Origin: a virus
Strand: one strand, 5' to 3'
Length of the DNA stretch: 62,737 bases
IMG/VR virus record: IMGVR_UViG_3300046458_000082
Span: 1-62,737 of that record
Shown here: one piece after another, positions 1 through 62,737 of the stretch
Layout of the letters: each line of letters opens with the position of its first letter
Numbering within the stretch: the stretch's first letter is position 1
The notes under the pieces: model-generated
Databases searched by the model: none
The model's input: the letters and a program-made list of their open reading frames with translations, nothing else
Told to the model about the DNA's origin: nothing
Position numbers and translations under genes: made by a program

Positions 1-70
1 TTTAAGGCAACGGTCTTGAAAACCGTCGACTGTAACAGGTCCATGAGTTCGAATCCCATCGCCTCCGCCA
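1..70 (+). tRNA. tRNA-Ser(UGA), 5' end outside the window
   Basis: The visible part carries the anticodon arm ACGGT-CTTGAAA-ACCGT (anticodon TGA), a long class II variable arm, the T arm with GTTCGAATC, and the acceptor 3' strand GCCTCC-G-CCA ending at 70. About 20 nt of the 5' end lie before the window. This copy is the functional tRNA rebuilt by prophage insertion; its 3' 60 nt are repeated at attR. Confidence 0.95.
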
Positions 71-118
71 CCTTATGTACGACAAAGCCCTGATTATTCA
101 GGGCTTTGTCGTTTCTGG
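11..118 (+). repeat. attL of the intact prophage (108-bp direct repeat)
   Basis: This block matches 57549-57656 with a single mismatch (C at 71, T at 57609). It spans the anticodon arm to the CCA end of tRNA-Ser plus the tRNA terminator. Integration into the 3' half of a tRNA that leaves the gene intact is standard for tyrosine integrases, and the integrase gene lies next to the other copy. The exact crossover point within the repeat cannot be seen. Confidence 0.93.
80..109 (+). terminator. tRNA-Ser terminator
   Basis: Perfect stem ACAAAGCCCTGA / TCAGGGCTTTGT with a TTAT loop, directly after the tRNA. It is duplicated with the att repeat at 57618-57647. Confidence 0.85.
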
Positions 119-144
119 CGTCCTGAGAAATTTCTGTCGTGCCA

Positions 145-181
145 GACGCGTTCCATAACTTTTATGGACGCGTTCCATAAC
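145..181 (+). repeat. Paired direct repeats, candidate integrase arm sites
   Basis: The 15-mer GACGCGTTCCATAAC occurs at 145-159 and again at 167-181, 22 bp apart (two helical turns). The core GTTCCATAAC recurs near attR at 57436-57445. Repeats at this distance from an att core are typical arm-type binding sites of lambda-like integrases. Function is inferred. Confidence 0.55.
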
Positions 182-202
182 CCCCCCCTCATTTCCCCTC
201 TT

Positions 203-250
203 CTATGGCGTCCTGCCAAACGTAAAACACTCTTCATGTAACACGGTGCT
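203..250 (+). repeat. 48-bp flank repeat, shared with the far side of attR
   Basis: Matches 57715-57762 with about four mismatches, including an identical stretch from CCAAACG to GTAACAC. It lies inside the prophage here but outside it at the right end. Both flanks therefore descend from related elements that used the same tRNA, which supports tandem or successive integrations. Confidence 0.8.
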
Positions 251-403
251 ACGAGTCTTTTTCTTGGAGTATTCGCAGATGGGACAACCAACGGCAACAT
301 GATCCGCCAACACTATGGGACATGGATCAACGAGGACGGACCCGACGTGGTCGGCATGCTTCAAATGGCCCTGAAGCTGTCACCGGTTACAGCTCTACAC
401 TGA
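242..403 (+). pseudogene. C-terminal remnant of a phage integrase
   Basis: An open frame without a start ends at the TGA of 401-403. Its translation includes HYGTWINEDGPDVVG followed by MLQMALKL. That resembles the tail of tyrosine integrases after the catalytic Tyr (pattern xHYGxWI). It lies next to the att core, where an integrase would sit, and its sequence differs from the intact integrase at 56375. The remnant probably belongs to an earlier element in this tRNA. The family call rests on a short stretch. Confidence 0.5.
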
Positions 404-635
404 ATCCGCTCAGCCCGACGCTGTCGGCAAAACGCCCCACGGCGGTCAGGCTGGCCCAGGTGCGCAGCGACTCACGTCGCGAGCGCACCGGCACCCAGCG
501 TGCGCCGCTGCCGCCGAGGCGTATCGACAGGCCCCAGTCGGGGCCACCGTCGATCCTGGCCACCAGGCATTCGCGCACGGCGTGTTGGTCGACCAGCGCG
601 CGCAATACCTCTTCGTGAATGCCTTCGCCGATCAC
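387..635 (-). CDS. Hypothetical protein, end of a three-gene leftward operon
   Basis: 82 aa, no family recognised. The sequence is Arg-rich and soluble-looking, with no signal or membrane segment. Its start overlaps the stop of the upstream gene by 4 nt (ATGA), indicating translational coupling. It is the last gene of the leftward trio 1200-387 and ends about where the integrase remnant of the other strand ends. Function unknown. Confidence 0.6.
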   Translation of the reverse strand: MIGEGIHEEVLRALVDQHAVRECLVARIDGGPDWGLSIRLGGSGARWVPVRSRRESLRTWASLTAVGRFADSVGLSGFSVEL

Positions 636-871
636 TGTTCGTGCTCCTGACGCCGCGCCGTGGCGGCCGCCTCGAAGGTCTTGTACAAACCTTCGATACT
701 GGCCGCGTTCAGTACCTTGACCGTCTCCAGGCCCAGCACGAAACCTTCGGCGCGATCACTGGCGCGAAACAGATCGTCCGCCGTGTGCGCCAACTCGATT
801 TGGTGCAGCAGTTTCAGGGTTTGCACCTCCACCGCGTTCGGCAGGTGCAGTGCCGCCAATGTATCGGCCAT
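632..871 (-). CDS. Hypothetical protein, paralog of the product of 4357-4596
   Basis: 79 aa. I place the start at 871 because GGGAG lies 5 nt upstream; an earlier in-frame ATG at 889 has no such site. The C-terminal half, GFVLGLETVKVLNAASIEGL, aligns well with GFVLGLDTGGALRAGDAERL of the gene at 4357-4596, so these are paralogs at two places in one prophage. The preceding gene stops 2 nt before this start. Mostly helical and soluble, function unknown. Confidence 0.7.
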   Translation of the reverse strand: MADTLAALHLPNAVEVQTLKLLHQIELAHTADDLFRASDRAEGFVLGLETVKVLNAASIEGLYKTFEAAATARRQEHEQ

Positions 872-873
872 GT

Positions 874-1200
874 TCACTCCCATTTCCAAACATTGGCATT
901 GGCCGACGGCTCAGGCGTCAGCTCGAATTGCCCGATATTGATCAGCAGCCAACCGCCGCCGGGCTCATTACAGCCATCGATCAATTGCCCTTGCAGCATG
1001 TGCCCATCAGGCAAAATTACCCGCAGCAGGTTGGCCGCCTTGGGTCCTTGTAAATACTGCTGCAGTTCAATACGGGCGCTTCCAGTGCCGGCATCGCTCA
1101 AGCGCACGGGACATTCGAGCGTGATCCGCTCGATCGGGTCCTGCCCCAGATAACGGGCGATCACCACAACGGTGGCCAGGCCCTCATAAACTTCAGACAT
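874..1200 (-). CDS. Hypothetical protein, first gene of the left-end operon
   Basis: 108 aa starting at 1200 (MSEVYEGLATVV), with AGGGAA upstream. The frame extends further upstream but crosses a terminator, so the internal start is preferred. No known domain is recognised. The C-terminus ends in WKWE, and the stop lies 2 nt before the next start, so the three genes 1200-387 form one operon. Function unknown. Confidence 0.65.
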   Translation of the reverse strand: MSEVYEGLATVVVIARYLGQDPIERITLECPVRLSDAGTGSARIELQQYLQGPKAANLLRVILPDGHMLQGQLIDGCNEPGGGWLLINIGQFELTPEPSANANVWKWE

Positions 1201-1299
1201 GCACGGGTGTTCCCTGTTCGAGTAAAAGGCGATGCCGGCATCGACCAGACAGTCAGGCAATGGTAGACCAGAGCCGGGGGGACTGGTTTCCGTGTGGCC

Positions 1300-1337
1300 A
1301 AAAAAAGGCCCCCACGCCTGGGCCAGGTGTGGGGGCC
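1300..1337 (-). terminator. Rho-independent terminator, leftward
   Basis: A 12-bp stem (1307-1318 with 1326-1337, one wobble) rich in GC, followed on the minus strand by seven T. It closes the transcript of the regulator at 1691-1951 and insulates the operon at 1200-387. Apart from this hairpin, 1201-1509 holds no gene I can support. Confidence 0.85.
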
Positions 1338-1509
1338 GATTGAACATAGGCTGGAATTCAACGTACCGGTCGACGGGCGCAATGGTCCAAGAGCAGACAG
1401 ATAAATAGAACAGGCGGCATCCAGCCCCCTCATCGGAATACTCTAACAAGAGCTTGCTGTTGTAGCCCATGGCTACTATTACTTAACAGCCATTATTGAG
1501 GACGCCTCG

Positions 1510-1701
1510 ATGCCCCCAAGATTCGTTGTTATACCTGCGATTCCAAAGGAGATGGGTGCGATACGACAAGGCATTCGCTTTTACTGCAATACCGAACCGA
1601 CTGGTTTCGATATTTATGACAACGATGAAAAACGCAGGCTTAAAAAAGACTATCCAAGTCGCGGCGAAGCGGAAACTGAATGCCTTCAGCTTAATCAGTA
1701 A
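1510..1701 (+). CDS. Small hypothetical protein
   Basis: 63 aa, starting MPPRFVVIPA after a GAGG 7 nt upstream. It is basic with many Lys/Arg/Glu at the C-terminus and has no membrane segment. It converges on, and overlaps by 11 nt, the minus-strand regulator gene 1691-1951. I do not recognise a family. Confidence 0.55.
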   Translation: MPPRFVVIPAIPKEMGAIRQGIRFYCNTEPTGFDIYDNDEKRRLKKDYPSRGEAETECLQLNQ

Positions 1702-1951
1702 CGGCATTATCCGGTAGATGATTGCCGGTCACGACGTAATAGATGTCAGCGCCGATCGTGGAAATCTTTGCGAGATAGTCCGCTCTTGGTACGCGGAACC
1801 CACACTCATATTTGTACTGAGCATCAGTTTTCACCCCGCCTGCGGAACCAAAATGCTGCTGGCTCATTTTCAGCCGAATCCTTTCTTCTCGAAGGCGCGC
1901 ACCGATCGTGTTCCCTTTGACTTCACTCATATTTGGATGGCCGTGATCCAC
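1691..1951 (-). CDS. XRE-type helix-turn-helix regulator
   Basis: 86 aa from a GTG at 1951 preceded by GAGGAG with 6 nt spacing; the longer ATG at 2002 lacks a ribosome site. GARLREERIRLKMSQQHFGS is the first part of a Cro/CI-type HTH, and ADIYYVVTG is the ending seen in many short phage XRE regulators. It stands alone with its own terminator at 1300-1337. It may regulate left-end cargo or be the left-over repressor of an earlier element; the main CI is at 38485. Confidence 0.75.
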   Translation of the reverse strand: MDHGHPNMSEVKGNTIGARLREERIRLKMSQQHFGSAGGVKTDAQYKYECGFRVPRADYLAKISTIGADIYYVVTGNHLPDNAVTD

Positions 1952-2156
1952 GCGAAGCTCCTCACTCAGTTCCGTTTGATATGGAATACTACAACGAACC
2001 ATGTGGGGAGGAGCTGCTCAGCTGCTAGTGGTTTGTAGTGGGTGTCATATTAGAAATTTGCTTGAAAGGATAGGTCAACTTGCGGCTTCACAGAATTCTT
2101 CTAGACTCGAATTCAGCTGAAGGAACAGCGTCGTTTATTGTGACACCCCCCCCCCG

Positions 2157-2178
2157 AGCCCGCCCATGCGGGCTTTTT
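2157..2178 (+). terminator. Terminator-like hairpin
   Basis: Stem AGCCCGC / GCGGGCT with a CCAT loop and five T on the plus strand. It is preceded by a run of about eleven C. No plus-strand gene directly precedes it; 1952-2284 otherwise appears empty. Confidence 0.7.
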
Positions 2179-2284
2179 AATTTCAGCCGAAAGTCGCCTG
2201 ATGGACTACCTGTTCTGGGTCAGCGCTTCCTATCGCGATTGACGCCAATAGTCGATGGCCGACCTTGATAGCAGGCTAAAAGAC

Positions 2285-2503
2285 CTAGGACTGCCGCAGT
2301 CGCATAATCGCATCTGTAATCGCTGCTGCGTTTGTATCCAGTGTTTCCAAAGCTGCAACGGCATTCTCGGCAACAACGTCTGCGCCAGCCCCTGAAATCC
2401 AATGGCTAATCTCTTCCATCGCCGCTCCCAGGGCATGCTGGTTATGCAGGAGCAATGTCAGAGCATCTGCCGTAGCAATGTTGGCATCTGAGTTATTTGG
2501 CAT
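2285..2503 (-). CDS. Small hypothetical protein
   Basis: 72 aa (MPNNSDANIATADALTLLLH...), with AAGGAAGG upstream. Ala-rich and predicted helical, without membrane segment. Proteins of this kind are frequent at Pseudomonas prophage ends, but I cannot name a function. It stands alone between a terminator and a set of hairpins. Confidence 0.65.
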   Translation of the reverse strand: MPNNSDANIATADALTLLLHNQHALGAAMEEISHWISGAGADVVAENAVAALETLDTNAAAITDAIMRLRQS

Positions 2504-2550
2504 AGCAGCCTTCCTTGGAGTTCGGTTCGCAGAAGCCTAGTTCATCGGAT

Positions 2551-2790
2551 CGCGGGCGATAGTCAGTCGCCCGCCATTTTGCGCACCAAAATGGCGCCCC
2601 AGTCCCATCTCAGTCCCATATGGCCTTTTTTTAGACGCCAAAAACCACAAACCCCCGACTTTCTCTAGGAAAATCAGGGGTTTGCGTTTACTGAATGTGG
2701 CGGTGAAGGAGAGATTCGAACTCTCTTATCGCAAAAACAACGCGAAGAGCACCGCTAACCGTTTGGTGCTTGGAGGCGCGTCCCTAGTCC
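2551..2790 (-). other. Fossil attachment site: tRNA-Ser 3' fragment with arm-like repeats
   Basis: On the minus strand, 2746-2698 reads as the variable arm, T arm (GAGAGTTCGAATCTCTC) and CCTTCACCGCCA end of a different tRNA-Ser. It is followed by a terminator stem (2651-2683) and, further on, two copies of CAGTCCCAT (2600-2608, 2611-2619). This matches the layout of attL: tRNA end, terminator, paired short repeats. No acceptor partner for the 5' side is present, so it is not a working tRNA. Hairpins at 2551-2574 and 2572-2594 flank it. Confidence 0.6.
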
Positions 2791-2885
2791 AGACTGCAGC
2801 GAGCAGAGCTGTTCGATCTGGCAGAAAGCTGCGAATTTTTTACATTTCGTCGCCTCCCTCTCGCAGGTTTGCCGCCCCTCAATTA

Positions 2886-2901
2886 CTGTACATGCATACA
2901 G
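2886..2901 (+). promoter_or_regulatory. LexA (SOS) box
   Basis: CTGTACATGCATACAG matches CTGT-N8-ACAG perfectly and is fully palindromic. It lies 24 bp before the start of the two-gene unit 2926-4355, whose second gene is of a family linked to DNA damage. Strongly suggests direct LexA repression of the pair. Confidence 0.88.
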
Positions 2902-2925
2902 CACTTGTACAGCGAATCACGCAGC

Positions 2926-3651
2926 ATGAATTTCGACCAGGCGAAAAACCTCCGGCTCAAGCATTGGCGCGCCACACTCGACGACCAAGACTTCCGTATG
3001 CAAAACCCCGAGGGGCACCGTGAAACTCTTCACGAAATGGCGACAGCCTTGCAAGCCGAAGGGTTGATAGATCAAGTTGAGCAATTCGACATGAACGAGA
3101 TGGCAGACGCGGCCTATTGGCATGCTGTCGAGGAGTTGCAGAGTTCGCCAGGCCATTACCGCGGCGCATCGACTTATGACGTCGTGCAGGCAGACAACGG
3201 AAAGCTACTCGGGACGATCAGTCGCTCGATTTTCAACTTCGCGAATGACGAGCCTCGCGGTGCATCCTTCGCCTACGACGGCAAGGTCTACTCTGACGCG
3301 GATGGTGTGCGGCTGACCTTGGGGCTTTCACGGAGGATTGGGAAGATTTCAGGCTTGGCGCTGGAAATGAACGGGCACCGTTACCAGTTGATCGAGACCG
3401 AGCGAATGATCGCCGGGATCACCCACCACCCTCTCTCTGACCCTGACGCCTATCGTGCGCTCGTAGATGCGGCACAGGTTGCACAAGAAGAACGCGATCT
3501 GCGCACCTTTGAAAAAATTCGACCTCATATTGAGTCGGCAGCTTTCTGCATCTGCCCCGGCTGCCTCGATCGCTTTGGTATGCGTGACGATTGCCCGACC
3601 TGCGCTGGTAAAGGGTTTGTGACGAAGCCCGCGCCGACAGGTCTACCCTGA
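2926..3651 (+). CDS. SOS-operon protein with C-terminal zinc-finger motif
   Basis: 241 aa from the ATG at 2926 (MNFDQAKNLRLKHW). This start lies just after the LexA box, while the longer frame would run through it. The body is a soluble alpha/beta protein I do not recognise. The C-terminus has two CxxC pairs (CICPGC, then CPTCAGKG about 12 residues later), as in DnaJ-like or rubredoxin-like zinc sites. The gene ends 23 nt before the SRAP gene, so both form one SOS-controlled unit. A role in damage response is inferred from context only. Confidence 0.78.
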   Translation: MNFDQAKNLRLKHWRATLDDQDFRMQNPEGHRETLHEMATALQAEGLIDQVEQFDMNEMADAAYWHAVEELQSSPGHYRGASTYDVVQADNGKLLGTISRSIFNFANDEPRGASFAYDGKVYSDADGVRLTLGLSRRIGKISGLALEMNGHRYQLIETERMIAGITHHPLSDPDAYRALVDAAQVAQEERDLRTFEKIRPHIESAAFCICPGCLDRFGMRDDCPTCAGKGFVTKPAPTGLP

Positions 3652-3674
3652 AAGCTCAACGCGGGGATCTTATA

Positions 3675-4355
3675 ATGTGCGGACGACTGACCCAGTACAG
3701 CGGCATTCATGACTTCGTTGCAGCACTCAGCATGCCGAATGCCCTAATTAGCTCGGTGGGCGAGCAACCTCTCGAGCGATACAACGCCGCACCTACCGCG
3801 CAACTCGTCCTCTTCCATCAGGAAGGCGATTATCTTCACGCCGATATGGTCCGATGGGGATGGCGCCCGCATTGGGCGAAGGATCGCGCCGCGCCGATCA
3901 ATGCGAGGGTCGAGAAAGTGGCCCACGGCCCGTTCTTCCGCGCGATCTGGCCGCACCGGGCGATCATCGCGATCAATAACTGGTTTGAGTGGGTCGACGA
4001 AGGCACCCCGAAGAAGCAGCCCTACCTTATCAGGCACAGGGACCAGTCGCCGATTCTCTGCGCCGCCATCGGCCAATACCCGAATAACGAGCATGACGCC
4101 AGCGAACACGACGGCTTTGTGATCATCACCGCCGACAGCGCAGGCGGCATGGTCGACATTCACGATCGGCGGCCAGTGTCACTATCACCTGAACTCGCCC
4201 GCGAATGGCTTGACCCGGCCAAGCCGAATGAGCGCGCTGAACAGATGGTGCTGCACCAGGGTGAGCCGACAGAAATGTTCGAATGGTTCAAGGTTGACCG
4301 GGCCGTGGGGAATGTCAGAAATCAGGGACCAGACCTGATCAAACCAGCGGATTGA
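3675..4355 (+). CDS. SOS response-associated peptidase (SRAP, YedK/HMCES family)
   Basis: 226 aa. YedK/HMCES proteins bind abasic sites in single-stranded DNA and form a stable thiazolidine link through Cys2. All hallmark residues are visible: Met-Cys2 in MCGRLTQY, Asn76 in INARVE, Glu105 in NNWFEW and His163 in DIHDRRP. Length is normal for the family. It is second in the LexA-boxed operon with the zinc-finger gene and converges on the minus-strand gene at 4357. A phage copy could protect replicating phage DNA during induction; that role is inferred. Confidence 0.95.
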   Translation: MCGRLTQYSGIHDFVAALSMPNALISSVGEQPLERYNAAPTAQLVLFHQEGDYLHADMVRWGWRPHWAKDRAAPINARVEKVAHGPFFRAIWPHRAIIAINNWFEWVDEGTPKKQPYLIRHRDQSPILCAAIGQYPNNEHDASEHDGFVIITADSAGGMVDIHDRRPVSLSPELAREWLDPAKPNERAEQMVLHQGEPTEMFEWFKVDRAVGNVRNQGPDLIKPAD

Positions 4356-4356
4356 C

Positions 4357-4596
4357 TCAACCCTTTGCCAGTGATGTCAGACGCTCCACCAGAGCAGCTT
4401 CAAAAATGATGTACAGCCTTTCAGCATCACCGGCGCGCAGAGCCCCGCCGGTGTCCAGCCCAAGCACGAAGCCATCCGCTCGTGCTCCCGCCTTTACAGC
4501 GATGATCATCGAATCAGCTCGGACAATTTGCGCCAGCAGCCGATCCGCTTCTCTCTGCATCTTCTCGCTCAGCACTACGCCTTCCAATTCAGCCAC
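4357..4596 (-). CDS. Hypothetical protein, paralog of the product of 632-871
   Basis: 79 aa from GTG at 4596. Its C-terminal half, GFVLGLDTGGALRAGDAERL, aligns with the left-end gene at 632-871. It ends 1 bp from the stop of the convergent SRAP gene. It is the most promoter-distal gene of the leftward late region, just after the lysis cassette. Function unknown. Confidence 0.65.
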   Translation of the reverse strand: MAELEGVVLSEKMQREADRLLAQIVRADSMIIAVKAGARADGFVLGLDTGGALRAGDAERLYIIFEAALVERLTSLAKG

Positions 4597-4608
4597 CTAT
4601 TACCTTCA

Positions 4609-4695
4609 CTACGACATGCAATACATGACGGAAAGAACGACTGAAACCCAAATAATCGTCATCAAAATTGAGTAGCCCGCCAGTTGCTTGTCCAT
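4609..4695 (-). CDS. Tiny single-span membrane peptide
   Basis: 28 aa: five polar residues (MDKQL), then a continuous hydrophobic segment (about residues 7-25) ending MYCMS. GGTGAAC precedes the ATG at 4695. It sits between the spanin genes and the gene at 4596. A tiny membrane peptide beside lysis genes could modulate lysis, but this is speculation; its small size keeps confidence low. Confidence 0.4.
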   Translation of the reverse strand: MDKQLAGYSILMTIIWVSVVLSVMYCMS

Positions 4696-4768
4696 GTTCA
4701 CCATTCATCCCGTCCGAGTCTAAATGATGGTTCACGGCTTGCGACCTCGCAAGAATGGCGCGGCGCCA

Positions 4769-5275
4769 TCACTGCTGCAGACTCTTCACATACGCCTGGC
4801 AAGCCTGCAGCGCGATCAGTCCGCGGTCGCCGGTGTCGGTGATTGCGATAATTCTTTGAGCATGCGCCGGGTCAAGTCGGGCGCGTACGGCTGCATGAGC
4901 CACGCCGCCGGCGCCGGGGGCGGCAGACACTGAACAGCCACCGGCTGAATCCGCGTCGAGGAGGACTGACAGCCGGACATCAGCAGTGGCAAGGCGATCG
5001 CGCAGGCGAGCCTGATCGTTTTGTGCATTGGTCATTTTCTCGAAGTGGGTTTGCTCGCTGGCTGCCAGCTTCTGCTCGAGCGCCAGACGCTTTTCCTGCT
5101 CAGCTTGTTGCGCGGCGGCGCCGACCATGGCCAGTTGATTGAGAGTTTCGGCGTTCAGCCGGGCCTGATCGGCGAACTGCTTGTCGTAGCGCCAGCCCTG
5201 AAACTGCCACGCGCTGCCCGCACCGATCAGCACCAACACCAGCGCGCTGATCAGGCGCCACGGCACGGTAATCAC
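4769..5275 (-). CDS. i-spanin (Rz-like inner-membrane lysis protein)
   Basis: 168 aa from a GTG at 5275 that overlaps the endolysin stop (GTGA). An N-terminal membrane segment (LISALVLVLIGAGSAWQ) is followed by a long periplasmic coiled coil rich in Ala/Glu/Gln. This is the i-spanin layout. The gene carries a second lysis gene in another frame (4816-5028), the classical Rz/Rz1 nesting. With that lipoprotein it would bridge inner and outer membranes in the last step of lysis. Confidence 0.88.
   Translation of the reverse strand: MITVPWRLISALVLVLIGAGSAWQFQGWRYDKQFADQARLNAETLNQLAMVGAAAQQAEQEKRLALEQKLAASEQTHFEKMTNAQNDQARLRDRLATADVRLSVLLDADSAGGCSVSAAPGAGGVAHAAVRARLDPAHAQRIIAITDTGDRGLIALQACQAYVKSLQQ
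4816..5028 (-). CDS. o-spanin (Rz1-like outer-membrane lipoprotein), nested in Rz
   Basis: 70 aa, entirely inside the Rz gene in a different frame. The signal peptide ends in the lipobox LMSGC, followed by a short Pro-rich mature part (CLPPPAPAAW), both typical of Rz1. The nested arrangement plus the lipobox makes the call firm despite low sequence conservation in this family. Confidence 0.87.
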   Translation of the reverse strand: MHKTIRLACAIALPLLMSGCQSSSTRIQPVAVQCLPPPAPAAWLMQPYAPDLTRRMLKELSQSPTPATAD

Positions 5276-5697
5276 GGCACATCCTTGAAGAAGACGTGTC
5301 CGCCAAGCTTCAGCGTCTGCTTTGCCTTCGCTGCCCACGCCGGCGGCGTCTTCATGCTGAGCGCGTAGTAGTGCGTCGCTCCACCAGTAGGATCAGGCAC
5401 CTTGCCGTCGATCACCTGGTCAGCAGCGATACGGCACTGCGCCAGCTCTCGGAACGGGATCTGTTTCACGCCGATCAGGAACTGATAGTTCGGGTCTGTC
5501 TTGTTCCAGCAGCTGAACTGCCATGGCTTTTGGCAGACGCCTGCATAGCCCTCCCCCCACCACGAATTGGTCTTGCCATCGAATACCCGGTTCCGGATCG
5601 TCCAGGCCACGGCCACCTGCCCGGCCGTTGATTCGCCACGGGCTTCTCCCCACAGCGTGCGCGCGAGGACGTCGCGGTCTTTTTCAGTTGCAGTCAT
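5272..5697 (-). CDS. Endolysin, SleB-type cell wall hydrolase
   Basis: 141 aa from MTATEKDRDVLARTLWGEAR. The segment LARTLWGEARGE with a downstream NRV and the CQKPWQFSCW stretch are hallmarks of Hydrolase_2/SleB lytic enzymes, with the Glu of GEAR as probable catalytic acid. No signal peptide, so release would depend on the holin. That holin lies 26 kb away at the other end of the late operon, an unusually split lysis cassette. A terminator precedes the gene. Confidence 0.88.
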   Translation of the reverse strand: MTATEKDRDVLARTLWGEARGESTAGQVAVAWTIRNRVFDGKTNSWWGEGYAGVCQKPWQFSCWNKTDPNYQFLIGVKQIPFRELAQCRIAADQVIDGKVPDPTGGATHYYALSMKTPPAWAAKAKQTLKLGGHVFFKDVP

Positions 5698-5712
5698 CAC
5701 TTTTCTCCAGGC

Positions 5713-5738
5713 AAAAAAATACCCGCTCGGTGGCGGGT
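5713..5738 (-). terminator. Terminator between tail and lysis genes
   Basis: Minus-strand stem ACCCGC / GCGGGT followed by seven T (5713-5719). It separates the fibre assembly gene from the endolysin, so lysis genes depend on readthrough or antitermination. Confidence 0.8.
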
Positions 5739-5754
5739 TTTCGTTTTCATCGGG

Positions 5755-6114
5755 TTACTCCGGCCGGGCGGGCCGATGGGCTGCTTCGGGAAAGCCCTCA
5801 GCGCCCTCCTTCCAGGCGCGGACTTTGGTGCGATACGAAAGCCACTGCAATCGAGTGCCAGGAAGCGCGCCGGCGGCCTCGCCTATAGCTTCGCTCTCTT
5901 CCAGCGCCATGAGTTGATTGGCTATCGCCCCAATTTCCTGTTCGCGCCATGAATTCTCGGCAACTACCAATAACGCTTGCTCCTCAGCGGCCGCGAGCCT
6001 TTCGTAGAACCATTGTGGTATTTCGCTGACCAGCGTTTCACCTTCGGAAAGCTCGCTTTCCTGAAAGTCAGCACCCACTGAATTCCATCCTGTGGCGTTG
6101 ATTACATAGGGCAT
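5755..6114 (-). CDS. Tail fibre assembly protein
   Basis: 119 aa from ATG 6114, which shares one base with the fibre stop (TAATG). The N-terminus MPYVINATGWNSVGAD and the acidic middle, with a C-terminal tryptophan-containing segment (RLQWLSYRTKVRAW), fit the short fibre-assembly chaperones that follow fibre genes in lambda-like and P2-like phages. Tight coupling to the fibre gene supports this. Confidence 0.8.
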   Translation of the reverse strand: MPYVINATGWNSVGADFQESELSEGETLVSEIPQWFYERLAAAEEQALLVVAENSWREQEIGAIANQLMALEESEAIGEAAGALPGTRLQWLSYRTKVRAWKEGAEGFPEAAHRPARPE

Positions 6115-7364
6115 TATCTGTCGTTCCCGTATCCGTAAACATCGAGGGTCAGCGAACCACCAGAGACCCATCTGCTGATTTGCTGCGTTGGGCTGGTTGC
6201 CAGCCGGAGAGCTGATCGGGTTGAGGTTGTTGCACCCGATGCAACCTGCAGCACTTTGGGCTGACGCTCGGGCGTACTGAAGTACATGTCGTAAGCAGAT
6301 GCAGCGGCGTTTGCCGTGGCTATGACCAAGGCCATCTGGGTAGTCATCGGGATAGCGGGCGAAAGGTCTGAAGTGGTTGGGGAACTCGCCGGCGCCTGCA
6401 AAACCACACGAAACGGCGGATCGCTGAACGTCTCCATGAACTGGATGGTGTCCCCCATCCACAGGAATGCGAAGAGGCCAGAAGATCCAGTCTTCAAAGC
6501 GCAGATAAACCGGCGACTGGTGTTTGCTGTCTTTGTGCGCGCGGTCCCGCTATACGGTGCGGCGGGGGCTGTGGTCACCAGTTCAACGGCCGTTACGCCG
6601 GCGTTGTCGTAAAGGTAGAGGTAGTACCAGGTGCTCGCGGTCAATGACAGGCCCGAAAGCGTCAAGGCCGATGCCGCAACCAGAGGCTTTTGCACGCCTG
6701 GGATGTAAGCGGTACCGGGCGAAACAGTGATCGATGTCGCCGAATTCCACTGTGGGATCAAGCCCTCAATGTAACCAGCAGATACCCCGCCCTGAGCAGC
6801 TGTGACAGCTTTCGTCAGGCCGTTCAGTTCGGTGAGATCAGTGTTCGCCCCGGCAGCAGCCTTCCCGGCTTGAAGTTTCCCTAGAGCGACCAGAATGTTG
6901 TCAGTCGAAACGACGGGGGCTTTCACTGTCAGATCAAGGCCGGTCAGCGTGACGCCGCGCACAACCGTCGGTGTCGCGTATTTGTTGGTTTGACCTTCAG
7001 GCAGTCCATCAGCATTCGCCAAGTTTAGCGCCTGCCTGACTCCAGCCTGCGTGGGCGTATTGCCCAGCACCGCCAGTACACCACCAAACTGATTGACAAG
7101 TGATCGGAGCGCGTCGGCCGAATCCTTGACATAGCCCTGCATCGGCGCCAGTGCGTAAACACCAGACACGTTGGTCGAGCCTTGGTAGTTCGGCGAGATC
7201 GACAGTGCTGTATCGCTGGCAATGTTGGTCACTTCATACCAGCCACCGTCGGGGCCTCGGAAAGCATCGCCGACCCGGCTATTGGCAATGAAGGCGGTGC
7301 CGGTACCGATGACCGCATTGGAATTTTGGGCGACAGAGACTGTTCCTGATTTGTACCAGGGCAT
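6114..7364 (-). CDS. Tail fibre protein
   Basis: 416 aa. The N-terminus (MPWYKSGTVSVAQNSNAVIG...) is the attachment domain found in many Pseudomonas phage fibres. The rest is Thr/Ser/Ala/Gly-rich and beta-prone, ending in VYGYGNDR. Likely receptor-binding part at the tail tip. Its position after J and before the assembly chaperone fits. Receptor unknown. Confidence 0.82.
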   Translation of the reverse strand: MPWYKSGTVSVAQNSNAVIGTGTAFIANSRVGDAFRGPDGGWYEVTNIASDTALSISPNYQGSTNVSGVYALAPMQGYVKDSADALRSLVNQFGGVLAVLGNTPTQAGVRQALNLANADGLPEGQTNKYATPTVVRGVTLTGLDLTVKAPVVSTDNILVALGKLQAGKAAAGANTDLTELNGLTKAVTAAQGGVSAGYIEGLIPQWNSATSITVSPGTAYIPGVQKPLVAASALTLSGLSLTASTWYYLYLYDNAGVTAVELVTTAPAAPYSGTARTKTANTSRRFICALKTGSSGLFAFLWMGDTIQFMETFSDPPFRVVLQAPASSPTTSDLSPAIPMTTQMALVIATANAAASAYDMYFSTPERQPKVLQVASGATTSTRSALRLATSPTQQISRWVSGGSLTLDVYGYGNDR

Positions 7365-7389
7365 TGATTATCTCCAGAAAATAAGGTGT

Positions 7390-8052
7390 TCAGGCCAGCA
7401 ATTTGGCGCAGAGAAATGGCCGGTGACCTTGATCAGTCCAGGCTGAGAATGAAAGGCTGTACATCATGATCCGGCCATTGGCGTAGTCGACCCCAAGAGC
7501 GCACCCGCCGCCGGTGCCGTCGTTATGACAGTTCAGCGTAAATGGGTTGAGAGAGACGTACTCACCCGGCCCAAGGGCTTTATTGATCCCCCAGAAATAG
7601 CGGCGACCAACGCTGAGTTGCTCCGTCCCGAGGTAGGTCCAATTTCCTGCGGCATAAGTCACAACCACCGCCGGGGCACCGCTGTCGTAGACGAGAGAGC
7701 TGCTCTGATCCCACAAACGCATCCCGTAAGACGCTGTCCCCATAGATGCCCATGCTGCAACGAAGTACTGGCCACTCAAAGTCTCGTTGACCTTGGACGC
7801 ATTCATGGCGAACCCCGTCCAGTTACCTGGCCCCCCGGTGAACCAGATGGATATCGGAACTTGAATGACCCCGGACTGATCCGGCCGAATGAACACAAGA
7901 GGTGGATCTTGGCTGGTAACCGCCCTTGCAAATACGCCCGAAGCGGTTGCAACACCCGAGTACGCCCCTTTGGTCAGCAGGCAAAGCCTTGGCGAATCAG
8001 AGTCGATTTGAACAAATGAATTGTCATTGATGCTTTGAAAGCCATAGCTCAT
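7390..8052 (-). CDS. Tail-tip associated protein of unknown function
   Basis: 220 aa, beta-rich with many Gly, Ser and aromatic residues and no Cys-rich or membrane motif. Its start overlaps the upstream stop by 4 nt (ATGA). Located between J and the fibre gene, it is most likely a virion surface or fibre accessory protein. No named family recognised. Confidence 0.7.
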   Translation of the reverse strand: MSYGFQSINDNSFVQIDSDSPRLCLLTKGAYSGVATASGVFARAVTSQDPPLVFIRPDQSGVIQVPISIWFTGGPGNWTGFAMNASKVNETLSGQYFVAAWASMGTASYGMRLWDQSSSLVYDSGAPAVVVTYAAGNWTYLGTEQLSVGRRYFWGINKALGPGEYVSLNPFTLNCHNDGTGGGCALGVDYANGRIMMYSLSFSAWTDQGHRPFLCAKLLA

Positions 8053-8405
8053 GTCGAGTACCTGATCGCGTAAGCCTTGGCGACAATCCTCGATCCGACA
8101 GTTGAAGCACTCGCGGACGGATTTTTGTACCTGACGACCACCTGGCCCGCCGCAGTGGTAACGAATGGATAGGATTTGCTGTTACCTGCACTGTCCGTTT
8201 CCGAAGACTGCACATCCTGCACTCTCGTCGGAATGATCATGAACACGCAGTTCGCCGGGTTGAAGCCAGGGATGTTCAGCGTGTAGCTGAGCGTGGTGCC
8301 ACTGAAGTCGATCACACCCTGCCAGATCACCTGATAAGTAAAGCTGTTGGTGTCCATGGCGAGCTGACCGCTCTCGTCAAAGACGCGTAGGCCAAATTGA
8401 GCCAT
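8049..8405 (-). CDS. Tail-tip associated protein of unknown function
   Basis: 118 aa beginning MAQFGLRVFDESGQLAMDT, a start seen in small proteins encoded after J in Pseudomonas lambda-like phages. Beta-rich and soluble. It follows the J stop by 3 nt and is coupled by ATGA to the next gene. Probably a minor tail or fibre-base protein. Confidence 0.7.
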   Translation of the reverse strand: MAQFGLRVFDESGQLAMDTNSFTYQVIWQGVIDFSGTTLSYTLNIPGFNPANCVFMIIPTRVQDVQSSETDSAGNSKSYPFVTTAAGQVVVRYKNPSASASTVGSRIVAKAYAIRYST

Positions 8406-8408
8406 TGA

Positions 8409-11400
8409 TTACCCCAGATAGCCGAGACGAACACGCAGCACGTTGTTGGCGTCGTAAACGGAGACGTTCAGCGAGTTGATCACCAGTCGTCCCTGACCGG
8501 GCACGATGCCGTTGATCTCAAGCGTCCCGTCTTTATTGAGAATCCAGCCTTGCTGGCCGGCGATGTAGTTGGTCGAGCTGATGTAGCTACCAATTTTTGC
8601 GTTGGTGATCGTGCCGTCGGCGATGAACGCCGAGTTCATGAACACTTGGCCGCCCTGCACCGCAAACGGAACCGAGATGGCGCCGCCGGCAATGGTATTG
8701 ACGATCGCGAACCGATCAGCGCTCACCAGAAACTGGCTTTGGAAAACCCCATTCACGTTCTCGATACCGAGACCAATGCCGGCGGCAACGTATTGTCCGT
8801 TCGCGGTGACCTGCATCTTCACGGACCACATCGTTTTCAGATTGCCGTTTACGTCGGCAAACGCGGTGGCCGTTTCCTGAATGGCGGCCGTGTTCTCGCC
8901 GACCTTTGCGTTTACCTGCACAATCGCCTGAGCAGTGGCCTCCTTTTCGGTGGCAACAGTGCGACGAAGATCGGTGACGTTCGCCTCGTTCTCACCCAAA
9001 GCGGCATCGAGGGTTGTGAGCTTCTGAGCGCTGGCCAAATTCTCCGATGCCCTCACCCGCTCTTCGGTTGCAATGGATGCAGTACTGCTCCAGCCTTTCA
9101 GCGCATCAGCCAGTTCGCCCTCCCCATCGTCATCCCGATACGCAGCACGCAGAGCCTGAAAAGCCGTCGCCTGCGCCGTCACAGCGCCATCGAGTTCGAT
9201 GATCTCGGCAGTATTTGTAGCCACCTGCTGGGCCAGTCCATTGGCTGTCTGCACCGTTTGCCCAACGTCGAGCCAGTAAGCAGAGTTCGGCGGCGGCGTG
9301 TCGATCGGCACTGGCCCGGTGGCTTGATAGATCCGCTTGCCAAACACCACCAGGTCATATTCCTCGTAGGTCGCTTCCGGGTCGTAACCCTTCAGTCCGT
9401 CGAGTGCATCGATCTGCGCTTGGAGCCCCGGAATCTTGTCGATCTCGTCGAGGATGTCTTGCCCCAACTCGGTACGCCCGATCTCCCCTGCGATCATTTC
9501 CAGAATTGCTGCCGCGTCGGAACTCGATTGCCCTTGGACGCCAATACCTATTGGGTACCAAGGCCCGATGTTGCCGATCTTGTCGACGATCCTGCCCCAG
9601 AAATAAAGCGTCACGCCGGCGCGCAGGCCGAGCATGGAGAAGTCACTTTGCGGATAAGCCAAGTCGGTCAGCTTGGTGGCCATGTCGAGCTGGGTTGTCT
9701 GGCTATGCCAAATTTCGGTGCGCTGGCTGTCCTCGGCGCCAGCCGGAAAACCCCACTTCAGATAGATGCCGAACAGCAGTGGCGTGGCAGTCAGATAGCT
9801 GAGAGCCGGCGGCAGGCCCTGTTTGCCTTTAAGGTTGGTCAGGATCGAGTTGCACCAGATCGACGTGATATCGAACGCACTCACCGCCCGAACCCGGGCC
9901 ACGTAAGCGCCCGCGTAGATGCCGACCACGTCCACGTTGGTCATGCCGGTGCGCTGCAGCTTGATCCAATTGCCGCTGTCTTTGCGCCACTCGATGTCGT
10001 AGCCCACAGCACCAGGCACGGCGGGCCAACTGATGGTCATGGTGGCCACGGCCAGACCCTGCACCACCGACGAGGTGGAGACGACGGTGACGCTGGCTGG
10101 CGCCGGTACCACCGTGATGGGAATCACGCTGATCGGGCGCTCTTCCAGGCGCGCACCGGTGTCGATGTAAGCGAATTTGCTTGGGTCATACTGCAGCGCA
10201 CTGATTTCGAAGTCGCCTTCGGTGGTGCGCCGAGTGCGCAGCACCCGATACAGCGGGATAGCCAAGTCATTCGCATCCAGCGCCCACTGCAATTGCGCGA
10301 TCGGCGGCTCGCTGTAGTTCGTCGTGACGGTAACGGCGCGGCCATTCACGCTTTGCACCGTGCGGCCTTCGGCGCGGCCGCCGGGCAAGTTGATGATTAG
10401 ACGATCACCGGCCTTGGCCTGAGTATCACGATCAAGCGTGACCACGCGGCCCGACGCCAATGAGATACGCCCGCCCACCTCGCGCCCAGCCAAGAGCGAA
10501 TCAGCCACGGGGATGATGTGGCCCGGCAACGGAATCACACCTTCCATGCCAGTCTTGAAAGACACGGTGCGATCTTGGTTGTTACTGAGGATCGCCCACT
10601 TGCCGCGACGCTGCGCCTCCGACGCCCGGGTGCAGCCAATGGCGCTCAGCTCGGTCGGCCGGTCGCCGTAACGCCGTTGCAATTCCAGATCGGCGAAAGG
10701 GATTACGTCGGTGTCGTAGTTGTTCGCCGGGTTGTCGTAACTGACCAGTGCCCGGGTGTAGCGAGTCTTCGCCGAGGCGCTGCCGTAGGAGAATTTGCCG
10801 TCGATGACGTTGGCGCGAGTGAAGACGTAGTCGAAGTCTTGCGCGCGCGGCATGTCGGCCTGCATCACCAGCTGGCCCTGAGCCCAGTAGGTCATGCCCC
10901 GGTAAATGCCGGCGATATCGCGCAGCAGCGACCAGGCATCAGCCTTGCCTTGCAGGTTCATGTCACACAGGAAACGCGGCTCGACACCATTCAGGCCATT
11001 CGGCACCAACTGATCGCAGTACTGCGAGATCCGGTAAAGCTCCCACTTGTCGACCATGAAAGGCTTGATGCGCTTGCCCAGGCCGAACCGGTCTTCGGTG
11101 CACACGCCGTAGGTGATCCACGCCGGGTTATTGGTCCAAGCCGATTTCATCGAGCCATCCCACGTGCCGGTGTAGGTGCGCAGGATCGGGTCGTAGTTGC
11201 TCGGCACCATCCAGCGCCGCGCCTTGCACTTCACGGTCACGGCCGGAATGTTGGTGAACTGCTCGGCGTCGAATTCGATGTAGAGCAACGCGGTGTTCGG
11301 GTAGCGCAACTTGGCGTCGATGACCTCGGTGTAACCGGCGATCAGCATGGTGTCGGCGATCTTGTTGCTGTTCTGGTTTGGCGTCAGGCGGCGCACGCGG

Positions 11401-11972
11401 ATCTGCCAGCCGCTGGTGGCATCCGGTAGATCAACGCGGATAGACCGCTCGTAGCGCGTAGTGGTCTTGCCGTCCACCGCGCTGGGAAACACCTGCTGAT
11501 AGGCCCCGCCATCAGTGGCCAAATCGATAGCGAAGTCGATGCGGTAGCCGCCGACATTGCCTTCGTCATCTTGCCGCTGAAGCGCCGGCCAGGCAAAGCG
11601 CATACGAATTGCGGAAAGCTGAGTGTTGGTGATCGAGCGCACCCAAGGCGCATCGCTGCGTAGCTCAACGTTCAGCGACGTCTCGTTTTCAACGGACGGG
11701 ATGCCGGGTATATACGTTTGATCGACCGAACCTGAACGCCAATCCCACCGCACGTTCGGGAAGTTGTAGTTGCCGCTGGCATCGCGGATCGGCGTGTTGT
11801 CCAGGAAGATGTCGTAATCGGTCGGGACGCTGTCGAACTCGCCCTCGCCCACGGCGATCAGCAGTTTTGCCAGGTTGGTCGAGCGCAGACTATCGCTGGC
11901 TTCGACTGGCGACTTCGGCTTGCTGCTGCCGCCCTTCTCGCCGTGGATATCGATCTGTGCTGCTGCGCCCAT
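8409..11972 (-). CDS. J: Tip attachment protein J (host specificity)
   Basis: 1187 aa, the size of lambda J (1132 aa). The N-terminal part (KSPVEASDSLRSTNLAKLLI) is the J family start, followed by the hub domains, fibronectin-like domains near the middle (residues about 600-720), a coiled stretch, and a C-terminal DUF1983-like region with VNAKVGENTAAIQE. It forms the central tail tip that contacts the receptor. It follows the K/L/I tail-assembly genes in the lambda order. Confidence 0.93.
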   Translation of the reverse strand: MGAAAQIDIHGEKGGSSKPKSPVEASDSLRSTNLAKLLIAVGEGEFDSVPTDYDIFLDNTPIRDASGNYNFPNVRWDWRSGSVDQTYIPGIPSVENETSLNVELRSDAPWVRSITNTQLSAIRMRFAWPALQRQDDEGNVGGYRIDFAIDLATDGGAYQQVFPSAVDGKTTTRYERSIRVDLPDATSGWQIRVRRLTPNQNSNKIADTMLIAGYTEVIDAKLRYPNTALLYIEFDAEQFTNIPAVTVKCKARRWMVPSNYDPILRTYTGTWDGSMKSAWTNNPAWITYGVCTEDRFGLGKRIKPFMVDKWELYRISQYCDQLVPNGLNGVEPRFLCDMNLQGKADAWSLLRDIAGIYRGMTYWAQGQLVMQADMPRAQDFDYVFTRANVIDGKFSYGSASAKTRYTRALVSYDNPANNYDTDVIPFADLELQRRYGDRPTELSAIGCTRASEAQRRGKWAILSNNQDRTVSFKTGMEGVIPLPGHIIPVADSLLAGREVGGRISLASGRVVTLDRDTQAKAGDRLIINLPGGRAEGRTVQSVNGRAVTVTTNYSEPPIAQLQWALDANDLAIPLYRVLRTRRTTEGDFEISALQYDPSKFAYIDTGARLEERPISVIPITVVPAPASVTVVSTSSVVQGLAVATMTISWPAVPGAVGYDIEWRKDSGNWIKLQRTGMTNVDVVGIYAGAYVARVRAVSAFDITSIWCNSILTNLKGKQGLPPALSYLTATPLLFGIYLKWGFPAGAEDSQRTEIWHSQTTQLDMATKLTDLAYPQSDFSMLGLRAGVTLYFWGRIVDKIGNIGPWYPIGIGVQGQSSSDAAAILEMIAGEIGRTELGQDILDEIDKIPGLQAQIDALDGLKGYDPEATYEEYDLVVFGKRIYQATGPVPIDTPPPNSAYWLDVGQTVQTANGLAQQVATNTAEIIELDGAVTAQATAFQALRAAYRDDDGEGELADALKGWSSTASIATEERVRASENLASAQKLTTLDAALGENEANVTDLRRTVATEKEATAQAIVQVNAKVGENTAAIQETATAFADVNGNLKTMWSVKMQVTANGQYVAAGIGLGIENVNGVFQSQFLVSADRFAIVNTIAGGAISVPFAVQGGQVFMNSAFIADGTITNAKIGSYISSTNYIAGQQGWILNKDGTLEINGIVPGQGRLVINSLNVSVYDANNVLRVRLGYLG

Positions 11973-11988
11973 GCTTTCCTCCAGGCAT

Positions 11989-12010
11989 AAAAAAACCGCC
12001 TCGCGGGCGG
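11989..12010 (-). terminator. Intra-operon terminator before J
   Basis: Minus-strand stem CCGCC / GGCGG with seven T. One of several short hairpin terminators that separate late genes. Confidence 0.65.
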
Positions 12011-12030
12011 CTGGTGTGCTGCTGTTCTGA

Positions 12031-12639
12031 TTACGCTTTGTCTTCAGCCAGGATCGAGGCTGAAATGATCATCCCGCCCCACCGGCGTTCGCCGATGCAG
12101 ATCGGTACCGGGTTGCCGCTGGCCGTGGTGTTCTTGGCGCTGCCGAAGGCGTAGGACGGGGCGTTTTCGGGGGAAGAGCTTTGCGACAGACCGCCCTGCT
12201 GAGGGCTGAGCATCTGGATGACACCGCCCGCTGTAGACGCGATACCGCCCGCGATCAACGCTGCACCTTGCGCGGTGGTAGAGCCATATGCGAAGAATCC
12301 GACGGCGATCAGCACCACGCCCAATATCGTCTGCATCAGCCCAGCACGTTTGCTGCCGGAGATAACCGGGACGATTCGAATCTCCCGGGTGCCGCCCAGA
12401 TCAAAGGCCTCCGCCGCTTCATTCTTGCGATTACGAAAGACGGCAAAACGCATCCCAAGCCGATCAAGTCGTCTTATTTCATTCTCGAAACCGTCCAGGG
12501 TTGCCTTCAGTGCTTTGAAAGCCTCCCAAACCTGCTTGCTATCTATTTGGCGCCGATGAACTCGGCCAAATTTCTTTGCCAGCGACCCAGACAGAAAGAT
12601 CGTAGTCATTGGATTGTAAGCAACCGCTAGAGCAGCCAT
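12031..12639 (-). CDS. I: Tail assembly protein I
   Basis: 202 aa from ATG 12639 (MAALAVAYNPMT), with a GGAG site; the frame extends upstream without a good start. The C-terminal half has two Gly/Ala-rich hydrophobic stretches (GVVLIAVGFFAYG and AALIAGGIASTAGG) and the ending PICIGERRWGG, diagnostic of lambda gpI. It lies between K and J as in lambda, though a lipoprotein cargo gene now separates it from K. Confidence 0.88.
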   Translation of the reverse strand: MAALAVAYNPMTTIFLSGSLAKKFGRVHRRQIDSKQVWEAFKALKATLDGFENEIRRLDRLGMRFAVFRNRKNEAAEAFDLGGTREIRIVPVISGSKRAGLMQTILGVVLIAVGFFAYGSTTAQGAALIAGGIASTAGGVIQMLSPQQGGLSQSSSPENAPSYAFGSAKNTTASGNPVPICIGERRWGGMIISASILAEDKA

Positions 12640-12654
12640 GTTTTCTCCGCGCAC

Positions 12655-12676
12655 AAAAAAGCCCGCAGAAGCGGGC
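12655..12676 (-). terminator. Terminator after the lipoprotein gene
   Basis: Minus-strand stem GCCCGC / GCGGGC, loop of four, six T. It ends the cargo transcript 13609-12690. Confidence 0.8.
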
Positions 12677-12689
12677 TTGATGGATGATT

Positions 12690-13091
12690 TCAAATAGCCG
12701 TCGGTGAGATATCGAATGAGTCGCCTGAAAGGGTTATTCGACGCCTGATAGTTTCACCATTTTTAGCGTCCACCTCGCGCTCGACCAAGCCCCATCCGCC
12801 GCATGCGGCGCTAGGTTTAACGCCAAGGACGTGCTTGCCTGCCTTCACTCCGAACCGGGCGACCTCACCTGAAGCAAACTCCGCCGCCAACGTTCCGTCG
12901 ATATACAGCCGGTAGTTGCAACCCGAGCCGTAGAGACCGCTGTCCCGTGTGACCAGCAATTGCGCCTCAGATTTTCCGCTGAACGCGTAGAGCCGGCTGG
13001 CTGGAACTGGGTCAGCTTTATCCGCTGGAACCGGGGAAGTCGCACACCCCGCCAATAGCGCTACCGCCAGCGCTCCTACGATCAATTTCAT
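12690..13091 (-). CDS. Lipoprotein cargo gene (moron) in the tail operon
   Basis: 133 aa from ATG 13091, with GGGAG 8 nt upstream. Signal peptide with lipobox LLAGC, then a small beta-rich domain (SRLYAFSGKSEAQLLV, later DGTLAAEFASG and KAGKHVLGVKP). This resembles DUF2846-type lipoproteins. Lipoproteins inserted between lambda tail genes (Bor-, Cor-type) are often expressed from the prophage and alter the envelope or block superinfection. That role is inferred. It overlaps the end of the upstream cargo gene region. Confidence 0.75.
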   Translation of the reverse strand: MKLIVGALAVALLAGCATSPVPADKADPVPASRLYAFSGKSEAQLLVTRDSGLYGSGCNYRLYIDGTLAAEFASGEVARFGVKAGKHVLGVKPSAACGGWGLVEREVDAKNGETIRRRITLSGDSFDISPTAI

Positions 13092-13096
13092 GCAGG

Positions 13097-13609
13097 TCAC
13101 TCCCTCTCATCATGATGGCGACGCTGACCCGAAATAACAATTTCAATCCGATCTTCGGAAACTTGGTATTTATTCGAAAGACCGCTTATCGCAGCATCGA
13201 TCGAAATCATTAAAGGCTCAACGGACTTTTCATAGATAAGTTCTCTATTATTAAAGCAATCATCAAACTCCTGCTTGTAGCATTTCTGAATGCACCATGA
13301 CTGCTTTATAACTCCATCCCGATCAGTAAACTTCACGTACTGAGCTAGCGACGCTAAATTGTGAACTCTGCTACAGAACTCAACACTCCAAGTCAATTCA
13401 TCGCCCTTATAATTTGCAATCCACTTAGCGATTTTAAACATAGCAAGAGGTTTGAATTCTTTATCGCACGCGATCAGATACCTGACCTTACAATCAACTT
13501 CTTTATCAAAATTCTCCAACTCAAAACGCCAATCAAAATACATTTTTTCGTACTGAGAGTTCGTAACTGTAAAGCAAAGCGCGAGAGGATCATTTGAATA
13601 CTGACTCAT
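13097..13609 (-). CDS. AT-rich cargo gene of unknown function
   Basis: 170 aa with a strong AAGGAGG site. The sequence is clearly more AT-rich than the tail genes around it and uses many Lys/Asn/Ile codons. The product is soluble, with several Cys and Trp residues; no family recognised. It heads a small cassette with the lipoprotein gene, inserted between tail genes K and I. Likely a moron acquired by transfer. Confidence 0.7.
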   Translation of the reverse strand: MSQYSNDPLALCFTVTNSQYEKMYFDWRFELENFDKEVDCKVRYLIACDKEFKPLAMFKIAKWIANYKGDELTWSVEFCSRVHNLASLAQYVKFTDRDGVIKQSWCIQKCYKQEFDDCFNNRELIYEKSVEPLMISIDAAISGLSNKYQVSEDRIEIVISGQRRHHDERE

Positions 13610-13789
13610 ACAGCCTCCTTGTCGAATCCGATCAATTTAACATGTTGGCTGTACGAATCCACAGTAACGCCCCGTCGATTTCCAATAGTAGCCTCATGCC
13701 CTCACGCAACGGATTCCCCAGTCCTTTGCCTGCAAGCCCATGGACTGGGATTGCGCCACTTCGGCGCGCTTATGACCGGGAGGTCAACA

Positions 13790-14050
13790 ATGTCGCAGCA
13801 AGAAATAAGTGTTGAACATGCAATCGCCCAGCTGACGCACCTAGTCCTGGCTCTCGCGCAGTCAGAGGCAGCCGCGAACCATGATCATGCATTAGCACGA
13901 ATCGGCGCAGCCGTATTGGCATGTCGACAGCAAGGTGTAGGTGATTACTATCCCCTGCAAATCTTTCAGACCGTGTTCCCTGGTAAAAACCTTCCAATCG
14001 TGTTGAGCGAGGAAGAGTTTGCTGCGAAACAGGCTCAAGCTAAGTCTTAA
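13790..14050 (+). CDS. Plus-strand small protein inside the leftward tail operon
   Basis: 86 aa from ATG 13790 with GGGAGG upstream (MSQQEISVEHAIAQLTHLV). Soluble and helical, unknown family. It runs against the tail operon and converges with the tiny gene at 14040-14177, overlapping it by 11 nt. Opposite orientation with its own ribosome site marks it as an independently expressed moron. Confidence 0.65.
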   Translation: MSQQEISVEHAIAQLTHLVLALAQSEAAANHDHALARIGAAVLACRQQGVGDYYPLQIFQTVFPGKNLPIVLSEEEFAAKQAQAKS

Positions 14051-14177
14051 GATTAATGCGTCGGATGGTCGCCGATTGAACTGCCGCTTGGTTGATCAGC
14101 ATGCTTCCATCCGACATCAATATCCAAAGGGATTTACCATCCAAGCCTTTTCCTTCGCTGTAAATTGTCTTTTGCAT
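14040..14177 (-). CDS. Tiny conserved-looking protein between tail genes
   Basis: 45 aa (MQKTIYSEGKGLDGKSLWIL...), GGAG 6 nt before the ATG at 14177. Polar, beta-prone and without a membrane segment. Placed directly after gene K in the late direction. Function unknown; the good ribosome site is the main support. Confidence 0.5.
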   Translation of the reverse strand: MQKTIYSEGKGLDGKSLWILMSDGSMLINQAAVQSATIRRINLKT

Positions 14178-14202
14178 TCGTATCTCCAGCGGCTCGGCCG
14201 CA

Positions 14203-14967
14203 TCATGTTGGTGATTTCGAGTCTTTGTGCCTGAGAATCAGGCGTGTCCGGTCTAGCCAAGGGCCACCGAAAACGATGACTTCGGACGGCCTTCCGTAAA
14301 GGTGGTGCAACAGGAAAGGCCCAGGGCCGAAGGTCGCCGAGTCTTCGCCGGGCAGTGTTGGGTCAGCGCCAAGGAATATTCCAGCATGGTTGGGGTAAAC
14401 CGTCCGCCCTACTTCCATCACGATCATGTCGCCGCGCTGCGGTTGATCTACGCGGTAGAAGCCGGCGGCCTCATAGTTCGCCTCGTACAAACTGGTGTTG
14501 TCCCTATCCTCCCACCAGCCATCGGCACGCTTGAAGGCCTCGAACTCCAGCCCCCATCCGCGCTTGTACCAATCAGCGCAGACCTGCCAGCAGTCCCAAG
14601 CCCCGTGCACGAATGGACGTTTGAGCAGCGGGACGTCGCCAGTCGGAACGATGGTGCGCAGATCGCCCTCGGGCCAGCTCATGATGTGCCAGGGCATCGC
14701 AGTCGCTTCGCACATGGCGAGGTCGCGCGGTGACGGCCTGCTGGTTGCGTCCGGATGCGAATGAACCACGCCGATCACATCGCCGATGTCCTCGGCTGCC
14801 GCGTACTCCTCCGGATCGATGCGGAACTCTTCGCTCGGTTCGGTCGAGATGTTGTTGCACGGGAAGTACTGCTGCTTGCGCCCAATGGCTAGCAGCAGCC
14901 CGCAGCACTCTTTCGGGTACTCGGCTGCCGCATGGGCTTGAATCGCGTTCAAGATGTGATTTCGCAT
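14203..14967 (-). CDS. K: Tail assembly protein K (JAMM plus NlpC/P60 peptidase)
   Basis: 254 aa. The N-terminal JAB/MPN metalloprotease domain shows GVVHSHPD (residues about 66-73) with an earlier Glu in YPKECCGLLLA. The C-terminal NlpC/P60 domain starts at GAWDCWQVCADW with the catalytic Cys and has NHAGIFLG with the His. This double-domain layout is that of lambda gpK, which acts in tail tip assembly and may trim peptidoglycan during entry. Confidence 0.93.
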   Translation of the reverse strand: MRNHILNAIQAHAAAEYPKECCGLLLAIGRKQQYFPCNNISTEPSEEFRIDPEEYAAAEDIGDVIGVVHSHPDATSRPSPRDLAMCEATAMPWHIMSWPEGDLRTIVPTGDVPLLKRPFVHGAWDCWQVCADWYKRGWGLEFEAFKRADGWWEDRDNTSLYEANYEAAGFYRVDQPQRGDMIVMEVGRTVYPNHAGIFLGADPTLPGEDSATFGPGPFLLHHLYGRPSEVIVFGGPWLDRTRLILRHKDSKSPT

Positions 14968-14968
14968 G

Positions 14969-15718
14969 TCAGCTCCGTGCGATTAGAGAAACTGCCGGGA
15001 AGCCACCGAACGGCAGCGCGTTGCTCTCGCCGAAGCGCGGTATGCAGCCCCGGCCCAGCGTGGCGTCACACTCGTCCAGTTCCGGGTTGTCGGTGACCAC
15101 ACCGTCCTTGGTTACATACGGGCCGGTGTAGCCGCAGTTCGGCCCCCGATATCCGCCAGTGAGGCACCAATGGCAAAGCGTCGTGGCCTGCCGGCCGATG
15201 GATTCATTGCCGACGTCGCCAGGGCTGGCCAACTCCCAACTGACCGTCTCCCCGTCCTCGTTTGTCTTCTGGTCGATGTACCAGACTTCAATCGTCTCTT
15301 GCGTCGGGTCAGCAGTTGGGTTTCCGGAGGGGAAGTTCGCTGCGTCGAGATAGGTGCCGAGCGTGTGGCGCATCGTCAGCTTGAACTCGAGCAGATCCTC
15401 GAAGGCCAGACAGAGTGCGGTGATGCGCCCGCTGACGTTGCCGACCGATAGCGTCGGCCGAACCGCAGTGCCGTCTCCGTTCGCCTCGATGCCATCGATC
15501 TGCATTGGCCAAGCGCTGTATTCATTGCCCTGCCAGTAAATCGCTTTCGCCGGCAATTGATCGGCATTGGCACCGGCGGCGATCAACTCGGCCGCCGTGT
15601 GCGGAATGGCGTGCCCGTGGAAACGCAGAACGTCTGCGCCGTAGTCCGTGCCGTCCAATTCAAAGAGCAGAACTTCGCTGCCAGGCTCAAGCACCTGGAT
15701 ATCACTGATCAGCGACAT
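14969..15718 (-). CDS. L: Minor tail protein L
   Basis: 249 aa starting MSLISDIQVLEPGSEVLLFE. The C-terminal part has the spaced cysteines of gpL (CHWCLTGG, NCGYTG, DECDATLGRGCIPRF), which in lambda bind an Fe-S cluster. It sits between M and K as expected; ends 1 bp from K. Confidence 0.92.
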   Translation of the reverse strand: MSLISDIQVLEPGSEVLLFELDGTDYGADVLRFHGHAIPHTAAELIAAGANADQLPAKAIYWQGNEYSAWPMQIDGIEANGDGTAVRPTLSVGNVSGRITALCLAFEDLLEFKLTMRHTLGTYLDAANFPSGNPTADPTQETIEVWYIDQKTNEDGETVSWELASPGDVGNESIGRQATTLCHWCLTGGYRGPNCGYTGPYVTKDGVVTDNPELDECDATLGRGCIPRFGESNALPFGGFPAVSLIARS

Positions 15719-15726
15719 GATCGCTC

Positions 15727-16065
15727 CTAGGGTTGAAATGCACGCTCGAACGTGGCTGTGAGTTTGAACACGCCCCCGCCCATTGGGGTTGGAGCGGGAT
15801 TTTTGCAGGTGAACAGACCGAGTTGGCCGAGGGGCGTTGTCCAGAGAAACGCCTTGGCCCCGGCGTGCCGATCGAGGAAGTCCATGATCTCCAGCACCTT
15901 GGCCTTCTGACCGGTGAAGGTGATCGGGTAGGAGTCCTCCTTGTTGTTTGGCCCGTCACCGACGTTCTGCGCATATCCGCCGCCGAATTGGGCGGTGCGC
16001 ACCCGATAAGTAATCTCGGGTGCACCGCCGCGCTCGGTTGGCCAAGTGAACTTTTCGATCGCCAT
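15727..16065 (-). CDS. M: Minor tail protein M
   Basis: 112 aa, matching lambda gpM in size and context. The motif WPTERGGAPEITYRVRTAQF near the start and FGGGYAQNVGDG are typical of the family. It forms part of the tail tip between the tape measure and gpL. Starts 3 nt after the tape measure stop. Confidence 0.9.
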   Translation of the reverse strand: MAIEKFTWPTERGGAPEITYRVRTAQFGGGYAQNVGDGPNNKEDSYPITFTGQKAKVLEIMDFLDRHAGAKAFLWTTPLGQLGLFTCKNPAPTPMGGGVFKLTATFERAFQP

Positions 16066-16067
16066 TA

Positions 16068-19000
16068 CTACCTCCGATTGATCTTTTGCCAGATCGCGCC
16101 ACCCGGCTGCAGCTCTTTAGCAATCGCTTTATCCACAACGGACTGCGCAACTTGCTGCACTCCTTTCCCGAGATCGGCCGATGCTTGCTGGCTTGTTGCG
16201 GGCGACTCTGCTCCGCCGGCTGTCTGCACCGACACTGATACAGGGAAGTTGTAGGTGTTGCCGCCGCCGGTACCGGACATTGCGGCAAGTGCTGGCCCGC
16301 CACCGGAAGTCAGAGGTGTGACGCTACCGCCACTCGCGCCAGTCATGAGGTAAGACCTGCCGCCCTGATTGAAAAGCTCTGGCCCGTTTTCATTCACTTC
16401 GTAGAAAGTGTTCGGTTCGACACCACCACCAACAGCGCGACCACCACCGAAAGACACGGATGCAGAGCTGGCATCAAACTGACTGCCAAAACTCTGGGCC
16501 CCAGACTCCGCCGCGCCAGCCGTTGCGGCACCTGTAGCGCCGCTTCCACCAGTGAAGTAACTCGTCGCGGCACCTACTACGCTGCTCAGCAATGCCGAAC
16601 TAGCCTGCCGAGTGGCAATGCGCGCCATGTCCGCCAGAATCGATTTGGTGAAGTCGGCGAACGACAGTTTCCCGGTCATGGCGAAATTGACGATCGCGTC
16701 TTCCATCGAACTGAAGGCGTTGGTGAAAAGGCTTTTGGTTTGACCGGCGACATCTCGGGCCGATTCCAGATAGTTCTGCCACGCCGACGATGCGCCCGCG
16801 CTCCAGTCGCCTTGGGCCGCCGTCATCTCGTCGTAGTTGGCTTGAACCGTGTCGTGCAGATCGTTCTGCGTGGCTTTGAGCGCCGCCAGTTTCTGGGTGT
16901 ACTCGTCGAGGCTCATGCCGCGCGAGCCATCGCCATACTGGTTGGCCAGATCGAGCTTCTGCGAGTTGAAGCGGTCGTCGATGGCGTTCTGTTGATCCGT
17001 CAGGCCTCGCTGCCGGTCTCCCTGGCCAAGTCCCGCAGCGGCACGCTGGCCTTGTTCGCGCAAGGTATCAACTTGCTGCTGCAATGCGTTGGTGTAGGTT
17101 TGAACCGCCTGCTCCTGCTTCCTGAGCCGGCCTTGTTCATTCTTCGCCAGCACATCCAGTTCGCTGTCCGCAGCCTTTTGTGCCCGAACCATATCCGCGC
17201 GCGCATCTTCTATCTTCTGGTCAAGCTGGATACGCTGCTCGGCCGTGGTGCTGGCCTTGGCCTTCGCCGCTTCAAGCGTCGCAATCTCGGCCTCATAAGC
17301 GGTCGTGACTTCGTCCCTCTCGTTGCCGATCAACGCTTCGCGCTTCAGCAGATATTCCTGCTGCGAGATCAGCCCGGCCTTCTGTGCGGCATCCAGTTGT
17401 TTCTGGGTGTTCGCGTATTCGGCCTGGATCTCCTTCAGGGCATTTTGTGCGGCGTTGTAACCGGTGAGGTCAACGGCGCCGGCGGACGCTGCTTTCGGGT
17501 CTTTGTTCTTGTCCTTGATGTTCTGCAGGGTTTTGGCGACGAAATCGGCCTGAACTTCGGGGTCGTCAGGATTCGCCTTCCTCAGAACCTCAACATCGCG
17601 CAGGTAGGATTTGGTCAGCTTGTCGCGTTTCTCGGCATTGGTCAGGTTCGAATCGCTGATCTGCTTGAGTCGCTGCTCCGCCTCGATTCCTTCCTTCTGA
17701 ACCTTCGCCCTCTCAGCGTCGATCGCTGCATTCTGGGTCAGCAGAGCTTTCTGGTTCCTGAGGGCAGCCAATTGCCCTTCAAGAAATCTGGACGACTTAC
17801 TGGAAGCCCCCAAATCTTCAGGGAAGAGCGAAGCCAGAAACCCGCCCTGGCGTTCGCTGACAATTTTCTCAAGGTTGGCGATTTGGGTATCAATCGACTG
17901 CACCCTGCCGACGTCCAAAATTGAATCAAGGGCGCCGTTCGCCGAGTCCTTTACGCCCTTCCAGGCTTTCTCCCACAATCCCAGATTTTGAGTGACCTGA
18001 CTGGAGCGCTGTTGAATGGTATCCGCATAGGTTCTCGTGAGAAGGTCAGCAGCTCCGACCGTATCACCCTGCTCTTTGAGCGCGACGATCTGTGAATACA
18101 CGGATGCCGTCAGGAACTGGTACTGGCCGTTGAGTTCCTTTGCTGCTGCTACCGGATCCTTGGCGATCTTGATGAACTCAGCGATGGTCGCGTCCACCGA
18201 CTTTCCGGTAGCGTCTTCCATCGCAGCAGCAGCGTCTGCGATTTCCTTGAAGCTGGAGCCAGCAATCACACCACTCGCGGCCAGCGCGGTCAGCGAAGCC
18301 GCAGCCTCTCCGGTCGTGCCATTTGTGGCACTGACCTGCTGAGCCAAGTTGGCGAGTTGGTCCGCCGATGTTCCCGCAGCATTGCCGGTCAGGATGAGGG
18401 CTTTGCTGTATTCATCAGCTTCTTTGCTGCCTTGGCTGTATCCGTAGATCAGTGTTGCGATTGCTGCCGCTGCAACAGCCACCGCTGCTGCCATACCCAG
18501 CATGCTCGCTGATGCACCAGTCAAGCTTGGAGGGAGCGCACCGTACGCTTTTTGTGCGTTCTCGGCTGCTTCAGCTGCAGTGTTCGAGCGCTCGGCCAAA
18601 TCCGATAGGCTTTCCCCTGCTTCACCCGCGTTGTCGGCTACGTCTTTGGCATTGGTCGCAATACCTGCGAGCGACTCACCCAACACTGCCGCGCCCGCGC
18701 CACCGGTGAACAAGGAGCGGAATTTGTCCCTCAGCGCTTCAAGGGTAGCCCCAACACCACCGAACGAATCTTTGATCTGCCCACCCTGCTGGATCAGCAC
18801 CAAGAACGGGTTTTGTCCGCCGGCCAGGCTGGTGAAAATGTCCGTGAACTGAGAAGGAAGTTGGCGAAGCGCCGCTTCGGTCTGTTTCGAGCTGGCACCG
18901 GTTTTTTTCAGACCTTCATCAAAGTCGCCCAGCTTCTGCCGAGAGGCATCGATACGAGCGGAGTACTCCCGGAACGTATCAGCATCAATCAGCCCTGCAG

Positions 19001-19673
19001 CCTTGTACTTCTGCAACTGAGCCTGCTGCTGATCAAGCTTGTCGAGCGCGGCAATGGCAGGATTGATCTTGCCGAGCAGTGCTTGCAGACCTTCTGCTTG
19101 TACGCCGGTGGCAGCGGCCGCCCTCTTCGCTGAGTCTGCCTCTTTGTCAGTGGACCCGACCAGCGCATCCGAATCAGCCTTCAGGCGACGAGCAAGCGCC
19201 GCCAAACTACTGGCTGAAGAACCGGAAGCATCCATTGCCGCCGAATTGGTCTCCATGCTGGTGGTCAGGCGCTGGTAGTACTCGCTCGACTCTAGCGAGG
19301 CTTTGGCCATCGCCAAAAGGCGACTTTTCGCCTCCTCCGATGACTCGCCCAGCTTCACTTCAGCGGTACTGAGCTCAGTGGTAGCCGCCGTAGTGGTTTT
19401 CAGCCCCTGCGTCGCCTCCGCAAGCGATCGGCCAACCGTCGCCATCAGTTGAGCGGTGGTGTCCTGCCTGGCGTTCAGAGCCTGCAGCTCTTTCACGATC
19501 TGCTTGGTGTCACCTGCCATCCCGGCGAGAGCTTGCTCCCAGGCTGAGCCAGTTCGCTTTGCTGCCTCCTCCGCGTCCTTGCCCGCATCGACCAATTTAT
19601 CCAGGTCGGTTGCAGCCTTGACCGCATCGCCCGAGTCAACCTCGATGCCTAACTGCGCGATAGTGCCCGACAT
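16068..19673 (-). CDS. H: Tail tape measure protein
   Basis: 1201 aa, the longest gene. The N-terminus ends the coiled part with LPSQFTDIFTSLAGGQNP (residues about 265-282), the lambda gpH-like prophage tail length signature. Hydrophobic segments follow (ASMLGMAAAVAVAAAAIATL), then long Gln/Ala/Lys-rich coiled coils. The C-terminus contains SFADFTKSILADMARIATRQ, a signature of lambda-type tape measures. It sets tail length; about 1200 residues would suggest a tail near 180 nm on the usual 1.5 A per residue rule. Confidence 0.96.
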   Translation of the reverse strand: MSGTIAQLGIEVDSGDAVKAATDLDKLVDAGKDAEEAAKRTGSAWEQALAGMAGDTKQIVKELQALNARQDTTAQLMATVGRSLAEATQGLKTTTAATTELSTAEVKLGESSEEAKSRLLAMAKASLESSEYYQRLTTSMETNSAAMDASGSSASSLAALARRLKADSDALVGSTDKEADSAKRAAAATGVQAEGLQALLGKINPAIAALDKLDQQQAQLQKYKAAGLIDADTFREYSARIDASRQKLGDFDEGLKKTGASSKQTEAALRQLPSQFTDIFTSLAGGQNPFLVLIQQGGQIKDSFGGVGATLEALRDKFRSLFTGGAGAAVLGESLAGIATNAKDVADNAGEAGESLSDLAERSNTAAEAAENAQKAYGALPPSLTGASASMLGMAAAVAVAAAAIATLIYGYSQGSKEADEYSKALILTGNAAGTSADQLANLAQQVSATNGTTGEAAASLTALAASGVIAGSSFKEIADAAAAMEDATGKSVDATIAEFIKIAKDPVAAAKELNGQYQFLTASVYSQIVALKEQGDTVGAADLLTRTYADTIQQRSSQVTQNLGLWEKAWKGVKDSANGALDSILDVGRVQSIDTQIANLEKIVSERQGGFLASLFPEDLGASSKSSRFLEGQLAALRNQKALLTQNAAIDAERAKVQKEGIEAEQRLKQISDSNLTNAEKRDKLTKSYLRDVEVLRKANPDDPEVQADFVAKTLQNIKDKNKDPKAASAGAVDLTGYNAAQNALKEIQAEYANTQKQLDAAQKAGLISQQEYLLKREALIGNERDEVTTAYEAEIATLEAAKAKASTTAEQRIQLDQKIEDARADMVRAQKAADSELDVLAKNEQGRLRKQEQAVQTYTNALQQQVDTLREQGQRAAAGLGQGDRQRGLTDQQNAIDDRFNSQKLDLANQYGDGSRGMSLDEYTQKLAALKATQNDLHDTVQANYDEMTAAQGDWSAGASSAWQNYLESARDVAGQTKSLFTNAFSSMEDAIVNFAMTGKLSFADFTKSILADMARIATRQASSALLSSVVGAATSYFTGGSGATGAATAGAAESGAQSFGSQFDASSASVSFGGGRAVGGGVEPNTFYEVNENGPELFNQGGRSYLMTGASGGSVTPLTSGGGPALAAMSGTGGGNTYNFPVSVSVQTAGGAESPATSQQASADLGKGVQQVAQSVVDKAIAKELQPGGAIWQKINRR

Positions 19674-19683
19674 GAGTGCTCCA

Positions 19684-19977
19684 TTACTTTGATTCGCTCA
19701 TGACGAGCAGGGCCTCGACCTCCATAGCCTGAAGGTCTGGGAAGATCTCTCTGAGTTGTTTTCTGGATGTACCGACAAAGTCGGATACGTCTCGAAGAGC
19801 CGTGTAATCAAGGCCGGTTGCCCCGCCCATGCCCGTGCGCCACTGAGTAGACATGGCGTTGAAGAGCACGAAGGCCGGCCAATTTTCGGCCAACACTTCG
19901 CACTCTTCCTCGGGGATGTCAGAGATGGATAAGCCGAACGCCGCCAGATCCGCCTCAGACGGACCAGGCTCGTACAT
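19684..19977 (-). CDS. T: Tail assembly chaperone T domain (DUF1799-like), made by -1 frameshift
   Basis: 97 aa as an independent frame (MYEPGPSEADLAAFGL), but no ribosome site precedes this ATG. The frame is open upstream into the G gene and is reached by a -1 slip at 19998-20004. Acidic, with a Trp-containing helix (FVLFNAMSTQWRTG). In lambda the GT fusion binds the tape measure and recruits tube subunits. I interpret this as the T part of a GT protein, not a separate product. Confidence 0.85.
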   Translation of the reverse strand: MYEPGPSEADLAAFGLSISDIPEEECEVLAENWPAFVLFNAMSTQWRTGMGGATGLDYTALRDVSDFVGTSRKQLREIFPDLQAMEVEALLVMSESK

Positions 19978-19994
19978 CAGGCGGGCGACCTTCG

Positions 19995-20384
19995 TCAGTT
20001 TCCCAGCCGGGCCGCCGAGAAGGCCTTTTGGTAGGCATCGACAATCGCATCACCGGCGCCGGCCGAGGTTTCCATCAAAGCGCGAATCGATTCAGGGTTC
20101 AGCTTGTCTTCAAAGCCCCAGCCGGTGACCAGTTGAGTCACCTGCTCGACCTGCCGCTCAACGTGAGAGTCGGTGATCTCGATCAGCGTGAGGTCGTCAC
20201 CCTTGGCCTTGAAACGCTCCTGATCTTCCTTCGCGCTTTCCTGCCAGCCAGCGAAAAGCTTCGCGAGCTCCTTGCGATCGCGGTACTTGAATTCAAACGG
20301 CACCTTGATCGTGGTGCCACCGACGCGAGGAATATCGACGTCGGCTTTGAAGGTAGGGTTTTGAGCAATCTTGAACTTGGCCAT
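19995..20384 (-). CDS. G: Tail assembly chaperone G
   Basis: 129 aa, beginning MAKFKIAQNPTFKADVDIPR, a DUF1789-type tail chaperone. It lies between the tube and tape measure genes. Its stop codon directly follows the slippery heptamer GGGAAAC, so most ribosomes make G and a few make GT. Length and place match lambda gpG. Confidence 0.9.
   Translation of the reverse strand: MAKFKIAQNPTFKADVDIPRVGGTTIKVPFEFKYRDRKELAKLFAGWQESAKEDQERFKAKGDDLTLIEITDSHVERQVEQVTQLVTGWGFEDKLNPESIRALMETSAGAGDAIVDAYQKAFSAARLGN
19998..20004 (-). promoter_or_regulatory. Programmed -1 frameshift site (slippery heptamer)
   Basis: On the coding strand the last sense codons of G read CTG GGA AAC TGA, giving G-GGA-AAC in the X-XXY-YYZ phase. 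A -1 slip continues into LTKVARLMYEPGPSEAD, the frame of T. Lambda uses GGGAAAG at the same place. Confidence 0.92.
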
Positions 20385-20387
20385 GAC

Positions 20388-21044
20388 TTACACCACCGCC
20401 GCATAACGGGTCGGACGGCCGGTCAACGCGACGCTGATAACGCGGGCCATCAGGTTGTTGCGCGACATGGTCGGAGTCGAAGTGATCGACACATAGCCGT
20501 TGTAAACGATGCTGCTGCCGCCCGGCAGGTTCAGGCGCAGAACGCGCGGCTGCTTGTCATCGTCCGCAGCTTCGCAGACATCGACATAGGGCTTGGAAGG
20601 ATCGTCGGCGACCGTGATGGAAAGCGTGATCGGGTTCTTGGTGGTTGGCATCTGCCGATCATCATCGTCAGCCAGGAAACCGTAGGTCAGGAACTGCTGA
20701 TCGCCACCGGTGGAGTTCAGTTCGGTGATCTGCGAGATCTCGGTGAATGAGGTCACTTCGCGTGCAGAGCCGACGCCGGAGCCTGCCGGATATTGCTGAA
20801 CGTTAGTGGTGTTCACACCACCCAGTGCGAAAGTGCCGCTGGCGATATCGGCAACGCGAACGGCGCGACCGTCGAGGCGGGTCCAGCCGGAATTAACCGC
20901 GATGATGTCGCCTTCGGCCAGGCCGTGCGCTGCGGCCGTGGCCACCGCCGGGTTGGCGTTACTCAGCGAGGTAAATGGAATTGCTGTGCCGTAGGCGGAA
21001 GCAATCTCAAAGGTTGCACCGTTGGGCATTTGAATGCCGGCCAT
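20388..21044 (-). CDS. V: Major tail tube protein
   Basis: 218 aa. The start MAGIQMPNGATFEIASAYGT and the beta-rich body are typical of siphovirus tube proteins. A middle Asp-rich loop (FLADDDDRQM) and the ending RVISVALTGRPTRY also fit. Located directly upstream of the G/GT chaperones and followed in order by tape measure. Position of lambda gpV. Confidence 0.9.
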   Translation of the reverse strand: MAGIQMPNGATFEIASAYGTAIPFTSLSNANPAVATAAAHGLAEGDIIAVNSGWTRLDGRAVRVADIASGTFALGGVNTTNVQQYPAGSGVGSAREVTSFTEISQITELNSTGGDQQFLTYGFLADDDDRQMPTTKNPITLSITVADDPSKPYVDVCEAADDDKQPRVLRLNLPGGSSIVYNGYVSITSTPTMSRNNLMARVISVALTGRPTRYAAVV

Positions 21045-21068
21045 GGGATTTTCCTCTTTTCAGACATG

Positions 21069-21091
21069 AAAAAACCCGCTCAATGGCGGGT
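21069..21091 (-). terminator. Terminator before the tail tube gene
   Basis: Minus-strand stem ACCCGC / GCGGGT plus a run of T, between the tail terminator and tube genes. Confidence 0.7.
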
Positions 21092-21114
21092 TCCGGGTTT
21101 GCCCAATGGGCGGA

Positions 21115-21534
21115 TTAAGTTGTGGTGTCAGCGCGGTACTGGAAGGACACCGGCACTACGAAATTTGTGTCGCCGGGAATGCCTGGCCCCTGGTCAACTG
21201 GGGTCAACGTCACAACGGTGATTGCCCCTTTCGTGTTCCGCTCATACAGCGGGAAAAGCGCGGCGATCTGATCAGCCAGCCCTCCAGCTGCGCCGCGATA
21301 CTTGCCCGAGGGCGTCACGATGCTGACCTGAAATACTCCAGTGAAAAGCCTGTGGTCACCGCCGAGCGTGTTGCTCGCGGTGTCGGCCGGTAGGGTGAAA
21401 GCCCTCAGGTAAGTGGCGTCGTCGCCGGGAGTAAAGGCCTCGTTCTCGACCACGACCTTCAGCGGATTCGGCAACGCTTTTGCCCAGGCGATCAGCTTGG
21501 CTTCGTAGATCGAAGCAATGACGTTGTGGCTCAT
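21115..21534 (-). CDS. U: Tail terminator protein (gpU-like)
   Basis: 139 aa (MSHNVIASIYEAKLIAWAKA). Size, order (neck - terminator - tube) and the C-terminal beta part with FVVPVSFQYRADT fit the DUF4128/gpU-like tail terminator group, which caps the tail tube and joins it to the head. ATGA overlap with the upstream gene. Confidence 0.83.
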   Translation of the reverse strand: MSHNVIASIYEAKLIAWAKALPNPLKVVVENEAFTPGDDATYLRAFTLPADTASNTLGGDHRLFTGVFQVSIVTPSGKYRGAAGGLADQIAALFPLYERNTKGAITVVTLTPVDQGPGIPGDTNFVVPVSFQYRADTTT

Positions 21535-22187
21535 ACCTGATTGTTCCTGATGGCCTCAAGCACGATCTGCTGGAAGCGGGCTACAGTGATGCGAACCATG
21601 CCGCCCGGCGCTTGGGTGGAATGCCCGAACTCCAGCGGAATCGCGTAACCAAGGCTGTTGGTGATGTAGCAGGTATCTCCTGCTTTGAACTCAATGGCAC
21701 CGGCAACGATTCGCGCCGTAGATTTTGCCCCGCTCGGATCCACTTCTTCCGTCGTGGTGCTATCGGGCGCGCCAATGCTGAACATCCAGTTTCCGCGAAA
21801 CCGACCGCCGACGTAGCCCTTGCCAGCCACCAAGCCATTAACATTGAAGTTCTGTTCACGCTCAGCCTTGGTCAGCGGCTTAGCGTATTTCACACCGCTG
21901 CGGAGCTTGCCGGCCTTCGTGAAGTTCGACTCATCGAGATTTATGATCGTGTTGCGGATGTTGACCTTGAAGTCGTAATCGTCTGCCGCCCGGGTGTTCG
22001 CTACGCGATGAACGACGTTTGCAGCCCAGATTTCTGGATTACCCACTGGTGACATGCGGATGACGCTGTTACCGAGTTCGATGACGATCTCGCGAAGACT
22101 GGCGTCGATGGCCTCAGTGGCCTTGGCTGCGAATTCGGCGAGGTTCAGGGCGAAGCTGCCGGACTGTCCGGCGCCCGCGCGACTCAC
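21531..22187 (-). CDS. Neck / tail completion protein (gp10/gpZ-like)
   Basis: 218 aa from GTG 22187, which overlaps the upstream stop (GTGA). Contains SLREIVIELGNSVIRMSPVG, a pattern of HK97 gp10/lambda gpZ-type proteins, and a C-terminal segment LEFGHSTQAPGGMVRITVAR typical for this family. Acts at the head-tail junction. A longer frame exists but lacks a start with a ribosome site. Confidence 0.85.
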   Translation of the reverse strand: MSRAGAGQSGSFALNLAEFAAKATEAIDASLREIVIELGNSVIRMSPVGNPEIWAANVVHRVANTRAADDYDFKVNIRNTIINLDESNFTKAGKLRSGVKYAKPLTKAEREQNFNVNGLVAGKGYVGGRFRGNWMFSIGAPDSTTTEEVDPSGAKSTARIVAGAIEFKAGDTCYITNSLGYAIPLEFGHSTQAPGGMVRITVARFQQIVLEAIRNNQV

Positions 22188-22552
22188 GACCGCACCTGCA
22201 GTTCGTAGAGGATTGGTGTGCCGGCCGGGTTTATCTCTTTCAAGGGCGGGACAATTGACCAGGTGCGTCCGTTGACGATCACCTTGTTCAGCAAATCGGG
22301 AGCCCACTCCAGCCCCTGCGCAGCGATCTTCAGTTTCTTGTCGCCCTGCTTGATGAGGCTGTTGTTTTGGAATTCCTGACCAGTAAAGTCGAGCAAGATG
22401 CCTTGGGCGGTCTGCTCTTTAGTGCTGTCGGGTGGTGCGGTACCGGTTTCCGGGTCGTACTCGCCGACGGTTGTTGCGCGGATAGTCACGGGCTGGCCGA
22501 ACTCTGTGATCATCTCCAGAGCCATCACGGCCATTTCGTCGTAGAAGGCCAT
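22184..22552 (-). CDS. Head closure / neck protein
   Basis: 122 aa, beta-rich (ITEFGQPVTIRATTVGEY, TWSIVPPLKEINPAGTPILY). Size, sequence style and place between the connector and gpZ-like genes fit head-completion stoppers (lambda gpFII-like fold). Coupled by GTGA to the next gene. Confidence 0.78.
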   Translation of the reverse strand: MAFYDEMAVMALEMITEFGQPVTIRATTVGEYDPETGTAPPDSTKEQTAQGILLDFTGQEFQNNSLIKQGDKKLKIAAQGLEWAPDLLNKVIVNGRTWSIVPPLKEINPAGTPILYELQVRS

Positions 22553-22568
22553 GGCGGCTCCTGCTCAG

Positions 22569-23072
22569 CTATGCGCGGACCGCGAATAGGCCCCGCTTCT
22601 GAAGGTAATCGGCAAACTGCGTTGCGCTCGGCCGATCTGGCGCCGCCGGCAATAGACGGCCACTGGTGTTCGGGATCGTCGCGTACTCGCGAGTTACCGC
22701 GCCTTCGACACGCTCCAGCGTCACAGCGCCTTTGCGCTTGTCGATGGGGTCGATGTCGTCAGAGTGGATCTCTGCAGCCAGCGCCATCTGCCCGTACTGG
22801 ATTCGCGCAGGCAAGTAGTTGTCGGGCTTGATTTCGTAATCCAGCTCGACGCCGCGGCGAGGCCAGGACAACGCCTGATCGCTGTTGCTCTTGCGCCCTT
22901 TCCACGTCATGCCATCCATCGCCAGCGCAGCACGACGCAGCAGCGCTTCCTGCGCTGGCACTTCCACCGGAATGGTCACGCCGAATTTCACGGCGTACAT
23001 GGCCAGGTCTTCGGCGGATGCATAGCTTTCGGCGTCAGGCTTGCCGGTACCGTCCTCGATGATGAGAGTCAT
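22569..23072 (-). CDS. Head-tail connector (DnaT-like family)
   Basis: 167 aa with AESYASAEDLAMYAVKFG and ALLRRAALAMDGMTWKGRK, the pattern of the phage family often labelled DnaT-like ssDNA-binding. In this genomic place the role is a head-tail adaptor (HK97 gp6-like) rather than replication. Followed by the neck and tail terminator genes. Confidence 0.82.
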   Translation of the reverse strand: MTLIIEDGTGKPDAESYASAEDLAMYAVKFGVTIPVEVPAQEALLRRAALAMDGMTWKGRKSNSDQALSWPRRGVELDYEIKPDNYLPARIQYGQMALAAEIHSDDIDPIDKRKGAVTLERVEGAVTREYATIPNTSGRLLPAAPDRPSATQFADYLQKRGLFAVRA

Positions 23073-23129
23073 GAATCAGCTCGCTGTGGGGTTCTGGATC
23101 GGGCGCCACGCTGTTGGGCACCCGGATGA

Positions 23130-23729
23130 CTACGCCTTCGGCAGCTCAGAAACCGCTTTTTCGAGCGATTCTACCGAAGCATTCGCTCGATACGGCACAT
23201 TGGCGGCGTCGAGCTTCGCTTTGAGACCAGCGATCTTTTCGGCATTGTCGACCGGGTCCGCCGCTGCCTTGAGACGGCCGACTTCAGCGCGGAGCGATTC
23301 AACTTCGCCTGTCAGGTCGTCACGTTCACCCGTTAGGGTTTCAAAACCTTCATGAATGACTTTCAGTACGCCGAACAGGCGGATCGGCAGTTCGCCGGCG
23401 CCCGGGTGTTCCAGCTCCGACAGACCTTCGGCGGCTTCGATCAGTCGCTGGATTCCGTCACGCTCGGCGCTGAGTGTGGCGTTGTCCTGCTGCAGGCTGG
23501 CAAAGGTGTCAGCATCACCCAAATCACCCAAATCAGCCGATTGGCTGATCAAAGGCTTCAACACCGATACTTCGACGCCCAGCGCCTCATATGCGTTGAT
23601 CACCTTCGGCCAGTCGCCGATCACAACTGCATGAGTCACACCCGCTTCAGGCCGATCAAAGTGCGCTGGATTGCGGTAACGCTTCTCCGGATCGAAATCC
23701 GAATTCTGAGTGGAGTAAACCAGTTCCAT
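23130..23729 (-). CDS. Capsid-region protein with coiled coil
   Basis: 199 aa. The N-terminus MELVYSTQNSDFDPEKRYRN and a short globular part lead to a coiled coil (about residues 130-160, TGERDDLTGEVESLRAEVGR). A C-terminal LEM/HeH-like fold candidate follows (AKLDAANVPYRANASVESLE). Directly after the major capsid gene; may be a decoration, scaffold-helper or connector protein. Function not established. Confidence 0.7.
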   Translation of the reverse strand: MELVYSTQNSDFDPEKRYRNPAHFDRPEAGVTHAVVIGDWPKVINAYEALGVEVSVLKPLISQSADLGDLGDADTFASLQQDNATLSAERDGIQRLIEAAEGLSELEHPGAGELPIRLFGVLKVIHEGFETLTGERDDLTGEVESLRAEVGRLKAAADPVDNAEKIAGLKAKLDAANVPYRANASVESLEKAVSELPKA

Positions 23730-23773
23730 AAAATCTCCATAGCGGCCATCGCTGGCCGCTGTCAGGGCAAGTA

Positions 23774-24736
23774 TCAGCCGCCAGCTGGTGGCGTAGTGGT
23801 CAGAGTGATCAGCACACCAGCAGTCACCTTGTTGCTGTTGGAATGCTTGACCCAGTTCGCAGCCGAACCCACGGCGGAAAGCGTTGGGTTCGCACCGCCG
23901 GCGGTTTCCTTCCAGCTGTAGCCGAGAACATCGATGTTGACGGTGCCTTCAGCGCGATAGCCGATACCCAGATTCTCTTCGTCATTCACCGCGTACGAAC
24001 GGAAGCCCGGCGCCTGCGACTCGGTGATCACCACGGCGTTTGGCAGCAAGCCGAAGATCACATCGGCCGGGGCGGTGTCGGTGACCAGCACCGGCTTACC
24101 GAGAGTGCCTGGCAGGCCGCCGTAGATGACGACGCCCGCCTCTTCGTAGACCTTGTTCGCGATCGCCTCGTCGACAATGTCGAAGTAAGCACTGGAGTGC
24201 ATGACCCACAGCGCGATGCGCCCGAACTTGTCACCGAACTTGCGCATGCCGCGGGTCAGGGTCTTTTTGCCGTCGGTTTCGATGTTGGCCGAAACCACCA
24301 TGTCAGTGTTGGAGCTGATTGAAGCACGCAGCGCAGCAGTGGCGTACTGGATGAAGCCTTCCAGTGTTGCGTCGGCAACGTCGGCGCCGATGATCTGGGA
24401 GAACTCGTCGACCGGACGACCACGGCGCTTGAACGCCTCTTCGGTAGTCTGGTACGGGCCGTACTTCCAAGGTGCCTTGACGCCAACGGCCTCACCAGCG
24501 CCGATCTTTTTCGCGGTCACCTTGCCAGTGGAGTTGACGTCGCGATGTTCCAGCGAGCCGCCGATCTTGTAGAACGAGCGCTTGCGGAAGTCGCCTTCGA
24601 TCAGCTCGTTGTCGAGCACGATCGCACCATTTGACGATGCGTTGAACACATCGAGGTTGTCTTGGACACGCTCCAGGTATGCGGTTTGCGCCTCATCGTT
24701 GTAGATGATCAGGTCGCTGTTAACAGTCGTTGCCAT
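23774..24736 (-). CDS. Major capsid protein
   Basis: 320 aa. The motif set DNELIEGDFRKRSFYKIGG, LWVMHSSAYFDIVDEAI and VYGGLPGTLGKPVLVTDTAP is typical of a siphovirus HK97-fold capsid group that is built without N-terminal delta domain. The scaffold gene immediately precedes it in the operon. RBS GGGGATTC precedes the ATG. Confidence 0.9.
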   Translation of the reverse strand: MATTVNSDLIIYNDEAQTAYLERVQDNLDVFNASSNGAIVLDNELIEGDFRKRSFYKIGGSLEHRDVNSTGKVTAKKIGAGEAVGVKAPWKYGPYQTTEEAFKRRGRPVDEFSQIIGADVADATLEGFIQYATAALRASISSNTDMVVSANIETDGKKTLTRGMRKFGDKFGRIALWVMHSSAYFDIVDEAIANKVYEEAGVVIYGGLPGTLGKPVLVTDTAPADVIFGLLPNAVVITESQAPGFRSYAVNDEENLGIGYRAEGTVNIDVLGYSWKETAGGANPTLSAVGSAANWVKHSNSNKVTAGVLITLTTTPPAGG

Positions 24737-24748
24737 GGGTGAATCCCC

Positions 24749-25477
24749 TTACTTGGGCAGTTGCAGGTATGCGGTTTGGCCGTGCTTGCGCTGGTAGTCG
24801 CGCTTTTGCTCGGCAGTCATTTCGGAGCGCTTGAATGCAGCCTGGCCGCCACCCCCGCCCGGGGCTTGTGTTCCTGAAGCCCTTGGCCACAGATGAGGTG
24901 CGCTTTCGCGCAGGGATTCCGCCCATTCGAGCGGAGTCAGAGGGGTCTTGCCGTCTTTGCCGAGGATGACCTGGCCGGATTCATCAACGGCGACCGCTTC
25001 ACCCTCTTCGTTCAGCAAGAACACGCCTTTGGCGCGCAGGATGATGTCGTCGGTTGCTTCCGGCAGTGCGCCGGCTTTCAGTGCAGCACCGCGCACCGAA
25101 TCGCCCAGGACTTTGCCCTGAAACTTGGCAGCGAATGCTTCGGCCTTCTCGGCCCGCGCGGTAACGGTCTTCAACTGCTTGTCGTAGTCGCCGCGCAGGC
25201 GTTCGGTGCGTCGGTTGAACACCTCGTCGACCTTGCCCTCTGTCAGTAGCTTGGTTTCTTCATCCTGACCGGCCCGGCTGAGCAGGCCTTTGACGGCGTC
25301 GATGTCGATGCCTTCGAACTGCGTTTCGAACTGAGTAAGCTTGCCGGTGGTGTCTTTCAGTTTGCCCAGCAGCTCGGTGTTCTTGGTTTTCAGGCCAGAA
25401 ACGGAAGCTTCAGCGGCAGTCGCGATAGCGGCCTTGATTGCCGGATTGTCCAGGTCGATTTCGTTTTCTTCTGCCAC
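24749..25477 (-). CDS. Capsid scaffolding protein
   Basis: 242 aa from GTG 25477 (VAEENEIDLDNPAIK), with AAGGGG 9 nt upstream. A longer frame start at 25519 is possible but overlaps a terminator. Long charged helices (LKTKNTELLGKLKDTTGKLT), an acidic middle, then a Gly-rich linker and basic C-terminal end (KRDYQRKHGQTAYLQ). This is the usual scaffold architecture, upstream of the capsid gene. Confidence 0.83.
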   Translation of the reverse strand: MAEENEIDLDNPAIKAAIATAAEASVSGLKTKNTELLGKLKDTTGKLTQFETQFEGIDIDAVKGLLSRAGQDEETKLLTEGKVDEVFNRRTERLRGDYDKQLKTVTARAEKAEAFAAKFQGKVLGDSVRGAALKAGALPEATDDIILRAKGVFLLNEEGEAVAVDESGQVILGKDGKTPLTPLEWAESLRESAPHLWPRASGTQAPGGGGGQAAFKRSEMTAEQKRDYQRKHGQTAYLQLPK

Positions 25478-25519
25478 GTTGATGCACCCCTTGGGTTGTT
25501 TTGCCCGCTTTGCAGGCAT

Positions 25520-25542
25520 AAAAAAACCCGCCGAAGCGGGTT
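25520..25542 (-). terminator. Terminator of the cargo gene 25561-26064
   Basis: Minus-strand stem ACCCGC / GCGGGT with seven T, directly after the cargo gene and before scaffold. Confidence 0.85.
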
Positions 25543-25560
25543 ATAGGTATTCAGATACAA

Positions 25561-26064
25561 TCAGCTTAATTGGAAGTCGTAATACATTTCCAAAACCTCG
25601 ACATGATCTACCATGGAAGCCATAAATTTTTCATATTCACTCGCCGCACCAGACTCACATAAACTAGAAAAAATTTGAAAGGCGCCACCTGAATTTGCAG
25701 CTCTTTCAATCCTATAGTGCGCAACCATAATTCTACAAATTCGTCGCAGATCCCTTCTTGAGACCTTCGAACGATCGATAATTAACGAGAAGGCAAATTC
25801 TATATTTTCTCTCGTTATATTTGACCTGAGGATTTCGTTGCGCCTAATAAGAAGTAGAGTCAGAAACAGCGAGTTAGCGACTTCTTTGGTCGCTCTCCGC
25901 CTATGGACTAGATCATGTAAAATGTCCTTAAACTCACAAAGCCCTTTATTATATGACTTAAATATCGAAGACCTTCGAGAAAGACAAGGATTAAACTCAC
26001 ATAAAAAATCATATGCAAAATTAAGAACGACTTCTCTATCCACCTCAGCAATATTACTTAGCAT
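25561..26064 (-). CDS. AT-rich cargo gene in the capsid operon
   Basis: 167 aa, very AT-rich compared with both neighbours, rich in Arg, Ile, Phe and Cys. Predicted helical and soluble (FAYDFLCEFNPCLSRRSSIF). No family recognised. It interrupts the MuF-scaffold order and has its own terminator, so it behaves as a moron with a separate transcript. Defence or superinfection roles are common for such genes but unproven here. Confidence 0.72.
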   Translation of the reverse strand: MLSNIAEVDREVVLNFAYDFLCEFNPCLSRRSSIFKSYNKGLCEFKDILHDLVHRRRATKEVANSLFLTLLLIRRNEILRSNITRENIEFAFSLIIDRSKVSRRDLRRICRIMVAHYRIERAANSGGAFQIFSSLCESGAASEYEKFMASMVDHVEVLEMYYDFQLS

Positions 26065-26112
26065 AAAAACCGTCCTGTCCTTAGATTTCGAAAAAAACTG
26101 ACATCAAAGGCA

Positions 26113-27207
26113 CTATAGGTCAAGTAATCCTGCACGCTCGAATGCCAACGGCTCCAACCCCTTCATCTGCGCTAGAGTAAGTGGTGCAAAGTTCCGATCG
26201 AGTTGCAACTCCGCAAAGCGCTCAACACTCAGTCCGCCCTCGCGAAAAAGCTTCGCCCGCACTGGCCCAATTGCCACGTCCTGAAACGAAGCTGGTTGCT
26301 GCTGAAGCCAGTGGTAATAGTCGAGGCTCGCACTAACCTGCCCTGCTCCATCAGCTCCGACCGAAGCCCGAGTGGCGCCCTTGGTGAACATCTCGCTGAG
26401 CTTGGTTAGCATCACGAATGTGGTTCGGCAATTCGGGTGAAACGGTGGCCTCGGCCCAGAATCCACCGGGAACCGTCGCTTATCCATCGATCGACACTGC
26501 TGGCTGGTCTTGCTGTCCAGCGTGGCGACCATCTCAACCTCTGACACGATGTCCGTGTTGGCCTTGGCCACCTCCATGCGCGCCTGAGACGACACATGCT
26601 GAATAGCGGTGTGCACCACCGTGCTGGCATTGCGGTTGGTGGTGGCGAGAATGCCGTCTTTGTAACTGGCCAGCTTCGTACCGCGAATGTTGCGGATGAT
26701 CTGAAAGTTCGTTTGCCCTTCGAAGAAGCCCTGCCGAATCGTGCCGGTGACGCGCTCCCGCTCAGCACTGGTCCAACCCTTGATGAACGACTTCAGCAGC
26801 TTGCCGCCGCCGGTGCCGCGCACACTGAGAGGGTTGGTCAGCACCGCGGTGCGAATAGCCGCTGCCGTCGGCGCAACCACATCCAACGAGACACCAACCG
26901 GCGCCGAGCGAGCCAGGCTCGATGCCTCAAACTCAGCCTCATAGTTGGCGATATCGATCAGGTCGAGGTTCAGTTGCACGCTGTAGCGATCGAATATGCC
27001 CAGAAGCAAGCTATCGACCTCCTTCAGCAGCGCCTCCAGCCGCTTCACGTTGTACTCGGTCAGATCCGATTGAGTGAGCCTGTCGCGAATAGAGCGGTCG
27101 ATCTCCTTCAGGAAGGGGGCGAACTTGCCGACCTCCCCTGCCTTCAGCTTTTCGAGGAAGACCGCGTGCCGAATCGTGGCGTCAAGGATTGCTTGGTTTG
27201 CCGCCAT
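26113..27207 (-). CDS. Minor head protein (MuF / SPP1 gp7 family)
   Basis: 364 aa. The C-terminal half has the MuF core: VVHTAIQHVSSQARMEVAKA, then DSKTSQQCRSMDKRRFPV and PPFHPNCRTTFV with the conserved Cys/His pattern. It overlaps the portal gene end by 26 nt, as usual for portal-MuF pairs. A minor capsid protein possibly ejected with DNA. Confidence 0.9.
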   Translation of the reverse strand: MAANQAILDATIRHAVFLEKLKAGEVGKFAPFLKEIDRSIRDRLTQSDLTEYNVKRLEALLKEVDSLLLGIFDRYSVQLNLDLIDIANYEAEFEASSLARSAPVGVSLDVVAPTAAAIRTAVLTNPLSVRGTGGGKLLKSFIKGWTSAERERVTGTIRQGFFEGQTNFQIIRNIRGTKLASYKDGILATTNRNASTVVHTAIQHVSSQARMEVAKANTDIVSEVEMVATLDSKTSQQCRSMDKRRFPVDSGPRPPFHPNCRTTFVMLTKLSEMFTKGATRASVGADGAGQVSASLDYYHWLQQQPASFQDVAIGPVRAKLFREGGLSVERFAELQLDRNFAPLTLAQMKGLEPLAFERAGLLDL

Positions 27208-28600
27208 CTACTTTGTCCTCGTCATCCAGACCCAAGCCGTCGCCCTGCTCATCCAGCTCACCGTCGATTTGCTGGTCTGTGCGCTCGGGCGCGATCAGGC
27301 CCAACTTACGCAGATAGGCTCGAAGATCTGCTTTGGCGAAACCGCCGTTCTGCCAGAGGCCAACCAGTGCGGTGATCATCTGTGGATCAGCCGTCAGCTC
27401 CACGAACTCCTGATTGATCTGGTACGCAACCTTCGCGTCGTCGACGCCCATGTAGGTGCAGCACCACATGATCGCCCGGGTATAGGCCTCGCTGACGTTG
27501 GCCACGCAGCCGGCGAGCACTGACGTTGATGCGGACTGATCGCCGCGTGCTTCGGTCGCCGTCTTGGACGAGAGAGAAGCCACAACCATCCGGGCGCCGA
27601 GTTCGATCATCATCTGGTTCTTGTCAGCCATGGCCTCCTTCACCAACGTGTTCGGCAGCGGCTGGGCATAACCGAAGGCGCCACCTGTTGGCAGCATCAT
27701 CGGCGCGCGGGAGCCGACGTAGACGCCGTTCTTCTCCATCCAGTCGCGCCACTGTTCATCCAAACCGGAAATCCATGGCTGAGCCTGGCCACACCAGAAG
27801 ACGCTATCTTCGTAGTCGGCGCTGTTCCGGTAATGGCCCAGGTTGATCATGGCGATGTCGTAGAGCGGTGACTCGTCAATGCTCGGGTCATTGTTCTGTG
27901 CGCCTACGAAGGTGAACGGGATCTCCTTCAGGCGGCCGGCGGCGCCGGTGGGTTTGAATTCCTGCACAACGGCCAGCGGCCCGCCACCCTTCGGCCCGGA
28001 TCGGCGCCAAACGCGGCAGACAAAGCCATCATCCTCGAGAGCCAGTTCCCGGTATTGCTCTACCACCTTGAAGCCGAAACCGTCTTCGATTTCCGGCGAT
28101 TCGCGCAGCACCACCAAGGTCAGCACGCAGTGTCCATTCACCATGCCCGTACGCCAGTTGATGATGTCTTCAGCGCAGTACGACAGGATCACCGAGTGCC
28201 CACCGGCGCCGGCGTCTTGGTGATAGTCGACGTACAGACCATGCCGTCCAGCCTCGAGCACCTTTTCCAGCGTGCCTTGCGAATGCTGATAGATGCTCAC
28301 GCCGGAACCGTTGGCGTTGTCCTGCAAGTACTCCATCTTCTTGGCTACCGTCAACGTCGGGTCTTTGTGAAATGCCAAACCGAGCAAGCCATTGCGCGTG
28401 TGACCGGTGGCGTTCTTGAAAACCGCCCGTTCGCGATAGGCCTTGTTTCGGTCTACGTTCTCCGGCGACTTGTCGTGAGCGTTGATGTACGGCAGTCGGT
28501 CAACAACCCTGTGCTGACCAGCGCAAACGTCGCGCACGGTTGCCCAGCGATCCAGCACTTCGATGTAGTCCGCCCGCTTGAAGGAGACGTCGTTGCTCAT
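27182..28600 (-). CDS. Portal protein (DUF4055 type)
   Basis: 472 aa. RAVFKNATGHTRNGLLGLAF and the later ALEDDGFVCRVWRRSGPKGG and SADYEDSVFWCGQAQPW patterns are those of the DUF4055 portal group. It starts within a 4-nt overlap of the terminase stop. The C-terminus is acidic. Forms the dodecameric DNA gate of the capsid. Confidence 0.9.
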   Translation of the reverse strand: MSNDVSFKRADYIEVLDRWATVRDVCAGQHRVVDRLPYINAHDKSPENVDRNKAYRERAVFKNATGHTRNGLLGLAFHKDPTLTVAKKMEYLQDNANGSGVSIYQHSQGTLEKVLEAGRHGLYVDYHQDAGAGGHSVILSYCAEDIINWRTGMVNGHCVLTLVVLRESPEIEDGFGFKVVEQYRELALEDDGFVCRVWRRSGPKGGGPLAVVQEFKPTGAAGRLKEIPFTFVGAQNNDPSIDESPLYDIAMINLGHYRNSADYEDSVFWCGQAQPWISGLDEQWRDWMEKNGVYVGSRAPMMLPTGGAFGYAQPLPNTLVKEAMADKNQMMIELGARMVVASLSSKTATEARGDQSASTSVLAGCVANVSEAYTRAIMWCCTYMGVDDAKVAYQINQEFVELTADPQMITALVGLWQNGGFAKADLRAYLRKLGLIAPERTDQQIDGELDEQGDGLGLDDEDKVDGGKPSNP

Positions 28601-29898
28601 CGGGCGTATCCCATTTTGATAGCGGTGACCGGTTTGATAATCGGGTACTCGCGGTGAATGAAGTAACCGCCGCCGTCGTTGGCGTGGTCGTTCCCTTGGC
28701 TCTTGTCCGGCTCGCCGTTCGGCGCCCAGATCTGTTGCTCAAGGCCGTCGGCATAAGTCGGACAGGTAAACGGGTTGACCAGGTACCGCCGCTCGCCCTG
28801 CGCGTTGCAGAACATGGCGTTCATGGCGTTGATCCGATCTTTCACCGGTGGGTTGGCCGCCGGGGCGATGACCGTGAAGCCTGCCTGCTTGAGCATGGCG
28901 ATATCGGTGAGGCTGGCATTAACTGACTTACGCGAATCGCCGGAGGCGTCCGGGTAGATCCGGATCTCGCAGGTCTTTCTGAAGTCGTTGCCGGTGTGTT
29001 CCCAATAGCGTTCCTTGATCCGGCGGATCATGTCTGGCGTGTCGTAGCCATCCATCAACTCGTCCACGGCGCGCGGCAGGCCCTGGTCACGTTTGACGTG
29101 GGTGATCGCCGCCATCTTGCCAACGTTGAAGTCCATGCCGATGAACAAAGGCTCACCGGGCTGCACCGTGTCGAAGCACTGGTTCAGCATGCGGTCGTAA
29201 GCGTGGTAGATAGATCCGGACGTCAGGTTGACGAACTGTCCATTCAGGTACGCCCGGATCAGCTGCTCTGGGTACGACTCCATCAGCGAGGCGATGTAGT
29301 CGTCAGGCAGGTTCAGTTCGTTGTCGAAGGTGCTGGCTTGGATAAGGCCATACATCTCCTTCAGCGCCGGCTTGTCGCGCAACTGCTTCACGAACTGGAG
29401 GAAGACGAACTTGAAGCCTTCCGGTGTCGTGGTCACGTCTACGCCGTTTTTCAGCCCGGGTAGGTTGTAACGCATCCGGGCAATGATCTTGCGCCAGGCC
29501 TGCTGAGCCTTGATCGACGTCAGCACGTCCAGCTCATCAACCAGAGCGTGACCGATCTTGAAGCCGACGATGGTTTGCGGCTTCTCCATCGACCGGCAAA
29601 TCACAGTGCCGCGATATTGCCGGCCGCTGTAGATGTGAACCTCATGGTTCGCCTGGTTGATCTTGGTCTTCAGCCCCCAGTCGTAGGCCACCTCCTCCAT
29701 CGTGGGATAGAAGATGTCTCGAATCTGCGGGTAAGTCGGAGCGAAGTAACCAGCGTTGACGCCCGGCCACTCCATGAAATGCTTGCTGAGCGCCGAGCAT
29801 CCGACCCAGGTCTTTCCGGAGCCGAATCCAGCAACGAATGCGCGAAACTTATGGGGCAACAAGAGGAACTGCGACTGCGGAACGTTAAGGCTCGGCAT
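28597..29898 (-). CDS. terL: Terminase large subunit
   Basis: 433 aa. Walker A at residues 24-30 (GFGSGKT), Walker B with D121-E122 in HALVDELD. The nuclease part has GMDFNVGKMAAI (first metal-binding Asp) and IYPDASGDSR further on. Normal length. It powers DNA packaging and cuts the concatemer. Overlaps the small subunit by 14 nt. Confidence 0.96.
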   Translation of the reverse strand: MPSLNVPQSQFLLLPHKFRAFVAGFGSGKTWVGCSALSKHFMEWPGVNAGYFAPTYPQIRDIFYPTMEEVAYDWGLKTKINQANHEVHIYSGRQYRGTVICRSMEKPQTIVGFKIGHALVDELDVLTSIKAQQAWRKIIARMRYNLPGLKNGVDVTTTPEGFKFVFLQFVKQLRDKPALKEMYGLIQASTFDNELNLPDDYIASLMESYPEQLIRAYLNGQFVNLTSGSIYHAYDRMLNQCFDTVQPGEPLFIGMDFNVGKMAAITHVKRDQGLPRAVDELMDGYDTPDMIRRIKERYWEHTGNDFRKTCEIRIYPDASGDSRKSVNASLTDIAMLKQAGFTVIAPAANPPVKDRINAMNAMFCNAQGERRYLVNPFTCPTYADGLEQQIWAPNGEPDKSQGNDHANDGGGYFIHREYPIIKPVTAIKMGYAR

Positions 29899-30346
29899 TC
29901 GGCTTCCTCGCGTCCACTACGTCGACCTGAATGCGCGTCGGGATCGCCGGCTCATCGTCAGGCTCATCCTTCCGGTGACGATTGACGTAGACGTCGCCAA
30001 CTTCCTTTGCGGCCTGCTCGAGGATCTGCATGGCGAGGCCAATGTTCTTCATCGTCTCGGCCCGCTCGACAAACCGGTTCATGGCGCGAAGGCGGAATGC
30101 TCGGTTGGCGATCGGGATCTCTGCCGTCTCCTCGCGGAAGCGCTTGCGGGTATCTTCAAACACCGCTTTCCACTTCACGCCAAGGTCACGGCCAGCGTGT
30201 TTCGTTGGGTCGTACTGCTCGCACTGTTGGCGAGACACCTCGACGCCGAATGTTTCCTTGACCGCCTGCACTACCTGAGTCGGCGTATCAAAACAGGCCA
30301 ACGCCTGCACAATGAAGCGCTTCACCTCATCTTTCAGGGCTGCCAT
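29885..30346 (-). CDS. terS: Terminase small subunit (DUF2280)
   Basis: 153 aa. MAALKDEVKRFIVQALACFD with a helix-turn-helix (TPTQVVQAVKETFGVEVSRQ) and CEQYDPTKHAGRDL are typical DUF2280. These are small terminases of Pseudomonas and enterobacterial phages that recognise packaging DNA. Next to TerL with overlap. Confidence 0.92.
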   Translation of the reverse strand: MAALKDEVKRFIVQALACFDTPTQVVQAVKETFGVEVSRQQCEQYDPTKHAGRDLGVKWKAVFEDTRKRFREETAEIPIANRAFRLRAMNRFVERAETMKNIGLAMQILEQAAKEVGDVYVNRHRKDEPDDEPAIPTRIQVDVVDARKPNAEP

Positions 30347-30378
30347 ATGGGTTTATTCCGTCAAGGTCCTGTCAAGGA

Positions 30379-30987
30379 TCAGGCCGACTTGAGCAGACAG
30401 GTTCCGCAGGCCCTCGATATGTTAATTTTCCCTACCTCAGCAGGATTGTTTGCAGCGTCCACCAGCTCTTGAACCGCCGGGCTTGCGCCGTAGCGACGCA
30501 CCACACCGACGAACTCTTCAACGTCGTGTCCGCGCATCTCAAGCTTGGGCAATCCTTCCTGGGTGAAAGCTGGCTGACCGTACTTATCGGTCGCCTGGGC
30601 GATGTGGTAGAGCTCATGCTCCACCAGTGCGCAGAAGTCAGCGTCGCTGCACTGGGCGCAATAATCGGCAGCCAGAGTGATGATGTAGGCTGGCACGTCG
30701 CCGAACCAATCCAGCATCTGCTGCTCCATCCGTGCTTTCTGCCAGCCACCTGCGCGGAAGGCGACCTGTTCGGCCTGCCCCACAACCGTCCGCCCTTTCT
30801 TCGTGAAGGCAGCAGACGCCCACATGACCCGGATGTCTGCATCCAGTAAGTGGGCATGGTCTGCGTTATAGATGCTTCCTGTGTCGGCAAGGATTTCCTT
30901 GCTTATCCACTCCCACACTTCTAGTGCTGGTCGCACGGTGAGACAAAGTGTGTCGCAGAGATCGGCCGGAGGTTGAGGTCTGTTCAT
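30379..30987 (-). CDS. Phage putative metallopeptidase
   Basis: 202 aa. A zinc-binding motif HELYH lies at residues 124-128 in LVEHELYHIAQA, with further conserved acidic residues downstream. This fits the phage metallopeptidase family usually found just upstream of terminase genes. Cytoplasmic, no signal. Its substrate is unknown; roles in host takeover or virion maturation have been suggested for such genes. Confidence 0.85.
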   Translation of the reverse strand: MNRPQPPADLCDTLCLTVRPALEVWEWISKEILADTGSIYNADHAHLLDADIRVMWASAAFTKKGRTVVGQAEQVAFRAGGWQKARMEQQMLDWFGDVPAYIITLAADYCAQCSDADFCALVEHELYHIAQATDKYGQPAFTQEGLPKLEMRGHDVEEFVGVVRRYGASPAVQELVDAANNPAEVGKINISRACGTCLLKSA

Positions 30988-31062
30988 TAGCCCACCTAGC
31001 GCGTGTCGAGGAAGAATTAAGAGCTTTGAATTGCTTCTGTGGGCGAGCCAAGTCGAATGATT

Positions 31063-31088
31063 AAAAAAATCCCCGCAGGAAGCGGGGA
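31063..31088 (-). terminator. Terminator before the metallopeptidase gene
   Basis: Minus-strand stem TCCCCGC / GCGGGGA followed by seven T. It separates the holin-acb2 unit from the packaging genes, so late expression probably needs antitermination. Confidence 0.82.
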
Positions 31089-31092
31089 CTAG

Positions 31093-31350
31093 TCAACGTA
31101 GTGGTGTCCAGGCTTTAGAGCCTCTGGGAGAGTGAAAGACTACTTTGCACCCATTTATGGTCGGAAATCCGGGAGAATCTCTCATCAAACGCACGATGTT
31201 GTCGTACTCCTCATCAGTGTACCGGTAGAACAAACCATGCCGACACTGAGCGTAGTTGTTAGCCTCGTCCTGATCGCTCATAGCGCCCCTATTCACTTCA
31301 ACTGGCTCAACAAATACCGTGGGCTTCACTTCAAACGGGAGCCTGCTCAT
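31093..31350 (-). CDS. Hypothetical protein
   Basis: 85 aa from ATG 31350 with AAGGAGG upstream; the longer frame lacks a site. Small soluble protein (FEVKPTVFVEPVEVNRGAM..., later YRYTDEEYDNIVRLMRD). It lies between the Acb2-like gene and a terminator. No family recognised. Confidence 0.65.
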   Translation of the reverse strand: MSRLPFEVKPTVFVEPVEVNRGAMSDQDEANNYAQCRHGLFYRYTDEEYDNIVRLMRDSPGFPTINGCKVVFHSPRGSKAWTPLR

Positions 31351-31415
31351 CTGAACCTCCTTGGCGATGGGAGGCGTAACTTTATCGGATAGGAGCCAGC
31401 TTTTGCTATGCGCCT

Positions 31416-31646
31416 TCAATTGAAGGGATCGGCAGGCTTGGCAATTGAGCGCACGAACCACATGAAGCCCTGCTGGAGATTGGTCTTGGCCAACGCCAGC
31501 AGCCGAGGGTCAACGCCTTCAATCTGGCCGATCTGCTTGAACAGTTCGCCGGCGTGAGCTTCCAGAGCCTTAATCGAGTTCATACCGTCGATTTCGGACT
31601 GGGTCAGGTCGCGGTAGCCGGTGATCTTCTTGTGCTGGTTATCCAT
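31416..31646 (-). CDS. Acb2-like anti-CBASS cyclic nucleotide sponge (DUF7681 type)
   Basis: 76 aa with GAGGAG upstream. The start MDNQHKKITGYRDLTQSEID and the end LQQGFMWFVRSIAKPADPF match the pattern of phage Acb2 proteins (ITGYRxLxxxEIxxMNxIK ... TxLQxGxMxxxRxIAxPxxF). Acb2 is a small hexamer that sequesters cyclic di- and trinucleotides made by CBASS and so blocks that defence. Size fits. It lies directly after the holin in the late direction and behind a bipartite palindrome. Assigned by memory of the family pattern. Confidence 0.82.
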   Translation of the reverse strand: MDNQHKKITGYRDLTQSEIDGMNSIKALEAHAGELFKQIGQIEGVDPRLLALAKTNLQQGFMWFVRSIAKPADPFN

Positions 31647-31663
31647 GCTGCTCTCCTCGTCGC

Positions 31664-31707
31664 GTGTCGCGACACAATTTGCTGATTCGCGAAACGTGTC
31701 GCGACTT
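31664..31707. promoter_or_regulatory. Bipartite palindrome, copy 1 (holin-acb2 gap)
   Basis: Site GTGTCGCGACAC at 31664-31675 (perfect palindrome) and GTGTCGCGAC at 31696-31705. Centres lie 32 bp apart with a 20-bp spacer. The same design recurs at 37386-37429 and 48868-48911. Probably an operator for a dimeric regulator; see findings. Confidence 0.75.
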
Positions 31708-32038
31708 ACTCGGCCTTGCGGGCCGGTAGCTTGAAGTCAGTCACCCGATCCGCGATGTTCCGGATCTTCTCCACACCTAGGAAGCCAACCCAGCCACCAG
31801 CAAACGTGGCCATGCTCTGTGGCAGGCCGAAGAAATCTAGGCCACTGATGATGGTCAGTGTCAGGCCGCCGCAGATGGCGCCTTCCACCAGCATCTGGCG
31901 ACGTGTGCCGCCACCGTAAGTGATCCTCAAGACGGCCATGGCGCAGGACAGCGCAGCCGCATAGAGGATCGGCGAATGCTGGCTCAACCACGCAAGCGCT
32001 ATCGCCCATGTGTCTGGTTTGTCTGGCATGTTTGGCAT
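31706..32038 (-). CDS. Holin (LydA/holin family 3 type)
   Basis: 110 aa with three hydrophobic segments (ILYAAALSCAMAVLRIT, GAICGGLTLTIISGLDFFGL, MATFAGGWVGFLGV) and a charged C-terminal tail. The sequence is typical of the phage holin family 3/LydA. It would permeabilise the inner membrane to release the endolysin. Its near copy survives as a 126-nt fragment in the remnant prophage at 59720-59845. Confidence 0.9.
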   Translation of the reverse strand: MPNMPDKPDTWAIALAWLSQHSPILYAAALSCAMAVLRITYGGGTRRQMLVEGAICGGLTLTIISGLDFFGLPQSMATFAGGWVGFLGVEKIRNIADRVTDFKLPARKAE

Positions 32039-32149
32039 CTCGGTTCCTCCCCGTCAGGGAGTGGTGATCAATGGGTGGGAATTCACCCGTCGATTTGAGA
32101 CGGCTCGAGCAGCACTCCCAGCTTGAGGCGATGGGTGTGGCGGAGCCGA

Positions 32150-32179
32150 AAACAAAAGGGCTACGCGATGGCGTAGGCC
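32150..32179 (-). terminator. Terminator upstream of the late operon
   Basis: Minus-strand hairpin built on CTACGC / GCGTAG followed by a T-rich tract. It lies between the early region and the holin, where lambda has tR'. Suggests late genes depend on antitermination or a promoter in 32039-32149. Apart from this, 32039-32278 holds nothing else I can identify. Confidence 0.6.
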
Positions 32180-32278
32180 GGAATTTTTATCCAAATCAGT
32201 CCGTTAAGGATTGTCGGACAATTCTTTGAATTTTTTCGTCTACCAAAAATCATTAGTTCATGAGCAATAGGAGGACTC

Positions 32279-32557
32279 ATGAAACCGATAGATCTTTTCG
32301 TAATTGAATACAGACTTCACGGGAAGCCGAAGTCATTCATCATTCGAACGAAGCTGATGAACAACACGGAAGCGTGGCAGTGGGCGAGCTGCGACGCAGG
32401 CCTCGTTCCAATACCCAAGCCAGGCCGGCCGCCGCTTAAACGTTTTTCCAAGCCTATGGCGGAAAGGTTTGGCGTTACAGATGTTCGGTGGCGAGAGTCA
32501 TCAGCTCTCACCTGGGACGAGGAGCACTCCAATGACCGAGAGCATTCTGGGCTTTAG
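32279..32557 (+). CDS. Hypothetical protein (DUF6555-like)
   Basis: 92 aa with AGGAGG before the ATG. Begins MKPIDLFVIEYRLHGKPKSF and contains NNTEAWQWASCDAGLVPIPK, the pattern of a small Pseudomonas family I recall as DUF6555. It opposes the late operon and forms a pair with the overlapping gene at 32532. Function unknown. Confidence 0.68.
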   Translation: MKPIDLFVIEYRLHGKPKSFIIRTKLMNNTEAWQWASCDAGLVPIPKPGRPPLKRFSKPMAERFGVTDVRWRESSALTWDEEHSNDREHSGL

Positions 32558-32771
32558 AGATGAGCGTTATTGGGACGACGAGATAGCTGCCAACACCGAG
32601 CTTTTTCGTCAAGCAGACGCGCTCGATGAAGCTGCTTATAGGATCATTCAGTACGACCGCGGAAGTGCTGAAGCCTGGGCGCGCTTCTCTGAAGCAAAAG
32701 CTGTTGCAGATGCAAAACGAACGGCCGCATATCAGGACTGGATGCGAATTAAGCGCGCGATGAGGAAGTGA
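32532..32771 (+). CDS. Hypothetical protein
   Basis: 79 aa from ATG 32532 with GAGGAG upstream, overlapping the previous gene by 26 nt. Mostly helical and charged (DDEIAANTELFRQADALDEA). No family recognised. Terminators follow at 32786 and 32824. Confidence 0.68.
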   Translation: MTESILGFRDERYWDDEIAANTELFRQADALDEAAYRIIQYDRGSAEAWARFSEAKAVADAKRTAAYQDWMRIKRAMRK

Positions 32772-32785
32772 ATTGATTGTTCCGA

Positions 32786-32845
32786 AGCCCCGCGATATGC
32801 GGGGCTAGCGCAATTTGTCGCATAAAAAGCCCGCACGGAGCGGGC
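32786..32845. terminator. Pair of back-to-back terminators
   Basis: Stem AGCCCCGC / GCGGGGCT at 32786-32806 serves the plus-strand pair. Stem GCCCGC / GCGGGC at 32829-32845 with five T on the minus strand ends the gene at 32862. Confidence 0.75.
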
Positions 32846-32861
32846 AATGGGAAATTCTATT

Positions 32862-33164
32862 TCAAGCGCCGGATTCAGGATCGGACGCCGGAGCGTCGCG
32901 CGGTTCCTTCGCATCATCGCGCTGGTCGACCGAGTTCGAATCATCAGTAAGAGCCGCACCGCCATTACCGCGCCCTGTCTGGGCGTCTTGATCAGAGCCA
33001 GGGTTTCCAGGCGGTGGGTTCCAATCTTCTGGTCGTTCGTCAGTGCCTTGCTTCGGCTCAGATTCTGCCTTCTCTAGACCTGAGTCATGACTTCCGCCAG
33101 CGTCAGGCGCTTGCTCGCTTGGTCCTGGATATGGCGCTTCAGGGCCGTTGTTGTCTTCGATCAT
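32862..33164 (-). CDS. Disordered acidic hypothetical protein
   Basis: 100 aa with GGGAG upstream of ATG 33164. Almost entirely Pro/Gly/Asp/Glu/Ser, without any hydrophobic core, so probably unstructured. Codon use fits a real gene and a terminator follows. Such short disordered proteins are frequent in Pseudomonas; function unknown. Confidence 0.55.
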   Translation of the reverse strand: MIEDNNGPEAPYPGPSEQAPDAGGSHDSGLEKAESEPKQGTDERPEDWNPPPGNPGSDQDAQTGRGNGGAALTDDSNSVDQRDDAKEPRDAPASDPESGA

Positions 33165-33256
33165 GATTCTCTCCCGTCAGACGCGCAGGGTCTGCGCTTA
33201 CTACTACTGAGAGAAGTTTCGAAAACAGGGAGTGCAATTTCCTCGACGAGCGGCCA

Positions 33257-33286
33257 CAAAAAAGCCCCGCACGTTGGCGAGGCTTT
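33257..33286 (-). terminator. Terminator of the leftward early operon
   Basis: Minus-strand stem AAAGCC-CGC / GCG-GGCTTT with one mismatch and six T, about 75 bp after the last early gene. Confidence 0.75.
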
Positions 33287-33360
33287 GAAGTGGTCGTGCG
33301 CTGGAGGTAAGTTGCGCAGTGTGGGAAAAGTACATCAAATCCCCCACCATAGCAACACCT

Positions 33361-34038
33361 TTATGCCGCATCCTCCGAGTTCTCTGCGTGAATAACCTGC
33401 CAAACAGGTTGCTGTGCCTGAATATCCACTTCCTCGATGGCGTTTCGCAGGAAATTCCAAATATCGATCCAGTCCCGATCCCAATGCTTGGGCTGGATAG
33501 CTATCCCGTACAGCTTCATCATGGCGTCAGACACTCGAGCCGGGCCCCACGCATCACCTCCGTTCGCCTCGGCCTTGTAGGACTGCAGGGCGCAGGTGAT
33601 CAGGCAGTGCACCTTAGCTGCCTTAGCATCGGTGAGCGCACCGAAGTCGGTATCCGACCAGATCAGCTTTTCGGCGTTCAGCATGTGCACAACGGTCATG
33701 CACGGGTGGTAGAGGTAGTGCCCCAACTGCTGCAACTGGAACGGCAAGGACTCGATCGCTTTCTGGACCTTCCCCATGGTCACCAGGTGGGCGGCGCGAT
33801 GTGTCGACCGACCAATCGGCGTGCGGCGCGTCTCGGCGATGTGGATCTTCTGGCGTACAGCCATGATGCGCTCTTCCTTGTCCTCTCCCTGGGCAGCGAA
33901 GATGATCTCGCGCAGTGCTGCCTTTTCTTTCCTTACTACGGTTGCGGACTTGGCCCGATCAGCCGCCGCAGCGCTGATTGAGGCGTTTGATTCGTGCTGC
34001 GCATCAGTCCACGCTTGACGTGCGTTGATCAATTTCAT
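33361..34038 (-). CDS. Last gene of the leftward early operon, Q-position protein
   Basis: 225 aa. No family recognised with certainty. The N-terminal half is basic and helical; the middle has PFQLQQLGHYLYHPCMTVVH and the end DRDWIDIWNFLRNAIEEVDI. It follows NinG and precedes the terminator and late genes, the place of the lambda Q antiterminator. I infer a possible late regulator from position only. The start overlaps the NinG stop by 4 nt. Confidence 0.6.
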   Translation of the reverse strand: MKLINARQAWTDAQHESNASISAAAADRAKSATVVRKEKAALREIIFAAQGEDKEERIMAVRQKIHIAETRRTPIGRSTHRAAHLVTMGKVQKAIESLPFQLQQLGHYLYHPCMTVVHMLNAEKLIWSDTDFGALTDAKAAKVHCLITCALQSYKAEANGGDAWGPARVSDAMMKLYGIAIQPKHWDRDWIDIWNFLRNAIEEVDIQAQQPVWQVIHAENSEDAA

Positions 34039-34649
34039 GCTGCCTGCCCCTTCTTCAGTTCTCGGGTCTTGGCCCGGTATTCGGCCTTGATGGTTTTGAT
34101 TTCTTCGACGGCGTACTTGCGGGGCTCATGAGGCCCTTCAAGCCATGCCACGGTTTCGGCGCCGATGCGCAGCACCAACCGGATGCGGTATTCGACCGCG
34201 TTTCCGGACAGGTTGCGGTTGCACTTCACGCACTGACGGTGAATGTTCAGTGGCTCGAATCGCAGCTCGGGGCAGGCGCCGACGGATCGGTAGTGGCCGG
34301 CGTCCCAGCGACTGCCGGTCATGAGGTCGCTGTCGTTCGGCATCGAGTCGCAACTGATGCACGGCAACTGCGAGTCACGCAGACGGACGTACTCGTTGAC
34401 GGCCGTCTGGGCTTCGCGCAAGTGATCCGCCCTGGTCTTCAGCTTCTCCTTGCGGACTTTGATCTCGCGTCGACCGATCTGGGCGATGGCCTTTCGGGCT
34501 TTCTCGGCGTTTGCCGGCGCCATGGCGAGCGCACACTTCGGGCTGCACACCGCCTGCCCCAATCGCTGCGGCGGGAAGCTGATGCCGCACGCTGGGTTCT
34601 TGCACTTCTTCGGCTTCGGGGCCTTCTTCTCCTTGTGGGCTACGCGCAT
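34035..34649 (-). CDS. ninG: NinG recombination protein (Rap)
   Basis: 204 aa. N-terminal zinc site CKNPACGISF ... CSPKCALAMA, then the typical LPCISCDSMP, WDAGHYRSVGACPELRF and NIHRQCVKCNRNLSGN of the NinG family. Lambda Rap/NinG is a structure-specific endonuclease that aids Red recombination. The RecT/exonuclease pair lies on the other early arm. Confidence 0.95.
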   Translation of the reverse strand: MRVAHKEKKAPKPKKCKNPACGISFPPQRLGQAVCSPKCALAMAPANAEKARKAIAQIGRREIKVRKEKLKTRADHLREAQTAVNEYVRLRDSQLPCISCDSMPNDSDLMTGSRWDAGHYRSVGACPELRFEPLNIHRQCVKCNRNLSGNAVEYRIRLVLRIGAETVAWLEGPHEPRKYAVEEIKTIKAEYRAKTRELKKGQAA

Positions 34650-34918
34650 GGTTCAGCCTCCTTGGCTTTCTGCTGCTCTGGGGTGAAGTCGCCGCGCAGC
34701 GGCATCAAGTGCTCAGGACGGAAGAAACCACCGCCGGCCTCCCCATCTCGATAGACAACCCAGCCGTCAAACTTTGGAGTAAACAGGCGTCCATCAGGTT
34801 CTTGAGCGGTCTGCCCCTTGCGCAGGAACATGTCGAGTTTCACCGTGGTCATTGCGGCAAAACCGAAGCTGGAAATGAGAGTGAGCGCCAGATCGCCCGG
34901 CTTAAAGTTATTGGTCAT
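34640..34918 (-). CDS. Hypothetical protein between ninB and ninG
   Basis: 92 aa (MTNNFKPGDLALTLISSFGF). KPGDLAL resembles a small beta-barrel start and FDGWVVYRDGEAGGGFFRPE fits a phage accessory protein. It overlaps both neighbours by 10-11 nt in a tight nin-type operon. Function unknown. Confidence 0.68.
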   Translation of the reverse strand: MTNNFKPGDLALTLISSFGFAAMTTVKLDMFLRKGQTAQEPDGRLFTPKFDGWVVYRDGEAGGGFFRPEHLMPLRGDFTPEQQKAKEAEPCA

Positions 34919-35315
34919 AGCGGCCGTCCCAGTGGTCAGTTGCGCTCCACTTCACGTCATGCTCGGCGCCGAAGGCATGCATCAGCTCGAACAGATCGCT
35001 GAACCACTTCTGCGACTGTTTGCGGGTCGACACGGCCATCACGACGAAGCCACCGTCGAGGCCAGGCTCCGCGCGCTGCTTCTCCAGAGAGGCGCTGAAA
35101 AGGCACTTCCAGTCCTCACTGCTCAGCTTCTTGCCGTGCCAGATGACCTGCTCGGATACGTCCTTGAGCATTGCCCACATCTTGCGGTTGCAGATGTCCG
35201 GGCGTTTCTCGTCGCGGATCACAACTACCTTCGGCTTGCTCAGGTCGATGGCGTGCAGCACACCGGCGAGGCGGTTGATGTCGCGCTGGTCACGGATTGT
35301 GTATTCGGGGTTCAT
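34908..35315 (-). CDS. ninB: NinB recombination protein (Orf)
   Basis: 135 aa. MWAMLKDVSEQVIWHGKKLS, EDWKCLFSASL and FSDLFELMHAFGAEHDVKWS are typical of NinB. Lambda Orf helps load recombination proteins on SSB-coated DNA. Its overlap with neighbours and pairing with NinG are normal for lambda-like early operons. Confidence 0.94.
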   Translation of the reverse strand: MNPEYTIRDQRDINRLAGVLHAIDLSKPKVVVIRDEKRPDICNRKMWAMLKDVSEQVIWHGKKLSSEDWKCLFSASLEKQRAEPGLDGGFVVMAVSTRKQSQKWFSDLFELMHAFGAEHDVKWSATDHWDGRYDQ

Positions 35316-35599
35316 GGCTGTACCGCCTGGCTCAAGGCGGTGTCGAGGATCGCGCGAGTTCCTTCAAACCCCGCGTATTCATCCCAGTATTCGCGCTGCA
35401 CAGAATCACGAACGCCACTCAGCGCATTACGCAGCGCCTCGTTCTCGGCCAGCAGCTCGAGCGACACCTCCTCCACGGTTTTTTCGCCGAGGAATTCCTG
35501 CAACGCCTCGGTGTTGCGCTTCCAGTCGGCGCAGTCCGCGCTCCACGATGCGGGTTCAGCCCACAGCAGCTTCTGGAGCTTCTTTTTATCAATGGTCAT
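35312..35599 (-). CDS. Small early protein, perhaps Ea22-like
   Basis: 95 aa, acidic and helical (VEEVSLELLAENEALRNALS). The leucine/glutamate block resembles Ead/Ea22-like early proteins, but the match is short. Overlaps the NinB and P-position genes by 4 nt each. Function unknown. Confidence 0.6.
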   Translation of the reverse strand: MTIDKKKLQKLLWAEPASWSADCADWKRNTEALQEFLGEKTVEEVSLELLAENEALRNALSGVRDSVQREYWDEYAGFEGTRAILDTALSQAVQP

Positions 35600-36393
35600 C
35601 TGCTGGTTTCCTTTCCTTGCAACGCTGCGACCTGTGCGCGAAATCGGCGCCGGCGCAGGTATATGTCGACTCGCGCTGCTTGAGCTTTTTTCAGCCTTTG
35701 GCGTGCCTGCTGTTTTTGGTTGCCTTCAATGATCGAGCGGACTTCTGCCAACTTCTCTCGCACTCTTGGAGAGGCCTCGACCACTCGCCCTGTCAGCAAT
35801 CCGGCAATGGCCTGGCCGTCAGCGCTAACTGCTGAAACGCGCAGATCTGTTAGATGCTGATCGCCTGCTTGCTGGCTAATTAGCTGCATACGCACAGCCG
35901 ACTCAATCGCAGTGATCCTCCGAACTGGATCATGGCCGAGCGATACGCTCCAACTTGGCGGAGCCGCATCCGAGCGAGCCCGGATCACCAAACGCTCGTA
36001 GGCGCTAATGAACGCCATGCGCGCACCGACCTTGTCGCCGGCATCGAGAATCGGTTTTGCGGCAGCCAGCGCAAGCTGGATCTCGTCGGTCAGCACCACG
36101 GTTTCGAACTCGTCGTTCGTAGTCATGGCGATCGCCCATGCTTCGTCTTTGCCCGGGCGACCGTCAGCGGCCTGCACGCGCTGGAGAATGTCAGCCATCG
36201 CCAGCTTGCCCTTCACCTCGAAGCGACAGGCCTTCAGCGCGGCTTTCACGGTGGGCACTGAGTAAGCGCATAGGTCTTCCGCCATCATCGCCGCGGTGCC
36301 TGGATTCATTTCCTGACCCATGGCTTCAGCGGTGGCACAGATCGCAGCAGCAAGCCCGGCGACCTGCTGATCGTTCATTTCAAAGGTATTCAT
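35596..36393 (-). CDS. P-position replication-associated protein
   Basis: 265 aa. No motif for an ATPase is visible. The first 90 residues (AMMAEDLCAYSVPTVKAALK, CRFEVKGKLAMADILQRV) resemble the loader/adaptor proteins coded after the initiator in Pseudomonas lambda-like phages. It follows the O-like gene with a 14-nt overlap, the place of lambda P (helicase loader). The role is inferred from order. Ends in a strongly basic C-terminus. Confidence 0.62.
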   Translation of the reverse strand: MNTFEMNDQQVAGLAAAICATAEAMGQEMNPGTAAMMAEDLCAYSVPTVKAALKACRFEVKGKLAMADILQRVQAADGRPGKDEAWAIAMTTNDEFETVVLTDEIQLALAAAKPILDAGDKVGARMAFISAYERLVIRARSDAAPPSWSVSLGHDPVRRITAIESAVRMQLISQQAGDQHLTDLRVSAVSADGQAIAGLLTGRVVEASPRVREKLAEVRSIIEGNQKQQARQRLKKAQAARVDIYLRRRRFRAQVAALQGKETSR

Positions 36394-37351
36394 TGCGCTC
36401 CCCTGCTTGGCGATTGGCCAAAACTATTTGCGCGGCCTGTTCGGCGGCGGAGACATTCGCCTCGGTGCGTTCCATTTGGCGTGCGGTAGTCCCGTTGATG
36501 CGCTGACCGGTCACCCACTGGGTGTGGTAGCTCTCGGCGTTGGCCAGCAGTTCGTTGAGGCTGTGGCACTTGCGCAGCACTGCGGCATCGGCGGTTTTCA
36601 GGAAGTGTGCAGCGACGTGGTGAGCGACATCGGCACCGAGGCGGTCGACCAGTTGACCGAGCTGGCCACCAACCTTGGCGTTCCACACCGGCCAGGTGCT
36701 GTAGCGCTTGCGGTAGGCCATGGCGTAGTTCGCCCAGACCTTGAAGGTTTTGCAGGACTGGTCTTTCGGGCCAGGCATGTCGGCGGGAATCTCAACCCGT
36801 GGCGTATCGGTACGATCAACCACCAGCACCAGATTGCGGGCCGGCTTGTCCGGGCTGCCTTGCAAGTCCTGACTGGTATTCTGATTGGTACCCTGATGAT
36901 TGGTATCCTGATTTGTCGGAAATTTTTCCGACCCTTGCTCGGATTTTTCTCCGACCTTGCTCGGATTTTTTTCCGAGGTAGATCGGATTTTTTTCCGACC
37001 TTCGTTCTTTGGTGGGGTCGGATATTTTTCCGACCCATCCAGCTTCTGGTTCCACTCGATTGCTTTCTCGGTGAGGCGAAACAGAGTGATGTTCGAAGTG
37101 CTGGAAAGCTCAATCAAACCGGCTTCTTCCAGGGCCTTCAGCATGCGGTAGGCAGTGTCTGGCTTATCAGTGAGTAGCGGCAGCTCCTCGGTGATCTTTG
37201 CCTTGCTCAGCGCGAAGAAGATCCCGTCGTCAGTCTTGATTGGCTTGGTCCAGCTCGGGCAGCCGTAGACGAAGGCGAACAGCAGGGCCTGCTGAGAATT
37301 CAGCCCCCACTCCAGCGCCTTCACCTGATTGATCGTGACGGTGAATTGCAT
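36380..37351 (-). CDS. O-like replication initiator with internal origin
   Basis: 323 aa from ATG 37351 (MQFTVTINQVKALEW). An N-terminal winged helix region (residues about 10-100: LTDKPDTAYRMLKALEEAGL) is followed by a Lys/Ser/Pro-rich linker (about 105-165) and a C-terminal domain with WANYAMAYRKRYSTWPVWN. The linker DNA carries five iterons (36915-37035), as in lambda O. The protein should bind these iterons and recruit the next gene's product. Longer frames upstream lack a start site. Confidence 0.82.
   Translation of the reverse strand: MQFTVTINQVKALEWGLNSQQALLFAFVYGCPSWTKPIKTDDGIFFALSKAKITEELPLLTDKPDTAYRMLKALEEAGLIELSSTSNITLFRLTEKAIEWNQKLDGSEKYPTPPKNEGRKKIRSTSEKNPSKVGEKSEQGSEKFPTNQDTNHQGTNQNTSQDLQGSPDKPARNLVLVVDRTDTPRVEIPADMPGPKDQSCKTFKVWANYAMAYRKRYSTWPVWNAKVGGQLGQLVDRLGADVAHHVAAHFLKTADAAVLRKCHSLNELLANAESYHTQWVTGQRINGTTARQMERTEANVSAAEQAAQIVLANRQAGERNEYL
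36915..37035. repeat. Five 19-bp iterons inside the O-like gene (candidate origin)
   Basis: Iterons at 36915-36933, 36938-36956, 36960-36978, 36982-37000 and 37017-37035. Each follows TCGGA-A/T tract-TCCGA and is itself an inverted repeat. The first four are 22-23 bp apart. An AT-rich run of shorter direct repeats (GATTGGTA) lies beside them at 36880-36912. Lambda ori has four 19-bp iterons in O. Confidence 0.88.
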
Positions 37352-37385
37352 GTCAGGTGTTCCTGACGCTAGGAGCAAAGAAATA

Positions 37386-37429
37386 GATGCGCGACACGTT
37401 TTTCGAATTTTGAAAACGTGTCGCGACAT
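37386..37429. promoter_or_regulatory. Bipartite palindrome, copy 2 (upstream of the O-like gene)
   Basis: Half-site CGCGACAC at 37390-37397 and GTGTCGCGACAT at 37418-37429; centres 32 bp apart, spacer 20 bp and almost palindromic itself (GTTTT...AAAAC). It lies 35-78 bp upstream of the initiator start. Same design as 31664-31707 and 48868-48911. Confidence 0.78.
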
Positions 37430-37530
37430 TGTTCGGGGTATTGCTCGAATTGTGTTGGCTCTGCATAATCGGGCCTCTCTAGTTTTGCGAATCAGCCGAC
37501 CTTCTCCGTCGGCTTTTTTGTGCACGCTGT

Positions 37531-38145
37531 TCAGGCGATCTTCAAATTCAGTCGGTGTTTCGCGATCAGGGCTTCTGCCTTCCGGCCCAATTCCCCTGCC
37601 CGCGCTTCTACCTGGCGGCACTGCTCAGCGAACGCTGGCAGGTGCGGAAGGTCCTCTTCGCACATCACCTGGTCGTCAAAAACTTCGCTGCCGGTATCGA
37701 TCACGTCGCCCAAAGCACGGATAAGTGCACCGAAGCTTCTGTTGGCGCATTGGTCGTTCTGCATCTGGCGGGCACCGATCAGTCCGTGACGCCCCGCCAG
37801 TTCATTGATGCAGTGATCACGGAATTCTGGCTCCAGAGCATTCACCCAGGACTCTTCCAGCCAAGACGGCATTTCCTGATCGCCCGAAAGCCAGCGCTGC
37901 ACGCGCTTCAACCAGCGGCCTGTCGCCTTCACGAACTCGCTTACCTCGCCGGTCAGCTCTGGCGAATTGAAGTCAGGAACTTCCTTCTTCTTAGCGCGCT
38001 CAGGAATCGATAGGTGCAGCTCGCGACTCAGCGCTTGGGCGAAATCGTCTTGGCTCAAGCTGGTTCGGGCGATCTGGTTTTGGGCGTGGGCGACCAGGAC
38101 CTGATCACGGGGTTGTACGGTGTGTCTGGAACTGGACGTTTCCAT
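37531..38145 (-). CDS. Early protein in CII position
   Basis: 204 aa. No helix-turn-helix is evident; the sequence is helical and Trp/Arg-rich in the middle (KATGRWLKRVQRWLSG). It is first after cro in the leftward early operon, where lambda has cII, so a regulatory role is possible but not supported by motif. I do not recognise a family. Confidence 0.6.
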   Translation of the reverse strand: METSSSRHTVQPRDQVLVAHAQNQIARTSLSQDDFAQALSRELHLSIPERAKKKEVPDFNSPELTGEVSEFVKATGRWLKRVQRWLSGDQEMPSWLEESWVNALEPEFRDHCINELAGRHGLIGARQMQNDQCANRSFGALIRALGDVIDTGSEVFDDQVMCEEDLPHLPAFAEQCRQVEARAGELGRKAEALIAKHRLNLKIA

Positions 38146-38195
38146 AGGGACTTTTCTCTTCTAATCTGACTTCAATGAATCCGCGGACATAGATA

Positions 38196-38375
38196 TCAGG
38201 CAGCCTGAGCTTTCTTCGCTGCCTTGAACTTGCCCTTGGAAAGCACCTGAATCTGGTATTGCCGGGATTCGGGAATTGTTTCTCCCCACATCGTCACGGC
38301 GCTTGGACGTATGCCTAAGGCCTGCGCCAGTTTTGTCTTGCTGCCGAAAAATTCGGCGACTTCATGCGTATTCAT
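38196..38375 (-). CDS. cro: Cro-like repressor
   Basis: 59 aa, start at 38375 with GAGGA upstream. MNTHEVAEFFGSKTKLAQAL then GIRPSAVTMWGETIPESRQY is a compact Cro/YdaS HTH. It is divergent from cI with three operator-like sites between them. As in lambda, Cro would commit to lytic growth by blocking cI transcription. Confidence 0.9.
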   Translation of the reverse strand: MNTHEVAEFFGSKTKLAQALGIRPSAVTMWGETIPESRQYQIQVLSKGKFKAAKKAQAA

Positions 38376-38402
38376 TTCGCATCCTCGTTCGACTCTGACG
38401 CA

Positions 38403-38431
38403 ATTTCAGCATGCTTAATTTAATGGGTCAA
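38403..38431 (-). promoter_or_regulatory. Leftward early promoter candidate for cro
   Basis: TTGACC (complement of 38426-38431), 17-bp gap, TGAAAT (complement of 38403-38408). The -10 overlaps operator 38405-38418, so a repressor there would shut it. Confidence 0.65.
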
Positions 38432-38474
38432 CATGGATTTTTTCCTACTGCATGCTTAAATTCAGTTAACTTAA
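38405..38474. promoter_or_regulatory. Operator region 1: three CI/Cro-type sites
   Basis: TTCAGCATGCTTAA (38405-38418), TACTGCATGCTTAA (38446-38459) and TTCAGTTAACTTAA (38461-38474). All fit an imperfect palindrome around GCATGC. The same consensus occurs three times at 42963-43021. Confidence 0.85.
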
Positions 38475-38485
38475 TATTGAGTCCA
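38472..38485 (+). promoter_or_regulatory. cI promoter -10 with leaderless start
   Basis: TAATAT at 38472-38477 lies 7 bp before the cI ATG, and no ribosome site exists. The transcript would begin at or next to the ATG, as for lambda PRM. The -10 overlaps the third operator; the -35 (TGCATG) is poor, fitting an activated promoter. Confidence 0.6.
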
Positions 38486-39141
38486 TGGAAAGACATGAAC
38501 GTATTGCCCGAGCCATACAGCTCAGCGGGAAAAAGAAAGGGGAGATTGCAGCGCTATGCGGTGTTGCAAACTCTGCAGTCACTCAATGGATTACTGGTGA
38601 GAGCAAAAGCCTCCGACCAGAAAATCTTTACGCCCTCGCGGATGCCACTGGCTTCGAAGCTGAGTGGCTTGGCGTTGGTCGAGGTCCGGAGCGAAAGCGC
38701 GGCGTGCCAGGAAATCTGGGTGATGCTGACATGCGAGAGCAGAAATTCCGCTACCCAGTAATTAGCTGGGTTGCCGCCGGCGCATGGTCTGAAGCTGTTG
38801 AACCCTATCCGACCGGTTTCTCGGACAACTATGAGTTTTCGGAGTACGACTCCAAAGGCCCCGCATTCTGGCTAACAGTCAAAGGCGACTCAATGACGGC
38901 ACCCGCCGGCCAGAGCATCACGGAAGGCACCCTAATTCTCGTCGACACCGAAGCTGAGGTCGCGCCGGGTAAGCTGGTCGTAGCTAAGCTGCCAGATAGC
39001 AACGAAGCCACATTCAAGAAGCTCGTCAGCGACGGCGGGAGGTTGTTCCTCAAGCCGTTGAACCCTGGCTATCCGATTGAACCGTTCGACGAGAATTGTC
39101 GGATCGTTGGCATAGTGGTGCGTGCGCTGCAGAAGTTCTGA
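38485..39141 (+). CDS. cI: CI-type repressor, S24 self-cleaving
   Basis: 218 aa. HTH at residues about 14-60 (GKKKGEIAALCGVANSAVTQ). Cleavage site Ala98-Gly99 in WVAAGAW, catalytic Ser136 in GDSM, and Lys178 in EATFKKL, as in LexA/CI. RecA-stimulated cleavage would induce the prophage on DNA damage. It is divergent from cro. The start directly follows its -10, so the mRNA is probably leaderless. Confidence 0.96.
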   Translation: MERHERIARAIQLSGKKKGEIAALCGVANSAVTQWITGESKSLRPENLYALADATGFEAEWLGVGRGPERKRGVPGNLGDADMREQKFRYPVISWVAAGAWSEAVEPYPTGFSDNYEFSEYDSKGPAFWLTVKGDSMTAPAGQSITEGTLILVDTEAEVAPGKLVVAKLPDSNEATFKKLVSDGGRLFLKPLNPGYPIEPFDENCRIVGIVVRALQKF

Positions 39142-39236
39142 TAAAGCCCAGCATTCATCGGTAATCTGACCATGTCGCTACTCAGTGATCACTTGAGCTG
39201 ATAGCGCAAACCCTACTACATAGGAAACACCGGCAG

Positions 39237-39488
39237 ATGACAGATCTGATGCAGCAGCTCGATGGCCCAAGAACCGCGCAGCAAGAGCTGTTCTACGACC
39301 TGGAGGACGCTATGGCGATCATCGGCTGGTCAGTAACCGAATTGACTGCAATTGCCGGGTGTGCGCGGTCACCTGATGAAGCCGTTACCTTGATGAAGAT
39401 GGGTGCGCTGCTAGGTGCTCAGCAGGAAAAGCTTCGCGGCTATGCGAATGAGGTGAAGGCGGGAAGAATTGCGCGGGAAAAGGCTTAG
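39237..39488 (+). CDS. Hypothetical protein downstream of cI
   Basis: 83 aa with AGGAAA upstream. Mostly helical and acidic (QQELFYDLEDAMAIIGWSVT). No family recognised. It sits between cI and the defence-type cassette, a place often used for lysogenic-conversion genes. Confidence 0.65.
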   Translation: MTDLMQQLDGPRTAQQELFYDLEDAMAIIGWSVTELTAIAGCARSPDEAVTLMKMGALLGAQQEKLRGYANEVKAGRIAREKA

Positions 39489-39574
39489 AAAACTAAACGC
39501 TCATGTACTCAGGCGATTTGTGGGCAGAAAAAAAGAACGTAAATATCTCGTATAGAATTTCAGGGAAGGCAAGA

Positions 39575-41326
39575 ATGAGTAATAAAAAACGCACCGACAA
39601 TGATTTCTCATACGTGCAAAAAATTAATATTACTCATTTTCGCGGACTTAAAAACCTAGCCATCCCTCTCGGCAAACGAATAACATTACTTTGCGGTAAA
39701 AACGGCACGTCAAAATCATCAATACTAGGAATAGCCGCTCAAGTTTTTAGCTTTGAAAAAGACTACGTTAAAGACGAGCAACTGTCATTCCAAACGCTGA
39801 CTGGCGCTAAATTTGAATCTCGAGTTTCTGAGCATTTTCGCCTTTCTAAGAAATTTGACAGGCCAGACTCAATGGAGACCTCAGTATCAATTTACGACGG
39901 ATACACATCTGCCGAGGCCGAGTTAACTCTTAAACTATATGATTCCAAAGACAGGAATAAGCCACGGCCAATCGTTCGGGGAAACACGCTATCCGAAGGT
40001 GAAAACACGAGCAGGAATGCAACGCACCCAGTTATTTATTTAAGTCTTAAGCGACTAACGCCTATATCTCAGCGAGCGAAGTATGCGGAGCATGATATAG
40101 ACTTCCTCGCTGAAAACAGGCGTGAGTTTGTATCGCTGAGCAACAGACTACTCAGCAAAAGATCAGCAACATCTGTAACAGCGACAACTGGCACGATTAA
40201 ATCTGCTGCTGCCCACGGTACAAACTATGACCACGACTCGGTTTCAGCGGGCGAGGATAATGCGGGCCAAATACTACTAGCCATATTTTCTTTCAGAAAG
40301 CTGAAGGCTGAATACCCTGAATACAAGGGCGGCTTATTACTAATCGACGAAGCTGACGCAGGCTTGTTTCCCGCAGCACAACGACAACTAATCCAAATTC
40401 TTACAGAAGAGTGCAAAGATTTAAATATTCAAGTTATTATGACATCCCACTCTCCGACGATGATCGAAGACATTCAAAAGCTCAGCCTCCTCGATAGCGC
40501 CAATTATCAAAATATCTATTTGAGCGATAGCTATGGTCCGATACAGATTTTTGAGAATGTAACTTGGCCACAAATTTATGCGGATCTTCACGTCCAGCCA
40601 ATCCTAATTGATACCGATTTATTACCTCAAATAAATCTATACTTTGAAGACAAAGAAGCGAGTGATTTTTACGCAGCAATTATTACAGACAGGACAATTA
40701 ATAAGATAACTAACCCACTTAAAGATATAGCGCTAGGCTGCTCTGAGTACATCAAACTCGTAAAGCGAAAGATTCCGGAATTTCGTATAAAAAGCCTAAT
40801 CATCCTCGATGGAGATGTGGAAGGCACAAAAGAATTTGATAGCATTCTCAAACTACCTGGCAATCTTCCGCCAGATCAACTTATCTTCGAGTTCCTTTAC
40901 AATCTTGCGCCAGACGACGCATATTGGAAAAACCGTTTAGGTTTCACAAAGCCGGTATTTTTATCTTTGTGCCAGAAGCTTGCCGACACATTAGCAATTG
41001 ATCCTGCTGACGAAAAAATAGATATGGCAAAGCTCGTTTCTGCGCACAGCAAGTCATCCGGCCCAGAGGATCAGCGCTTGCGAAGTCATTTCAAGCTTTT
41101 TGCGAATGACAAAACGTTTCTGAGCATGGTCTCAGGGGGCGCAGCGAATAATCCTTACAGGGCTTGGGCAAAGCATCACCCCGAGCTGTGCGAGGAGTTC
41201 AGAAGTTCGTTAAGGAAAGGGCTCCGTAACGCAATGGTGAATGGCTTCGGCATTGACCCGGCAATGCTTAAGGCTCTCGATGACCCAGAAGACTTGAAAA
41301 AAACCAAATCCAAGGTTTCCGAATAG
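39575..41326 (+). CDS. OLD-like AAA ATPase with TOPRIM-like nuclease part
   Basis: 583 aa from ATG 39575 with GGAAGG upstream. ATPase: Walker A GKNGTSKSS (41-49), ABC-signature-like SAGEDNAGQ (224-232), Walker B LLLIDEAD (254-261), and SHS (291-293). The C-terminal half shows a TOPRIM-like set: FEDKEASDFY (357-366) and LIILDGDVEG (408-417). This is the OLD/GajA-type layout, linked to phage defence. Clearly more AT-rich than neighbours. It sits between cI and the early region, with a Dam-type methylase behind. Substrate and trigger unknown. Confidence 0.82.
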   Translation: MSNKKRTDNDFSYVQKINITHFRGLKNLAIPLGKRITLLCGKNGTSKSSILGIAAQVFSFEKDYVKDEQLSFQTLTGAKFESRVSEHFRLSKKFDRPDSMETSVSIYDGYTSAEAELTLKLYDSKDRNKPRPIVRGNTLSEGENTSRNATHPVIYLSLKRLTPISQRAKYAEHDIDFLAENRREFVSLSNRLLSKRSATSVTATTGTIKSAAAHGTNYDHDSVSAGEDNAGQILLAIFSFRKLKAEYPEYKGGLLLIDEADAGLFPAAQRQLIQILTEECKDLNIQVIMTSHSPTMIEDIQKLSLLDSANYQNIYLSDSYGPIQIFENVTWPQIYADLHVQPILIDTDLLPQINLYFEDKEASDFYAAIITDRTINKITNPLKDIALGCSEYIKLVKRKIPEFRIKSLIILDGDVEGTKEFDSILKLPGNLPPDQLIFEFLYNLAPDDAYWKNRLGFTKPVFLSLCQKLADTLAIDPADEKIDMAKLVSAHSKSSGPEDQRLRSHFKLFANDKTFLSMVSGGAANNPYRAWAKHHPELCEEFRSSLRKGLRNAMVNGFGIDPAMLKALDDPEDLKKTKSKVSE

Positions 41327-41390
41327 GGCTGGCCAAGTATACTGCCGGCCGTTAAACTGAGGTTGCGCACACCTCAAAGGATGAGACCAA

Positions 41391-42269
41391 ATGTACTCCA
41401 ACAAGCTGTATAGCCCCCTACGCTACCCTGGCGGTAAGGCTCGATTCGCGCCTTTCATCGCAGAGGTGATGCGGGCTAATGGCCTGGAGGGCGGACACTA
41501 TCTCGAACCATTTGCCGGCGGGGCCGGCGTTGCCCTTGAGCTTCTGTTCGAGGGACACGCGACGCATATCCATATTAATGATCTCGATCCGGCCGTATTC
41601 GCCTTTTGGTCAGCCGCGACTGCCGATCCGGACGGAATCTTAAAGCTTCTCAGGGACACGCCAATCACTATGGAGCAATGGCATCACTGGCGTTCAGTGA
41701 TGCTTGAACAAGCGCCTGACCTATCCCTTGCGCAGAGGGGCTTTGCAACACTTTTTGTGAACCGCACGAACCGATCAGGCATCCTCAAGGGTGGAGTTAT
41801 CGGGGGGAAGGCACAGACCGGCGCCTACAAACTTGACGCTCGGTTTAGCAAAGAAATGATTGCTGCCAGGCTTGAACGAATCGCGCTGAATGCAGATCGG
41901 ATTTCGGTATATTGCGAGGATGCATTTCTTTTGCTCGGCCGAGCAGCAGAGTTTCTGCCCGACCAATCGCTGATCTACCTTGATCCGCCCTATTACGTTA
42001 AGGGGCGTGGCCTATACCGAAATTTCTATAAGCACGATGACCATCTGCAAATCGCTCAATTACTGCAGTCGCCTGACTTCAAGAGACCATGGGTAGTCTC
42101 GTACGATAGCGCACCAGAAATCTGCGAAATGTACAGCCAGAACGAAGCACTGACTTACGGACTTCACTACACCGCCCAAGCGCGATATGTAGGCGATGAG
42201 GTTATGTTCTTCAAAGAAGGCATTTCTGTACCTGATGCGAAAATTCCTAGAGCCACTGTGGCTGCCTAA
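41391..42269 (+). CDS. D12 class adenine-N6 DNA methyltransferase (Dam type)
   Basis: 292 aa. LRYPGGKARF and PFAGGAG (40-46) form motifs X/I for SAM binding; LDPPYY (197-202) is catalytic motif IV. AAAGGA precedes the ATG. It starts 64 bp after the OLD-like gene and ends at a terminator, so the two form one cassette. It could protect phage or host DNA from the upstream nuclease, or just change methylation. GATC as target is probable by family, not proven. Confidence 0.92.
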   Translation: MYSNKLYSPLRYPGGKARFAPFIAEVMRANGLEGGHYLEPFAGGAGVALELLFEGHATHIHINDLDPAVFAFWSAATADPDGILKLLRDTPITMEQWHHWRSVMLEQAPDLSLAQRGFATLFVNRTNRSGILKGGVIGGKAQTGAYKLDARFSKEMIAARLERIALNADRISVYCEDAFLLLGRAAEFLPDQSLIYLDPPYYVKGRGLYRNFYKHDDHLQIAQLLQSPDFKRPWVVSYDSAPEICEMYSQNEALTYGLHYTAQARYVGDEVMFFKEGISVPDAKIPRATVAA

Positions 42270-42275
42270 CACTAT

Positions 42276-42299
42276 GCCCGGCCCAGCGCCGGGCTTCTT
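42276..42299 (+). terminator. Terminator of the OLD-methylase cassette
   Basis: Stem GCCCGGC / GCCGGGC with CCAGC loop, followed by TTCTT. Closes the plus-strand cassette. Confidence 0.78.
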
Positions 42300-42310
42300 G
42301 CTTCTAACCT

Positions 42311-42560
42311 CTAAGCCCCGCCTTCAAGCCTTTCTACCGCATACGGATAGAAGGCAGTCGTCTCTTTCGCCAGCTCCTGCCAATCGAACCCGTCATCACT
42401 CCGGATCCCTGGGTTCGTCAGCAAGCTTCAGCAGTTCGTCGCACTGATCCTCAGCGTACATTCGGATTTCTGGCTCCTTGAGTTATTTGCGCCAAGCGGC
42501 AAGTGCCCGTTCTTTCCCGTCGTCGCTCTTGTGGTGAATGGTGACGTTCAACTGCGCCAA
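42311..42560 (-). pseudogene. Decayed small gene (stop plus frameshift)
   Basis: On the minus strand, HHKSDDGKERALAAWRK is followed by an in-frame TAA. The same frame then continues LKEPEIRMYAEDQCDELLKL to a second stop, and a shifted frame continues FDWQELAKETTAFYPYAVER to the stop at 42311. The reading pieces fit one small protein of about 75 residues broken twice. No intact copy lies in the window. Confidence 0.5.
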
Positions 42561-42635
42561 CACGTGGCAAAAACTGGCGCACGGACAGTTACTCACCCCT
42601 CCCCTCGCTCTTGCCAAACCTGGGAAGGATCAATA

Positions 42636-42651
42636 CTGTATACATATCCAG
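42636..42651 (+). promoter_or_regulatory. Probable LexA box
   Basis: CTGTATACATATCCAG fits CTG-N10-CAG with an AT-rich middle; one base differs from CTGT-N8-ACAG. It lies 19 bp before the DUF1654 gene, a family that I recall as SOS-controlled in P. aeruginosa. Confidence 0.72.
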
Positions 42652-42670
42652 TATCAGCAAGGAGCTATAA

Positions 42671-42922
42671 ATGCCCGCTACCGCTTTTCCAGTTACACAA
42701 TCTCGAGACCCGTATGAGCTTGTCGGTCGCCGCATTCAACGTCTTATAACTGCGCCCAGAATGCAGAAAGTCCAGGTAGTGACTGTCGCCCGAAATGACG
42801 ACGAAAGCCCTGAGGCATGGCAGCGAGTGATTCAAGAGATCGGTGAAACCTGCGGTGTGCGCGTCGAACATCTTGAGGGCGGTACTGTAAGGATCGGCTG
42901 GCGAGAATACTGCGATGCCTAA
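42671..42922 (+). CDS. DUF1654 protein, SOS-linked
   Basis: 83 aa with AAGGAG upstream. SRDPYELVGRRIQRLITAPR and DESPEAWQRVIQEIGETCGV are typical of DUF1654. It has its own LexA box and terminator, so it is a separate SOS unit near the early promoter. Molecular function unknown. With the SRAP operon it is the second LexA-boxed unit in the prophage. Confidence 0.82.
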   Translation: MPATAFPVTQSRDPYELVGRRIQRLITAPRMQKVQVVTVARNDDESPEAWQRVIQEIGETCGVRVEHLEGGTVRIGWREYCDA

Positions 42923-42925
42923 ACG

Positions 42926-42949
42926 AGCCCGCCATTGAGCGGGCTTTTT
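42926..42949 (+). terminator. Terminator after DUF1654
   Basis: Stem AGCCCGC / GCGGGCT with CATTGA loop, five T. It insulates the rightward early promoter just downstream. Confidence 0.85.
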
Positions 42950-42962
42950 ATCAGACAAAAAT

Positions 42963-43021
42963 TTCAGCATTCTGAATTTATTAATTCAGCATGCTTGACA
43001 TAGTAATTTCAGCTTGCTTAA
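42963..43021. promoter_or_regulatory. Operator region 2: three CI/Cro-type sites on the early promoter
   Basis: TTCAGCATTCTGAA (42963-42976), TTCAGCATGCTTGA (42985-42998) and TTCAGCTTGCTTAA (43008-43021), spaced 22 and 23 bp. Two cover the -35 and -10 of the promoter. Same consensus as 38405-38474. Confidence 0.88.
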
Positions 43022-43023
43022 AT
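42995..43023 (+). promoter_or_regulatory. Rightward early promoter
   Basis: TTGACA (42995-43000), 17-bp gap, TTAAAT (43018-43023). Embedded in operators, so repressed in the lysogen. Drives the recombination-to-integrase operon. Confidence 0.8.
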
Positions 43024-43073
43024 TCATCTCAAGCCAGCAGCGACAACACCGGCCCAGCAGCGAAAGCCGCGCC

Positions 43074-43149
43074 GTTCTTTAACATTCAAGAATCTTCGCG
43101 GATCGATCCCCGGTAACGGGAAGCCTTTATGGCATCGCTGTAAACAGCG
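43074..43149 (+). promoter_or_regulatory. Early leader with boxA and hairpins (nut-like)
   Basis: GTTCTTTAACA at 43074-43084 resembles rrn/lambda boxA. A small hairpin CCCG-GTAA-CGGG with a GNRA loop follows (43109-43120), then a stem TCGCTG-TAAA-CAGCGA (43134-43149). It lies about 50 bp into the early transcript. Suggests Nus-dependent antitermination. The rest of 43150-43384 holds no gene I can support. Confidence 0.55.
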
Positions 43150-43384
43150 AACAGTGCGAAACACAAACTTCGATCTCCATGCAGGCTCTGGAACCTGCCG
43201 GCCTCTCCAAATGGGAGGACGCCAAACCATGCAAGCCAGCCGGCGAAGACCACCGAACACGAAATGTGTGACGCCGGCCAGGTGGGGAAACCGCGGCGCC
43301 GAGCATGGGGCGGACAGCAACACAGAATTTTTCACTGATGCACCTGGTGACGGGTGCATTGGGAAAACAACCGAGGGCAAGACG

Positions 43385-43570
43385 ATGAACAAGGTCATCC
43401 ACATCACCCTGCGCGGAGAGCTGCAGGTCTTCGCCGACGCCGACCTAAATGCCTGCATCCGAGAGGCGAAGAGGCTCAACGCTGAGCGCGGACTCAAAAG
43501 CGGCGTGCGTGTCGTTGAGTGCGAAGACGGACATCGAATGACGGCGGCTGACTGCAAGGCTGCTGAATGA
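43385..43570 (+). CDS. Small early protein
   Basis: 61 aa (MNKVIHITLRGELQVFADAD). Beta-strand then helix, soluble; no family recognised. The ATG at 43385 has GAGGGCA upstream; longer frames would run through the leader. First gene of the rightward early transcript. Confidence 0.6.
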   Translation: MNKVIHITLRGELQVFADADLNACIREAKRLNAERGLKSGVRVVECEDGHRMTAADCKAAE

Positions 43571-43650
43571 CGATTTCACTGGCTGGCCTTGGCGACAGGG
43601 CCAGACGGGAAATCAACGACGCAATTGCCCGGATGTGAAGGGACCTGAGG

Positions 43651-43860
43651 TCAAAGCGCGCAAAACGGCAGCGAGACAGTGTCTGCTACGAAGGTAAATG
43701 GTAAGTCGATGAACACGAGCGGGCCGAAAAACATCCATAAATCGTATTCACCATGAACGCCGTCATAGCAGTCATAGGACCCCGGGCTGGTAACCGCGCC
43801 AAGCCAGGCGCAGCCAGTTAACTGTGAAATGGCCAACATCAAGATGAGCTTCCGTAGCAC
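43651..43860 (-). CDS. YceK/YidQ-like lipoprotein (moron)
   Basis: 69 aa from GTG 43860, with AAGGAAG upstream. Lipobox LTGC, then SPGSYDCYDGVHGEYDLWMF and a hydrophobic FFGPLVFIDLPFTFVADTVS, the pattern of the YceK/YidQ (DUF1375) family. It runs against the early operon, so it can be expressed by the lysogen. Such lipoproteins may alter the envelope; role unknown. Confidence 0.8.
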   Translation of the reverse strand: MLRKLILMLAISQLTGCAWLGAVTSPGSYDCYDGVHGEYDLWMFFGPLVFIDLPFTFVADTVSLPFCAL

Positions 43861-44033
43861 GTAACTTCCTTATCACTTTTCCATTGTGTGATCTGTAGAC
43901 GTCAGCAGGGGAAGTTAGTCACCAGCCCCAACACCACCCGAATGCACTCCCCTCCGCGCCCAACGGCAACCAGCGGAGCGGATGAGTGCATCCGAGTTTT
44001 GTTGGATCAACACCCGCCACTCTGGAGACGACC

Positions 44034-44438
44034 ATGTCAGCTCTACGCAAGCCCATCCCGGAAGACGACTTTCTCGATACGGAGGCAGGTCAAGAATGGC
44101 TGACCGAGTCGGTCGACGATCTGCTTTATCGGCGCCACGTCGAGGCACCAAATCCGGTAGGCCGAAGCAAGGTTCTGGTCAACGCCGACCACTTACCGGA
44201 GGCGCTGGCGGATCACATGGCTGCGAACCCAGATCCAGATCGGTACATCGAGAAGATTTTGATCGAGCTGATCAGGCGCGCCGATAGCGGGATTCTGCGC
44301 ACCTGGGCCATCGAAGCCGTCGGCGGCGATCCACTGGTTGTTCGAAGACTGGCCGGCGACCTGATCGCGGTGCGCGCCAACGAATATCGCGACGCCAAGG
44401 GTGAAAGCGATCGCGTAGAGCGGGAGTGCGGCTTTTGA
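44034..44438 (+). CDS. Hypothetical early protein
   Basis: 134 aa from ATG 44034 with GGAG upstream (MSALRKPIPEDDFLDTEAGQ). Helical, acidic N-terminus. No family recognised. Starts a tightly overlapping run of small genes to 45298. Confidence 0.66.
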   Translation: MSALRKPIPEDDFLDTEAGQEWLTESVDDLLYRRHVEAPNPVGRSKVLVNADHLPEALADHMAANPDPDRYIEKILIELIRRADSGILRTWAIEAVGGDPLVVRRLAGDLIAVRANEYRDAKGESDRVERECGF

Positions 44439-44626
44439 GCCCTCACATCTTGATCGACCAAGCCCTTGATGGTGTGTCGGCGCCCGCCGGCGAAGAAGAC
44501 ATCAGCCTGCTGGTACAGGGGCTGATCACCCGCCTCTTCACCGACGGCGCCATCACCACCGACGAATTCAACCACTACTGCAAACGCCTGCGTGACACCT
44601 GTCAGCGGCGCAAGGAGGACGCATGA
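44435..44626 (+). CDS. Hypothetical early protein with TTG start
   Basis: 63 aa. The TTG at 44435 overlaps the previous stop (TTGA) and has GGGAG 8 nt upstream; the GTG at 44426 is too close to that site. Helical (SPHILIDQALDGVSAPAGEE). No family recognised. Confidence 0.6.
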   Translation: MSPHILIDQALDGVSAPAGEEDISLLVQGLITRLFTDGAITTDEFNHYCKRLRDTCQRRKEDA

Positions 44627-44817
44627 GTACGGCACCGGTTAAATCGCTCATCGACGAGCAGCTCGATGACATCGAGCACAAGATCGCCCTGCTCGGCTTC
44701 GGCCTTCCCTTCAACGAGGTGATCGGCCGCAAGCGCGAGGATCTGGTCGCCAATCTGCCGCAGCGCCTGTCGGTGACCATGAAAGGTGGTCGTATCGCGG
44801 CAAGGGTTCGGTCGTGA
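44623..44817 (+). CDS. Hypothetical early protein
   Basis: 64 aa with AAGGAGG upstream and ATGA overlap. Helical (VKSLIDEQLDDIEHKIALLG) with a basic C-terminus. No family recognised. Confidence 0.66.
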   Translation: MSTAPVKSLIDEQLDDIEHKIALLGFGLPFNEVIGRKREDLVANLPQRLSVTMKGGRIAARVRS

Positions 44818-45185
44818 GCTTTTACGAAGACAGCGTGGCCGATGGAAGTCACTGCATGAGCTGCTGCCAGCTCATTGGCGAGGAGGTCGGATATCCACGG
44901 GCTTGCCTGAATTGCGGCGGCGAAGGCGGCGAGCCAAACCCCGACGGACATAAAAAGCGAATGAAGGCTAAGGCCATGCAGCGCTTTGACGTCTGGCTGT
45001 CTCGTACTGGCCTCGCCCACAAGAAGCACAACAACGGCTACCACGTTGTGTTGACGCTTCCGGACGGTCGCATGATCGATTGCTGGCCCAGCACGAAAAA
45101 GTGGCAGCTCCGAGGGCAGCGCATTAGCCGTGACGGCAAAGCGCTGCATGAACTAGTACTGCAGCAGCTGAGGCCATGGCCATGA
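44814..45185 (+). CDS. Early protein with two Cys pairs
   Basis: 123 aa from GTG 44814 overlapping the previous stop. CMSCCQLIGEE and CLNCGGEGGE form a likely zinc site in the first 40 residues; a basic domain follows (DVWLSRTGLAHKKHNNGYHV). Possibly nucleic-acid binding. No family named. Confidence 0.67.
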   Translation: MSFYEDSVADGSHCMSCCQLIGEEVGYPRACLNCGGEGGEPNPDGHKKRMKAKAMQRFDVWLSRTGLAHKKHNNGYHVVLTLPDGRMIDCWPSTKKWQLRGQRISRDGKALHELVLQQLRPWP

Positions 45186-45298
45186 CTTCCCGGCAGCTTG
45201 CCCGCCGCATTCTGATCCGACGTGGCTCTTTCTCCGCCATCGGCGTTTTCACCTTCCTGATGCTTCTCAGCGCCCTCGCGGATCGCATCACTCAATAA
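45182..45298 (+). CDS. Tiny single-span membrane protein
   Basis: 38 aa, ATGA-coupled to the previous gene. Basic start (MTSRQLARRILIRRG), then one hydrophobic segment (FSAIGVFTFLMLLSALA). Stops 43 nt before recT. Inferred inner-membrane peptide of unknown role. Confidence 0.5.
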   Translation: MTSRQLARRILIRRGSFSAIGVFTFLMLLSALADRITQ

Positions 45299-45341
45299 AC
45301 AAAGAATTCAATCGCTGCGCACCGCGCGGCAAGGAACAGTC

Positions 45342-46229
45342 ATGTCCGCTCAAAGCGTGGCGCCGGTGGCGCACGACCGAAACCTTCACGTTCTTCCGCA
45401 CGCCGCAACCAGTACCAGCGCTTTGGTGTTGGACGGCGACAGCCTGGACAAGATGATGCGCTTGGCCGAGGTCATGGCGACCGGCCGTGCCACTTTGCCG
45501 AAGCACTTCAACGGCAACGCAGCGGATTGTCTGGCGGTCGTCATGCAGGCAATGCAGTGGAAAATGAATCCGTTCGCCGTGGCGCAGAAAACGCATTTGG
45601 TGAATGGCGTGCTGGGCTACGAAGCGCAGCTGGTGAACGCGGTGATCACTACCTGCGCGCCGGTGCTGGATCGCCTGCATTACGAATGGTACGGCGCTTG
45701 GGAAAAGGTGATCGGCAAGTTCACCATCAAGAACGGTGACAAAGGCGAGTACCGCGTCCCGGGCTGGAAGCTTGAAGACGAGCAAGGGCTGGGCGTGAAG
45801 GTCTGGGCAACCTTTCGGGGCGAAGACGAGCCGCGAGTCCTTGAGTTGCTGCTTGCCCAGGCTCGCACTCGAAACAGTACGCTCTGGGCTGACGACCCTC
45901 GCCAGCAACTGGCGTACCTCGCCACCAAGCGCTGGTCGCGCCTCTATTGCCCGGACGTGATCCTCGGCGTGTACAGCCCAGATGAACTCGAAGAATCCGC
46001 GCCAACCATTCGTGACGTGTCACCGGCACGTGGCGCGGCACCAGCTGAACTTCCTCCCTATCCCGACGAGAAGCTCGCGGAAAACCTGCCCAAATGGCAA
46101 ACCGCAGTCGAGGCCGGACGCTCCGCCCCTGATCACCTGATCGCAACCGTCAGCAGCAAATTCACCCTGAGCGAAGAGCAGGTCGCCAAGATCAAAGCGC
46201 TCGCGCCAATTGAAGGAGACAAAGAATGA
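45342..46229 (+). CDS. recT: RecT-family single-strand annealing protein
   Basis: 295 aa. MTRLAEVMATGRATLPKHFN-type start (here MMRLAEVMATGRATLPKHFN), then DCLAVVMQAMQWKMNPFAVA and AYLATKRWSRLYCPDVILGV, the RecT/lambda Bet-like core. It anneals homologous single strands for phage recombination. Partner of the overlapping exonuclease gene. Confidence 0.93.
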   Translation: MSAQSVAPVAHDRNLHVLPHAATSTSALVLDGDSLDKMMRLAEVMATGRATLPKHFNGNAADCLAVVMQAMQWKMNPFAVAQKTHLVNGVLGYEAQLVNAVITTCAPVLDRLHYEWYGAWEKVIGKFTIKNGDKGEYRVPGWKLEDEQGLGVKVWATFRGEDEPRVLELLLAQARTRNSTLWADDPRQQLAYLATKRWSRLYCPDVILGVYSPDELEESAPTIRDVSPARGAAPAELPPYPDEKLAENLPKWQTAVEAGRSAPDHLIATVSSKFTLSEEQVAKIKALAPIEGDKE

Positions 46230-47848
46230 AAATCCACAATGTCGCTCAGGGGTCCGAAGCCTGGCATGCGCTCCGCGCCAACTACTTCACTGCGTCAGAA
46301 GCACCGGCGATGATGGGCGCCTCGAAACAGATGAAGCGCACCGAACTGCTGCACGCAAAAAAGACAGGCCTCGATCGAGACGTGTCGTGGTGGGTGCAGA
46401 AAAACCTCTTCGACAAAGGGCACGAAGCGGAGGCACTTGCTCGGCCGATTCTCGAAGGCCGAATCGGAGAAGATCTGTTCCCCGTCGTCGGCACCGAAGG
46501 TGACCTGCTCGCATCCCTCGACGGCTGCACAATCCTCGGAGACGTGCTGTTCGAACACAAAATGTGGAACGAGCAACTTGCTGCCGACGTTCGCGCCGGC
46601 AACCTCGATGCGCACTACTACTGGCAGCTCGAACAACAGCTGCTGGTGAGCGGCGCCGAGAAGGTGATCTTCGTCTGCTCCGATGGCACTGAAGAAAACT
46701 TCGTTTCGATGGAATACACACCGGTACAGAGCCGAGCCGAGACACTCGTAGCAGGCTGGAAGCAGTTCCAAACCGATCTGCAGGACTTCACTCCCGCCGA
46801 GGTGGTGCCGGAGGCCGTTGGCAAAACGCCGGAATCCTTGCCTGCTCTACGCATCGAAGTCACCGGTATGGTCACCGCCAGCAACCTGGAGCAGTTCAAA
46901 GCCCACTCGCTGGCTGTTTTCGGCTCGATCAACACCGAGCTGGAAACGGATCAGCACTTCGCCGACGCAGAGAAAGCGGTCAAGTGGTGCGGTGATGTTG
47001 AGGAGCGGCTTGAGGCTGCGAAGCAGCACGCCCTGAGCCAAACCGAGAGCATCGACGCGCTGTTCCGCACCATTGACGAGATCAGTGCCGAAGCCCGTGC
47101 GAAGCGTTTGATGCTCGACAAGCTGGTGAAGGCTCGTAAGTTGAGCATTCGCGAAGATATTGTCATGACCGCAGCCAAGGCGCTTCAGATTCACATCGAC
47201 CAGATCAACACTTCACTGGGCGGCAAAGCGCGCATGCCGGCGGTACCTGCGGATTTCGCCGGGGCCATCAAAGGCAAGAAGACGATCAGCAGTCTGCGCG
47301 ACTCCGCCGACTCCGAGCTGGCCCGGGCGAAGATCGCCGCGAGCCAGATCGGCGACAGCATCCGTACCAACTTAGCCAGCCTGGACGAGCTCGCTGCCGA
47401 CTACCTGTTTCTGTTCAACGACGTGCAGCAGTTGGTGATGAAGGCGAACGACGACCTGGTCGCGCTGATCAAGGTGCGTATTTCTGAACACCAAAAGGCT
47501 GAGGAGCAAAAAGCCGAAGCACAGCGCGAGCAGATCCGACAACAGGAGCTGCAACGGATTGAAGCTGAGGCCAAATCCAGTGTTCCTCTTGAGCCTGCAC
47601 CAGTCGTCTCCACGGTATCGGTGAAAGCCCCCACGCCGGCTCAGTCTGCCTCGAATCCAGCAACCGCGGCGCCGGTGAACCTGCAGGCCGAAGTGTTTGA
47701 TCTGGAAGAGCTGATCAAAGCAGTTGCTTACGGCCAGGCGCCTATCTCTGTGCTGACCGTGAGCTGGGAACACCTCGACGCGCTGGTCGCCGATCAAGGC
47801 AACAAATTCAGCATGGCCGGCGTGAGGCTGGTAAGGGTGGCAGCATGA
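46226..47848 (+). CDS. YqaJ-type exonuclease fused to a DUF1351-like domain
   Basis: 540 aa. Residues 1-195: lambda-exonuclease/YqaJ fold with GSEAWHALRANYFTASEAPA, GHEAEALARP, LLASLDGCTILGDVLFEHKM and HYYWQLEQQLLVSG. Residues about 215-430: long helices (DEISAEARAKRLMLDKLVKA) of the DUF1351 type. The rest is a coiled linker and short tail. Usually these domains are separate proteins. It makes 3' overhangs for RecT; the gene overlaps recT by 4 nt. Confidence 0.9.
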   Translation: MKIHNVAQGSEAWHALRANYFTASEAPAMMGASKQMKRTELLHAKKTGLDRDVSWWVQKNLFDKGHEAEALARPILEGRIGEDLFPVVGTEGDLLASLDGCTILGDVLFEHKMWNEQLAADVRAGNLDAHYYWQLEQQLLVSGAEKVIFVCSDGTEENFVSMEYTPVQSRAETLVAGWKQFQTDLQDFTPAEVVPEAVGKTPESLPALRIEVTGMVTASNLEQFKAHSLAVFGSINTELETDQHFADAEKAVKWCGDVEERLEAAKQHALSQTESIDALFRTIDEISAEARAKRLMLDKLVKARKLSIREDIVMTAAKALQIHIDQINTSLGGKARMPAVPADFAGAIKGKKTISSLRDSADSELARAKIAASQIGDSIRTNLASLDELAADYLFLFNDVQQLVMKANDDLVALIKVRISEHQKAEEQKAEAQREQIRQQELQRIEAEAKSSVPLEPAPVVSTVSVKAPTPAQSASNPATAAPVNLQAEVFDLEELIKAVAYGQAPISVLTVSWEHLDALVADQGNKFSMAGVRLVRVAA

Positions 47849-48087
47849 TCAGCAACCACCTCAACCTCGTCGAGCAGCACCGACCTGACGCCGAGTCGAT
47901 CTCTGAACGAATCGCGCAGTACCTGGCTGCCGGCGGACGGATCGACCAACTGAAAAGCCCGCCACGCAATCCGTTACCACCGCCCCGCTCGAACAAAATA
48001 GACCCTGAAACGGTACTCAAGCGTCGGCCGAAGCCGATATCGGCAGCCGACCGCAAGACTCTGCGCAAAATGGCGGACTCGATATGA
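47845..48087 (+). CDS. Hypothetical early protein
   Basis: 80 aa, ATGA overlap with the exonuclease gene. N-terminal HRPDAESISERIAQYLAAGG resembles a short DNA-binding helix pair; the rest is Pro/Arg/Lys-rich. No family recognised. Confidence 0.66.
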   Translation: MISNHLNLVEQHRPDAESISERIAQYLAAGGRIDQLKSPPRNPLPPPRSNKIDPETVLKRRPKPISAADRKTLRKMADSI

Positions 48088-48548
48088 AGTCGAAACGCAA
48101 ACCCAACAACGGTTTCGCCCGGGCTGAACGCAGTTGCCGGGCGCTGCTGCGCACGAACCACGTCGCAGTGGTCAACATCGACCCCAGCGGCAGCCAGATC
48201 ATGGCGAACTGGAAGAGCTGTAAGCAGATCCGCAGTCTGGCGATCGCCAACGCGATCTTCGACTTTTCTTACCGCTGGACGATCTACATCGCCGCCATGT
48301 GTCGAGACGAGCGCGGCGCCGAGTACATCAAGTCGGTGGAGATATCGCCCGAGGGCATCTACAAGGTCGAGCGCCTTACTGATGCGATCGAGCATTACTA
48401 CCTGGAACTGCGCAACAGCGCGAACCCGACCCATCTGGTGGCATCAGGCTGGATCGCCATTCCCGACGAGATATCGATGGATGAAGCCCAAGCCGCGAAG
48501 CTGTTCTACGCCGCCGGCGCCTGGCATCAGGTGAAGGTCGCAGCGTGA
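48084..48548 (+). CDS. Hypothetical early protein, copy truncated in the remnant prophage
   Basis: 154 aa, ATGA overlap. The body is mixed alpha/beta (AVVNIDPSGSQIMANWKSCK). The last 37 residues are nearly identical to the fragment at 57798-57911, so both prophages carried this gene next to the RHH-type regulator. Function unknown. Confidence 0.7.
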   Translation: MKSKRKPNNGFARAERSCRALLRTNHVAVVNIDPSGSQIMANWKSCKQIRSLAIANAIFDFSYRWTIYIAAMCRDERGAEYIKSVEISPEGIYKVERLTDAIEHYYLELRNSANPTHLVASGWIAIPDEISMDEAQAAKLFYAAGAWHQVKVAA

Positions 48549-48730
48549 GACGTTCCAGACCACAACAACGCAAACGACAAACCTGGCCGGACTTGCCGGC
48601 CAGCGGAATTGAAGAGGTAGGCCATGGCCGAAGTACAGGAGCCGACGAAGGAAGCTATCAAGCAGAAGAAAAAACGCGAGAAGGCGGCAGCAAAGGACGC
48701 TGCTTTGGGCGTCGAGAAGTTTACGGTTGA
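48545..48730 (+). CDS. Overlapping small frame, conserved in both prophages
   Basis: 61 aa from GTG 48545. The first 28 residues (MRRSRPQQRKRQTWPDLPAS then GIEEVGHG) are conserved in the remnant (57908), but the rest overlaps the RHH gene and diverges. The GTGA coupling is a plus. It may be a small basic peptide or just leader sequence. Confidence 0.35.
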   Translation: MRRSRPQQRKRQTWPDLPASGIEEVGHGRSTGADEGSYQAEEKTREGGSKGRCFGRREVYG

Positions 48731-48986
48731 GGTAGCTGGGGTTTTCAAGCCAGACCTCAAGCGAGTCATGGCTGCCCACGGCATCAACAACCAGCAAGAG
48801 GTTCACCAACTGCTGCTGATGAACCTGATCACCGCCGACTTCGATAACCAGGCCAAGATGCTTCGGTGTGTCACGACACCTTTTGTTGTTACTGAAAAGG
48901 TGTCGCGCATTATTCAGGCAGCCGGCATGAAGTCGCTTGTGGATGATCCGCCAGAACCTGACGAAGAAATATACACCCCTGAATAA
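48624..48986 (+). CDS. Ribbon-helix-helix-type regulator candidate
   Basis: 120 aa, GAAGAGG upstream. After a Lys/Ala-rich start, KFTVEVAG (strand), FKPDLKRVMAAHGINN (helix) and QQEVHQLLLMNLITAD (helix) fit a ribbon-helix-helix fold. A paralog is at 57987-58322 and a third, broken, at 49010-49086. The gene carries the bipartite palindrome at 48868-48911, also found before acb2 and the O-like gene. I infer a DNA-binding autoregulator; the fold is predicted by eye. Confidence 0.66.
   Translation: MAEVQEPTKEAIKQKKKREKAAAKDAALGVEKFTVEVAGVFKPDLKRVMAAHGINNQQEVHQLLLMNLITADFDNQAKMLRCVTTPFVVTEKVSRIIQAAGMKSLVDDPPEPDEEIYTPE
48868..48911. promoter_or_regulatory. Bipartite palindrome, copy 3 (inside the RHH-candidate gene)
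   Basis: GTGTCACGACAC (48868-48879) and GTGTCGCGCATT (48900-48911), centres 32 bp apart, spacer 20 bp with CTTTT...AAAAG ends. Lies in the coding sequence of the candidate regulator. Confidence 0.75.
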
Positions 48987-49009
48987 CCTATCCTGCTCGC
49001 TGCATTCGA

Positions 49010-49086
49010 TAACAGATTTAGGTGCGCGCCACGAAATCGTGATTGGCGAAAGCGTGGCGCTGGGCTTTAAGGCTTCAGACGTGCCC
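49010..49086 (+). pseudogene. 3' fragment of another RHH-type paralog
   Basis: The frame reads ARHEIVIGESVALGFKASDV, aligning with PRHKLLISENVARMFQKESM of the gene at 57987 and with VTTPFVVTEKVSRIIQAAGM of the gene at 48624. It carries GCGCCAC (49026-49032), 21 bp, GTGGCGC (49054-49060), as the remnant's gene does. It directly follows the intact gene, so it looks like a leftover of allele replacement. Confidence 0.6.
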
Positions 49087-49112
49087 CCCCCTATAAAACA
49101 TAAAAGCTTTAA

Positions 49113-49826
49113 TCACCGAGACTCACTAACAGGAGGAGGAGCTTTAACAAATGAAACAATTGCATGCGCGCCTATAGTAATCAAAACAAAAAACATAATC
49201 ACGCATGCCCACACAGACCATTTTTTTGTTCTTCTATATGCGGGCTCACCCAATTTAACCTTCTCCCACTCCGTTTTAAGCAAAGCACGAGATGAGGCGG
49301 TAATTTCATTGGTTGCGCTATGCACCTGTTCTTTTAATACGCCCCACTTCTCAGAGTCATCTTCTCGACGCAACTCCGAAAACTTAGCCATGCAATAATC
49401 GAATTTATTTTCAATCCTCACTAGATCAGAGTCATCCGGCTTAAAATGCAACCTAACTGTGGCATGAGTTTGATAAACTTCGCGCATTGACACTCTAGAG
49501 CGCTCAATACTTTTCCCCAACAAATCTTTTTGCAAACTTACAACTTCATTAAGCAGCTCTCTCTCAGTAACATTTTTCGTAGCGCTCGCGACTTTTATAG
49601 CGGACATGAGATTCTTTTTTGCACTATTTACATCCTCCATCGCTACAGCTTGATAATTAAGTTTAGCGATAAGATCAGATAGCGCGGCACGAGCAGACTC
49701 AGTCCACGACTGCCTGAACTCTGTGGTTTTACTCTCCTTTTCGTTAACTAATTTTACAATACTCAATGCTGCAGTAATAAATCCTGCCAGAGCAGTAAGA
49801 AATGCCGTTAATAAAATTTTATCCAT
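49113..49826 (-). CDS. AT-rich membrane protein cargo gene
   Basis: 237 aa. N-terminal membrane segment (ILLTAFLTALAGFITAALSI), a long helical cytoplasmic or periplasmic part, and a second segment near the end (VWACVIMFFVLITIGAHAIV). Strongly AT-rich and on the opposite strand to the early operon. No family recognised. Likely a lysogen-expressed moron; membrane-anchored helical proteins of this kind are common in superinfection exclusion, but that is inference. Confidence 0.72.
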   Translation of the reverse strand: MDKILLTAFLTALAGFITAALSIVKLVNEKESKTTEFRQSWTESARAALSDLIAKLNYQAVAMEDVNSAKKNLMSAIKVASATKNVTERELLNEVVSLQKDLLGKSIERSRVSMREVYQTHATVRLHFKPDDSDLVRIENKFDYCMAKFSELRREDDSEKWGVLKEQVHSATNEITASSRALLKTEWEKVKLGEPAYRRTKKWSVWACVIMFFVLITIGAHAIVSFVKAPPPVSESR

Positions 49827-49938
49827 AGTCTTCTCATAAGTTTAATTGAAATCCCTTTAATCAGTGCACATAGAACACTATCTCAAACCAAATTGCCACC
49901 ACCGGTCACGGAGGGCGGCGCCTGACTGGAGATAATCC

Positions 49939-50340
49939 ATGGACCACAACTGCGCGTACGTCCGGCAGCACTATCAGGTGCCTGCCGAAATCGGCCGCCG
50001 CGTCATCGCCTACGGGAAGCCGGGTGTGATCCTGGCCGATCGCGGCCACTACATCGGCGTGGTGCTGGATGAAGACCCGAAGAAGCGCATCGGCAATTAC
50101 CACCCCACCCACGAAATGCAGTACGGCGAAATGGCCGAGACGTTACCGCTGAAAGAGTGGTTGGTCTTGCCGTTCAAGCATGACTGGGACGATCTCGACT
50201 GGAACCGCGAGGCCCGCGAAGATCTGGTCAGGGTGTGGGCAGCAACCCGAAGTCAGGCCAAATATAAGGCCTACGAGCGGCTTCAGGATTACTGCCACAG
50301 CATCAAGGCGATGTTGCACTTCAAGGTCCGGCGCGCCTGA
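49939..50340 (+). CDS. Hypothetical early protein
   Basis: 133 aa with GGAG upstream (MDHNCAYVRQHYQVPAEIGR). GRRVIAYGKPGVILADRGHY and VVLDEDPKKRIGNYHPTHEM suggest a small beta-barrel. Its style matches a protein family common in Pseudomonas phages. Function unknown. Confidence 0.7.
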   Translation: MDHNCAYVRQHYQVPAEIGRRVIAYGKPGVILADRGHYIGVVLDEDPKKRIGNYHPTHEMQYGEMAETLPLKEWLVLPFKHDWDDLDWNREAREDLVRVWAATRSQAKYKAYERLQDYCHSIKAMLHFKVRRA

Positions 50341-50362
50341 GCGACTGCATGTTGCTCTCGCC

Positions 50363-50551
50363 TCAGACGAAATTCGGCGGCTCAACGACTCGATGCTTCG
50401 ACTCAATGTAGCTGGCCAGGTCGATCACCTCCCGAAGGAACACGACCACCTCAAGCTTTACTGCGTCGTCAGGCAGCCCTATACGTTTCAGCATCGCTTT
50501 AGCGTCCTCTTCGATAGCCGCCAGCGCATCTACATCGCTTTGCAACCTCAT
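50363..50551 (-). CDS. Small hypothetical protein, paralog in the remnant prophage
   Basis: 62 aa from ATG 50551 with GGAGG upstream. VVVFLREVIDLASYIES aligns with MVIWLHQTIDLAIYMES of the gene at 59019-59225; both end in VVEPPNFV/VEAPGVS. Minus strand inside the early operon in both prophages. Function unknown. Confidence 0.68.
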   Translation of the reverse strand: MRLQSDVDALAAIEEDAKAMLKRIGLPDDAVKLEVVVFLREVIDLASYIESKHRVVEPPNFV

Positions 50552-50642
50552 GTCGGCCTCCTGCCAGTGTGAGATTGCAGATAAATACCCCACTTCTACG
50601 AATCACGCCAGCCGGCGAGGCAATCGGCTGTCTGGAGCAATT

Positions 50643-51512
50643 ATGAATCCCTACCTGATCACCGGACCGGCGCAGATCGGCATCAGCGGTGGTCGCACCA
50701 GCGGGCACATGGTCTACAAGATCCTCGAAGCACACGGCGGCACCCTCCCGACTGATGTGCACCTGTTCTTCCAGAACACTGGCAAGGAGCGCGAGGAAAC
50801 GCTGGTCTTCATAGATCAGATCGCCAAGCGCTGGAACATGAAAATCGTCTGGATGGAGTGGTGCCGCATCTACGGCCAGCCGGATGACGCGCCTTGGTAC
50901 AGGCTTGTGGATTTCGAAACAGCCAGCCGCAACGGCGAACCCTTCACCATGATGCTCGAGTATTACGCCGCATACCGCAAGGCTGAAAAGAACCTGCCTC
51001 CGGTGCTGCCAAACTTCTCGAACAATATGTGCACGGCTTACCTGAAGGTGAAGATCGGCGAGAAGCACATGCGCGCCCTGGGCTACACCGAGTGGGACTG
51101 CGTTGTGGGGATCCGCTACGACGAGCCGAAGCGTTATCACCGCATGATGGCCGCCAATGACCGCGGTGGAACCCGATGGGACAACGTGTGCCCCTCCTAT
51201 ATAGCCGGTGTCACGAAAGAAGACGTTGCCGAATTTTGGGCGGCGCAACCCTTCGACCTTGGCATGGACTCCGACTTCGGCAACTGCGACCTGTGTTGGA
51301 AGAAGAACGAAGGCAAGCTGATTAAGACCATCATGGATGACCCGTCTCGGGTGATCTGGTGGTCAGGTACTGAGGAACGGTTTGGCCAGGTGTTCCGGCA
51401 AGATCGCGCCGACTACAAGACGATGGGCTGGTCTGCCGAGCAACGATCCCGGCAGACAGACTTCGATTTTGACTATCTCGCGGAAGATATCGACTGCTTC
51501 TGCGGTGATTAG
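50643..51512 (+). CDS. PAPS reductase-like (PP-loop ATPase) protein
   Basis: 289 aa from ATG 50643 with GGAG upstream. PP-loop SGGRTSGHM (15-23), VHLFFQNTGKEREETLVFID, and MCTAYLKVKIGEKHM fit phage PAPS-reductase/adenine nucleotide alpha-hydrolase-like proteins. Cys pairs (NCDLCWKK, DCFCGD) near the C-terminus could bind a metal or Fe-S cluster. Related enzymes act in sulfur transfer, including DNA phosphorothioation (DndC). A DNA-modification role next to a cytosine methylase is plausible, not shown. Confidence 0.88.
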   Translation: MNPYLITGPAQIGISGGRTSGHMVYKILEAHGGTLPTDVHLFFQNTGKEREETLVFIDQIAKRWNMKIVWMEWCRIYGQPDDAPWYRLVDFETASRNGEPFTMMLEYYAAYRKAEKNLPPVLPNFSNNMCTAYLKVKIGEKHMRALGYTEWDCVVGIRYDEPKRYHRMMAANDRGGTRWDNVCPSYIAGVTKEDVAEFWAAQPFDLGMDSDFGNCDLCWKKNEGKLIKTIMDDPSRVIWWSGTEERFGQVFRQDRADYKTMGWSAEQRSRQTDFDFDYLAEDIDCFCGD

Positions 51513-51970
51513 CCAAAAACCTTCAGAAGTGAAAGCACGCCTATTACGCTACCACCGAGTCCCGTTAAAGCCGTGCACCACGCCGTTAATGCATCCCGCC
51601 TGTACTTCCTCGCTTCTCTAATGATGGAAATCGCAGCGTGCTCTCCGGCCATAGTAAGACACCGCTCGCTTTGCTGAGTGATCCCGCTCTCAACATTTTC
51701 CCATAGCTTGGGATCAGCAGGATCAGGCATTGGCATTGATAAATTTTCTATCAGGCGGCGGTAATTTTTTGTGATTAACACCCGCCGATCTTGCTGTAGA
51801 TCTGTCCACTCGCAAAAAAAAGAATGCATAAGTCCGTTGTCATTGGACTCTTGAGTGTTGGGCGGTCTATCTGACCAGATTTTATCCCCAAGCTCGTCTA
51901 GCTCTCGAAGTCGTACCTTAAAAAGGTACGAAGCAGGTAGCAGAGTTTTCAGTTTTTTCCGCAATACCAT
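51509..51970 (-). CDS. AT-rich cargo protein with C-terminal membrane anchor
   Basis: 153 aa from ATG 51970 with GGAAGGGG upstream. Mostly helical; a hydrophobic C-terminus (ALTGLGGSVIGVLSLLKVFG) may be a tail anchor. Opposite strand to the operon. It overlaps the end of the PAPS reductase-like gene by 4 nt. Unknown family, moron-like. Confidence 0.68.
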   Translation of the reverse strand: MVLRKKLKTLLPASYLFKVRLRELDELGDKIWSDRPPNTQESNDNGLMHSFFCEWTDLQQDRRVLITKNYRRLIENLSMPMPDPADPKLWENVESGITQQSERCLTMAGEHAAISIIREARKYRRDALTAWCTALTGLGGSVIGVLSLLKVFG

Positions 51971-52017
51971 GTAATCCCCTTCCAGCTTTTTTCGCACTAT
52001 AGCCCCGAGGTAATCCC

Positions 52018-52941
52018 GTGCCCACTGCAATTGATTTGTTCGCCGGCCTCGGCGGATGGTCCACCGGTGCCCGTAATGCCGGCATCGACGTTATCTGGGC
52101 GGCCAACCACTGGCCGGTCGCCGTCGAATGGCATAGCGCCAACCACCCGGATGCCATTCATATCTGCCAAGACCTGCACCAGGCCGATTGGTCGAAGGTG
52201 CCCGCTCACGACATCATGCTCGCGTCCCCCTGCTGCCAGGGGCACTCGAAGGCGCGCGGCAAGAAGTCAGGCAATGCACAGCACGACGCATCACGCTCTA
52301 CAGCATGGGCGGTTGTGTCCGCCGCCGAGTACCACAAGCCGGAAGTGGTGCTGGTCGAAAACGTCGAAGAGTTCACAGACTGGGCGCTGTATCCAGCCTG
52401 GTCGCAGGCCATGGCAGCGCTGGGCTACATGATCGCGCCGCACGTAGTCGACTGCGCCGATCTCGGCGTGCCACAGCACCGCGTGCGCCTGTTCCTGGTC
52501 TGTACCCGAAGCAAATCGCCGCTGATGCTCGAGCTGCACCGGCGCCAGCACGTTCCCGCCGCCAGCTTCCTCCAGTTCGACGCTGGACGCTGGTCACCAA
52601 TCGAGAAGCCAGGACGTGCGCAAGCAACGCTCGACCGGGTGCGCAACGGGCGAGAGCGCTTCGGCGATCAGTTCATCATGCCCTATTACGGCAAGGGCTC
52701 AGGGCTTACCGGTCGTGATATCAACCGCCCGATCGGCACCATCACCACGCTGGATCGATGGGCGCTCGTTCGCGGGGATGAGATGCGGATGCTCTCAGCA
52801 AACGAGGCGCTTGCTGCCATGTCCTTTCCTGCCGACACACTACGGCCCGATAACCACCGACTGACCATGCACATGGCGGGAAATGCCGTTCCGCCGCTCG
52901 CCGGGCAGCGGATCATCGAGGCACTGAAAGCCGCGGCGTAA
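52018..52941 (+). CDS. DNA cytosine-5 methyltransferase
   Basis: 307 aa from GTG 52018. Motif I DLFAGLGGWSTG (6-17), motif IV SPCCQGHS with catalytic Cys73 before Gln74, motif VI VENVEEF, motif VIII QHRVRLFLV, motif X GNAVPPLAG. All core motifs are in order; length is short, with a small recognition domain. It would protect phage DNA against host restriction. No restriction enzyme gene is adjacent. Confidence 0.94.
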   Translation: MPTAIDLFAGLGGWSTGARNAGIDVIWAANHWPVAVEWHSANHPDAIHICQDLHQADWSKVPAHDIMLASPCCQGHSKARGKKSGNAQHDASRSTAWAVVSAAEYHKPEVVLVENVEEFTDWALYPAWSQAMAALGYMIAPHVVDCADLGVPQHRVRLFLVCTRSKSPLMLELHRRQHVPAASFLQFDAGRWSPIEKPGRAQATLDRVRNGRERFGDQFIMPYYGKGSGLTGRDINRPIGTITTLDRWALVRGDEMRMLSANEALAAMSFPADTLRPDNHRLTMHMAGNAVPPLAGQRIIEALKAAA

Positions 52942-52980
52942 GGCTCCGCGAAGAATTAAACGATGGAGCAATAACTCATA

Positions 52981-53799
52981 TTAAATAGTTGACCGGTATG
53001 GGATGTCAGATCGAATCACTGCAATATCATGATCTTGTTCTGGGTTTGCTCTGTTCCACTCATACTCAATCTTTGAAGCGTAATTCTGCATTGAAATAAA
53101 CGCTAGATTTTGATTGGGCATAGGCCCGACATGGATCGCAGTGATTGACTGAAATGGGAATGCTACCTCTATATATGGGATCAACATGTCACCTTTCGAG
53201 CGATAAAGGACTTCGGGAATATCTGTTATATGAGTTCCCCGAATCATCCTATACTCCTGCTCCTCTACAAAACTATGGTGCTTAAATCTCGCAGCAGTTT
53301 TTACTAAATCTGAATATGCTGAAAACCCTTCTTCATCTAATCCTCCGCCATGCATAAGATGCGAGCGACCTACGTTTTTTAATGCGTGGATGCAGGTTTC
53401 AAACGCTGTTATCTTTTTTTGGGATTCCTCATATACGCATTCAGAAAGACTCGGAAAATCTTCATCAACCTCAAACTCAATTGCGTAACTTCCGTAAGCT
53501 CGCCACTGACTAAGCAAGTCTCTCGCCTTGCTAAACGAACATGAAAAAATAGGAGATAACCAGTCCTCTTCTCCAAACTCAAACTCAAGGTTGCCCTGAA
53601 CAAATTTTAAAGCCGACTCAACATACTGAGGATTAACCCGCGCGCCCACAGCGGGATTGGACAATGACTTAGCCACGTACTCCAATCCATGGTTCATTTC
53701 GGCCGAGTCGTTCATGAATCGAAGATCTGTCAACCACAACACTTGCTTTTCCATCATGGACTTAATTGCATTTACATCCGTGTAATGAAACAGCCGCAT
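52981..53799 (-). CDS. DUF2971-type protein, AT-rich cargo
   Basis: 272 aa from ATG 53799 with AGGGG upstream. MRLFHYTDVNAIKSMMEKQV, VLWLTDLRFMNDSAEMNHGL and LLSQWRAYGSYAIEFEV are the hallmarks of DUF2971. Members are frequent in defence islands and look like ADP-ribosyltransferase-type folds; activity is unproven. AT-rich and opposite to the early operon, like the cargo genes at 49113 and 51509. A defence role is inference. Confidence 0.85.
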   Translation of the reverse strand: MRLFHYTDVNAIKSMMEKQVLWLTDLRFMNDSAEMNHGLEYVAKSLSNPAVGARVNPQYVESALKFVQGNLEFEFGEEDWLSPIFSCSFSKARDLLSQWRAYGSYAIEFEVDEDFPSLSECVYEESQKKITAFETCIHALKNVGRSHLMHGGGLDEEGFSAYSDLVKTAARFKHHSFVEEQEYRMIRGTHITDIPEVLYRSKGDMLIPYIEVAFPFQSITAIHVGPMPNQNLAFISMQNYASKIEYEWNRANPEQDHDIAVIRSDIPYRSTI

Positions 53800-53848
53800 A
53801 AAGTCGCCCCTTTTGATTTTTGATGCAATATACCGAGGACAGCCGACC

Positions 53849-54538
53849 ATGCCCACAGAAAACAAAGCGCCCGAGTCGCTGCCGACATTGGCGATCGGCG
53901 CCGAGCCAAAGACCTACCCTGACCGCCTTTGCCATATCGATTACACGTCACACCCTCATCGTTGCGGGTGCTTGAGTGGCGACGATGAAGCGCACCGGCG
54001 TTTTGACGAATACCAGAGCGACGCCAAGCTGGCGACGGCTGAGAGTGAGGTTACGCGACTCACCGCCGAGCGTGACGCCCTGCAGCAGCGCATGAACGCA
54101 GCGGATCAGCAGATTGATGAGCTGGAGCAAGACAAGGCCCGGCTGGACGCTCTGGATTCTAATTGCTGGGACGTCCGCTTCAACAGCAGCCCCAACGGCG
54201 ACGCCGGCGACAGCAGCATCAACATCGAGGTCATCGGCCATTGGATGGATAAACCATTCGAGCGCGTCATAGGCGAGAACTACAGCGAGAACCTGCGGGC
54301 GGCGATTGACCAGGCGATGACGGCACCGGCCTATCCACCTGCGCGCCCTGAATATCCAGAACCAGAGTCCTCCAAGGATGATGCCTGGCATATGAACCCG
54401 TGCAAGAAAGGTCACCGCGATGTCGGCGCGGCCGGCGGCGTTGCCCACTGCTACACCTGCGACGAGAAGATCGAAGCTGCAACCACGCAAGAAGCCTTCG
54501 AGCGCAGGAACGCGACACACCCGGCAGCGCAGGCATGA
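53849..54538 (+). CDS. Early protein with coiled coil and C-terminal zinc ribbon
   Basis: 229 aa from ATG 53849 with GAGG upstream. Coiled coil at about residues 55-105 (VTRLTAERDALQQRMNAADQ). The C-terminal PCKKGHRDVGAAGGVAHCYT then CDEKIEAATTQEAFERRN resembles the Lar-type restriction alleviation zinc ribbon. An anti-restriction role is possible. Otherwise unknown. Confidence 0.7.
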   Translation: MPTENKAPESLPTLAIGAEPKTYPDRLCHIDYTSHPHRCGCLSGDDEAHRRFDEYQSDAKLATAESEVTRLTAERDALQQRMNAADQQIDELEQDKARLDALDSNCWDVRFNSSPNGDAGDSSINIEVIGHWMDKPFERVIGENYSENLRAAIDQAMTAPAYPPARPEYPEPESSKDDAWHMNPCKKGHRDVGAAGGVAHCYTCDEKIEAATTQEAFERRNATHPAAQA

Positions 54539-54657
54539 AGCTCTTCATCCGGCGCAAAGTCGAAGCCCGGCTGATCCTGCTGGCAGCGAAGATCCTGATG
54601 GACCGCAACGTGCAGCGCTCCCCGGTCGTCTCCCGTCGCGACAACAACGACATGTAG
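54535..54657 (+). CDS. Small basic protein
   Basis: 40 aa (MKLFIRRKVEARLILLAAKI ... DNNDM), ATGA overlap with the previous gene. One amphipathic helix. Function unknown; coupling on the upstream side supports translation. Confidence 0.5.
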   Translation: MKLFIRRKVEARLILLAAKILMDRNVQRSPVVSRRDNNDM

Positions 54658-54660
54658 GCC

Positions 54661-54785
54661 ATGGCCGAAAAGCTCGAAGCGATCGCCAAGCGCATCAGCA
54701 AGAAATACCCGCCCCCCCCTTCAAAGTCAGCCGCTATAGCGGCAAGGAACTCCTATGCTCGATGCAAACATCCACCACTCACTGA
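54661..54785 (+). pseudogene. Small gene with probable indel in a C8 run
   Basis: MAEKLEAIAKRISKKYP is followed by eight C (54712-54719). In the actual frame it runs on through the next gene; one frame over it ends FKVSRYSGKELLCSMQTS then TTH at 54785, a sensible end. An indel in the homopolymer (real or a sequencing error) would explain this. Confidence 0.45.
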
Positions 54786-55249
54786 ACACACTCACTGCAA
54801 GCCAAATGGCGAAGCTGCTCGTCATGCGCAAGGGGCTTGAGTTCGGCTATGCCTACACGTTTACCGATGATGATGGGCAGGACAGCAACATCGACAATGC
54901 TTTTCTGGCCGCCGCACCGGGCGAACTACTCGACACCCTGTTCGACGAAAACGAGCATGACGACGCCATCAACGAAGTTCGTTATGAGGCTGAAGACGTT
55001 CGCGGCATCGCTTCTTGGTGCCACTACAGTTGGGGGCGCAACTTTGAGGTCGATGTAAAGGCCTTCATCCTGCCCGATGGTCGCGCTCTCGCTTTTTGTG
55101 AGATGAGCGGCGGCGGCAAGCACGGCGAGCCCGACGCCTACCCTTGGGTTGAAGAGGCCAAATTCATCAAGATCACTGACGTCGAAGAGCGCGTCGTCAA
55201 GACTTACAAGTTCGAGGAGATTCCAGAAGCCTCAGAGGTTACGCCATGA
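54755..55249 (+). CDS. Hypothetical early protein
   Basis: 164 aa with AAGGA upstream. Acidic and compact (LEFGYAYTFTDDDGQDSNID ... VVKTYKFEEIPEASEV). Soluble, no family recognised. Translationally coupled to the tiny gene that follows. Confidence 0.68.
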   Translation: MLDANIHHSLNTLTASQMAKLLVMRKGLEFGYAYTFTDDDGQDSNIDNAFLAAAPGELLDTLFDENEHDDAINEVRYEAEDVRGIASWCHYSWGRNFEVDVKAFILPDGRALAFCEMSGGGKHGEPDAYPWVEEAKFIKITDVEERVVKTYKFEEIPEASEVTP

Positions 55250-55302
55250 TCTTCGCCCCGCTCTACATGGCCTACCTCATCTACAAGGGGCCGTGGCGAT
55301 GA
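55246..55302 (+). CDS. Tiny peptide, coupled on both sides
   Basis: 18 aa (MIFAPLYMAYLIYKGPWR). It overlaps the upstream stop and downstream start by ATGA junctions. Hydrophobic and aromatic; perhaps a membrane micropeptide. Coupling is the only support. Confidence 0.4.
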   Translation: MIFAPLYMAYLIYKGPWR

Positions 55303-55706
55303 ATATGATCGAAGTGAAAACGCAGGATCTGAACGGCGATGCGCTCGATTGGGCTGTGGCGCAAGCAATCGGTGCCTACCGCGGCGAATACCGATTCTCA
55401 GAAAATGGGCCGCTTGATCAGGCGTGGATTTTCCCGGACGGCGTTCCTTTGAGGGCCACGACAGGCAAATTCAAACCCTCCACGGACTGGGCGCATGGCG
55501 GGCCGCTGATCGAGTCCCGCACGGTTACGGTAGCGCCATATTCCGTAAGTGTGAGCGGCGCCGCACATTTCTGGGTGGCTGAGCCATGGCCAGAAATTGA
55601 AGCGCCAATCGATGGACCTACCCCCCTGATCGCTGCTTGCCGCGCGATCGTCGCCGGAAAGCTCGGCGGCGTCATCAGCATCCCCGCCGAACTCATCCAG
55701 CAGTAA
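55299..55706 (+). CDS. NinX-like protein (DUF2591)
   Basis: 135 aa from ATG 55299, AAGGGG upstream. MIEVKTQDLNGDALDWAVAQ and a C-terminal CRAIVAGKLGGVISIPAELI are typical for DUF2591/NinX, a small phage protein of unknown role. Confidence 0.85.
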   Translation: MNMIEVKTQDLNGDALDWAVAQAIGAYRGEYRFSENGPLDQAWIFPDGVPLRATTGKFKPSTDWAHGGPLIESRTVTVAPYSVSVSGAAHFWVAEPWPEIEAPIDGPTPLIAACRAIVAGKLGGVISIPAELIQQ

Positions 55707-55756
55707 CCCTCCCACAACTCAACAGCCTGCCGGTGTGCGGCGGGCGAGGTGCACCC

Positions 55757-56086
55757 ATGAAAAAGGAACAGTTGCCGCAAGTGGTGGCAGCAGTCGCGCG
55801 CGCCCTCGAAGCAGGTAAGGTCGCCGCAGCAGCGGCACCGGACGATGGCGGTAGCGCGAACCTCGACCGGGTTTATCTCCGCGTCGGCCTTCTCCGTGAG
55901 AAGACGCTTCACGATGCCGGCCTTCACGGCTGGATGCAGTCAGCCAGCACCTACCACGCCCGAGCCTTTCACCTCGGCGCGCCGTTTGATGGCCAGGGTA
56001 ACCGGCGCTATGCCGGCGTGCAGGCCATGCACAAATCGCTGCAATCCGAAGGCGTCGATTGCGGCGTCTGGTACCAAATGGATTAA
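55757..56086 (+). CDS. Hypothetical early protein
   Basis: 109 aa from ATG 55757 (MKKEQLPQVVAAVARALEAG). Helical start, then a compact middle (FHLGAPFDGQGNRRYAGVQA). No family recognised; last gene before xis/int. Confidence 0.65.
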   Translation: MKKEQLPQVVAAVARALEAGKVAAAAAPDDGGSANLDRVYLRVGLLREKTLHDAGLHGWMQSASTYHARAFHLGAPFDGQGNRRYAGVQAMHKSLQSEGVDCGVWYQMD

Positions 56087-56130
56087 CCCATCACCACCTT
56101 CTGCCGCCACGGGCGGCATGGAGCATCACC

Positions 56131-56373
56131 ATGGAAACTGAAATTCTCTCCGACGAGGAACTGGCCGAGCTCACTGGCTATAAGGCCCGGGCCTACCAGC
56201 GCCGCTGGCTGATTGATCGCCAATGGGTCTTCGTCGAAAGCCGAGGCAAGCGTCCACTTGTGGGGCGCATGTACGCCCGTATGAAGCTGGGCATGATCAG
56301 CCCCACGATTGCCGACCCGAACCCACCGCCGGCCGCACCAGTATGGACGCCCGACTTTTCGCGAGTGAACTGA
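56131..56373 (+). CDS. DUF4224 protein, excisionase candidate
   Basis: 80 aa from ATG 56131 with GGAG upstream. METEILSDEELAELTGYKAR and QRRWLIDRQWVFVESRGKRP are the DUF4224 pattern. This family is routinely coded just before integrases and looks like a winged-helix excisionase. It ends 1 nt before the integrase start. Confidence 0.8.
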   Translation: METEILSDEELAELTGYKARAYQRRWLIDRQWVFVESRGKRPLVGRMYARMKLGMISPTIADPNPPPAAPVWTPDFSRVN

Positions 56374-56374
56374 T

Positions 56375-57424
56375 ATGCGCCCCCGCAAGACCGAGCACCA
56401 GCACCTCCCCCCTCGAATGTACAAGCGCTCACGGAAGCGCAAAAACGGCAGTACCTGGACCGCGTATTACTACCGCGACCTGCTCGGCAACGACCTCCCT
56501 CTGGGCAAGGATCTCGATAAAGCTCGGCTGAAGTGGGCCGAACTCGAAGCCAAGGAAAAACCGCTCGACCTGCGCACCATGAAGGGAATCTTCGACCGGT
56601 ACATTCGTGATGTGGTGCCGAAGAAAGCACCCCGCACGCAGAAGGACAACTTGGCGGAAATCAAGCAGCTTCGGCCGATGTTCGACAGCGCTCCGATCGA
56701 CTCGATCACACCAGCAACGATTGCTGGCTACCGAGACGCACGATCGGCGAAGGTCCGGGCGAACCGTGAGATCGCTACCCTCTCCCACATTTTCAACATT
56801 GCCCGCGAATGGGGGCTGACGACGAAGGAAAATCCCTGCCAAGGCGTGCGCAAGAACAAGGAGACGCCGAGGGACTATTACGCAAATGATGCGGTTTGGG
56901 AGGCGGTATACAAGAAGGCAGCTCAGGAGCTGAAGGAAGCGATGGACCTAGCCTATCTGACCGGGCAAAGGCCGGCAGATGTGCTGGTTATGCGGAAGGA
57001 TGATGTTCAAGGCGGATATCTGACTGTTCAGCAGAACAAGACGCAAAAGAAGCTGCGCATTCAGATGACGACCGCCGGAGAGGCGAACAGCCTGGGCATT
57101 TTGATCGCGGCGATCACAGAGCGAAACGCTGCGCACGTTTCGAGCTACCTGATCATCAACCGGAGCGGTAAACGGATGACTGCGACGATGCTGAGGAAGC
57201 GATGGGACGCGGCGCGAGAGAAGGCAAAACTGGAAGCTCTTGAGCAGGGAGACGAGCTGCTGGCTAAGCGGATCGGTGAATTCCAGTTCCGGGATATTCG
57301 GCCGAAAGCGGCGTCGGAAATCAGCGATGTTGGTGACGCCAGCCTGTTGCTCGGGCACACAAAAGGCGACATTACCGAGCGGGTTTATCGCCGCGTTGGC
57401 GCCATCGCGAAACCTTCAAAATAG
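56375..57424 (+). CDS. int: Tyrosine integrase
   Basis: 349 aa. Arm-binding N-terminus (basic, residues 1-60), core-binding domain (about 65-160), catalytic domain with Arg199 (TGQRPADVL), Lys222, Arg306/Arg309 (FRDIRPKA; His of the usual HxLR replaced by Arg), His328 (LLGHT) and Tyr338 (RVY). It lies 124 bp from attR. It should recombine the tRNA-Ser core. Full length for the family. Confidence 0.95.
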   Translation: MRPRKTEHQHLPPRMYKRSRKRKNGSTWTAYYYRDLLGNDLPLGKDLDKARLKWAELEAKEKPLDLRTMKGIFDRYIRDVVPKKAPRTQKDNLAEIKQLRPMFDSAPIDSITPATIAGYRDARSAKVRANREIATLSHIFNIAREWGLTTKENPCQGVRKNKETPRDYYANDAVWEAVYKKAAQELKEAMDLAYLTGQRPADVLVMRKDDVQGGYLTVQQNKTQKKLRIQMTTAGEANSLGILIAAITERNAAHVSSYLIINRSGKRMTATMLRKRWDAAREKAKLEALEQGDELLAKRIGEFQFRDIRPKAASEISDVGDASLLLGHTKGDITERVYRRVGAIAKPSK

Positions 57425-57433
57425 TCGAAAAAA

Positions 57434-57447
57434 GAGTTCCATAACTC
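57434..57447. other. Single arm-type site near attR
   Basis: Palindrome GAGTTCCATAACTC contains GTTCCATAAC, the core of the paired repeats at 145-181. Consistent with integrase arm sites at both prophage ends. Confidence 0.5.
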
Positions 57448-57548
57448 GAAAGGCACCCCTTGTAGAATGCGGTCTGTAGAGGTGCTGCAAAACAAAAGCA
57501 TTGGAACGGAAAAGCGTCTGAGCCCGCGTATTCTGCGGCTTTCCATAG

Positions 57549-57656
57549 CGGTCTTGAAAACCGTCGACTGTAACAGGTCCATGAGTTCGAATCCCATCGC
57601 CTCCGCCATCTTATGTACGACAAAGCCCTGATTATTCAGGGCTTTGTCGTTTCTGG
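57549..57656 (+). repeat. attR of the intact prophage
   Basis: Copy of 11-118 with one mismatch, containing the tRNA-Ser 3' 60 nt and its terminator. The 5' half of the tRNA is missing, so this is not a working tRNA. Between the integrase stop and this repeat, 57425-57548 holds only the arm-type site. Confidence 0.93.
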
Positions 57657-57714
57657 GGTTTGGAAATCTTCTGCCGATAGCTAACGTGCTCTATAGCTCG
57701 ACCTGCTCTCCCCC

Positions 57715-57762
57715 TCCTACGGCATCCCGCCAAACGTAAAACACTCTTCATGTAACACGCTG
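57715..57762 (+). repeat. Flank repeat matching 203-250
   Basis: Near-identical 48-bp block, 58 bp beyond attR; its partner lies inside the prophage, 84 bp beyond attL. Confidence 0.8.
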
Positions 57763-57797
57763 CTCCGCTGGGTTCTTTCTCGGAGAACCGGAACCAC

Positions 57798-57911
57798 ATG
57801 GTCGCGTCAGGCTGGATCGCCATCCCGGCAGAGGTTTCGCTCGACGAAGCACAATCTGCGAAGCTGTTATACGCCGCCGGCGCCTGGCATCAGGTAAAGG
57901 TAGCCACGTGA
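57798..57911 (+). pseudogene. N-terminally truncated copy of the gene at 48084-48548
   Basis: 37 codons from an ATG: MVASGWIAIPAEVSLDEAQS then AKLLYAAGAWHQVKVAT. This matches the last 37 residues of the 154-aa protein. The upstream part is lost at a junction near 57798. Confidence 0.8.
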
Positions 57912-57986
57912 GACGTTTTCGCACCCAGCAACGCAAACGACAAACTTGGCTGGACTTGCCGGCCAGCGGAATTGAGGAGGTCGGCC

Positions 57987-58322
57987 ATGGCCAAGACTGG
58001 ACAAGAACGATCAGCGAAAGCCGCCGAGAAGCGGATCGAGTACGACGAGGAGGGCCTGCGACACCGTTTGCGGCTCGGCACCCGGCAGAAGCTTGATGAA
58101 CTGATGGCCTGGAACGTAATCGAGGAAATGAGCGAGGCGGTGCAGAATTTGATCCTGAACGCTCATACGCTCGGACCGACGCTCTCCTATCAGGCAATTC
58201 AGAGTCCGCGCCACAAATTACTAATAAGTGAAAACGTGGCGCGGATGTTTCAGAAGGAAAGCATGGCTGAGTTGAAGCGAGATCCAGGTGATGGACCACT
58301 TACCGAGCGCTTGGACCATTAA
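57987..58322 (+). CDS. Second ribbon-helix-helix-type regulator candidate (remnant)
   Basis: 111 aa from ATG 57987 with GAGGAGG upstream. HRLRLGTRQKLDELMAWNVI and EEMSEAVQNLILNAHTLG give strand-helix-helix. Paralog of 48624-48986. The DNA carries GCGCCAC-21 bp-GTGGCGC at 58208-58242 in the region matching the bipartite palindrome of the first gene. It looks intact and may still be expressed. A small frame (57908-58096) runs into it, as in the intact prophage. Confidence 0.66.
   Translation: MAKTGQERSAKAAEKRIEYDEEGLRHRLRLGTRQKLDELMAWNVIEEMSEAVQNLILNAHTLGPTLSYQAIQSPRHKLLISENVARMFQKESMAELKRDPGDGPLTERLDH
58208..58242. promoter_or_regulatory. Variant inverted repeat inside the second RHH-type gene
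   Basis: GCGCCAC (58208-58214), 21 bp, GTGGCGC (58236-58242). The same pattern occurs at 49026-49060. Half-site differs by one base from CGACAC/GTGTCG of the intact prophage. Confidence 0.65.
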
Positions 58323-58896
58323 TTTGATTGACCGCCGGATTGTTAATTTCCGCACCGGTGATGGCTCGAATCGCTGCAGAGTCGACGTCTGCGCCTGCAA
58401 CTGCGCAGTTGAAGGCCATTGCAACGGACGCATACACTCGAACATCTGGATCTGCTTTTCCCGGGAATGACTCCAGCGCATCCTTCCCTGCCTTCGCGAC
58501 GCTGGACCTGCGCTTGACAGCAAGGACAGAAGAAAAATTCTCATCAAGTGATGATTGAAGCGCGTTGGTCGAGCCGGAAAGGCCGGACCATGCGGTGGAG
58601 GCTGAACCACTCGCAAGCGGTGCGAATACGGCGCCGGCTAAGGTGCCGGTTGCGGCCATGACAAACCGGCCTGAGCTCAAAACTCCTCCGTTTTTTGCGT
58701 GGTAGTTCTGCAGAGCAATGCAGTAAGTCATCGCAGCTGTGAATGATTTCACGGCATCATCATTGGTACAAACCGAATTGCAAGGGAGCTCTTTCGGTGT
58801 CCATGGCCAGACAGGTTCAGACTTCCACAAAGAACATCCTGATAGAAGTGAAAAACCCAAACCTAAGCAACACCATTTGACGTTCCTGTCGTTCAT
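58300..58896 (-). CDS. Lipoprotein of the remnant prophage
   Basis: 198 aa from ATG 58896. Signal with lipobox LLSGC after CCLGLGFS; mature part Ser/Ala-rich with a central hydrophobic stretch (FVMAATGTLAGAVFAPLASG). Overlaps the end of the RHH-type gene by 23 nt, convergent. No family recognised. Could be a lysogen-expressed envelope gene. Confidence 0.65.
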   Translation of the reverse strand: MNDRNVKWCCLGLGFSLLSGCSLWKSEPVWPWTPKELPCNSVCTNDDAVKSFTAAMTYCIALQNYHAKNGGVLSSGRFVMAATGTLAGAVFAPLASGSASTAWSGLSGSTNALQSSLDENFSSVLAVKRRSSVAKAGKDALESFPGKADPDVRVYASVAMAFNCAVAGADVDSAAIRAITGAEINNPAVNQINGPSAR

Positions 58897-59018
58897 CTTC
58901 GATTCACTCGCTGGCTTCGTATGTGCTCCCATATCAATAGCTCGTATTCCGTCGATATCAAGGTGCCACCTAAAACTTCACAAAGGCTGCCAGCGCGCGA
59001 CAACGTAAATCGGATGTT

Positions 59019-59225
59019 TCAACTAACGCCTGGCGCTTCAACGAATGGGTCTGCTGACTCCATATAGATAGCGAGATCGATGGTCTGATGCAGCCAGATG
59101 ACCATCTCAACGTTCTGGCCGTCACCGGGCACCGCCTTTGCGATTGACGTATCCAGTTCGGTCAGTACTTTGTTGATGTCTTGACTCAATGGCAGTGGGT
59201 GGCGAAGGCGCGTTACGTTGGTCAC
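59019..59225 (-). CDS. Small protein, paralog of 50363-50551
   Basis: 68 aa from GTG 59225, with GGAGGG upstream. MVIWLHQTIDLAIYMESADP aligns with the intact prophage gene at 50363. Function unknown. 58897-59018 holds no gene I can support. Confidence 0.66.
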   Translation of the reverse strand: MTNVTRLRHPLPLSQDINKVLTELDTSIAKAVPGDGQNVEMVIWLHQTIDLAIYMESADPFVEAPGVS

Positions 59226-59321
59226 GCTTCCCTCCAATCGGCGAGTTGGCTTTTTTGGGAAAGTGCAGTACGCGAGTCGGGTATCATCGGCGCTCCTAGA
59301 ATTTTCGAGAACGCAACGCTC

Positions 59322-59687
59322 ATGCATGGACGCCTTTTGTTGGCCGCTCTGGTTATCTCCCCCTCTCTCGCTATCGCAGCCCCTTCTCCCTACGCCTACG
59401 ACGAAGCCCCTAGTGATGGCTTTATGTATGCCGTGAGGTATCAGCAAGCGAAATTGGCTTGTGGCTCCCTTCCAGATGACCTTGAAGCGGACTATGCAAA
59501 GGCGATGCGATTGACCGCAGAAAACAGCTCCGAATTTGAGAAGACCTACACGAAAGGCCTGGCAGCAAACCCACGGTGGCGTAAACCTGCGACGGCCGAA
59601 GAGCAGGAGGCAGAGTGCAATCAAGCACAGGTGGCGCTTCGTGTGACGGTCAGACTTGCACGCCAGTGGTTCCCTGGCGGCTGGTAA
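59322..59687 (+). CDS. Exported hypothetical protein
   Basis: 121 aa from ATG 59322. Signal peptide MHGRLLLAALVISPSLAIAA, then a small helical domain with two Cys (KLACGSLPDDLEADYAKAMR ... AECNQAQVALRV) likely disulphide-bonded. No family recognised. Lies in the remnant, so it may be a moron retained by the host. Confidence 0.65.
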   Translation: MHGRLLLAALVISPSLAIAAPSPYAYDEAPSDGFMYAVRYQQAKLACGSLPDDLEADYAKAMRLTAENSSEFEKTYTKGLAANPRWRKPATAEEQEAECNQAQVALRVTVRLARQWFPGGW

Positions 59688-59719
59688 CAACTAGCAGCAT
59701 TCGCAAAGTGCAATCTGAC

Positions 59720-59845
59720 TTACTCGGCCTTCCGGCTAGGCAACTTAAAGTCAGTCATCCGATCCGCGATGTTGCGGATCTTCTCCACACCCAGGAAGCC
59801 AACCCAGCCGCCGGCGAAGGTGGCCATGCTCTGGGGTAGGCCGAA
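59720..59845 (-). pseudogene. 3' fragment of a holin gene
   Basis: Encodes the C-terminal FGLPQSMATFAGGWVGFLGV and the tail ending RKAE, nearly identical to the holin at 31706-32038 in DNA and protein. The 5' two thirds are missing; the break is at 59845, where similarity stops. Confidence 0.9.
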
Positions 59846-59869
59846 TGTAGTGGTCACCAACACTCCAGA

Positions 59870-61948
59870 CTACAAGGTATAGGAAATACCAACCTGCACT
59901 GTCCGCGGCGCCCCCGGATAGGCATAAACGTTACCGAATGCGCCCTCTTCATAGTCACGATCAAAGAGGTTTTTCACGTCAAGATTGAGCCGTACCTGGT
60001 CATTGATCTTGTAGAAGCTGAGCAGGTCGACAACGGTGTAGCTGCCCATCGAAAAAGCCGTGTTGGCAGTTTGTCCGGCGCGCTCGTCGACGTACTTGAG
60101 CCCGGTGCCCAAGCCCAGCCCTTTGAGGGTGCCGTCCTGGAACTCATACATGTTCAGCAGGCTGAAGCTGTTTTTCGGGATGTTCATCAGTCGCGTGCCA
60201 GAGCGCAGTACGTTGTCTTTGGTCACTTCGGCATCGACATAGGCGTAGCCGCCAATCACGCGCCATTCGGGCGTCAGGTTGCCGGCAACGTTGACGTCGA
60301 AACCACGGCTGCGTACCTCACCGGCCGCAACGCTGAAGGTTGAATCAACAGGGTCGGTGGTCAACACGTTGCGCTTGTCGATTTGATAGACCGCCGCGTC
60401 GACACTCAACTGCTGATCCAGCGCTTCCCACTTGATACCCATTTCGTAGGACTTGCCTTTCTCCGGCTCGAACCCACCGCCTTGGCGGCTGGCGCCGGTG
60501 TTCGGCTTGAAGGAGCGAGCGGTGTCAGCATAAACCGCCAATGTGTCGGTCAAGTCGTAGGTGACGCCGATGCGCGGTGTCACCGCATTGTCACTCGCCT
60601 GCCAACTCTTGGCGCCGGGCACGTAGGTTTCGTAGTCATGTTCGAAGCGTTCGAAACGCGCTCCGGCCAGCACTTTCAGTTTGTCGGTCAACGCCACCTG
60701 ATCCTGCACGAACGCGGCATACGTCTTGAGGTTTTCCTTGTCGTGAGTCGGCGTGCGGGTGAGTGCCGGACGCGGCTGGCCGTACACCGGGTCGAAGATG
60801 TCGATCGGATACGCGCCGACGGCTCCGCTGGAGCGTTGAATGATCGACTTGTAGTCGTAATCCTCATACTCGATGCCGGTAAGCAAGGTGTGCTGCAAAC
60901 CTGCGGTATCGAAATGCCCGGTCAGATTGAGCTGGGTATCCTTGTCGGTCCACTCCAGCTTGCGATAGTTGAAATTGCGCCCCAGGGTGCGACCGTCAGC
61001 GGCAATACCGTTGGCCTCGATGGCGTTGCCCTTGAGCGATCCGTCGAGCCACTGAAAACCGCCGCCCAGCGTCCAATCGTCGTTGAGCATGTGCTCGAAA
61101 CGCAGTTGCGCCATGTTGTTGTCGTTATGCAGCTTGCCCGCGTCTTTTTCGCCAAAAAAACTGTCGCGCGAGGCGGTACCTGTCTGTTTCGCATAGCGGG
61201 TAACGCCTCGATCCAGAGGCGCGTTGTTGCGCATGAAATCGCCTTCGAGAATCAGCTTGGTCGCATCGGTTGCCTGCCAGGTGAGCACCGGCGCGATGCC
61301 GTAGCGCTCGGTTTCGACATGATCGCGAAAGGTGTCGCCGCCCTCGCCCACTACGTTCAGCCGATAGGCCAGACGCCCTTCCTCGTCGAGCTGGCTACCC
61401 AGGGTGACGGTGCGCTCGGGCAACGGCTGCTTGGACACCACGTTGAAGGTGCCGCCAGGATCACCCCGACCGTAAAGCATGGTGGCCGGGCCGCGCAGCA
61501 CTTCGAGGCGTTCAATGGTGTTGGCATCCGGCATGTTCGGATAGCCGCGGTTGATCGGAAAACCGTTGCGATAAAACTCGCCGGTGGTGAAGCCACGCAC
61601 GGTAAATGTGGTCAGGCCCTGTCCACCAAAATTGTTCGCCCGCCCCACGCCCCCGGCGTAATCGAGCGCGTCCTGCAAACGGGTGGCGCCCAGATCCTCG
61701 ACCGCGTCTTTCGAGACCACACTGATCGATTGCGGGGTTTCGTGGATCGACGTGTCGGTGCGTGTGGCACTGGCTGAGCGAGTCGCCCGATACCCCTGCA
61801 CCGGGCCGTCCGCCCTTTCGTAATTCGCAGTGCCGATGACATCGGTTGCGTCCAACTCCAGCGTTGAGGGAGATCCCTCCGTTTGTTCAGCCCATGAGGC
61901 AGGCGACAACACTTGCAGCACACAAATGGAAAGCAGGGTACGACGCAT
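59870..61948 (-). CDS. TonB-dependent siderophore receptor
   Basis: 692 aa from ATG 61948 (MRRTLLSICVLQVLSPASWA signal peptide). Near the N-terminus LELDATDVIGTANYE resembles a TonB box. Plug domain: ETPQSISVVSKDAVEDLGAT, LQDALDYAGGVGR, TIERLEVLRGPATMLYG, GDPGGTFNVVSKQPLP. Beta-barrel to the C-terminal YAYPGAPRTVQVGISYTL, ending in an aromatic-Thr-Leu as outer-membrane receptors do. Takes up a ferric siderophore; which one cannot be told. No STN signalling domain is visible. It is chromosomal, outside the prophages. Confidence 0.96.
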   Translation of the reverse strand: MRRTLLSICVLQVLSPASWAEQTEGSPSTLELDATDVIGTANYERADGPVQGYRATRSASATRTDTSIHETPQSISVVSKDAVEDLGATRLQDALDYAGGVGRANNFGGQGLTTFTVRGFTTGEFYRNGFPINRGYPNMPDANTIERLEVLRGPATMLYGRGDPGGTFNVVSKQPLPERTVTLGSQLDEEGRLAYRLNVVGEGGDTFRDHVETERYGIAPVLTWQATDATKLILEGDFMRNNAPLDRGVTRYAKQTGTASRDSFFGEKDAGKLHNDNNMAQLRFEHMLNDDWTLGGGFQWLDGSLKGNAIEANGIAADGRTLGRNFNYRKLEWTDKDTQLNLTGHFDTAGLQHTLLTGIEYEDYDYKSIIQRSSGAVGAYPIDIFDPVYGQPRPALTRTPTHDKENLKTYAAFVQDQVALTDKLKVLAGARFERFEHDYETYVPGAKSWQASDNAVTPRIGVTYDLTDTLAVYADTARSFKPNTGASRQGGGFEPEKGKSYEMGIKWEALDQQLSVDAAVYQIDKRNVLTTDPVDSTFSVAAGEVRSRGFDVNVAGNLTPEWRVIGGYAYVDAEVTKDNVLRSGTRLMNIPKNSFSLLNMYEFQDGTLKGLGLGTGLKYVDERAGQTANTAFSMGSYTVVDLLSFYKINDQVRLNLDVKNLFDRDYEEGAFGNVYAYPGAPRTVQVGISYTL

Positions 61949-62025
61949 GAAGAGAGAAACCTTTACGAATAGGCCAATACAGGGAGTAAATCCGCCAAAA
62001 ACTCCCGCGCATGCTATACAAACCC

Positions 62026-62050
62026 ATTCGCAATTAACACAAATTCCCAT
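62026..62050 (-). promoter_or_regulatory. Weak Fur box candidate
   Basis: On the minus strand AATGGGAATTTGTGTTAATT, then GCGAAT, 80-100 bp before the receptor start. It partly resembles the Fur consensus (AAT-rich hexamers). Iron control is expected for such receptors. The match is imperfect. Confidence 0.3.
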
Positions 62051-62097
62051 TAACGCTTGAGTGGCCATTGTTCATTGACAGTACTCTGCATCACACC

Positions 62098-62146
62098 CAA
62101 AAAAGGGAGACGGATTTATTTCAGACAATAAACCCGTCCCCCTTTT
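62098..62146 (-). terminator. Terminator of the DUF6124-type gene
   Basis: Long, slightly imperfect stem (AAAAGGG-GACGG type against CCGTC-CCCTTTT) with a run of T on the minus strand. A second perfect stem GTGGCTAGGG / CCCTAGCCAC lies at 62159-62186. Confidence 0.78.
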
Positions 62147-62214
62147 GCGCGTTGTTTTCGTGGCTAGGGACCTCGCACCCTAGCCACTTATTTCGAATCC
62201 ACCAGGCACAAAAC

Positions 62215-62580
62215 CTAGGCCGGCTGCTTCAACTCGACGTTATCCAACGCCTTGTTCACCGCCAACTCCCCCAACATCACCACCTGCGCAATCCCCAACA
62301 GCGTATTGCGATTCGGCCCTTCCAGCATCCCGGCAAAATCACCGAGCATCACCGTCGCCGAGGCCAAAGACTCACAGGCATTGACCAGCAACGTTTCCGT
62401 GTCGGATTGCGGGTTGACCATGAACAAAGTGCTGGGGCTGTACGGCGTCGCCATGATCTTCTCAGGCGCAAGATAATGATCAAGCGCCCGCTCTGCCGCC
62501 GCATGAAGCTTCTTCGAATCGAATGATTCATACGGCGACGCCGGATCTGTCACCGGCTGACTGTTAGTGGTTTCGGACAT
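62215..62580 (-). CDS. DUF6124 (formerly DUF3077) family protein
   Basis: 121 aa from ATG 62580 (MSETTNSQPVTDPASPYESF). TETLLVNACESLASATVMLG and LEGPNRNTLLGIAQVVMLGE are typical of this small, abundant Pseudomonas family. Cytoplasmic and helical, function unknown; often near other host-adaptation genes. Confidence 0.82.
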   Translation of the reverse strand: MSETTNSQPVTDPASPYESFDSKKLHAAAERALDHYLAPEKIMATPYSPSTLFMVNPQSDTETLLVNACESLASATVMLGDFAGMLEGPNRNTLLGIAQVVMLGELAVNKALDNVELKQPA

Positions 62581-62639
62581 CAACTGAAACTCCACAAGCG
62601 CCCATCAAGGCACTCCAAAAGAAATATGAATCCCCACCA

Positions 62640-62730
62640 TGTAGGAGCTGCCGCAGGCTGCGATCCCTTGATCTGCTCTTCAACAATCAAAAACAAAATC
62701 AACAGATCGCAGCCTACGGCAGCTCCTACA
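62640..62730. repeat. REP doublet (REPIN)
   Basis: TGTAGGAGCTGCCGCAGGCT at 62640-62659 and its inverted copy at 62711-62730, both followed by/preceded by GCGATC, about 38 bp apart. These are the chromosomal REP sequences of the P. fluorescens group, mobilised by RAYT transposases elsewhere in the genome. Confidence 0.9.
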
Positions 62731-62737
62731 CAGCGTT

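Follow-up and report, generated by a model that had tools for sequence, protein, structure and literature searches.

Dispersed paired palindromes in Pseudomonas phages as candidate operators of a ribbon-helix-helix-like protein family

A 44-bp palindrome, built of two half-sites at an almost rigid spacing, is repeated at distant places in the viral DNA analysed here (62,737 nt, henceforth the window), and is conserved in related phages, where it occurs in two sequence classes. We consider, with a probability of about 0.62, that these pairs are dispersed operator-type sites for a phage-encoded family of ribbon-helix-helix (RHH)-like proteins, represented in the window by two paralogous genes (Table 1).

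The paired element and its distribution

The first-pass annotation had placed pairs of sites at three distant loci, and these positions are correct as written (sites 1 to 3 in Table 1). The inner halves, which it had described as an inverted repeat, occur as CGACAC-N20-GTGTCG in three exact copies in the window, against 0.0037 expected by chance (Poisson P 9e-9) and none for the reversed-pattern control; when the spacer is freed to 5-35, the same three places are recovered and nothing further. Single GTGTCGCGACAC-like sites with up to three mismatches are not enriched in the window (37 vs 37.1 expected), and thus the signal is the pair. This motif is the core of the 44-bp palindrome, whose halves read GCGACACnTTT inwards and whose outer halves show, in many sites, degeneracy on one side. 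A 44-position weight matrix, whose training set includes the window's own sites, gives sites 1, 2 and 3 scores of 57.5, 58.7 and 40.8, the best score across 40 shuffled windows being 2.4.

A symmetric base change divides the sites into class A (GCGACAC) and class C (GCGCCAC), the two halves of a site matching in class; position 8 of the arms reads A/A in 71 of 81 representatives, C/C in 8, A/C in none and C/T in 2. Site 4, judged by eye, looks like what remains of the 3' end of a second RHH-family member. The five window sites are all outside the interval between cro and cI, in agreement with the earlier claim that the element is separate from the CI/Cro operators, and the gene next to site 1 is Acb2-like, as had been annotated.

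Table 1. Features of the window discussed in the text
Feature	Position	Strand	Remarks
Acb2/Tad1 hairpin-domain protein	31416..31646	-	Acb2_Tad1_hairpin match, E 7e-19
Site 1	31664..31707	.	class A; gap between holin stop and Acb2-like start codon
O-like replication initiator	36380..37351	-	
Leader ORF, 37 aa	37353..37466	-	holds site 2; start matches start of antirepressor-type genes in relatives
Site 2	37386..37429	.	class A; within short leader ORF upstream of O-like gene
Promoter-like TTGCTC-N17-CATAAT	37441..37469	+	antisense to leader ORF, points at cII; codons frozen in relatives
Hairpin then T run, intrinsic-terminator-like	37494..37519	+	between promoter-like element and cII; read from sequence by eye
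CII-like gene	37531..38145	-	PHROG 4834
RHH-like protein, A-class member	48624..48986	+	PHROG 5439; candidate DNA-binding protein
Site 3	48868..48911	.	class A; within 3' part of RHH-like gene 48624..48986
Site 4	49027..49059	.	class C, spacer 21; directly after RHH-like gene
Paralogous RHH-like protein, C-class member	57987..58322	+	AF2 model pLDDT 82; structural matches mostly RHH proteins
Site 5	58209..58241	.	class C, spacer 21; within paralog gene

Of 398 genomes from the host genus, Pseudomonas, 133 have the palindrome (reversed control, 3), and it also occurs in many Pseudomonas phages and at least one satellite-like element (phiAH14b). At 29 other spacings, taken as background, the site scan gave 67 matches; a few chance matches with mismatched classes (e.g., phi2 33740, phiAH14a 26563) were not counted as sites, and loci L001-L003, which are copies of the window, were left out before counting. 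No gene family of the window is common to the eight other site-bearing records compared, the best (holin and tail genes) being found in 5 of the 8.

A DNA-level site with two half-sites

Several lines of evidence indicate that the element behaves as a DNA-level site for a protein reading two identical half-sites, since its spacing is rigid, its arms do not covary as those of an RNA stem would, and the codons beneath its half-sites are nearly invariant. Among CGACAC/GTGTCG pairs up to 60 bp apart in 2.25 Mb of loci fetched by protein, the spacer is 20 in 177 of 187. The centre distance of 32 bp with a 20-bp spacer, presented earlier as fixed, holds for the three pairs described there and for most sites, but it is not always 32, because the spacer is 21 in one gene subfamily (130 of the 206 intact in-gene sites).

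When the site lies inside an RHH gene, the codons under the half-sites are almost invariant (Val GTC, Thr ACG, Thr ACA, Pro CCT and Val GTG in 81 genes), while those under the spacer vary in the same genes. In the other branch of the family (136 members), Arg CGC is paired with Ala GCG in 126 cases and Arg CGA with Ser TCG in 6, these pairings never being crossed and the remaining 4 differing otherwise; Val in this branch is encoded by GTG in 136/136 cases under the site vs 243/596 elsewhere in the genes. At the level of sequence, these observations support in part the earlier suggestion of a protein that would bind two faces cooperatively.

It could be argued that the palindrome acts as an RNA hairpin, in antitermination or mRNA control, given that the first three copies of the window fall inside transcribed units, in or between their genes, and that their halves can pair. 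However, variable arm positions show no compensatory changes in 81 representatives, conserved families such as that of the holin keep mismatched arms, and the loop length is fixed. The RNA-stem reading was rejected because of this absent covariation, and the hairpin explanation as a whole is scarcely credible. Counts on outer halves, covariation and the holin-side family (28 distinct sites grouped) exclude sites with a short flank or N, and spacer or sequence duplicates were removed from them.

A recombination joint or centromere-like site, serving module exchange, DNA bridging or segregation with no gene control, must also be considered. In leaders of antirepressor (ant) genes the site persists even where the domain downstream of it has changed or is missing (27 of 124 are not open 50 codons past the site), as would suit such a joint, and the partition protein of phage N15 binds dispersed palindromic sites. 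However, copies within one phage have different centres and so offer no common core at which site-specific exchange could take place. An integrase is encoded in the window, and the 30 window proteins scanned gave no PHROG match to a ParA. Since the half-sites are frozen and the centres free, binding by a protein is the better fit, and this explanation is improbable.

The RHH-like family as candidate ligand and the two classes

The RHH-like family is probably the ligand of the sites, and the product of 48624-48986, already pointed out in the first-pass annotation, appears as the best candidate. An intact site is found near the 3' end of their own gene in 206 of 235 unique family members (class C, 124; class A, 82; mixed, 0), and in all 80 homologous RHH loci fetched; the peptide patterns for two of the three RHH gene sets include residues encoded by the site and therefore bias these sets toward members keeping it. 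G041 contains a member without the site.

Searches of Pfam, NCBIfam and PDB sequences with the family gave no credible relative, and Foldseek with the first model gave no matches. The paralog model (57987-58319) has helices at 30-42 and 48-61 after an extended stretch, with block pLDDT above 90 there and no strand assigned in the monomer. Its best structural match is the RHH domain of NikR (Z 5.5, rmsd 1.1 over 44 residues), others being AtaR, TacA and MatP; Z is below 8 throughout, Foldseek E-values are above 1, and plant TCP domains match too.

No RHH-family gene was detected in the site-bearing VW-6S, F10, BR133a and Pacha, nor in the satellite-like phiAH14b, whereas in PseuP_222 it was found beyond the first-scanned 50 kb. 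Such elements would be accounted for if a host-encoded Pseudomonas DNA-binding protein read the sites and phages and satellites exploited it. This explanation agrees with the Pseudomonas titles of 72 of the 74 genome-collection stretches and with the presence of one class only across several elements in G246, G408 and G188, among others. However, host genomes G189, G154, G139 and G371 carry both classes, and the strict pattern gives just 74 stretches in 84,980 genomes, and most of the flanks inspected resemble those of the ant-leader, holin, RHH or satellite copies (gene content was established for four; L176, L179 and L182 were unplaced), a host locus among them being conceivable. A host protein is regarded as unlikely, and the phage-encoded RHH-like family is preferred.

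Class is shared among the sites of a phage. Among records with at least two listed sites, drawn from 50 loci chosen to cover both classes (two of them in one record), it agrees in 28 of 29, records with unlisted places having been left out; in G189 and G154 it agrees within each element having two listed sites. The class of ant and holin sites agrees with that of the in-gene site of the same phage in 17 of 19 cases (Fisher P 0.001), although such P values are too small, because the panel phages are related and hand-picked and in-gene agreement is partly linkage. Five further left-arm sites all agree with their own phage (5/5). The class of the RHH gene clashes with that of other sites in G021 and G040, and phiAH14a and G026 have mixed classes between sites.

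No gene perfectly associated with site class was found. A NinB-annotated ORF (PseuP_222) was discarded as a class-C marker: it is present in 14/36 C vs 0/99 A loci, but lies between two sites and may reflect linkage. As for the RHH strand, the proposal that one residue sets the specificity (V vs E/Q/K) failed on L606, L608 and L685.

The cII-O region, proposed action and known systems

Site 2 lies, as previously located, in the leader of the O-like gene. In homologous loci, 65 sites (79 loci, PHROG 4834 family) and 71 sites (80 loci) are located some 100-300 bp beyond the end of cII, the distance being about 100-200 bp in the first set; L027 was left out of the count. A promoter-like TTGC-N17/19-CATAAT, a pattern chosen after being seen, stands exactly 14 or 17 bp from the site in 115 of 911 distinct site sides, with 218 matches in the whole 10.56 Mb scanned, on both strands and with duplicates included. 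This antisense element is conserved in relatives. Beside the holin, RHH-gene, satellite and F10-type copies tested, promoter-like sequence did not exceed the 95% null level (contexts with N left out).

Given this proximity to cII, the CII-like protein itself could be the ligand, just as three promoters are targets of CII in lambda; moreover, one of the two CII families matches Phage_CP76, a CII family. However, both families, PHROG 4834 and CP76 (a Pfam match exists only in the latter), share the same sites, each with both classes, and no substitute palindrome was seen by eye in 17 readable site-less cII loci (of 19, L265 ends inside a site and L345 too early to be read). This makes CII a very unlikely ligand.

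Returning to the RHH-like family, one dimer would bind each half of the 44-bp palindrome, and with the fixed spacer of 20-21 bp two dimers would face the same side of the helix, forming a dimer of dimers. Its binding sites would be the one near the 3' end of the RHH gene itself, the one separating cII from ant/O in the right early operon and, in the late operon, the one that separates the holin from the next genes. Binding at the cII-O copy would affect the promoter-like element pointing back at cII, and its main effect at the remaining copies would be to obstruct transcription passing through, three operons being tuned or shut down together. The second class would be served by diverged members of the same family. 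If binding is accepted, repression or a roadblock instead of activation is a possible outcome, to which we give somewhat less than even odds. More tentative still is a phage-wide control, or DNA bridging, by one RHH family that coordinates early-left, early-right and late operons via 2-5 paired palindromes with two mutually exclusive specificities, satellites with sites and without the gene tapping the regulator of the resident phage.

If this is true, a common but unannotated regulatory circuit would exist in Pseudomonas phages, tied to antirepressor, replication, lysis and anti-CBASS (Acb2-like) genes. The two classes would offer a ready natural experiment in RHH recognition, the site in a satellite-like element suggests a satellite-phage sensing link, and a regulatory site would stay at one place within a coding sequence whose protein product has otherwise largely diverged.

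In phage P22, the RHH repressors Arc and Mnt control the antirepressor gene ant and its operator, a likeness both in protein type and in target; to our knowledge, however, their operators are different and have no dispersed copies. Likewise, we know of no counterpart for a 44-bp palindrome upstream of the -35 at a pO-like promoter.

In lambda pO-oop-tO, a promoter next to cII points at cII and is followed by a terminator, 52 oop bases overlapping the cII end (PMC5869508). The window has promoter-like and terminator-like sequence elements between cII and O with this same aim, but the predicted antisense RNA lacks the overlap with the cII 3' end, the terminator-like element ending at 37519, about 12 bp before cII (37531).

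The stoperators of Cluster A mycobacteriophages are asymmetric 13-mers, more than 20 in number, that follow the direction of transcription; a monomeric immunity repressor binds them, and they have been proposed to halt elongation (PMC9283540). Both systems have phage-wide sites in transcribed regions, and stoperators are read by one phage protein; however, the sites described here are symmetric, number 1-5 per phage, and do not qualify as stoperators.

The first-pass annotation knew of no described phage operator like this. The exact 12-mer is absent from the open-licence PMC papers searched, and nothing relevant on RHH, antirepressor, palindrome or OOP in Pseudomonas phages or prophages was among the matches listed there. 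However, the paired arrangement is not without parallel, because in the NikR operator, GTATGA-N16-TCATAC, a tetramer carrying two RHH DNA-binding domains recognises half-sites set widely apart at a fixed distance (PMC7055735). NikR differs in being a nickel-controlled host regulator, no metal domain having been found in the phage RHH family, and the phage halves are each near-palindromic, more widely spaced and dispersed in copies, some of them inside genes. Nevertheless, both systems share a palindrome of half-sites at a wide fixed spacing, and it is the RHH domain of NikR that the paralog model matches best.

Paired sites and their anatomy

The first-pass annotation had described paired palindromes of fixed spacing at three distant loci, and all three pairs are confirmed at the positions it gave (Table). 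CGACAC-N20-GTGTCG is found in the window at these three places and no others, against an expectation of 0.0037, and its reversed control pattern is absent from the window. Taking into account that the pair lies far above expectation while single 12-mers, allowing up to three mismatches, are not enriched in the window, the signal is the pair rather than the single palindrome.

Table. Paired sites and ribbon-helix-helix (RHH)-like genes of the window
Feature	Position	Site class
Site pair	31664-31707	
Site pair	37386-37429	
Site pair	48868-48911	
RHH-like gene with in-gene site	48624-48986	A
Probable remnant of a further RHH-like copy (by eye), directly 3' of the first RHH-like gene	49027-49059	C
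RHH-like paralog with in-gene site	57987-58322	C

The consensus of 148 distinct sites, its core bases being fixed by the search pattern, is a 44-bp palindrome in which GCGACACnTTT reads inward from either end; the consensus is weak at its centre, and one of the two outer palindrome halves is often lost. In eleven records most sites scored 35-59 and one 17, the maximum in shuffled sequence being 2.4. Loci fetched by protein held 187 pairs within 60 bp, of which 177 had a spacer of 20. Among 81 dissimilar representatives, picked by a matrix trained on A-type arms, the variable positions are independent between arms, which argues against an RNA or cruciform stem, and a single position is matched (A/A 71, C/C 8, C/T 2, A/C none). 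Since this position agrees and is never A/C, there are two site classes, A (GCGACAC) and C (GCGCCAC).

The RHH-like family and constraint on its DNA

The family corresponds to PHROG 5439, which gives no function, and a Pfam search returned no credible family match. For the window's class A member the structure model was only fair (pLDDT 72), and Foldseek returned no match to it. That of the paralog (pLDDT 82, core >90) aligns with NikR (rmsd 1.1 over 44 residues) at Z 5.5, under 8 and short of proof, and also matches AtaR, TacA and MatP, all four being RHH proteins, as well as plant TCP domains. Members of 160 residues (e.g., L516 6504-6989) seem, by eye, to carry the core in tandem duplicate in one chain.

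A family member is present in the window and in 20 of 20 panel phages, whose arms were fetched on account of their other sites; in one of them (G041) the member is distant and lacks the site. Of 229 genomes from the wider class, three matched the family, G001 itself among them. The in-gene site is intact in 206 of 235 unique members (124 class C with spacer 21, 76 class A with spacer 20, 6 class A with spacer 21, none mixed); the exact site is absent in the other 29, several of which differ by small changes.

In 81 genes of the window's family, half-site codons are synonymously frozen and those in between variable; over the whole site the constraint gives a Mann-Whitney P of 0.015, diluted by the free spacer. 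In the other branch (136 members), a synonymous Arg codon in one arm predicts Ala or Ser ten codons on: 126 CGC-Ala, 6 CGA-Ser, none crossed, and 4 with other residues or codons. Because the two combinations are never crossed between arms, this linkage is explained only by a symmetric DNA target, and, judging from the codons, the constraint acts on DNA. The same frame reads the site (V-A/T-T...V-S-R) in the window gene at 48868-48911, in the ant leaders and in F10 gp043, three seemingly unrelated genes; chance or codon preference may be the reason.

Location, spread and class agreement

Sites lie mainly in three places: the RHH gene itself, the interval from cII to ant or O, and the gap separating holin from the genes that follow. 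On the cII side the site stands about 100-300 bp beyond the stop codon of cII (PHROG 4834, 65 sites in 79 loci; CP76, 71 in 80 loci). It usually falls within the opening codons of an antirepressor-type gene, the downstream domain of which varies by phage (in one, Pfam identifies Phage_pRha; the others were assessed by eye). As 27 of 124 distinct leaders, and likewise that of the window, are closed within 50 codons past the site, leader and site are retained without the gene. Beside cI, the window encodes a DNA methyltransferase and an ATPase-like protein of 607 aa (39503-42269), possibly an accessory or defence cassette.

A 14-base pattern was found in at least 120 stretches of viral contigs, a few of them chance-like, and a 20-base pattern in 74 stretches of a genome collection, 72 titled Pseudomonas. 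The other two are an Endozoicomonas record, in which the site is weaker, and a record titled Streptomyces (L145); the latter has an ant-leader-like site as well as one of the RHH-gene type and is probably mistitled Pseudomonas phage DNA. A pattern admitting both classes had at least one match in 133 of 398 genomes from the genus of one Pseudomonas host, against 3 of 398 for the reversed control; among the matches listed, at least two (G277, G235) are chance-like. Named site-bearing phages include F10, BR133a, Pacha, VW-6S, SC_8, phi2, LESphi3, Medea1, phiPSA1, PseuP_222 and phiAH14a. The 16.8-kb element phiAH14b also bears a class C site (L200 6268-6311); with integrase, AlpA, Rha and primase annotated and no capsid gene, it looks like a satellite. 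CTGCCCTACCGAAATGGGA-type flanks accompany sites in eleven loci (L132, L136, L140, L141, L142, L159, L162, L167, L187, L189, L193), with tail-assembly-like and recombinase-like ORFs nearby, by eye, in the four loci read.

Among the matches listed, 28 of 29 records with at least two sites, from loci hand-picked by the author, are single-class (16 A, 12 C), the remaining one being mixed. In the 20-phage panel, in-gene and ant plus holin sites agree in 17, disagree in 2 (G040, and G021 with its N-terminally short gene), and the in-gene site is absent in one (Fisher P 0.001, ignoring relatedness of the phages). Five further left-arm sites share the class of their own phage, as do those of phi2, LESphi3 and SC_8 (each 2/2 A) and, in the 50 kb of each scanned, Medea1 (4/4 C) and phiPSA1 (2/2 C). 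phiAH14a is mixed (2 C, 1 A); its RHH gene site is of the same class as the phiAH14b site, and the host strain given is identical in the two records. Recognition by a single host factor would accord with the several hosts that show one class throughout, but four (G189, G154, G139, G371) hold elements of both classes and count against it. Relatives of an ORF annotated NinB in PseuP_222 (L207 12627-13142) occur in 14 of 36 class C and 0 of 99 class A loci.

Proposed mechanism and comparison with known systems

The simplest account would be that two dimers of the RHH-like protein bind each site pair, that three operons are tuned in this way, and that the in-gene site serves autoregulation. Non-detection of the RHH-like gene in several site-bearing phages and the satellite counts against this mechanism, as do some class disagreements. 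The mode may be repression, elongation block, antisense promoter activation or site bridging; we lean towards repression with roadblock, since the copies lie in or between transcribed genes, most without an adjoining promoter.

In the antirepressor-type leaders, the promoter-like TTGC-N17/19-CATAAT, a pattern picked post hoc after being seen, is directed back at cII. Its distance to the site core is precisely 14 or 17 bp at 115 of 911 distinct site sides, against 218 matches in total in the 10.56 Mb scanned (both strands, duplicates counted). Its -35 codons are frozen: Asn AAT in 119/124 leaders versus 163/609 elsewhere, Ser AGC in 96/96 versus 241/952, and Thr ACC in 118/122 versus 525/840. 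A terminator-like hairpin, read in the sequence, follows this predicted promoter just before cII. Medea1 has a further site 10 bp upstream of TTGACA-N16-CATAAT; among the tested copies near holin, in the RHH gene and in the satellite, none had such a promoter beside it.

Neither the exact 12-mer nor a description of such a system was found in the open-licence PMC literature searched. The layout of the predicted antisense promoter, pointing toward cII and followed by a terminator-like hairpin, resembles lambda pO-oop-tO, although the RNA predicted for the window would end before cII. The paired sites are alike in geometry to the NikR operator and in dispersed placement to stoperators, each resemblance being partial.

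What the first reader, a model, noticed from the sequence alone, without database searches (positions are those of the whole stretch)
39575..42299. OLD-like ATPase/nuclease plus Dam-type methylase cassette beside cI
A 583-aa protein with Walker A/B, a signature-like loop and a TOPRIM-like E...D, DxD set is followed after 64 bp by a D12 adenine methylase and then a terminator. The first gene is AT-rich against its surroundings. It lies in the cI-early gap, which often holds prophage defence genes. OLD-type enzymes act in defence alone (Old, class 1) or with partners (Gabija, PARIS). Pairing with an adenine methylase is not one of the standard sets I know. It could be a methylation-sensing exclusion system.
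Basis: partly seen in the sequence, partly recalled or inferred. Interest (0 to 1): 0.82.

Follow-up and report, generated by a model that had tools for sequence, protein, structure and literature searches.

The report
Prophage nuclease-plus-methylase defence gene pair
A dormant virus in a bacterial genome carries a conserved pair of genes, an ATP-driven DNA-cutting enzyme of the OLD kind and a DNA-methylating enzyme, that very probably work together to keep out other viruses; the methylating enzyme belongs to a defence system already proven in E. coli, but here it has a different partner.

Summary
At 39575-41326 lies a 583-aa OLD-like ABC-ATPase with a C-terminal TOPRIM nuclease signature. 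After 64 bp follows a D12 N6-adenine methylase (41391-42269), then a terminator-like hairpin. The pair is not an accident of this prophage. In ATPase-selected relatives (56 clusters at 90% identity, 55 evaluable) the same methylase family lies within 2 kb in 54, and directly downstream on the same strand in 48. Hosts range from Pseudomonas, enterobacteria and Geobacter to Streptococcus. Only four residues are invariant in the C-terminal domain: the TOPRIM E(D)...DxD. The usual partner PD-Lambda-5_A is absent here. Across 88 methylases the partner is the OLD-like ATPase, PD-Lambda-5_A, or both, with at least 7-8 switches forced by well-supported branches. So the OLD-like nuclease fills the slot that PD-Lambda-5_A holds elsewhere. 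Best reading: a compact restriction-modification-like exclusion cassette; the methylase marks resident DNA and the nuclease attacks what lacks the mark. Function is untested. ABC-ATPase-anchored R-M-like systems were predicted before, so: new variant of a known kind.

The parts
39575..41326 (+). OLD-like ABC-ATPase with C-terminal TOPRIM nuclease domain, 583 aa (phrog_3940 family)
   Evidence: Pfam AAA_15 4e-20; phrog_3940 533 bits; AlphaFold model pLDDT 86.7, best PDB fold matches TsOLD 6P74 (9e-12) and GajA
39695..39718 (+). Walker A GKNGTSKS (residues 41-48)
   Evidence: conserved in full-length relatives with small variations
40244..40261 (+). ABC signature-like motif SAGEDN (residues 224-229)
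   Evidence: S224, G226, D228, N229 invariant in 47 sequences
40334..40351 (+). Walker B LLLIDE (residues 254-259)
   Evidence: I257 D258 E259 invariant
40646..40651 (+). TOPRIM acidic residues E358-D359 after the first TOPRIM strand
   Evidence: with D412 and D414 the only invariant residues of the C-terminal domain over 47 sequences
40808..40816 (+). TOPRIM DxD, D412-G-D414
   Evidence: invariant; follows a predicted strand 408-411
41391..42269 (+). D12-class N6-adenine DNA methyltransferase, 292 aa (PD-Lambda-5_B / phrog_56 family)
   Evidence: MethyltransfD12 1e-17; PADLOC PD-Lambda-5_B 364 bits, E 1e-109; all 41 members of the alignment match it
41505..41531 (+). AdoMet-binding motif EPFAGGAGV (residues 39-47)
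   Evidence: E39, G43, G44, A45 invariant in 41 sequences
41982..41993 (+). catalytic motif DPPY (residues 198-201)
   Evidence: invariant in 41 sequences
42276..42294 (+). terminator-like hairpin closing the cassette
   Evidence: 7 G-C pairs, weak T tail; inside the DNA block shared with related prophages

Best explanation
A two-gene, prophage-borne exclusion cassette that works like a compact restriction-modification system. The D12 methylase puts N6-methyladenine on its recognition site in the host chromosome and the prophage. The OLD-like protein, an ABC-type ATPase carrying a TOPRIM nuclease, engages incoming phage or plasmid DNA and cuts it where the mark is missing, ATP binding or hydrolysis gating the cut. 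The methylase family is shared with the proven defence system PD-lambda-5; the OLD-like ATPase/TOPRIM takes the place that PD-Lambda-5_A holds there. Shown: both genes, their catalytic signatures, conserved pairing, repeated exchange with PD-Lambda-5_A, travel as one cassette. Inferred: defence function, DNA as the target, methylation as the self mark, the division of labour.
For: Pairing in 54 of 55 evaluable clusters, 48 as a same-strand pair with the methylase just downstream, and also in convergent (5) and upstream (1) order, so it is not only one inherited operon. Sequence distances of the two proteins are correlated over 41 pairs (Mantel r 0.71; 0 of 2000 permutations reach it). The methylase is PD-Lambda-5_B, and PD-lambda-5 gave broad phage protection in E. 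coli (PMC9519451), described there as a compacted prophage version of an RM+Abi system. In methylase-selected loci the partner was the ATPase in 12, PD-Lambda-5_A in 23, both in 1, neither in 3 of 39. The PD-Lambda-5_A model matches 20 of 28 records drawn mostly from those without the ATPase, but only 1 of 28 records that carry it. At least 7-8 partner changes are forced by starred branches of the methylase tree. TOPRIM E, D, D and DPPY are invariant. Relatives sit beside repressors or integrases of prophages and in an ICE. Decay is one-sided: broken ATPase with intact methylase in three loci (L082, L085, L108), never the reverse (small numbers).
Against: No phage or nuclease experiment exists for this pair. 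One cluster (c0, Pasteurellaceae-like prophages) keeps an intact ATPase/TOPRIM with no methylase of this family in the viral records searched, so the methylase is not strictly needed; three of its loci carry an unrelated N6/N4 methylase 2-5 kb downstream. In P. aeruginosa PAO1161 an unlinked OLD nuclease needed no methylase for viability (PMC6945700). Phage PhiNP, which carries a relative of the cassette, does not exclude PhiSM from its lysogens (PMC6456863), so protection, if any, is selective. The full-length model's domain arrangement is uncertain (pTM 0.59) and the fold match of the isolated C-terminal domain is weak (E 0.1).
Confidence: 0.5

Rival explanations
1. Guard (RM+Abi-type) system: the OLD-like ATPase/TOPRIM does not read methylation on DNA but is an abortive effector triggered by infection, for instance when a phage protein disables the methylase or restriction, as AriA/AriB of PARIS respond to the DNA mimic Ocr; its target may be tRNA or the host DNA.
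For: The ATPase matches PARIS AriA, PtuA, GajA and HEC-04 models about equally well (~60-69 bits); the authors of PD-lambda-5 call it RM+Abi; AriA reacts to Ocr, an inhibitor of restriction (PMC12839542); six loci hold methylase, PD-Lambda-5_A and the ATPase together, as if the ATPase were added to a methylase system (L015, L070, L080, L104, L107, L135).
Against: In most loci no other restriction partner is present for it to guard (PD-Lambda-5_A in 1 of 28). The TOPRIM is fused as in OLD/Gabija, not separate as in PARIS.
Confidence: 0.25
2. Two unrelated cargo genes: a stand-alone exclusion nuclease (class 1 OLD or HEC-04/IbfA-like) beside a phage methylase that protects the phage's own DNA from host restriction.
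For: ATPase/TOPRIM proteins such as HEC-04 and IbfA defend alone (PMC12111858); the c0 cluster has the nuclease without the methylase; the genes differ in G+C, 43% against 53%.
Against: 54 of 55 clusters keep the pair, across Gram-negative and Gram-positive hosts and in three gene orders; the methylase is rarely without one of its two partners (2 of 88 in the tree set, one of them at a contig end); correlated distances.
Confidence: 0.17
3. Methylation-dependent (type IV-like) cutting: the nuclease attacks methylated DNA, or the methylase tags invading DNA for destruction.
For: PD-lambda-5 was tested in a host lacking the region containing mrr (PMC9519451), which suggests, as my inference, that its methylase creates sites recognised by a methylation-dependent nuclease.
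Against: A constitutive methylase beside such a nuclease would expose the resident chromosome; the choice of host is explained by the host's own Mrr without invoking the partner gene.
Confidence: 0.05
4. A phage replication or packaging function, not defence.
For: The pair is phage-borne in most loci found.
Against: It lies outside the replication and structural modules, next to the repressor or integrase, is patchy (4 of 399 genomes of the genus), and also occurs in an ICE.
Confidence: 0.03

Closest known systems
PD-lambda-5 (Vassallo et al. 2022, PMC9519451)
   Same: Same methylase family (PD-Lambda-5_B, 364 bits); two-gene module; prophage-borne; in relatives its A and B genes are adjacent as here.
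   Different: Partner here is an OLD-like ABC-ATPase/TOPRIM; the PD-Lambda-5_A model finds nothing in this window even at E 10. PD-Lambda-5_A has no Pfam match above cut-off; by eye its N-terminal VVEGNRR motif recalls ParB-like folds.
OLD family nucleases, class 1 (P2 Old, T. scotoductus OLD 6P74)
   Same: N-terminal ABC ATPase, C-terminal TOPRIM with the E...DxD set; P2 old is prophage-borne; TsOLD is the best full-length fold match.
   Different: Class 1 is defined as single genes (PMC10568477); here a methylase is a near-constant neighbour. Sequence identity in the fold alignment is only 14%.
Gabija (GajA-GajB, OLD class 2)
   Same: GajA has the same two-domain plan; second-best full-length fold match.
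   Different: No UvrD-like GajB helicase; 12% identity; methylase instead.
PARIS (AriA-AriB) and retron ATPase-TOPRIM effectors
   Same: ABC ATPase plus TOPRIM nuclease as defence effector; ATPase-Toprim_I-B model matches all 47 sequences.
   Different: No separate AriB; scores far below family level; no retron reverse transcriptase was specifically sought.
HEC-04 / IbfA (single-gene ATPase-TOPRIM, proven anti-phage)
   Same: Best PADLOC hit of the nuclease gene (68 bits); same domain plan.
   Different: Acts as one gene; score far below a true family match.
[quoted passage not shown] 2020, as cited in PMC12839542)
   Same: OLD-type ABC ATPases linked with nucleases in R-M-like operons have been predicted.
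   Different: The 2020 paper is not held here, so whether it lists this very pair could not be checked.

Membership tests
OLD family (ABC-ATPase + TOPRIM) | N-terminal ABC ATPase with Walker A/B, signature and H-loop | tested here: met
OLD family (ABC-ATPase + TOPRIM) | C-terminal TOPRIM with E and DxD | tested here: met
   E358, D359, D412, D414 the only invariant residues of that half; strand-helix order fits; fold search puts XccOLD first but E 0.1; ATPase-Toprim_I-B profile reaches residue 422
OLD class 1 | single gene without a constant partner | tested here: not met
   methylase neighbour in 54 of 55 clusters
OLD class 2 / Gabija | UvrD/PcrA-like GajB next door | tested here: not met
   downstream gene is the methylase, then an 83-aa DUF1654 gene
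PARIS | separate AriA ATPase and AriB TOPRIM (or AriAB fusion) | tested here: not met
   single fused protein; AriAB model 46 bits only
PD-lambda-5 | methylase PD-Lambda-5_B | tested here: met
   364 bits, E 1e-109
PD-lambda-5 | partner PD-Lambda-5_A | tested here: not met
   PDLC04017 finds nothing in the window or four close relatives at E 10
Type II restriction-modification | sequence-specific methylase | tested here: inconclusive
   D12 family and motifs intact; MTase_II model 322 bits; recognition site unknown
Type II restriction-modification | cognate endonuclease cutting unmethylated sites | not testable with these tools
   needs purified protein and methylated / unmethylated DNA
Anti-phage defence system | reduces phage plating when cloned | not testable with these tools
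   no published test of this pair was found

The most novel reading that the evidence does not exclude
A further class of OLD system in which an OLD ATPase/TOPRIM nuclease is the restriction half of a true self/non-self pair: cutting is licensed by absence of its own methylase's mark, and the methylase is a shared chassis onto which different effectors (OLD nuclease or PD-Lambda-5_A) are swapped during evolution.
Probability: 0.35. Interest if true: 0.72.

Novelty: new variant of a known kind. Interest (0 to 1): 0.52.

Why it matters
How OLD nucleases tell self from foreign DNA is an open question for Old and Gabija. A family that nearly always travels with a site-specific methylase gives a direct test: does methylation switch the nuclease off? 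The exchange of partners around one methylase family also links two defence types so far listed apart, and suggests that single-component scans of 'orphan' phage methylases miss two-gene defence cassettes.

Tried and rejected
Filing it as PD-lambda-5: rejected, the A gene is absent. Filing it as Gabija, PARIS, Septu or retron: rejected, scores ~45-69 bits only and partners missing. E. coli DNA search for a near-identical pair gave only short 72% matches, but these led to two diverged pairs, in an ICE and at icd. Broad genome surveys found the ATPase in 4 of 399 genomes of the genus and 2 of 398 of the phylum: rare and patchy. Trying to use c0, the methylase-less cluster, as a natural test (predicting a dead nuclease) failed: its catalytic residues are intact. 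Literature searches found no paper on this pair; the most relevant 2020 classification is not held. The methylase's recognition site could not be predicted.

Full report
WHAT IS THERE. The window is a virus record of 62,737 bases: tail, portal and head genes on the minus strand, a CII-like activator, an S24 repressor at 38485-39141, RecT/RecE-like genes and an integrase. After the repressor and one small ORF (phrog_6388) comes a 583-aa ORF, 39575-41326, and after 64 bp a 292-aa ORF, 41391-42269, then a G+C hairpin. The first has 43% G+C against 57% for the window, among the lowest 0.5% of windows of its size. Related prophages share a DNA block of ~78% identity that begins at the start of the first gene and ends just past the hairpin, while flanks match separately or not at all: the two genes and the hairpin move as one cassette.

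THE NUCLEASE GENE. Pfam sees only the ATPase (AAA_15 4e-20). The nearest named family is phrog_3940, 533 bits, function unknown. PADLOC's best are HEC-04, AriA, PtuA and GajA at 60-69 bits, no true member of any. Over 47 sequences the Walker A, SxGxDN signature, Walker B and H residues are conserved; in the C-terminal half, aligned separately, exactly four residues are invariant: E358, D359, D412 and D414. The predicted structure (pLDDT 86.7; pTM 0.59, so domain packing is uncertain) has the strand-E-helix-strand-helix-strand-DxD order of TOPRIM. Its best solved matches are T. scotoductus OLD (9e-12) and GajA (2e-11) over the full length. The C-terminal domain alone (pLDDT 93.5) has the Xanthomonas OLD C-terminal structures as its top matches and the Burkholderia one close behind, but with E about 0.1-0.5. 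I take TOPRIM as well supported, not proven.

THE METHYLASE GENE. It is a D12 N6-adenine methylase with intact EPFAGGAG and DPPY. PADLOC names it PD-Lambda-5_B with 364 bits, and all 41 aligned members match that model. PD-lambda-5 was found by functional selection in E. [quoted passage not shown] Its other half, PD-Lambda-5_A, is not in this window.

THE PAIR IS REAL. Relatives were fetched by the ATPase, without regard to the methylase. They fall into 56 clusters at 90% identity; one cannot be judged because its contig ends. Of the other 55, 54 have the methylase within 2 kb: 48 same strand and just downstream, four convergent within 700 bp, one convergent at 2 kb with PD-Lambda-5_A between, one upstream. 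Hosts include Pseudomonas, Geobacter, Nitrosomonas, Cupriavidus, Acinetobacter, Citrobacter, E. coli (an ICE, and a prophage at icd), Vibrio and Streptococcus. Distances of the two proteins are correlated (Mantel r 0.71 over 41 pairs, none of 2000 permutations). A caveat: the search profile was built from paired members, so more distant ATPases without a methylase may have been missed. The single exception, eight Pasteurellaceae-like prophage loci (host guessed from gene content), has intact catalytic residues and no such methylase in the viral records searched.

PARTNER EXCHANGE. Starting instead from the methylase, 39 loci showed the ATPase in 12, PD-Lambda-5_A in 23, both in 1, neither in 3 (two of these cut or partial). 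The curated PD-Lambda-5_A model matched 20 of 28 records from the methylase-selected set and 1 of 28 records carrying the ATPase. All three genes sit together in six loci (L015 Vibrio phage ValB1MD-2, L070, L080, L104, L107, L135). On a tree of 88 methylases the ATPase label needs 10 changes (27 in shuffles), at least 8 of them forced by well-supported branches; close relatives differ in partner, for example L095/L114 (ATPase) and L118 (PD-Lambda-5_A). So the methylase is a common chassis with two interchangeable partners, and the OLD-like nuclease fills the place of PD-Lambda-5_A. The tree is a quick one and several long branches are unsure.

HOW IT PROBABLY WORKS. By inference: methylase marks resident DNA; the ATP-gated TOPRIM nuclease attacks DNA without the mark. 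For it speak the pairing, the shared proven system, the intact active sites, and one-sided decay (three loci with a broken nuclease and intact methylase, none the other way; few cases). Against a strict R-M logic speaks the methylase-less cluster. A guard model, in which the nuclease reacts to phage attack on the methylase as PARIS reacts to Ocr, remains open. Two published observations bear on it: an unlinked OLD nuclease of PAO1 needed no methylase for viability (PMC6945700), and Citrobacter phage PhiNP, which carries a relative of the cassette (L014), adsorbs to DH5alpha (recA1) but neither plaques nor lysogenises there, while its lysogens remain open to PhiSM (PMC6456863). The first part recalls the lysogenisation defect that named Old, but nothing links it to this gene yet.

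KNOWN OR NEW. No paper held here describes the pair. The OLD review lists single genes, helicase and retron partners. [quoted passage not shown] that source is not held. I therefore call it a new variant of a known kind.

Noticed in passing
L086-L093 and L097 (about 4833-6680 in L087): Pasteurellaceae-like prophages with the ATPase/TOPRIM frame opening directly after the S24 repressor and no methylase of this family in the record; an unrelated N6/N4 methylase (PF01555) lies 2-5 kb downstream in three of them.
   Followed up: partly
L023:2965-5624 (Psychrobacter plasmid pVan23-1): The nuclease is split into two ORFs: ATPase ending in the TOPRIM glutamate (YFEDDEA) and a 156-aa ORF with a DxD-like IADND, followed by the methylase. 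Either a frameshift or a PARIS-like split TOPRIM.
   Followed up: no
L014 / Citrobacter phage PhiNP: A cultivable K-12-infecting temperate phage carries a 50%-identical relative of the cassette; the methylase ORF after its ATPase is not annotated in the record. The phage is reported unable to plaque on or lysogenise DH5alpha after normal adsorption.
   Followed up: partly
window 39237-39488: 83-aa ORF between repressor and cassette (phrog_6388); relatives lie upstream of the cassette in L011 and L012 and as two diverged tandem copies in L002, but not in L009 or L010.
   Followed up: no
L015:5574-8013, L070:7265-9562: Complete or split PD-lambda-5 systems next to the OLD-like ATPase; three-gene loci that could be tested for additive defence.
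   Followed up: partly
L017-L019, L117-L146: PD-Lambda-5_A has no Pfam match above cut-off although it recurs beside this methylase in dozens of phages; the N-terminal (V)VEGNRR motif suggests a ParB-like fold, unverified.
   Followed up: no
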